This document shows positions 1 through 31,603 of a DNA stretch of 31,603 bases, piece after piece. Positions within the stretch are counted from its first letter, which is position 1; every line of letters starts with the position of its first letter. Both the position numbers and the translations under genes were made by a program. Origin of the DNA: Saccoglossus kowalevskii (taxonomy: Eukaryota > Hemichordata > Enteropneusta > Harrimaniidae); contig NW_003106290.1 of assembly GCF_000003605.2 (NCBI RefSeq), positions 1 through 31,603 of the forward strand, in the 5' to 3' direction. Below the pieces are notes generated by a model. The model did no database searches. It was given only the letters and a program-made list of their open reading frames with translations, and was not told the DNA's origin.

Positions 1-94
1 TAATGATAAAGAGGTACAGTAAAACCCTCACACCGTCACTAACAATAAAGAGGTACAGTTAAACCCACACACCATCACTAACAATAAGAGGCAC

Positions 95-1265
95 AGTTAA
101 ACCCTTGCATCGTCACCAACAATAAGAGGTACAGTTAAACCCTCACATCGTCACTAACAATAAGAGATACAGTTAAACCCTCACATCGTCACTAACAATA
201 AGAGGTACAGTTAAACCCTTGCATCGTCACTAACAATAAGAGGTACAGTTAAACCCTCACTTCATCACTAACGATAAGAGGTACAGTTAAACCCTCACAT
301 CGTCACTAACAATAAGAGGTACAGGTAAACGCTCACATCGTCACTAACAATAAGATGTACAGTTAAACCCCTTACATCGTCACTAATGATAAGAGGTACA
401 GTAAAACCCTCACACCGTCACTAACAATAAGAGGTACAGTTAAACCCACACACCATCACTAACAATAAGAGGCACAGTTAAACCCTCGCATCGTCACCAA
501 CAATAAGAGGTACAGTTAAACCCTCACATCGTCACTAACGATAAGAGGTACAGTTAAACCCTCACACCGTCACTAACAATAAGATGTACAGTTAAACCCT
601 CACATCGTCACTAACAATAAGAAGTAGAGTTAAACTCTCACATCGTCACTAACCATAAGAGGGACAGGTAAACGCTCACATCGTCACTAACAATAAGAGG
701 GACAGTTAAACCCTCTCATCGTCACTAACAATAAGAGGTACAGTTAAACCCTCACACAGTCACTAACAATAAGAGGTACAGTTAAATCCTCACATCGTCA
801 CTAACAATAAGAGGGACAGTTAAACCCTCACATCGTCACTAACAATAAGAGGTACAGTTAAACCCTTACATCGTCACTAACGATAAGAGGTACAGTTAAA
901 CCCTCACACCGTCACTAACAATAAGAGGTACAGTTAAACCCACACACCGTCACTAACAATAAGAGGCACAGTTAAACCCTCACATCGTCACCAACAATAA
1001 GAGGTACAGTTAAACCCTCACATCGTCACTAACGCTAAGAGGTACAGTTAAACCCTTACACCGTCACTAACAATAAGAGGTACAGTTAAACTCTCACATC
1101 GTCACTAACAATAAGAGGGACAGTTAAACGCTCACATCGTCTCTAACAATAAGAGGGACAGTTAAACTCTCACATCGTCACTAACAATAAGAGGTACAGT
1201 TAAACGCTCACATCGTCACTAACAAAAAAGGTACAGTTAAACCCACACATCGTCACTAACAATAA
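95..1265 (+). repeat. Long duplication D1, left copy (partner 28006-29177)
   Basis: About 31 consecutive units repeat the same variant order as 28006-29177, at a constant offset of 27911 that becomes 27912 after about 1206. I saw roughly one mismatch per 250 bp. Examples are CAGTT against CAGGT at 28387 and CGTCAC against CGTTAC near 28480. One local difference adds a base: CGCTCAC here is a run of six C at 29116-29121. Upstream of 95 and downstream of 1265 the two loci diverge. The block includes the 6-unit module M1 and a two-unit deletion shared only by these two copies. Confidence 0.9.
578..805 (+). repeat. 6-unit module M1, copy 1
   Basis: Ordered variants are GATGTAC; GAAGTAGAG; CCATAAGAGGGACAGG with AAACGCTC; GGGAC with CTCTCATCG; CACACAGTC; AAATCC. 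This order occurs six times in the window, at 578, 5555, 6811, 21295, 27230 and 28489. In this copy and in 28489 the AAATCC unit is followed directly by GGGAC-CCCTCAC. The other four copies have two further units there (CACAAAC/GTAGAG/CTCTC and GGGAC/CGCTC). Confidence 0.9.
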
Positions 1266-1867
1266 CAGATACAGTTAAACCCTCACATCGTCACTAACGA
1301 TAAGACGTACAGTTAAACCCTCACACCGTCACTAACAATAAGAGGTACAGTTAAACCCACACACCGTCACTAACAATAAGAGGCACAGTTAAACCCTCGC
1401 ATCGTCAACAACAATAAGAGGTACAGTTAAACCTCACATCGTCACTAACAATAAGAGGTACAGTTAAACCCTCACACCGTCACTAACAATAAGAGGTACA
1501 GTTAAACCCTCGCATCGTAACTAACAATAAGAGGCACAGTTAAACCCTCGCATCGTCACCAACAATAAGAGGTACAGTTAAACCCTCACATCGTCACTAA
1601 CGATAAGATGTACAGTTAAACCCTCACATCGTCACTAACAATAAGAGGTACAGGTAAACGCTCACATCGTCACTAACAATAAGAGGTACAGTTAAACCCT
1701 CACATCGTCACTAACAATAAGAGGCACAGGTAAACGCTCACATCGTCACTAACAATAAGAGGTACAGTTAAACCCTCACATCGTCACTAACAATAAGAGG
1801 TACAGTTAAACCCTCACATCGTCACTAACAATAAGAGATACAGTTAAACCCTCACATCGTCACTAAC

Positions 1868-1905
1868 AATAAGAGGTACAGTTAAACCCTCACATCGTCA
1901 CTAAC
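1868..1905 (+). repeat. Representative consensus unit
   Basis: This unit matches the majority sequence at every position and can serve as the reference for numbering. Plus-strand TAA stops lie at unit positions 3-5, 16-18 and 35-37, one in each frame. The minus strand has TAG, TGA, TGA and TAA stops covering all three frames. It holds one CpG (29-30), one GTAC (9-12, an RsaI site), one GTCAC (30-34) and a short internal direct repeat, TCAC at 23-26 and 31-34. It also contains TAAACCCT, which matches eight bases of the plant-type telomere C-strand register. Confidence 0.95.
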
Positions 1906-2731
1906 AATAAGAGGTACAGTTAAACCCTCACATCGTCACTAACAATAAGAGGTACAGTTAAACCCTCACATCGTCACTAACAATAAGAGATACATTTAAA
2001 CCCTCACATCGTCACTAACACTAAGAGGTACAGTTAAACCCTCACACCGTCACTAACAATAAGAGGTACAGTTAAACCCTCACATCGTCACTAACAATAA
2101 GAGGTACAGTTAAACCCTCGCATCGTCACTAACACTAAGAGGTACAGTTAAACCCTCACGCCGTCACTAACAATAAGAGGTACAGTTAAACCCTCACATC
2201 GTCACTAACAATAAGAGGTACAGTTAAACCCTCGCATCGTCACTAACAATAAGAGGTACAGTTAAACCCTCACATCGTCACTAACAATAAGAGGTACAGT
2301 TAAACCCTCGCATCGTCACTAACAATAAGAGGTACAGTTAAACCCTCACATCGTCACTAACAATAAGAGGTAGAGTTAAACCCTCACATCGTCACTAACA
2401 GTAAGATGTACAGTTAAACCCTCACATCGTCACTAACAATAAGAGGTACAGTTAAACCCTCACATCGTCACTAACAGTAAGATGTACAGTTAAACCCTCA
2501 CATCGTCACTAACAATAAGAGGTACAGTTAAACCCTCGCATCGTCACTAACAATAAGAGGTACAGTTCAACCCTCACATCGTCACTAACAGTAAGATGTA
2601 CAGTTAAACCCTCACATCGTCACTAACAATAAGAGGTACAGTTAAACCCTCGCATCGTCACTAACAATAAAAGGTACAGTTAAACCCTCACATCGTCACT
2701 AACAGTAAGATGTACAGTTAAACCCTCACAT

Positions 2732-2741
2732 CGCCATTAAC
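2732..2741 (+). repeat. Marker CGCCATTAAC, copy 1 of 4 (module M2)
   Basis: The double change CGTCACTAAC to CGCCATTAAC occurs only at 2732, 9918, 11894 and 24520. In all four it follows AAAAGGTAC and CAGTAAGATG units. It is followed by GAGATAC-CTCTCAC, two AACGATAAG units, CACACCG, GGCAC-TTGCATCG, GGCAC-CGCATCGTCACC and CATTGTCAATAAC. The next unit reads CCCCCGCATCATC at 2732 and 24520 but CCCTCGCATCGTC at 9918 and 11894, giving two sub-lineages. Confidence 0.9.
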
Positions 2742-2770
2742 AATAAGAGGTACAGTTAAACCCCCGCATC

Positions 2771-3540
2771 ATCACTAACAATAAGAGATACAGTTAAACT
2801 CTCACATCGTCACTAACGATAAGAGGTACAGTTAAACCCTCACATCGTCACTAACGATAAGAGGTACAGTTAAACCCTCACACCGTCACTAACAATAAGA
2901 GGCACAGTTAAACCCTTGCATCGTCACTAACAATAAGAGGCACAGTTAAACCCTCGCATCGTCACCAACAATAAGAGGTACAGTTAAACCCTCACATTGT
3001 CAATAACAATAAGAGGTACAGTTAAACCCTCACATCCGTCACTAACAATAAGAGGTACAGTTAAACCCTCGCATCGTCACTAACAATAAGAGGCACAGTT
3101 AAACCCTCGCATCGTCATTAACAATAAGAGGGACAGTTAAACCCTCACATGGTCACTAACAATAAGAGGGACAGTTAAACCCTCACATAGTCATTAACAA
3201 TAAGAGGTACAGTTAAACCATCACATCGTCACTAACAATAAGAGGTACAGGTAAACGCTCACATCGTCACTAACAATAAGAGGTACAGTTCAACCCTCAC
3301 ATCGTCACTAACAATAAGAGGTACAGGTAAACGCACACATCGTCACTAACAATAAGAGGTACAGTTAAACCCTCACATCGTCACTAACGATAAGAGGTAC
3401 AGTTAAACCCTCACATCGTCAATAACAGTAAGAGGTACAGTTAAACCCTCACATTGTCACTAACAATAAGAGGTACAGTTAAATCATCACATCGTCAATA
3501 ACAGTAAGAGATACAGTTAAACCCTCATATTGTCACTAAC
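2771..3540. repeat. Variant-rich stretch V2
   Basis: The first 350 bp are the tail of duplication D5. From about 3118 the units are unlike the partner: GGGAC with CATGGTC and CATAGTC, CAATAACAGTAAG (about 3420 and 3494), CATATTGTC, and AATAATAGG at about 3541. These changes are mostly single-copy in the window, so this stretch looks less recently copied than its neighbours. Confidence 0.65.
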
Positions 3541-4440
3541 AATAATAGGTACAGTTAAACCCTCGCATCGTCACTAACAATAAGAGGTACAGTTAAACCC
3601 TCACACCGTCACTAACAATAAGAGGTACAGTTAAACCCTCACACCGTCACTAACAATAAGAGGTACAGTTAAACCCTCGCATCGTCACTAACAATAAGAG
3701 GTACAGTTAAACCCTCACATCGTCACTAACAATAAGAGGTACAGTTAAACCCTCACATCGTCACTAACAATAAGAGGTACAGTTAAACCCTCACATCGTC
3801 ACTAACAATAAGAGGTACAGTTAAACCCTCACATCGTCACTAACAATAAGAGGTACAGTTAAACCCTCACATCGTCACTAACAATAAAAGGTACAGTTAA
3901 ACCATCACATCGTCACTAACAATAAGAGGTACAGTTAAACCCTCGCATCGTCACTAACAATAAGAGGTACAGTTAAACCCTCACATCGTCACTAACAATA
4001 AGAGGTACAGTTAAACCCTCACATCGTCACTAACAATAAGAGGTACAGTTAAACCCTCACATCATCACTAACGATAAGAGGTACAGTTAAACCCTCACAT
4101 CGTCACTAACAATAAGAGGTACAGGTAAACGCTCACATCGTCACTAACAATAAGAGGTACAGTTAAACCCTCACATCGTCACTAACAATAAGAGGTACAG
4201 GTAAACGCTCACATCGTCACTAACAATAAGAGGTACAGTTCAACCCTCACATCGTCACTAACAATAAGAGGTACAGGTAAACGCTCACATCGTCACTAAC
4301 AATAAGAGGTACAGTTAAACCCTCACATCGTCACTAACAATAAGAGGTACAGGTAAACGCTCACATCGTCACTAACAATAAGAGGTACAGTTAAACCCTC
4401 ACATCGTCACTAACAATAAGAGGTACAGTTAAACCCTCAC
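3541..4440. repeat. Consensus-rich stretch H2
   Basis: About six consecutive near-perfect consensus units run from about 3700 to 3890, then an AAAAGGTAC unit followed by AAACCATCAC (3902) and CGCATCG. The same string recurs around 14.76-15.05 kb and 17.43-17.70 kb. After about 4090 consensus units alternate with CAGGTAAACG units, which leads into V3. Confidence 0.7.
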
Positions 4441-5032
4441 ATCGTCACTAACAATAAGAGGGACAGTTAAACGCTCACATCGTCACTAACAATAAAAGGC
4501 ACAGTTAAACCGTCACATCATCACAAACAATAAGAGGTAGAGTTAAACTCTCACATCGTCACTAACAATAAGAGGGACAGTTAAACCGTCGCATCGTCAC
4601 CAACAATAAGAGGTACAGTTAAACCCTCACATCATCACTAACGATAAGATGTACAGTTAAACTCTCACATCGTCACTAACAATAAGAGGTACAGTTAAAC
4701 CCTTACATCGTCACTAACAGTAAGATGTACAGGTAAACCCTTACATCGTCACTAACAATAAGAGGTACAGTTAAACCCTCACATCATCACTAACGATAAG
4801 AGGTACAGTTAAACCCTCACATCGTCACTAACAATAAGAGGTACAGGTAAACGCTCACATCGTCACTAACAATAAGAGGTACAGTTAAACCCTCACATCG
4901 TCACTAACAATAAGAGGTACAGGTAAACGCTCACATCGTCACTAACAATAAGAGGTACAGTTCAACCCTCACATCGTCACTAACAATAAGAGGTACAGGT
5001 AAACGCTCACATCGTCACTAACAATAAGAGGG

Positions 5033-5919
5033 ACAGTTAAACCCTCACATCGTCACTAACAATAAGAGGTACAGGTAAACGCTCACATCGTCACTAACAA
5101 TAAGAGGTACAGTTAAACCCTCACATCGTCACTAACAATAAGAGGTACAGTTAAACCCTCACATCGTCACTAACAATAAGAGATACAGTTAAACCCTCAC
5201 ATCGTCACTAACAATAAGAGATACATTTAAACCCTCACATCGTCACTAACACTAAGAGGTACAGTTAAACCCTCACACCGTCACTAACAATAAGAGGTAC
5301 AGTTAAACCCTCACATCCTCACTAACAATAAGAGGTACAGTTAAACCCTCACATCGTCACTAACAATAAGAGGTACAGTTAAACCCTCACATCGTCACTA
5401 ACAATAAGAGATTCAGTTAAACCCTCACATCGTCACTAACAATAAGAGGTACAGTTAAACCCTCGCATCGTCACTAACAATAAGAGGTACAGTTAAACCC
5501 TCACATCGTCACTAACGATAAGAGGTACAGTTAAACCCTAACACCGTCACTAACAATAAGATGTACAGTTAAACCCTCACATCGTCACTAACAATAAGAA
5601 GTAGAGTTAAACTGTCACATCGTCACTAACCATAAGAGGGACAGGTAAACGCTCACATCGTCACTAACAATAAGAGGGACAGTTAAACCCTCTCATCGTC
5701 ACTAACAATAAGAGGTACAGTTAAACCCTCACACAGTCACTAACAATAAGAGGTACAGTTAAATCCTCACATCGTCACAAACAATAAGAGGTAGAGTTAA
5801 ACTCTCACATCGTCACTAACAATAAGAGGGACAGTTAAACGCTCACATCGTCACTAACAATAAGAGGGACAGTTAAACCCTCACATCGTCACTAACAATA
5901 AGAGGTACAGTTAAACCCT
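5033..5919 (+). repeat. Long duplication D2, left copy (partner 20773-21659)
   Basis: I saw no mismatch across 887 bp at a constant offset of 15740. The identity includes rare private variants: AACACTAAG with CACACCG, CATCCTCAC, AGATTCAG, CCTAACACCG, and AACTGTCAC in place of AACTCTCAC. It starts just after a G/T difference at 5032/20772 and ends at a C/T difference at 5920/21660. Identity of rare variants over 23 units implies a recent copy event or ongoing conversion. Confidence 0.92.
5555..5782 (+). repeat. 6-unit module M1, copy 2
   Basis: The M1 order is intact, with CCATAAGAGGG at 5630. A private change AACTGTCAC follows GAAGTAGAG and is shared only with the copy at 21295. It is followed by the two extra units (CACAAAC/GTAGAG/CTCTC and GGGAC/CGCTC) that copies 1 and 6 lack. 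Confidence 0.9.
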
Positions 5920-6198
5920 CACATCGTCACTAACAATAAGAGGTACAGGTAAACGCTCACATCGTCACTAACAATAAGAGGTACAGTTCAACCCTCACAT
6001 CGTCACTAACAATAAGAGGTACAGGTAAACGCACACATCGTCACTAACAATAAGAGGTACAGTTAAACCCTCACATCGTCACTAACGATAAGAGGTACAG
6101 TTAAACCCTCACATCGTCACTAACAATAAGAGGTACAGGTAAACGCTCACATCGTCACTAACAATAAGATGTACAGTTAAACCCCTTACATCGTCACT

Positions 6199-6617
6199 AA
6201 TGATAAGAGGTACAGTAAAACCCTCACACCATCACTAACAATAAGAGGTACAGTTAAACCCACACACCATCACTAACAATAAGAGGCACAGTTAAACCCT
6301 CGCATCGTCACCAACAATAAGAGGTACAGTTAAACCCTCACATCGTCACTAACGATAAGAGGTACAGTTAAACGCTCACATCGTCACTAACAATAAGAGA
6401 TACAGTTAAACCCTCACATCGTCACTAACAATAAGAGGTACAGTTAAACCCTCGCATCGTCACTAACAATAAGAGGTACAGTTAAACCCTCACTTCATCA
6501 CTAACGATAAGAGGTACAGTTAAACCCTCACATCGTCACTAACAATAAGAGGTACAGGTAAACGCTCACATCGTCACTAACAATAAGATGTACAGTTAAA
6601 CCCCTTACATCGTCACT
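6199..6617 (+). repeat. 11-unit repeat (419 bp) between AATGATAAG markers
   Basis: The marker pair AATGATAAG and GTAAAACC occurs at 6199 and again at 6618, 419 bp apart (11 x 38 plus one extra C in CCCCTTAC). The first five units after each marker match. The second copy then switches to CACACCG and module M1 instead of CGCTC-GAGATAC. The marker occurs seven times in the window: 2, 385, 6199, 6618, 26618, 27037 and 28296. Every AATGATAAG whose upstream unit is visible is preceded by a 39-bp unit with CCCC. Confidence 0.88.
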
Positions 6618-6810
6618 AATGATAAGAGGTACAGTAAAACCCTCACACCATCACTAACAATAAGAGGTACAGTTAAACCCACACACCATCACTAACAATA
6701 AGAGGCACAGTTAAACCCTCGCATCGTCACCAACAATAAGAGGTACAGTTAAACCCTCACATCGTCACTAACGATAAGAGGTACAGTTAAACCCTCACAC
6801 CGTCACTAAC

Positions 6811-7038
6811 AATAAGATGTACAGTTAAACCCTCACATCGTCACTAACAATAAGAAGTAGAGTTAAACTCTCACATCGTCACTAACCATAAGAGGGACAG
6901 GTAAACGCTCACATCGTCACTAACAATAAGAGGGACAGTTAAACCCTCTCATCGTCACTAACAATAAGAGGTACAGTTAAACCCTCACACAGTCACTAAC
7001 AATAAGAGGTACAGTTAAATCCTCACATCGTCACAAAC
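6811..7038 (+). repeat. 6-unit module M1, copy 3
   Basis: M1 order is complete, with CCATAAGAGGG at 6886. It matches copy 5 (27230) at the D3 offset of 20419. It is followed by CACAAAC, GTAGAG-CTCTC and GGGAC-CGCTC units as in copies 2, 4 and 5. Confidence 0.9.
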
Positions 7039-7200
7039 AATAAGAGGTAGAGTTAAACTCTCACATCGTCACTAACAATAAGAGGGACAGTTAAACGCTC
7101 ACATCGTCACTAACAATAAGAGGGACAGTTAAACCCTCACATCGTCACTAACAATAAGAGGTACAGTTAAACCCTCACATCGTCACTAACAATAAGAGGT

Positions 7201-7995
7201 ACAGGTAAACCCTCACGTCTTCACTAACAATAAGAGGTACAGTTAAACCCTCACATCGTCACTAACAATAAGAAGTACAGTTGAACCCTCGCATCGTCAC
7301 TAACAATAAGAGGTACAGTTAAACCCTCACATCGTCACTAACAATAAGAGGTAGAGTTAAACCCTCACATCGTCACTAACAATAAGAGGTACAGTTAAAC
7401 CCTCACATCGTCACTAACAATAAGAAGTACAGTTAAACCCTCGCATCGTCACTAACAATAAGAGGTACAGTTAAACCCTCACATCGTCACTAACAATAAG
7501 AGGTACAGTTAAACCCTCACGTCTTCACTAACAATAAGAGGTACAGTTAAACCCTCACATCGTCACTAACAATAGGAGATACAGTTAAACCCTCACATCG
7601 TCACTAACAATAAGAGGTACAGTTAAACCCTCACATCGTCACTAACAATAAAAGGTACAGGTAAACGCTCACATCGTCACTAACAATAAGAGGTACAGTT
7701 AAACCCTCACATCGTCACTAACAATAAGAGGTAGAGTTAAACCCTCACATCGTCACCAACAATAAGAGGTACAGTTAAACCCTCACATCGTCACTAACAA
7801 TAAGAGGAACAGTTAAACCCTCACATCTTCACTAACAATAAGAGGTACAGTTAAACCCTCACATCGTCACTAACAATAAGATGTACAGTTAAACCCTCAC
7901 ATCGTCACTAACAATAAGAGGTACAGTTAAACTTTCACATCGTCACTAACAGTAAGATGTACAGTTAAACCCTCACATCGTCACTAACAATAAGA
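7201..7995 (+). repeat. Duplication D7, first locus (partners 16135-17347 and 30518-31603)
   Basis: Shared landmarks are CACGTCTTC at 7214 and 7518 (304 bp apart, 8 units), GAAGTACAGTTGAACC, AATAGGAGATAC, AAAAGGTACAGGTAAACG (about 7650), GTAGAG-CACCAAC, GAGGAACAG (about 7804), GATGTAC (about 7882) and AAACTTTCAC (7929). The offset to the second locus is 8934, rising to 9352 downstream because that locus has one additional 418-bp (11-unit) tandem copy. This locus is therefore the unexpanded form. Confidence 0.88.
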
Positions 7996-8166
7996 GGTAC
8001 AGTTAAACCCTCACATCGTCACTAACAATAAGAGGTACAGTTAAACCCTCACATCGTCACTAACGATAAGAGGTACAGTTAAACCCTCACATCTTCACTA
8101 ACAATAAGAGGTACAGTTAAACCCTCAAATCGTCACTAACAATAAGAGATACAGTTAAACCCTCAC

Positions 8167-8890
8167 ATCGTCACTAACAATAAGAGGTACAGTTAAACCC
8201 TCACATCGTCACTAACAAAAAGAGGTACAGTTAAACCCTAACATCGTCACTAACAATAAGAGATACAGTTAAACCCTCACATCGTCACTAACAATAAGAG
8301 GTACAGTTAAACCCTCACATCGTCACTAACAATAAGAGGTACAGTTAAACCCTCACATCGTCACTAACAGTAAGATGTACAGTTAAACCCTCACATCGTC
8401 ACTAACAATAAGAGGTACAGTTAAAACCTCACATCGTCACTACCAGTAAGATGTACAGTTAAACCCTCGCATCGTCATTAATAATAAGAGGTACAGTTAA
8501 ACCCTCACATCGTCACTAACAATAAGAGGTACAGTTAAACCCTCACATCGTCACTAACAATAAGAGGTACAGTTAAACCCTCGCATCGTCACTAACAATA
8601 AGAGGTACAGTTAAACCCTCACATCGTCACTAACAATAAGAGGTACAGTTAAACCCTCGCATCGTCACTAACCATATGAGGCACAGTTAAACCCTCACAT
8701 CGTCACTAACAATAAGAGGTACAGTTAAACGCTCACATCGTCACTAACAGTAAGAGGTACAGTTAAACCCTCACATCGTCACTAACAATAAGAGGTACAG
8801 TTAAACCTCTCACATCGTCACTAACAATAAGAGGTACAGTTAAACCCTCACATCGTCACTAACGATAAGAGGTACAGTTAAACCCTCACA
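8167..8890 (+). repeat. Duplication D6, first copy (partners 22200-23045 and 29579-30432)
   Basis: The variant order is AACAAAAAGAGG (about 8214), CCTAACATCG, GAGATAC, CAGTAAGATG, TTAAAACCTCAC, CACTACCAGTAAG, CGCATCGTCATTAATAATAAG (CATT at 8476) and AACCATATGAGGCAC (8671). Offsets are 14033 to the second copy and 21412 to the third, becoming 21417 past the third copy's 5-bp insertion. Homology with the third copy also reaches upstream to about 7990. The ATATGAGG change is shared with copy three but not copy two (ATAAGAGG), so copies one and three are the closer pair. Confidence 0.88.
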
Positions 8891-10301
8891 TCGTCACTAA
8901 CAATAAGAGGCACGGGTAAACGCTCACATCGTCACTAACAATAAGAGGTACAGTTAAACCCTCACATCGTCACTAACAATAAGAGGTACAGTTAAACCCT
9001 CACATCGTCACTAACAATAAGAGATACAGTTAAACCCTCACATCGTCACTAACAATAAGAGGTACAGTTAAACCCTCACATCGTCACTAACAATAAGAGG
9101 TACAGTTAAACCCTCGCATCGTCACTAACAATAAGAGGTACAGTTAAACCCTCGCATCGTCACTAACAATAAGAGATACATTTAAACCCTCACATCGTCA
9201 CTAACACTAAGAGGTACAGTTAAACCCTCACACCGTCACTAACAATAAGAGGTACAGTTAAACCCTCACATCGTCACTAACAATAAGAGGTACAGTTAAA
9301 CCCTCGCATCGTCACTAACACTAAGAGGTACAGTTAAACCCTCACACCGTCACTAACAATAAGAGGTACAGTTAAACCCTCACATCGTCACTAACAATAA
9401 GAGGTACAGTTAAACCCTCACATCGTCACTAACAATAAGAGGTACAGTTAAACCCTCACATCGTCACTAACAATAAGAGGTACAGTTAAACCCTCGCATC
9501 GTCACTAACAATAAGAGGTACAGTTAAACCCTCACATCGTCACTAACAATAAGAGATACAGTTAAACCCTCACATCGTCACTAACAGTAAGATGTACAGT
9601 TAAACCCTCACATCGTCACTAACAATAAGAGGTACAGTTAAACCCTCACATCGTCACTAACAGTAAGATGTACAGTTAAACCCTCACATCGTCACTAACA
9701 ATAAGAGGTACAGTTAAACCCTCGCATCGTCACTAACAATAAGAGGTACAGTTCAACCCTCACATCGTCACTAACAGTAAGATGTACAGTTAAACCCTCA
9801 CATCGTCACTAACAATAAGAGGTACAGGTAAACCCTCGCATCGTCACTAACAATAAAAGGTACAGTTAAACCCTCACATCGTCACTAACAGTAAGATGTA
9901 CAGTTAAACCCTCACATCGCCATTAACAATAAGAGGTACAGTTAAACCCTCGCATCGTCACTAACAATAAGAGATACAGTTAAACTCTCACATCGTCACT
10001 AACGATAAGAGGTACAGTTAAACCCTCACATCGTCACTAACGATAAGAGGTACAGTTAAACCCTCACACCGTCACTAACAATAAGAGGCACAGTTAAACC
10101 CTTGCATCGTCACTAACAATAAGAGGCACAGTTAAACCCTCGCATCGTCACCAACAATAAGAGGTACAGTTAAACCCTCACATTGTCAATAACAATAAGA
10201 GGTACAGTTAAACCCTCACACCGTCACTAACAATAAGAGGTACAGTTAAACCCTCGCATCGTCACTAACAATAAGAGGCACAGTTAAACCCTCGCATCGT
10301 C
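8870..10301 (+). repeat. Long duplication D5, right copy (partner 1684-3116)
   Basis: This is the same 37-38-unit order as 1684-3116 at offset 7186/7185: GGCAC-GGTAAACG (8909), GAGATAC (9021), TACATTT (9177), AACACTAAG, CGCCATTAAC (9918) and CATTGTCAATAAC. Its second half, from about 9405, is also the start of the 52-unit block A, so D5 and the 52-unit repeat overlap. Confidence 0.85.
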
Positions 10302-11380
10302 ACCAACAATAAGAGGTACAGTTAAACCCTCACACCGTCACTAACAATAAGATGTACAGTTAAACCCTCTCATTGTCACTAACAATAAGAGGTACAGTTA
10401 AACCCTCACACCGTCACTAACAATAAGAGGTACAGTTAAATCCTCACATCGTCACAAACAATAAGAGGTAGAGTTAAACTCTCACATCGTCACTAACAAT
10501 AAGTGGGACAGTTAAACGCTCACATCGTCACTAACAATAAGAGGGACAGTTAAACCCTCACATCGTCACTAACAATAAGAGGTACAGTTAAACCCTTACA
10601 TCATCACTAACGATAAGAGGTACAGTTAAACCCTCACACCGTCACTAACAATAAGAGGTACAGTTAAACCCACACACCGTCACTAACAATAAGAGGCACA
10701 GTTAAACCCTCACATCGTCACCAACAATAAGAGGTACAGTTAAACCCTCACATCGTCACTAACGCTAAGAGGAATAGTTAAACCCTTTCACCATCACTAA
10801 CAATAAGAGGTACAGTTAAACTCTCACATCGTCACTAACAATAAGAGGGACAGTTAAACGCTCACATCGTCACTAACAATAAAAGGCACAGTTAAACCGT
10901 CACATCATCACAAACAATAAGAGGTAGAGTTAAACTCTCACATCGTCACTAACAATAAGAGGGACAGTTAAACCGTCGCATCGTCACCAACAATAAGAGG
11001 TACAGTTAAACCCTCACATCATCACTAACGATAAGATGTACAGTTAAACTCTCACATCGTCACTAACAATAAGAGGTACAGTTAAACCCTTACATCGTCA
11101 CTAACAGTAAGATGTACAGGTAAACCCTCACATCGTCACTAACAATAAGAGGTACAGTTAAACCCTCACATCATCACTAACGATAAGAGGTACAGTTAAA
11201 CCCTCACATCGTCACTAACAATAAGAGGTACAGGTAAACGCTCACATCGTCACTAACAATAAGAGGTACAGTTAAACCCTCACATCGTCACTAACAATAA
11301 GAGGTACAGGTAAACGCTCACATCGTCACTAACAATAAGAGGTACAGTTCAACCCTCACATCGTCACTAACAATAAGAGG
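9405..11380 (+). repeat. 52-unit block A of a tandem pair (1976 bp)
   Basis: Block A repeats as block B at an offset of exactly 1976 bp (52 x 38). Matching landmarks include TTCAACC, CGCCATTAAC (9918 and 11894), TTGCATCG, CATTGTCAATAAC, CTCTCATTGTC, CACAAAC, AAGTGGGAC, CTTACATCATC, CCCACACACCG, AACGCTAAG, CACATCATCACAAAC and CGTCGCATCGTCACC. The rare AAGTGGGAC is confined to A and B, marking them as sisters. A has private GAATAG and CTTTCACC (about 10775-10790), and lacks the extra A that block B has near 12786. Confidence 0.9.
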
Positions 11381-13640
11381 TACAGGTAAACGCTCACATC
11401 GTCACTAACAATAAGAGGTACAGTTAAACCCTCACATAGTCACTAACAATAAGAGGTACAGTTAAACCCTCGCATCGTCACTAACAATAAGAGGTACAGT
11501 TAAACCCTCACATCGTCACTAACAATAAGAGGTACAGTTAAACCCTCACATCGACACTAACAGTAAGATGTACAGTTAAACCCTCACATCGTCACTAACA
11601 ATAAGAGGTACAGTTAAACCCTCACATCGTCACTAACAGTAAGATGTACAGTTAAACCCTCACATCGTCACTAACAATAAGAGGTACAGTTAAACCCTCG
11701 CATCGTCACTAACAATAAGAGGTACAGTTCAACCCTCACATCGTCACTAACAGTAAGATGTACAGTTAAACCCTCACATCGTCACTAACAATAAGAGGTA
11801 CAGTTAAACCCTCGCATCGTCACTAACAATAAAAGGTACAGTTAAACCCTCACATCGTCACTAACAGTAAGATGTACAGTTAAACCCTCACATCGCCATT
11901 AACAATAAGAGGTACAGTTAAACCCTCGCATCGTCACTAACAATAAGAGATACAGTTAAACTCTCACATCGTCACTAACGATAAGAGGTACAGTTAAACC
12001 CTCACATCGTCACTAACGATAAGAGGTACAGTTAAACCCTCACACCGTCACTAACAATAAGAGGCACAGTTAAACCCTTGCATCGTCACTAACAATAAGA
12101 GGCACAGTTAAACCCTCGCATCGTCACCAACAATAAGAGGTACAGTTAAACCCTCACATTGTCAATAACAATAAGAGGTACAGTTAAACCCTCACACCGT
12201 CACTAACAATAAGAGGTACAGTTAAACCCTCGCATCGTCACTAACAATAAGAGGCACAGTTAAACCCTCGCATCGTCACCAACAATAAGAGGTACAGTTA
12301 AACCCTCACATCGTCACTAACAATAAGATGTACAGTTAAACCCTCTCATTGTCACTAACAATAAGAGGTACAGTTAAACCCTCACACCATCACTAACAAT
12401 AAGAGGTACAGTTAAATCCTCACATCGTCACAAACAATAAGAGGTAGAGTTAAACTCTCACATCGTCACTAACAATAAGTGGGACAGTTAAACGCTCACA
12501 TCGTCACTAACAATAAGAGGGACAGTTAAACCCTCACATCGTCACTAACAATAAGAGGTACAGTTAAACCCTTACATCATCACTAACGATAAGAGGTACA
12601 GTTAAACCCTCACACCGTCACTAACAATAAGAGGTACAGTTAAACCCACACACCGTCACTAACAATAAGAGGCACAGTTAAACCCTCACATCGTCATCAA
12701 CAATAAGAGGTACAGTTAAACCCTCACATCGTCACTAACGCTAAGAGGTATAGTTAAACCCTTACACCATCACTAACAATAAGAGGTACAGTTAAAACTC
12801 TCACATCGTCACTAACAATAAGAGGGACAGTTAAACGCTCACATCGTCACTAACAATAAAAGGCACAGTTAAACCGTCACATCATCACAAACAATAAGAG
12901 GTAGAGTTAAACTCTCACATCGTCACTAACAATAAGAGGGACAGTTAAACCGTCGCATCGTCACCAACAATAAGAGGTACAGTTAAACCCTCACATCATC
13001 ACTAACGATAAGATGTACAGTTAAACTCTCACATCGTCACTAACAATAAGAGGTACAGTTAAACCCTTACATCGTCACTAACAGTAAGATGTACAGGTAA
13101 ACCCTCACATCGTCACTAACAATAAGAGGTACAGTTAAACCCTCACATCATCACTAACGATAAGAGGTACAGTTAAACCCTCACATCGTCACTAACAATA
13201 AGAGGTACAGGTAAACGCTCACATCGTCACTAACAATAAGAGGTACAGTTAAACCCTCACATCGTCACTAACAATAAGAGGTACAGGTAAACGCTCACAT
13301 CGTCACTAACAATAAGAGGTACAGTTCAACCCTCACATCGTCACTAACAATAAGAGGTACAGGTAAACGCACACATCGTCACTAACAATAAGAGGTACAG
13401 TTAAACCCTCACATCGTCACTAACAATAAGAGGTACAGGTAAACGCTCACATCGTCACTAACAATAAGAGGTACAGTTAAACCCTCACATCGTCACTAAC
13501 AATAAGAGGTACAGTTAAACCCTCACATCGTCACTAACAATAAGAGATACAGTTAAACCCTCACATCGTCACTAACAATAAGAGATACATTTAAACCCTC
13601 ACATCGTCACTAACACTAAGAGGTACAGTTAAACCCTCCA
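9950..13640. repeat. Variant-rich stretch V4
   Basis: This covers most of the 52-unit tandem pair and the shared tail GAGATAC, GAGATAC-ATTTAAA (TACATTT at 13586), AACACTAAG. It ends abruptly at a 39-bp unit with CCCTCCACATCG (about 13638). Up to this point the sequence tracks 26262, and beyond it does not. Confidence 0.75.
11381..13357 (+). repeat. 52-unit block B of the tandem pair (1977 bp)
   Basis: Block B follows block A directly and repeats it unit for unit. One extra A in TTAAAACTCTC (about 12786) makes it 1977 bp. Private differences include CATCGACACTAAC (about 11553), CACACCATC (about 12383) and CATCAAC (about 12695). B and the distant block C share GGTATAG and CTTACACCATC where A has GGAATAG and CTTTCACCATC. 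B with the sequence after it matches C as far as 13637/26262. Confidence 0.9.
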
Positions 13641-13699
13641 CATCGTCACTAACAATAAGAGGTACAGTTAAACCCTCACATCGTCACTAACAATAAGAA

Positions 13700-14320
13700 G
13701 GTACAGTTAAACCCTCACATCTTCACTAACAATAAGAGGTACAGTTAAACCCTCACATCGTCTCTAACAGTAAGAGGTACAGTTAAACCCTCACATCTTC
13801 ACTAACAATAAGAGGTACAGTTAAACCCTTACATCGTCACTAACAATAAGAGGTACAGTTAAACCCTCACATCGTCACTAACAATAAGAGGTACAGTTAA
13901 ACCCTCGCATCGTCACTAACAATAAGAGGTACAGTTAAACCCTCACATCGTCACTAACAATAAGATGTACAGTTAAACCCTCACATCGTCACTAACAATA
14001 AGAGGTAGAGTTAAACCCTCACATCGTCACTAACAATAAGAGGTACAGTTAAACCCTCACATCGTCACTAACAATAAGAGATACAGTTAAACCCTCACAT
14101 CGTCACTAACAATAAGAGGTACAGTTAAAACCTCACATCGTCACTAACAATAAGAGGTACAGTTAAACCCTCACATCGTCACTAACAATAAGAGGTACAG
14201 TTAAACCCTCACATCGTCCCTAACAATAAGAGGTACAGTTAAACCCTCACATCGTCACTAACAATAAAAGGTACAGTTAAACCATCACATCGTCACTAAC
14301 AATAAGAGGTACAGTTAAAC
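13700..14320 (+). repeat. Duplication D8, left copy (partner 20122-20744)
   Basis: The offset is 6422 (169 units), rising to 6424 after two single-base insertions in the partner (CTAAACAATA at about 20606 and AATAAAGAGG at about 20651). Shared rare variants are CATCTTC, CGTCTCTAACAGTAAG (13759), CTTACATCG, GTAGAG, TTAAAACC and CGTCCCTAAC (14216). It follows a 39-bp unit with AAGAAGGTAC (about 13697). Confidence 0.87.
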
Positions 14321-14338
14321 CCTCACATCGTCACTAAC

Positions 14339-14642
14339 AGTAAGAAGTACAGTTAAACCCTCACATCGCCACTAACAATAAAATGTGCAGTTAAACCCTC
14401 ACATCTTCACTAACAATAAGAGGTACAGTTAAACCCTCGCATCGTCACTAACAATAAGAGGTACAGTTAAACCCTCACATCGTCACTAACAATAAGATGT
14501 ACAGTTAAACCCTCACATCGTCACTAACAATAAGAGGTACAGTTAAACCCTCACATCATCACTAACAATAAAAAGTACAGTTAAACCCTCACATCGTCAC
14601 TAACAATAAGAGGTAGAGTTAAACCCTCACATCGTCACTAAC
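14339..14642 (+). repeat. 8-unit module M3, copy 1
   Basis: The order is CAGTAAGAAGTAC, CATCGCCAC with AAAATGTGC, CATCTTC, CGCATCG, consensus, GATGTAC, AAAAAGTAC, GTAGAG. The rare pair CGCCACTAAC and AAAATGTGC is found only at 14367, 15659, 18319 and 19421. Around copies 1 and 4 the match extends over about 1 kb (about 14060-15150 against 19110-20050, offset 5054), with one and then three whole units missing from the second locus. Confidence 0.88.
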
Positions 14643-15630
14643 AATAAGAGGTACAGTTAAACCCTCACATCATCACTAACAATAAAAAGTACAGTTAAAC
14701 CCTCACATCGTCACTGACAATAAGAGGTACAGGTAAACCCTCGCATCGTCACTAACAATAAGAGGTACAGTTAAACCCTCACATCGTCACTAACAATAAG
14801 AGGTACAGTTAAACCCTCACATCGTCACTAACAATAAGAGGTACAGTTAAACCCTCACATCGTCACTAACAATAAGAGGTACAGTTAAACCCTCACATCG
14901 TCACTAACAATAAGAGGTACAGTTAAACCCTCACATCGTCACTAACAATAAAAGGTACAGTTAAACCATCACATCGTCACTAACAATAAGAGGTACAGTT
15001 AAACCCTCGCATCGTCACTAACAATAAGAGGTACAGTTAAACCCTCACATCGTCACTAACAATAAGAGGTACAGTTAAACCCTCACATCGTCACTAACAA
15101 TAAGAGGTACAGTTAAACCCTCACATCGTCACTAACAGTAAGAGGTACAGTTAAACCCTCACATCGTCACTAACAATAAGAGGTACAGTTAAACCCTCAC
15201 ATCGTCACTAACAGTAAGAGGTACAGTTAAACCCTCACATCTTCACTAACAATAAGAGGTACAGTTAAACCCTCGCATCGTCACTAACAATAAGAGGTAC
15301 AGTTAAACCCTTACATCGTCACTAACAATAAAAGGTACAGTTAAACCCTCACATCTTCACTAACAATAAGAAATACAGTTAAACCCTCACATCGTCACTA
15401 ACAATAAGAGGTGCAGTTAAACCCTCACATCTTCACTAACAATAAGAGCTACAATTAAACTCTCACATCGTCACTAACAATAAGAGGTACAGTTAAACCC
15501 TGGCATCGTCACTAACAATAAGAGGTACAGTTAAACCCTCACATCGTCACTAACAATAAGAGGTACAGTTAAACCCTCACATCGTCACTAACAATAAGAG
15601 GTACAGTTAAACCCTCACATCGTCACTAAC

Positions 15631-15934
15631 AGTAAGAGGTACAGTTAAACCCTCACATCGCCACTAACAATAAAATGTGCAGTTAAACCCTCACATCTTC
15701 ACTAACAATAAGAGGTACAGTTAAACCCTGGCATCGTCACTAACAATAAGAGGTACAGTTAAACCCTCACATCGTCACTAACAATAAGATGTACAGTTAA
15801 ACCCTCACATCGTCACTAACAATAAGAGGTACAGTTAAACCCTCACATCATCACTAACAATAAAAAGTACAGTTAAACCCTCACATCGTCACTAACAATA
15901 AGAGGTAGAGTTAAACCCTCACATCGTCACTAAC
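15631..15934 (+). repeat. 8-unit module M3, copy 2
   Basis: Offset 1292 (34 units) from copy 1. The CGCATCG unit is CTGGCATCG here (about 15729), and the first unit reads CAGTAAGAGG instead of CAGTAAGAAG. CATCATC before AAAAAGTAC is shared with copy 1. Confidence 0.85.
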
Positions 15935-16134
15935 AATAAGAGGTACAGTTAAACCCTCACATCGTCACTAACAATAAGAAGTACAGTTAAACCCTCGCAT
16001 CGTCACTAACAATAAGAGGTACAGTTAAACCCTCACATCGTCACTAACAATAAGAGGTACAGTTAAACCCTCGCATCGTCACTAACAATAAGAGGTACAG
16101 TTAAACCCTCACATCGTCACTAACAATAAGAGGT

Positions 16135-17347
16135 ACAGTTAAACCCTCACGTCTTCACTAACAATAAGAGGTACAGTTAAACCCTCACATCGTCACTAAC
16201 AATAAGAAGTACAGTTGAACCCTCGCATCGTCACTAACAATAAGAGGTACAGTTAAACCCTCACATCGTCACTAACAATAAGAGGTAGAGTTAAACCCTC
16301 ACATCGTCACTAACAATAAGAGGTACAGTTAAACCCTCACATCGTCACTAACAATAAGAAGTACAGTTAAACCCTCGCATCGTCACTAACAATAAGAGGT
16401 ACAGTTAAACCCTCACATCGTCACTAACAATAAGAGGTACAGTTAAACCCTCACGTCTTCACTAACAATAAGAGGTACAGTTAAACCCTCACATCGTCAC
16501 TAACAATAGGAGATACAGTTAAACCCTCACATCGTCACTAACAATAAGAGGTACAGTTAAACCCTCACATCGTCACTAACAATAAAAGGTACAGGTAAAC
16601 GCTCACATCGTCACTAACAATAAGAGGTACAGTTAAACCCTCACATCGTCACTAACAATAAGAGGTAGAGTTAAACCCTCACATCGTCACCAACAATAAG
16701 AGGTACAGTTAAACCCTCACATCGTCACTAACAATAAGAGGAACAGTTAAACCCTCACATCTTCACTAACAATAAGAGGTACAGTTAAACCCTCACATCG
16801 TCACTAACAATAAGATGTACAGTTAAACCCTCACATCGTCACTAACAATAAGAGGTACAGTTAAACCCTCACGTCTTCACTAACAATAAGAGGTACAGTT
16901 AAACCCTCACATCGTCACTAACAATAGGAGATACAGTTAAACCCTCACATCGTCACTAACAATAAGAGGTACAGTTAAACCCTCACATCGTCACTAACAA
17001 TAAAAGGTACAGGTAAACGCTCACATCGTCACTAACAATAAGAGGTACAGTTAAACCCTCACATCGTCACTAACAATAAGAGGTAGAGTTAAACCCTCAC
17101 ATCGTCACCAACAATAAGAGGTACAGTTAAACCCTCACATCGTCACTAACAATAAGAGGAACAGTTAAACCCTCACATCTTCACTAACAATAAGAGGTAC
17201 AGTTAAACCCTCACATCGTCACTAACAATAAGATGTACAGTTAAACCCTCACATCGTCACTAACAATAAGAGGTACAGTTAAACTTTCACATCGTCACTA
17301 ACAGTAAGATGTACAGTTAAACCCTCACATCGTCACTAACAATAAGA
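16135..17347 (+). repeat. Duplication D7, second locus, with an extra 11-unit tandem copy
   Basis: CACGTCTTC stands at 16148, 16452 and 16870. The first interval is 304 bp (8 units), as in the other two loci. The second is 418 bp (11 units) and encloses AATAGGAGATAC, AAAAGGTACAGGTAAACG, GTAGAG, CACCAAC, GAGGAACAG, CATCTTC and GATGTAC. That 418-bp string is then repeated to about 17265 without visible mismatch. AAACTTTCAC follows at 17281, as it does at 7929 in the unexpanded locus. Confidence 0.9.
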
Positions 17348-18290
17348 GGTACAGTTAAACCCTCACACCGTCACTAACAATAAGAGGTACAGTTAAACCC
17401 TCGCATCGTCACTAACAATAAGAGGTACAGTTAAACCCTCACATCGTCACTAACAATAAGAGGTACAGTTAAACCCTCACATCGTCACTAACAATAAGAG
17501 GTACAGTTAAACCCTCACATCGTCACTAACAATAAGAGGTACAGTTAAACCCTCACATCGTCACTAACAATAAGAGGTACAGTTAAACCCTCACATCGTC
17601 ACTAACAATAAAAGGTACAGTTAAACCATCACATCGTCACTAACAATAAGCGGTACAGTTAAACCCTCGCATCGTCACTAACAATAAGAGGTACAGTTAA
17701 ACCCTCACATCGTCACTAACAATAAGAGGTACAGTTAAACCCTCACATCGTCACTAACAATAAGAGGTACAGTTAAACCCTCACATCGTGACTAACAGTA
17801 AGAGGTACAGTTAAACCCTCACATCGTCACTAACAATAAAATGTGCAGTTAAACCCTCACATCGTCACTAACAATAAGAGGTCCGGTTAAACCCTCACAT
17901 CGTCACTAACAATAAGAGGTACAGTTAAACCCTCGCATCGTCACTAACAATAAGAGGTAGAGTTAAACCCTCACATCGTCACTAACAATAAAAGGTACAG
18001 TTAAACCCTCACATCTTCACTAACAATAAGAGGTACAGTTAAACCCTCACATCTTCACTAACAATAAGAGGTGCAGTTAAACCCTCACATCTTCACTAAC
18101 AATAAGAGGTACAGTTAAACCCTCACATCGTCACTAACAATAAGAGGTACAGTTAAACCCTCGCATCGTCACTAACAATAAGAGGTACAGTTAAACCCTC
18201 ACATCGTCACTAACAATAAGAGGTACAGTTAAACCCTCACATCATCACTAACAATAAGAGGTACAGTTAAACCCTCACATCGTCACTAAC

Positions 18291-18594
18291 AGTAAGAAGT
18301 ACAGTTAAATCCTCACATCGCCACTAACAATAAAATGTGCAGTTAAACCCTCACATCTTCACTAACAATAAGAGGTACAGTTGAACCCTCGCATCGTCAC
18401 TAACAATAAGAGGTACAGTTAAACCCTCACATCGTCACTAACAATAAGATGTACAGTTAAACCCTCACATCGTCACTAACAATAAGAGGTACAGTTAAAC
18501 CCTCACATCGTCACTAACAATAAAAAGTACAGTTAAACCCTCACATCGTCACTAACAATAAGAGGTAGAGTTAAACCCTCACATCGTCACTAAC
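18291..18594 (+). repeat. 8-unit module M3, copy 3
   Basis: Offset 3952 (104 units) from copy 1. Private changes are AAATCCTCAC in the first unit (about 18307) and TTGAACCCTCGC (about 18382). It is followed by a second GTAGAG unit. Confidence 0.85.
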
Positions 18595-19392
18595 AATAAG
18601 AGGTAGAGTTAAACCCTCACATCGTCACTAACAATAAGAGGTACAGTTAAACCCTCGCATCGTCACTAACAATAAGAGGTACAGTTAAACCCTCACATCG
18701 TCACTAACAATAAGGGGTACAGTTAAACCCTCGCATCGTCACTAACAATAAGAGGTACAGTTAAACCCTCGCATCGTCACTAACAATAAGAGGTACAGTT
18801 AAACCCTTACATCGTCACTAACAATAAGAGGTACAGTTAAACCCTCACATCGTCACTAACAATAAGAGGTACAGTTAAACCCTCGCATCGTCACTAACAA
18901 TAAGAGGTACAGTTAAACCCTCACATCGTCACTAACAATAAGATGTACAGTTAAACCCTCACATCGTCACTAACAATAAGAGGTAGAGTTAAACCCTCAC
19001 ATCGTCACTAACAATAAGAGGTACAGGTAAACGCTCACATCGTCACTAACAATAAGAGGTACAGTTAAACCCTCACATCTTCACTAACAATAAGAGGTAC
19101 AGTTAAACCCTCACATCGTCACTAACAATAAGAGATACAGTTAAACCCTCACATCGTCACTAACAATAAGAGGTACAGTTAAAACCTCACATCGTCACTA
19201 ACAATAAGAGCTACAGTTAAACCCTCACATCGTCACTAACAATAAGAGGTACAGTTAAACCCTCACATCGTCACTAACAATAAGAGGTACAGTTAAACCC
19301 TCACATCGTCACTAACAATAAAAGGTACAGTTAAACCATCACATCGTCACTAACAATAAGAGGTACAGTTAAACCCTCACATCGTCACTAAC

Positions 19393-19696
19393 AGTAAGAA
19401 GTACAGTTAAACCCTCACATCGCCACTAACAATAAAATGTGCAGTTAAACCCTCACATCTTCACTAACAATAAGAGGTACAGTTAAACCCTCGCATCGTC
19501 ACTAACAATAAGAGGTACAGTTAAACCCTCACATCGTCACTAACAATAAGATGTACAGTTAAACCCTCACATCGTCACTAACAATAAGAGGTACAGTTAA
19601 ACCCTCACATCGTCACTAACAATAAAAAGTACAGTTAAACCCTCACATCGTCACTAACAATAAGAGGTAGAGTTAAACCCTCACATCGTCACTAAC
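19393..19696 (+). repeat. 8-unit module M3, copy 4
   Basis: Offset 5054 (133 units) from copy 1. It has CATCGTC where copies 1 and 2 have CATCATC before AAAAAGTAC. CACTGACAATAAG at 19727 corresponds to 14711 but one unit closer to the module, so a single whole unit separates the two loci. Confidence 0.87.
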
Positions 19697-20121
19697 AATA
19701 AGAGGTACAGTTAAACCCTCACATCGTCACTGACAATAAGAGGTACAGTTAAACCCTCGCATCGTCACTAACAATAAGAGGTACAGTTAAACCCTCACAT
19801 CGTCACTAACAATAAGAGGTACAGTTAAACCCTCACATCGTCACTAACAATAAAAGGTACAGTTAAACCATCACATCGTCACTAACAATAAGAGGTACAG
19901 TTAAACCCTCGCATCGTCACTAACAATAAGAGGTACAGTTAAACCCTCACATCGTCACTAACAATAAGAGGTACAGTTAAACCCTCACATCGTCACTAAC
20001 AATAAGAGGTACAGTTAAACCCTCACATCGTCACTAACAGTAAGAGGTACAGTTAAACCCTCACATCGTCACTAACAATAAAAAGTACAGTTAAACCCTC
20101 ACATCGTCACTAACAATAAGA

Positions 20122-20744
20122 GGTACAGTTAAACCCTCACATCTTCACTAACAATAAGAGGTACAGTTAAACCCTCACATCGTCTCTAACAGTAAGAGGT
20201 ACAGTTAAACCCTCACATCTTCACTAACAATAAGAGGTACAGTTAAACCCTTACATCGTCACTAACAATAAGAGGTACAGTTAAACCCTCACATCGTCAC
20301 TAACAATAAGAGGTACAGTTAAACCCTCGCATCGTCACTAACAATAAGAGGTACAGTTAAACCCTCACATCGTCACTAACAATAAGATGTACAGTTAAAC
20401 CCTCACATCGTCACTAACAATAAGAGGTAGAGTTAAACCCTCACATCGTCACTAACAATAAGAGGTACAGTTAAACCCTCACATCGTCACTAACAATAAG
20501 AGATACAGTTAAACCCTCACATCGTCACTAACAATAAGAGGTACAGTTAAAACCTCACATCGTCACTAACAATAAGAGGTACAGTTAAACCCTCACATCG
20601 TCACTAAACAATAAGAGGTACAGTTAAACCCTCACATCGTCCCTAACAATAAAGAGGTACAGTTAAACCCTCACATCGTCACTAACAATAAAAGGTACAG
20701 TTAAACCATCACATCGTCACTAACAATAAGAGGTACAGTTAAAC
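20122..20744 (+). repeat. Duplication D8, right copy (partner 13700-14320)
   Basis: It carries the same rare CGTCTCTAACAGTAAG (about 20181), CTTACATCG and CGTCCCTAAC (about 20639) as the partner, plus two private +1 indels. Homology stops at about 20744, where CCCTCAC in the partner is CGCTCAC here. From 20773 the sequence is identical to 5033 onward, so two donor blocks meet within about one unit. Confidence 0.87.
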
Positions 20745-20772
20745 GCTCACATCGTCACTAACAATAAGAGGT

Positions 20773-21659
20773 ACAGTTAAACCCTCACATCGTCACTAAC
20801 AATAAGAGGTACAGGTAAACGCTCACATCGTCACTAACAATAAGAGGTACAGTTAAACCCTCACATCGTCACTAACAATAAGAGGTACAGTTAAACCCTC
20901 ACATCGTCACTAACAATAAGAGATACAGTTAAACCCTCACATCGTCACTAACAATAAGAGATACATTTAAACCCTCACATCGTCACTAACACTAAGAGGT
21001 ACAGTTAAACCCTCACACCGTCACTAACAATAAGAGGTACAGTTAAACCCTCACATCCTCACTAACAATAAGAGGTACAGTTAAACCCTCACATCGTCAC
21101 TAACAATAAGAGGTACAGTTAAACCCTCACATCGTCACTAACAATAAGAGATTCAGTTAAACCCTCACATCGTCACTAACAATAAGAGGTACAGTTAAAC
21201 CCTCGCATCGTCACTAACAATAAGAGGTACAGTTAAACCCTCACATCGTCACTAACGATAAGAGGTACAGTTAAACCCTAACACCGTCACTAACAATAAG
21301 ATGTACAGTTAAACCCTCACATCGTCACTAACAATAAGAAGTAGAGTTAAACTGTCACATCGTCACTAACCATAAGAGGGACAGGTAAACGCTCACATCG
21401 TCACTAACAATAAGAGGGACAGTTAAACCCTCTCATCGTCACTAACAATAAGAGGTACAGTTAAACCCTCACACAGTCACTAACAATAAGAGGTACAGTT
21501 AAATCCTCACATCGTCACAAACAATAAGAGGTAGAGTTAAACTCTCACATCGTCACTAACAATAAGAGGGACAGTTAAACGCTCACATCGTCACTAACAA
21601 TAAGAGGGACAGTTAAACCCTCACATCGTCACTAACAATAAGAGGTACAGTTAAACCCT
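20773..21659 (+). repeat. Long duplication D2, right copy (partner 5033-5919)
   Basis: It appears identical to the partner over 887 bp. From about 21260 this locus can also be aligned to 27195 onward at offset 5935, which differs at AACTGTCAC (AACTCTCAC there). So V5 is a patchwork of segments shared with at least two other loci. Confidence 0.92.
21295..21522 (+). repeat. 6-unit module M1, copy 4
   Basis: M1 order with CCATAAGAGGG at 21370 and the AACTGTCAC change shared only with copy 2 at 5555. Confidence 0.9.
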
Positions 21660-22109
21660 TACATCGTCACTAACGATAAGAGGTACAGTTAAACACTCAC
21701 ACCGTCACTAACAATAAGAGGTACAGTTAAACCCACACACCGTCACTAACAATAAGAGGCACAGTTAAACCCTCACATCGTCACCAACAATAAGAGGTAC
21801 AGTTAAACCCTCACATCGTCACTAACGCTAAGAGGTACAGTTAAACCCTTACACCGTCACTAACAATAAGAGGTACAGTTAAACTCTCACATCGTCACTA
21901 ACAATAAGAGGGACAGTTAAACGCTCACATCGTCACTAACAATAAAAGGCACAGTTAAACCGTCACATCATCACAAACAATAAGAGGTAGAGTTAAACTC
22001 TCACATCATCACTAACAATAAGAGGGACAGTTAAACGCTCACATCGTCACTAACAATAAGAGGGACAGTTAAACTCTCACATCGTCACTAACAATAAGAG
22101 GTACAGTTA

Positions 22110-22121
22110 CCCCCCCCCCCC
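22110..22121 (+). other. Twelve-base C run inside one unit
   Basis: GTTAAACCCTCACATC has become GTTA, twelve C, ACATC, making the unit 43 bp. It is the longest homopolymer in the window. The related unit at 29111 has six C at 29116-29121, followed by AACAAAAAAGG at 29133 (AACAAAAAATGG at 22133). The two loci are relatives at an offset of 7000. Loss of the interrupting T followed by replication slippage is the simple explanation. A sequencing or consensus error at a C homopolymer is also possible. Confidence 0.85.
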
Positions 22122-22199
22122 ACATCGTCACTAACAAAAAATGGTACAGTTAAACCCACACATCGTCACTAACAATAAAAAGTACAGTTAAACCCTCAC

Positions 22200-23045
22200 A
22201 TCGTCACTAACAATAAGAGGTACAGTTAAACCCTCACATCGTCACTAACAAAAAGAGGTACAGTTAAACCCTAACATCGTCACTAACAATAAGAGATACA
22301 GTTAAACCCTCACATCGTCACTAACAATAAGAGGTACAGTTAAACCCTCACATCGTCACTAACAATAAGAGGTACAGTTAAACCCTCACATCGTCACTAA
22401 CAGTAAGATGTACATTTAAACCCTCACATCGTCACTAACAATAAGAGGTACAGTTAAAACCTCACATCGTCACTACCAGTAAGATGTACAGTTAAACCCT
22501 CGCATCGTCATTAATAATAAGAGGTACAGTTAAACCCTCACATCGTCACTAACAATAAGAGGTACAGTTAAACCCTCACATCGTCACTAACAATAAGAGG
22601 TACAGTTAAACCCTCGCATCGTCACTAACAATAAGAGGTACAGTTAAACCCTCACGTCGTCACTAACAATAAGAGGTACAGTTAAACCCTCGCATCGTCA
22701 CTAACCATAAGAGGCACAGTTAAACCCTCACATCGTCACTAACAATAAGAGGTACAGTTAAACCCTCACATCGTCACTAACAGTAAGAGGTACAGTTAAA
22801 CCCTCACAACGTCACTAACAATAAGAGGTACAGTTAAACCCTCACATCGTCACAAACAATAAGAGGTACAGTTAAACCCTCACATCGTCACTAACGATAA
22901 GAGGTACAGTTAAACCCTCACATCTTCACTAACAATAAGAGGTACAGTTAAACTCTCACATCGTCACTAACAATAAGAGAAACAGTTAAACCCTCACATC
23001 GTCACTAACAATAAGAGGTACAGTTAAACCCTCACATCGTCACTA
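22200..23045 (+). repeat. Duplication D6, second copy
   Basis: It matches 29579-30432 at offset 7379, rising to 7384 past the 5-bp insertion there. It extends further right than the first copy, through CATCTTC, CTCTCAC and GAGAAACAG (22977 and 30361). It has private TACATTTAAA (22411), CACGTCG (about 22653) and CACAACG (about 22806). Confidence 0.87.
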
Positions 23046-24277
23046 ACAAAAAGAGGTACAGTTAAACCCTCACATCGTCATCAACAATAAGAGATACAGT
23101 TAAACCCTCACATCGTCACTAACAATAAGAGGTACAGTTAAACCCTCACATCGTCACTAACAATAAGAGGTACAGTTAAACCCTCACATCGTCACTAACA
23201 GTAAGATGTACAGTTAAACCCTCACATCGTCACTAACAATAAGAGATACAGTTAAACCCTCACATCGTCACTAACAGTAAGATATACAGTTAAACCCTCG
23301 CATCGTCACTAACAATAAGAGGTACAGTTAAACCCTTACATCGTCACTAACAATAAGAGGTACAGTTAAACCCTCACATCGTCACTAACAATAAGAGGTA
23401 CAGTTAAACCCTCGCATCGTCACTAACAATAAGAGGTACAGTTAAACCCTCACATCGTCACTAACAATAAGAGGTACAGTTAAACCCTCGCATCGTCACT
23501 AACAATAAGAGGTACAGTTAAACCCTCACATCGTCACTAACAAAAAGAGGTACAGTTAAACCCTCACATCGTCACTAACAGTAAGATGTACAGTTAAACC
23601 CTCACATCATCACTAACAATTAGAGGTACAGTTAAACCCTCACATCGTCACTAACTGTGAGAGGTACAGTTAAACCCTCGCATCGTCACTAACAATAAGA
23701 GGTACAGTTAAACCCTCACATCGTCAATAACAGTAAGATGTACAGTTAAACCCTCACATCGTCACTAACAATAAGAGGTACAGTTAAACCCTCGCATCGT
23801 CACTAACAATAAGAGATACAGTTAAACCCTCACATCGTCACTAACAATAAGAGGTACAGTTAAACCCTCACATCGTCACTAACAATAAGAGGTACAGTTA
23901 AACCCTCGCATCGTCACTAACAATAAGAGGTACAGTTAAACCCTCACATCGTCACTAACAATAAGAGGTACAGTTAAACCCACGCATCGTCACTAACAAT
24001 AAGAGGTACAGTTAAACCCTCACATCGTTACTAACAATAAGAGGTACAGTTAAACCCTCACATCGTCACTAACAGTAAGATGTACAGTTAAACCCTCACA
24101 TCGTCACTAACAATAAGAGGTACAGTTAAAACCTCACATCGTCACTAACAGTAAGATGTACAGTTAAACTCTCACATCGTCACTAACAATAAGAGGTACA
24201 GTTAAACCCTCGCATCATCACTAACAATAAGAGGTACAGTTCAACCCTCACATCGTCACTAACAATAAGAGGTATAG

Positions 24278-24310
24278 TTAAACCTCACATCGTCACTAAC
24301 AATAAGGAGG
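24278..24310 (+). other. Paired compensating indels in adjacent units
   Basis: TTAAACCTCAC at 24278 lacks one C, and AATAAGGAGG at 24301 has one extra G. A 37-bp unit is therefore followed by a 39-bp unit and the register is restored. The flanking unit also has GGTATAG. This lies at the left edge of block C, where homology with block A becomes poor. Confidence 0.8.
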
Positions 24311-26262
24311 TACAGTTAAACCCTCGCATCGTCACTAACAATAAGAGGTACAGTTCAACCCTCACATCGTCACTAACAGTAAGATGTACAGTTAAACCCT
24401 CACATCGTCACTAACAATAAGAGGTACAGTTAAACCCTCGCATCGTCACTAACAATAAAAGGTACAGTTAAACCCTCACATCGTCACTAACAGTAAGATG
24501 TACAGTTAAACCCTCACATCGCCATTAACAATAAGAGGTACAGTTAAACCCCCGCATCATCACTAACAATAAGAGATACAGTTAAACTCTCACATCGTCA
24601 CTAACGATAAGAGGTACAGTTAAACCCTCACATCGTCACTAACGATAAGAGGTACAGTTAAACCCTCACACCGTCACTAACAATAAGAGGCACAGTTAAA
24701 CCCTTGCATCGTCACTAACAATAAGAGGCACAGTTAAACCCTCGCATCGTCACCAACAATAAGAGGTACAGTTAAACCCTCACATTGTCAATAACAATAA
24801 GAGGTACAGTTAAACCCTCACACCGTCACTAACAATAAGAGGTACAGTTAAACCCTCGCATCGTCACTAACAATAAGAGGCACAGTTAAACCCTCGCATC
24901 GTCACCAACAATAAGAGGTACAGTTAAACCCTCACACCGTCACTAACAATAAGATGTACAGTTAAACCCTCTCATTGTCACTAACAATAAGAGGTACAGT
25001 TAAACCCTCACACCGTCACTAACAATAAGAGGTACAGTTAAATCCTCACATCGTCACAAACAATAAGAGGTAGAGTTAAACTCTCACATCGTCACTAACA
25101 ATAAGAGGGACAGTTAAACGCTCACATCGTCACTAACAATAAGAGGGACAGTTAAACCCTCACATCGTCACTAACAATAAGAGGTACAGTTAAACCCTTA
25201 CATCATCACTAACGATAAGAGGTACAGTTAAACCCTCACACCGTCACTAACAATAAGAGGTACAGTTAAACCCACACACCGTCACTAACAATAAGAGGCA
25301 CAGTTAAACCCTCACATCGTCACCAACAATAAGAGGTACAGTTAAACCCTCACATCGTCACTAACGCTAAGAGGTATAGTTAAACCCTTACACCATCACT
25401 AACAATAAGAGGTACAGTTAAACTCTCACATCGTCACTAACAATAAGAGGGACAGTTAAACGCTCACATCGTCACTAACAATAAAAGGCACAGTTAAACC
25501 GTCACATCATCACAAACAATAAGAGGTAGAGTTAAACTCTCACATCGTCACTAACAATAAGAGGGACAGTTAAACCGTCGCATCGTCACCAACAATAAGA
25601 GGTACAGTTAAACCCTCACATCATCACTAACGATAAGATGTACAGTTAAACTCTCACATCGTCACTAACAATAAGAGGTACAGTTAAACCCTTACATCGT
25701 CACTAACAGTAAGATGTACAGGTAAACCCTCACATCGTCACTAACAATAAGAGGTACAGTTAAACCCTCACATCATCACTAACGATAAGAGGTACAGTTA
25801 AACCCTCACATCGTCACTAACAATAAGAGGTACAGGTAAACGCTCACATCGTCACTAACAATAAGAGGTACAGTTAAACCCTCACATCGTCACTAACAAT
25901 AAGAGGTACAGGTAAACGCTCACATCGTCACTAACAATAAGAGGTACAGTTCAACCCTCACATCGTCACTAACAATAAGAGGTACAGGTAAACGCACACA
26001 TCGTCACTAACAATAAGAGGTACAGTTAAACCCTCACATCGTCACTAACAATAAGAGGTACAGGTAAACGCTCACATCGTCACTAACAATAAGAGGTACA
26101 GTTAAACCCTCACATCGTCACTAACAATAAGAGGTACAGTTAAACCCTCACATCGTCACTAACAATAAGAGATACAGTTAAACCCTCACATCGTCACTAA
26201 CAATAAGAGATACATTTAAACCCTCACATCGTCACTAACACTAAGAGGTACAGTTAAACCCT
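24310..26262 (+). repeat. Block C, distant copy of the 52-unit block (partners 11684-13637 and 9708-11348)
   Basis: The offset from block B is 12626, falling to 12625 after B's extra A. The offset from block A is 14602. CGCCATTAAC is at 24520. C shares GGTATAG and CTTACACCATC with B, but CCCCCGCATCATC with the copy at 2732, and it has AAGAGGGAC where A and B have AAGTGGGAC. The right edge is sharp: homology with B ends at B's CCCTCCACATCG unit. Confidence 0.88.
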
Positions 26263-26497
26263 CACACCGTCACTAACAATAAGAGGTACAGTTAAACCCT
26301 CACATCGTCACTAACAATAAGAGGTACAGTTAAACCCTCACATCGTCACTAACAATAAGAGGTACAGTTAAACCCTCACATCGTCACTAACAATAAGAGA
26401 TACAGTTAAACCCTCACATCGTCACTAACAATAAGAGGTACAGTTAAACCCTCGCATCGTCATTAACAATAAGAGGTACAGTTAAACCCTCACTTCA

Positions 26498-27594
26498 TCA
26501 CTAACGATAAGAGGTACAGTTAAACCCTCACATCGTCACTAACAATAAGAGGTACAGGTAAACGCTCACATCGTCACTAACAATAAGATGTACAGTTAAA
26601 CCCCTTACATCGTCACTAATGATAAGAGGTACAGTAAAACCCTCACACCATCACTAACAATAAGAGGTACAGTTAAACCCACACACCATCACTAACAATA
26701 AGAGGCACAGTTAAACCCTCGCATCGTCACCAACAATAAGAGGTACAGTTAAACCCTCACATCGTCACTAACGATAAGAGGTACAGTTAAACGCTCACAT
26801 CGTCACTAACAATAAGAGATACAGTTAAACCCTCACATCGTCACTAACAATAAGAGGTACAGTTAAACCCTCGCATCGTCACTAACAATAAGAGGTACAG
26901 TTAAACCCTCACTTCATCACTAACGATAAGAGGTACAGTTAAACCCTCACATCGTCACTAACAATAAGAGGGACAGGTAAACGCTCACATCGTCACTAAC
27001 AATAAGATGTACAGTTAAACCCCTTACATCGTCACTAATGATAAGAGGTACAGTAAAACCCTCACACCATCACTAACAATAAGAGGTACAGTTAAACCCA
27101 CACACCATCACTAACAATAAGAGGCACAGTTAAACCCTCGCATCGTCACCAACAATAAGAGGTACAGTTAAACCCTCACATCGTCACTAACGATAAGAGG
27201 TACAGTTAAACCCTCACACCGTCACTAACAATAAGATGTACAGTTAAACCCTCACATCGTCACTAACAATAAGAAGTAGAGTTAAACTCTCACATCGTCA
27301 CTAACCATAAGAGGGACAGGTAAACGCTCACATCGTCACTAACAATAAGAGGGACAGTTAAACCCTCTCATCGTCACTAACAATAAGAGGTACAGTTAAA
27401 CCCTCACACAGTCACTAACAATAAGAGGTACAGTTAAATCCTCACATCGTCACAAACAATAAGAGGTAGAGTTAAACTCTCACATCGTCACTAACAATAA
27501 GAGGGACAGTTAAACGCTCACATCGTCACTAACAATAAGAGGGACAGTTAAACCCTCACATCGTCACTAACAATAAGAGGTACAGTTAAACCCT
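26498..27594 (+). repeat. Long duplication D3, right copy (partner 6079-7175)
   Basis: It carries AATGATAAG markers at 26618 and 27037 (419 bp apart) and M1 copy 5, all at the 20419 offset. After 27594 it continues with CTTACATCG and AACGATAAG, as at 21659, instead of following the left copy. Confidence 0.9.
27230..27457 (+). repeat. 6-unit module M1, copy 5
   Basis: Complete M1 order with CCATAAGAGGG at 27305, followed by the two extra units CACAAAC/GTAGAG/CTCTC and GGGAC/CGCTC. Confidence 0.9.
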
Positions 27595-27819
27595 TACATC
27601 GTCACTAACGATAAGAGGCACAGTTAAACACTCACACCGTCACTAACAATAAGAGGTACAGTTAAACCCACACACCGTCACTAACAATAAGAGGCACAGT
27701 TAAACCCTCACATCGTCACCAACAATAAGAGGTACAGTTAAACCCTCACATCGTCACTAACGCTAAGAGATACAGTTAAACCCTTACACCGTCACTAACA
27801 ATAAGAGGTACAGTTAAAC

Positions 27820-27829
27820 TCTCACTCAC
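27820..27829 (+). other. 4-bp duplication inside a unit
   Basis: AAACTCTCACTCACATCG replaces AAACTCTCACATCG, a short slip of CTCA/TCAC. It is private. The equivalent unit at about 21885 in the related stretch lacks it, so it arose after those loci were copied. Confidence 0.85.
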
Positions 27830-28005
27830 ATCGTCACTAACAATAAGAGGGACAGTTAAACGCTCACATCGTCACTAACAATAAAAGGCACAGTTAAACC
27901 GTCACATCATCACAAACAATAAGAGGTAGAGTTAAACTCTCACATCATCACTAACAATAAGAGGGACAGTTAAACGCTCACATCGTCACTAACAATAAGA
28001 GAGAC

Positions 28006-29177
28006 AGTTAAACCCTTGCATCGTCACCAACAATAAGAGGTACAGTTAAACCCTCACATCGTCACTAACAATAAGAGATACAGTTAAACCCTCACATCGT
28101 CACTAACAATAAGAGGTACAGTTAAACCCTTGCATCGTCACTAACAATAAGAGGTACAGTTAAACCCTCACTTCATCACTAACGATAAGAGGTACAGTTA
28201 AACCCTCACATCGTCACTAACAATAAGAGGTACAGGTAAACGCTCACATCGTCACTAACAATAAGATGTACAGTTAAACCCCTTACATCGTCACTAATGA
28301 TAAGAGGTACAGTAAAACCCTCACACCGTCACTAACAATAAGAGGTACAGTTAAACCCACACACCATCACTAACAATAAGAGGCACAGGTAAACCCTCGC
28401 ATCGTCACCAACAATAAGAGGTACAGTTAAACCCTCACATCGTCACTAACGATAAGAGGTACAGTTAAACCCTCACACCGTTACTAACAATAAGATGTAC
28501 AGTTAAACCCTCACATCGTCACTAACAATAAGAAGTAGAGTTAAACTCTCACATCGTCACTAACCATAAGAGGGACAGATAAACGCTCACATCGTCACTA
28601 ACAATAAGAGGGACAGTTAAACCCTCTCATCGTCACTAACAATAAGAGGTACAGTTAAACCTTCACACAGTCACTAACAATAAGAGGTACAGTTAAATCC
28701 TCACATCGTCACTAACAATAAGAGGGACAGTTAAACCCTCACATCGTCACTAACAATAAGAGGTACAGTTAAACCCTTACATCGTCACTAACGATAAGAG
28801 GTACAGTTAAACCCTCACACCGTCACTAACAATAAGAGGTACAGTTAAACCCACACACCGTCACTAACAATAAGAGGCACAGTTAAACCCTCACATCGTC
28901 ACCAACAATAAGAGGTACAGTTAAACCCTCACATCGTCACTAACGCTAAGAGGTACAGTTAAACCCTTACACCGTCACTAACAATAAGAGGTACAGTTAA
29001 ACTCTCACATCGTCACTAACAATAAGAGGGACAGTTAAACGCTCACATCGTCTCTAACAATAAGAGGGACAGTTAAACTCTCACATCGTCACTAACAATA
29101 AGAGGTACAGTTAAACCCCCCACATCGTCACTAACAAAAAAGGTACAGTTAAACCCACACATCGTCACTAACAATAA
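28006..29177 (+). repeat. Long duplication D1, right copy (partner 95-1265)
   Basis: Same unit order as 95-1265, with private GAGAGACAG at its left edge, ACAGGTAAACCC (28387), CACCGTTAC (about 28478), GGGACAGATAAACG (about 28573), CTTCACACAG (about 28661) and the six-C run at 29116. The AATGATAAG marker is at 28296 and M1 copy 6 at 28489. Confidence 0.9.
28489..28716 (+). repeat. 6-unit module M1, copy 6
   Basis: M1 order with CCATAAGAGGG at 28564. As in copy 1, the following two units (76 bp) found after copies 2-5 are missing and AAATCC is followed directly by GGGAC-CCCTCAC. Confidence 0.9.
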
Positions 29178-29578
29178 AAAGTACAGTTAAACCCACACAT
29201 CGTCACTAACAATAACAGGTACAGTTAAACCAACACATCGTCACTAACAATAAGAGGTACAGTTAAACCCACACATCGTCACTAACAATAAGAGGTACAG
29301 TTAAACCCTCACATCGTCACTAACAATAAGAGGTACAGTTAAACCCTCACATCATCACTAACAATAAAAAGTACAGTTAACCCCACATATCGTCATTAAC
29401 AATAAGAGATACAGTTAAACCCTCACATCGTCACTAACAATAAGAGGTACAGTTAAACCCTCACATCGTCACTAACGATAAGAGGTACAGTTAAACCCTC
29501 ACATCTTCACTAACAATAAGAGGTACAGTTAAACCCTCAAATCGTCACTAACAATAAGAGATACAGTTAAACCCTCAC

Positions 29579-30432
29579 ATCGTCACTAACAATAAGAGGT
29601 ACAGTTAAACCCTCACATCGTCACTAACAAAAAGAGGTACAGTTAAACCCTAACATCGTCACTAACAATAAGAGATACAGTTAAACCCTCACATCGTCAC
29701 TAACAATAAGAGGTACAGTTAAACCCTCACATCGTCACTAACAATAAGAGGTACAGTTAAACCCTCACATCGTCACTAACAGTAAGATGTACAGTTAAAC
29801 CCTCACATCGTCACTAACAATAAGAGGTACAGTTAAAACCTCACATCGTCACTACCAGTAAGATGTACAGTTAAACCCTCGCATCGTCATTAATAATAAG
29901 AGGTACAGTTAAACCCTCACATCGTCACTAACAATAGTGTAAGAGGTACAGTTAAACCCTCACATCGTCACTAACAATAAGAGGTACAGTTAAACCCTCG
30001 CATCGTCACTAACAATAAGAGGTACAGTTAAACCCTCACATCGTCACTAACAATAAGAGGTACAGTTAAACCCTCGCATCGTCACTAACCATATGAGGCA
30101 CAGTTAAACCCTCACATCGTCACTAACAATAAGAGGTACAGTTAAACGCTCACATCGTCACTAACAGTAAGAGGTACAGTTAAACCCTCACATCGTCACT
30201 AACAATAAGAGGTACAGTTAAACCCTCACATCGTCACTAACAATAAGAGGTACAGTTAAACCCTCACATCGTCACTAACGATAAGAGGTACAGTTAAACC
30301 CTCACATCTTCACTAACAATAAGAGGTACAGTTAAACTCTCACATCGTCACTAACCATAAGAGAAACAGTTAAACCCTCACATCGTCACTAACAATAAGA
30401 GGTACAGTTAAACCCTCACATCGTCACTAACA
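29579..30432 (+). repeat. Duplication D6, third copy
   Basis: It carries AACAAAAAGAGG (29626), CACTACCAGTAAG, CATTAATAATAAG (29888) and AACCATATGAGGCAC (30088), as in the first copy, then continues to GAGAAACAG (30361) as in the second. Features of both partners therefore meet in this copy. It has a private 5-bp insertion at 29936-29941. Confidence 0.87.
29936..29941 (+). other. 5-bp insertion in one unit
   Basis: AACAATAGTGTAAGAGG replaces AACAATAAGAGG, adding five bases and giving a 43-bp unit. It is absent from the other two D6 copies, and no short repeat in the flank obviously explains it. Confidence 0.85.
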
Positions 30433-30517
30433 GTAAGAGGTACAGTTAAACCCTCGCATCGTCACTAACAATAAGAGGTACAGTTAAACCCTCACATCGT
30501 CACTAACAATAAGAGGT

Positions 30518-31603
30518 ACAGTTAAACCCTCACGTCTTCACTAACAATAAGAGGTACAGTTAAACCCTCACATCGTCACTAACAATAAGAAGTACAGTTA
30601 AACCCTCGCATCGTCACTAACAATAAGAGGTACAGTTAAACCCTCACATCGTCACTAACAATAAGAGGTAGAGTTAAACCCTCACATCGTCACTAACAAT
30701 AAGAGGTACAGTTAAACCCTCACATCGTCACTAACAATAAGAAGTACAGTTAAACCCTCGCATCGTCACTAACAATAAGAGGTACAGTTAAACCCTCACA
30801 TCGTCACTAACAATAAGAGGTACAGTTAAACCCTCACGTCTTCACTAACAATAAGAGGTACAGTTAAACCCTCACATCGTCACTAACAATAGGAGATACA
30901 GTTAAACCCTCACATCGTCTCTAACAATAAGAGGTACAGTTAAACCCTCACATCGTCACTAACAATAAAAGGTACAGGTAAACGCTCACATCGTCACTAA
31001 CAATAAGAGGTACAGTTAAACCCTCACATCGTCACTAACAATAAGAGGGACAGTTAAACCCTCACATCGTCACTAACAATAAGAGGTACAGTTAAACCCT
31101 TACATCATCACTAACGATAAGAGGTACAGTTAAACCCTCACATCTTCACTAACAATAAGAGGTACAGTTAAACCCTCACATCGTCACTAACAATAAGATG
31201 TACAGTTAAACCCTCACATCGTCACTAACAATAAGAGGTACAGTTAAACCCTCACGTCTTCACTAACAATAAGAGGTACAGTTAAACCCTCACATCGTCA
31301 CTAACAATAGGAGATACAGTTAAACCCTCACATCGTCACTAACAATAAGAGGTACAGTTAAACCCTCACATCGTCACTAACAATAAAAGGTACAGGTAAA
31401 CGCTCACATCGTCACTAACAATAAGAGGTACAGTTAAACCCTCACATCGTCACTAACAATAAGAGGTAGAGTTAAACCCTCACATCGTCACCAACAATAA
31501 GAGGTACAGTTAAACCCTCACATCGTCACTAACAATAAGAGGAACAGTTAAACCCTCACATCTTCACTAACAATAAGAGGTACAGTTAAACCCTCACATC
31601 GTC
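30518..31603 (+). repeat. Duplication D7, third locus, cut by the window end
   Basis: CACGTCTTC is at 30531, 30835 and 31253, spaced 304 and 418 bp exactly as at the second locus (offset 14383). It therefore also descends from the expanded form and not from the 7.2 kb form. AATAGGAGATAC, AAAAGGTACAGGTAAACG, GTAGAG-CACCAAC and GAGGAACAG follow 31253 in order up to the window end. Confidence 0.88.
31043..31125 (+). repeat. Foreign patch of variant-rich units within D7
   Basis: At the second D7 locus this place (about 16660-16745) reads GTAGAG-CACCAAC, consensus, GAGGAACAG. Here it reads GGGAC-CCCTCAC, then GGTAC-CTTACATCATC and AACGATAAG. The D7 order then resumes with CATCTTC and GATGTAC at the same offset of 14383. 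The patch matches a string found at about 10541-10620, 12517-12600 and 25143-25220. Confidence 0.8.

Follow-up and report, generated by a model that had tools for sequence, protein, structure and literature searches.

Block distances in the CEN178/CEN180 satellite arrays of Arabidopsis are irregular and are not known to follow a fixed period. The higher-order repeats (HORs) of these centromeres have been annotated pairwise, each as two duplicated blocks of several monomers (PMC10199239), and another study reports non-allelic conversion together with in-frame insertions and deletions as the processes acting on them, the conversions being shorter than one monomer (PMC12321929). For the human minisatellites MS32, MS205, CEB1 and MSY1, SDSA gene conversion has been proposed as the mutation process, with MSY1 conversion tracts inferred to span at most 25 bp (PMC2599865), and alpha-satellite domains are described as layered, older and diverged families lying outside and younger ones inside (PMC2729386). 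Whether satellites are homogenised by unequal exchange, by conversion or by break-induced replication is still debated, and a short-unit array rich in variants allows both tract length and distance to be read from one sequence.

The window studied here, 31,603 nucleotides of Saccoglossus kowalevskii, is an entire unplaced contig (NW_003106290.1) that ends at 31603 and consists of a complete 38-bp tandem array at 9-31603 (forward strand, as are all features below) with the consensus unit AAGAGGTACAGTTAAACCCTCACATCGTCACTAACAAT. TRF reports it as a single row, 9-31603, with period 38, 830.8 copies and 92% matches, and our unit split yields 831 head-to-tail units in one orientation, 809 of them exactly 38 nt long. 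These comprise 178 distinct unit sequences, including 85 singletons, and depart from the consensus at ca. 1.5 bases per unit (1239 differences summed over all 831); random unit pairs are ca. 7.5% divergent. Since a short non-coding unit is repeated head to tail over a long distance, the locus is a tandem satellite or minisatellite, and 38 bp falls within the 9-100 bp of hypervariable minisatellite units. A coding or RNA role was ruled out, as the array holds no ORF of at least 60 aa (table 11), has no Rfam match at gathering score and folds weakly (z of -0.77 and -1.72). Strings of 20-21 nt from the unit did not occur in published papers that were searched, and a literature search by unit length gave no evident match in titles and the beginnings of abstracts of the papers listed. 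The array looks ordinary, with no indication of any function beyond that of a turnover-prone satellite.

What sets its order apart from chance is a set of 39 block pairs scoring at least 40 bits, a threshold reached in none of 300 unit-order shuffles (100 global, 100 inside 24-unit bins and 100 inside 8-unit bins, with maxima of 21.0, 30.5 and 35.2, respectively). Block length ranges from 7 to 50 units (0.27-1.9 kb), with a median of 15 units or 570 bp; the two members of a pair differ by 0-1.42% (median 0.37%), and 614 of the 831 units lie inside at least one block. In having these 39 multi-monomer duplications spread over a range of distances, the array resembles block-HOR satellites of CEN178-like organization. 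The lags between partners span 11-734 units, with 31 of the 39 pairs (79%) more than 150 units apart and only 4 of adjacent type, in which the block is longer than half of the spacing between partners. The distances are compatible with random placement (KS p = 0.25, the 39 pairs being non-independent) without an excess of near copies, and among the 31 pairs with a divergence of at most 0.5% they depart from it toward longer distances (p = 0.035).

The original prediction had described at least eight families of duplicated strings, 0.6-2 kb each, at eleven unrelated distances. This observation is confirmed. All eleven are whole numbers of units and appear with high scores as diagonals in the unit-by-unit comparison: 1976, 5054, 5935, 6422, 7186 and 7379 bp correspond to 52, 133, 156, 169, 189 and 194 units, and 12626, 14383, 15740, 20419 and 27911 bp to 332, 378, 414, 537 and 734 units. 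Whole-unit spacing is uninformative on its own, since any head-to-tail array would give it. Some blocks at these distances fall slightly short of the proposed 0.6 kb (418 and 608 bp at 14383 bp, 570 bp at 6422 bp). Duplicated strings were recovered, but they are not eight independent families, because overlapping pairs link transitively into 5 groups, one of which connects 10 stretches across the window, not all of them similar over their full length.

One block, here called block X, is present three times: copy 1 (9589-11374, 47 units) is the tandem neighbour of copy 2 (11565-13617) at lag 52, matching its part 11565-13351, and the part of copy 2 at 11717-13617 pairs at a lag of 332 units with copy 3 (24343-26242, 50 units; 7 differences). 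Two blocks of 28 units have partners far across the window, 6090-7155 at 26509-27574 (20419 bp, 1 difference) and 124-1188 at 28035-29099 (27911 bp, 4 differences), and the 22 units at 5064-5899 recur without any difference at 20804-21639 (15740 bp). At lag 189 (7186 bp), 35 units at 1681-3010 are paired with 8867-10196; at lag 156 (5935 bp), 22 units at 21222-22057 are paired with 27157-27996. The 25 units at 4456-5405 match 25445-26394 and, in part, 12820-13617 and 10843-11412, and the 22 units at 8030-8866 match 29442-30282 and have a linked stretch at 22215-23012. Shorter blocks include 14038-14645 (16 units; partner 19092-19699, 5054 bp) and 13734-14303 (15 units; partner 20156-20727, 6422 bp), and in 16432-17267 a stretch of 11 units (418 bp) is duplicated in tandem, side by side and without differences.

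Because the contig is all repeat and has no unique anchor, and because 8 of the 39 pairs are identical, one might suspect that blocks were reused or haplotypes mixed during assembly. We consider such an artefact very improbable, as the other 31 pairs differ at 1-10 sites and each of the three copies of block X carries scattered private differences; the many conflicting distances would also be unlike a simple head-to-tail join of two haplotypes. Judged from the sequence, assembly duplication thus appears unlikely.

One dominant period would have spoken against the mosaic of the original prediction, but lag analysis found no dominant long lag in the array, which rules out a fixed long period and agrees with the coexistence of many copy events of differing size and distance. 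There is only a weak dimer signal, with 11.8% identity at lag 2 vs 5.7% by chance (2.08 times chance), and this order is seen in particular modules; a module of partly alternating, dimeric units lies at 7156-7991 and has linked stretches in 16052-17343 and 30435-31574. The comparison with alpha-satellite that the original prediction had drawn does not hold at the level of the unit, which is 38 bp and not ca. 171 bp, and neither the latter unit length nor the single dominant higher-order period of an alpha-satellite-like HOR was found. The dimer signal and the tying of 10 stretches into one overlap group could be taken as traces of a former fixed HOR that has decayed, yet without a dominant long lag, and with the lags of the 39 pairs scattering as in random placement, we give this reading almost no credence.

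The blocks end abruptly. Near the top 25 blocks, up to 15 units from their edges, identity is seen in 30 of 690 unit pairs, and along the remainder of their diagonals it falls to chance (651/12362, i.e., 5.3% vs 5.7%), both counts omitting other scored blocks on those diagonals. This led us to reject the idea that these blocks are remnants of long parent duplications, and it weighs against unequal exchange at two scales, in which occasional long exchanges of tens to hundreds of units are eroded to remnants by short duplications and deletions. Such exchange would account for the classic adjacent duplications at lag 52 (47-unit block) and lag 11 (11-unit block), and some blocks occur in common order in 2555-8866 and 24343-30282; this order, though, was matched by 29% and 58% of 500 randomisations and is ruled out as a signal, being no better than random placement. 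The model also predicts neighbour-unit identity at 1.53 times chance vs 0.85 observed. We therefore regard two-scale exchange as possible but unlikely, even though it performs best among the tandem models in simulation.

The simulations, whose model space, tolerances and uniform starting array were our own choices, comprised 1 run per setting for equilibrium starts, 8 for the insertion/deletion comparison and 12 for a ranking of 84 settings and for mixtures. In this ranking the top 12 settings were all ectopic copying with a mean patch of 20-40 units. The best exchange setting, the two-scale one, had a distance of 1.30, equal, as printed, to that of the twelfth copying setting; 6 of the 18 copying settings ranked below it (1.32-1.97), and exchange with a single length distribution reached 1.62 or worse. 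Taking the best 3 settings for each fraction of copy events, mixtures gave best distances of 2.1-2.5 at 0-10% copying and 1.24 at 25%, falling to 0.69-0.83 once copying made up 50% or more. In these models, distance-independent patch copying thus fits best and two-scale exchange next, though no simulated model reproduced the excess at lag 2 (2.08 times chance). Another route would be in-frame indels that act locally over a long time, reach tens of units in size and are accompanied by tiny conversions; small adjacent in-frame indels with conversions are reported as sufficient in a study of Arabidopsis centromeres (PMC12321929). For the present array we find this route improbable: tandem-only simulations with a mean of 5-25 units, which had indels only, left 0-15% of pairs more than 150 units apart across the settings listed vs 79% observed, and sub-unit conversion tracts would be too short to transfer blocks of 7-50 units.

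On balance, we think it more probable than not that this non-coding 38-bp array has been reshuffled mainly by templated copying of patches to unrelated places, with tandem duplication as a rarer process. Also in favour of this reading, adjacent identical non-consensus units are depleted (3 vs ca. 9.5 expected, P = 0.014). The array would have spread from nearly uniform units, and at a break or stalled fork inside it the repairing strand may have invaded a unit that was out of register but in phase, after which tens of units would be copied before return, be it by SDSA gene conversion or by template-switching BIR. The donor of each patch of ca. 0.3-1.9 kb may lie elsewhere in the array, on the sister or on the homologue, and a block source could also lie outside the present contig. 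Adjacent tandem duplication takes place as well, as the pairs at lags 52 and 11 show, but in the minority of cases, and single-unit slippage would play little part. The stronger claim, that distance-independent transfer of such patches is the chief form of turnover and that slippage and unequal exchange contribute hardly at all, we hold only tentatively; if it is true, homogenisation and diversity of a short-unit satellite would both stem from ectopic copying. The copying may proceed by replacement or by insertion at a distance: spanning copies show net changes both near the block length and near zero, values that depend on overlapping pairs, and in simulation an insertion/deletion model likewise gave mostly distant copies. 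Reported conversion tracts, mostly below 500 bp in humans and ca. 125 bp in Arabidopsis centromeres (PMC12321929), count against conversion here, since they are shorter than many blocks of the array. Overall, the original prediction is partly supported: of the copying processes that it had proposed, the templated or break-induced branch fits best, and repeated unequal exchange is weakly supported as the main process because exchange yields adjacent duplications, to which just 4 of the 39 pairs belong. The present array speaks for copying across distance rather more than for duplication of neighbours.

Patchwork block copying, though real and well marked here, belongs to an established mode of satellite-DNA turnover and does not define a new type of element. 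An arrangement that may resemble that of alpha-satellite domains, with older families outside and younger ones inside, is seen on contig C453, where layered 38-bp families adjoin a 28.2-kb gap (95688-123896) bordered by the repeat of our window; no edge matching the window was found among the array edges of that contig. Open reading frames in two 10-kb stretches of C453, inspected by eye, showed nothing recognisable. Unlike in alpha-satellite, its unit is 38 bp and not ca. 171 bp, the layers lie on the left side only, and there is no fixed HOR. With human minisatellites such as MS32, MS205, CEB1 and MSY1, the array of our window shares a unit of 9-100 bp and variant repeats (PMC2599865), but it comprises 831 units over 31.6 kb in this contig and has patches of up to 50 units as opposed to the short conversions of 25 bp or less reported for MSY1 (PMC2599865). 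Like Arabidopsis CEN178/CEN180, it is built of pairs of duplicated multi-monomer blocks (PMC10199239); it differs in its unit of 38 bp, not 178 bp, and in blocks of 7-50 units, whereas the CEN180 HORs are reported to be mostly of 2 or 3 monomers (PMC12321929).

The window comprises all 31,603 bases of contig C110, with no sequence beyond that end, and forms a single uninterrupted tandem array that TRF reports as one row (9-31603, period 38, 830.8 copies) and that a wraparound split resolves into 831 units in one orientation, 809 of them exactly 38 nt long. There are 178 distinct unit sequences, 85 of which are singletons, and 175/831 units match the consensus sequence exactly. We found no ORF of at least 60 amino acids in the window (table 11), and it has neither a match in Rfam at gathering score nor a notable hairpin upon folding. 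Strand asymmetry is strong and constant over positions 1-31603 (GC skew of about -0.25 to -0.35, AT skew of about +0.28 to +0.34), as expected given the unit sequence.

Comparing all units along every diagonal at a cut-off of at least 40 bits revealed 39 pairs of duplicated blocks in the window, 7 to 50 units long (median 15) and diverging by 0-1.42% within pairs; 614/831 units belong to at least one block. Shuffles of unit order (100 global and 200 preserving regional composition) reached a maximum of 35.2 bits, with 0/300 at 40. The pairs include 11717-13617 / 24343-26242 (50 units, 7 differences), 9589-11374 / 11565-13351 (47 units, 7 differences), 6090-7155 / 26509-27574 (28 units, 1 difference), 124-1188 / 28035-29099 (28 units, 4 differences), and 5064-5899 / 20804-21639 (22 units, no differences). 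All 11 distances of the original prediction reappear as block diagonals, at lags of 52, 133, 156, 169, 189, 194, 332, 378, 414, 537, and 734 units. The eight families that it described are indeed duplicated blocks but not independent ones, since overlaps collapse them into five groups (transitive linkage of block pairs overlapping by at least half), one of which joins 10 stretches that do not all resemble each other over their full length. That the copies were produced by assembly is a remaining doubt because the contig is all repeat and has no unique anchor, though at least one site differs in 31/39 block pairs, and the three copies of one block (9589-11374, 11565-13617, and 24343-26242) differ in 8 of 43 units with private differences in each copy, which a reused read or graph node would not show.

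Identity and information by lag showed no dominant long lag in the window, and the five most informative lags (384, 332, 537, 570, and 563) all coincide with blocks. The expectation of no single fixed period was thus borne out, alongside a weak dimer: unit identity is 11.8% at lag 2 and 4.8% at lag 1 (chance 5.7%), and the lag-2 excess mostly reflects consensus units alternating with other units. Modules of such alternation lie at 7156-7991, 16052-17343, and 30435-31574 and are themselves copied. Variant-rich stretches with around 2 differences per unit from the consensus interleave with near-consensus ones (around 1 per unit). Identical non-consensus units stand side by side less often than chance predicts (3 seen versus about 9.5 expected, P = 0.014), which argues against slippage of single units.

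Only 4/39 pairs resemble adjacent duplications, with block length exceeding half the distance (one at lag 52, three at lag 11), and 31/39 are separated by more than 150 units. Block distances are compatible with random placement (39 non-independent pairs, KS p = 0.25), and those of the 31 pairs at no more than 0.5% divergence are shifted longer than random placement (p = 0.035). Blocks end sharply: in the top 25 pairs (of 39), units are identical in 30/690 comparisons no more than 15 units from an edge and in 651/12362 on the remainder of these diagonals (chance 5.7%), omitting other scored blocks on the same diagonals. A conserved block order between two regions was no better than that of randomly placed blocks, with the observed score reached by 29% and 58% of 500 randomisations.

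Simulated arrays began uniform and received 1.45 substitutions per unit, as against around 1.5 differences per unit from the consensus in the real array. They evolved by tandem duplication and deletion, by ectopic copy-and-replace, by distant insertion with deletion, or by mixtures of these. In the main comparison of 84 settings, each run 12 times and ranked by distance to the real array, ectopic copying took each of the top 12 places, with patches averaging 20-40 units (0.80-1.30); the other six ectopic-copying settings scored 1.32-1.97. The best tandem-only setting, a two-scale one (1.30), over-predicts neighbour identity (1.53x versus 0.85x chance observed), and tandem models with a single length distribution scored at least 1.62. 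The best distances of mixtures were 2.51, 2.13, 1.24, 0.83, 0.79, 0.69, and 0.76 at copy-event shares of 0%, 10%, 25%, 50%, 75%, 90%, and 100%. Distant insertion with deletion likewise places most copies far away, and the simulations therefore do not separate it from replacement. The simulations rank models without proving one, because we chose the distance measure, the tolerances, and the starting state ourselves and no simulated setting reproduced the lag-2 excess. Of the two mechanisms originally proposed, templated or break-induced copying fits best, and unequal exchange as the main process is weakly supported, given how few pairs resemble adjacent duplications. As an unusually legible record, the array favours copying over distance.

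Searching the assembly (572.1 Mb, 4830 contigs) with the window's first 400 bases gave seven matches, all on another contig, C453 (310,872 bases), though such a search ignores words that are very common, and three candidates were scored, so that the count is no measure of rarity. On C453 the window's repeat, in reverse orientation, flanks a 28,209-base N run (95688-123896) on either side. Inward from the left, degenerate 38-mers are followed by a second 38-bp family, a 36/37-bp family, and roughly six units of the family seen in the window, which from the gap outward have 1, 1, 2, 5, 6, and 13 differences from the consensus; right of the gap, around 1.3 units precede unrelated sequence. These layered families (C453:91138-95687, equal to 5139-9688 of the extracted stretch L008) are related, with a shared core like AACTGTACC..TTGTCAG, and the layering is one-sided, adjoining a sequence gap. 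The second 38-bp family is broken by a non-repeat stretch of about 660 bases (approximately L008 7483-8142), possibly a mobile-element insertion. The unplaced 31.6-kb window may fill the C453 gap, which is only a possibility since no match of the window's ends to the gap edges was found.

The array is of a known kind. In reviews, satellite turnover is variously attributed to unequal exchange, conversion, or break-induced replication, which compete as explanations (PMC8997354), and conversion tracts are described as usually around 2 kb or less (PMC2834710). For human minisatellites, one account describes SDSA and infers tracts of no more than 25 bp at MSY1 (PMC2599865). In alpha satellite, older repeat layers are described as surrounding younger ones (PMC2729386). 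Block higher-order repeats have been annotated in Arabidopsis centromeres (PMC10199239), where most CEN180 higher-order repeats are reported to span 2 or 3 monomers, and where small adjacent indels (1-31 monomers) together with sub-monomer conversions reportedly suffice to generate them (PMC12321929), which speaks against generalising distant copying beyond this array. What the window adds to these systems is a record of unusual legibility that points to copying over distance.
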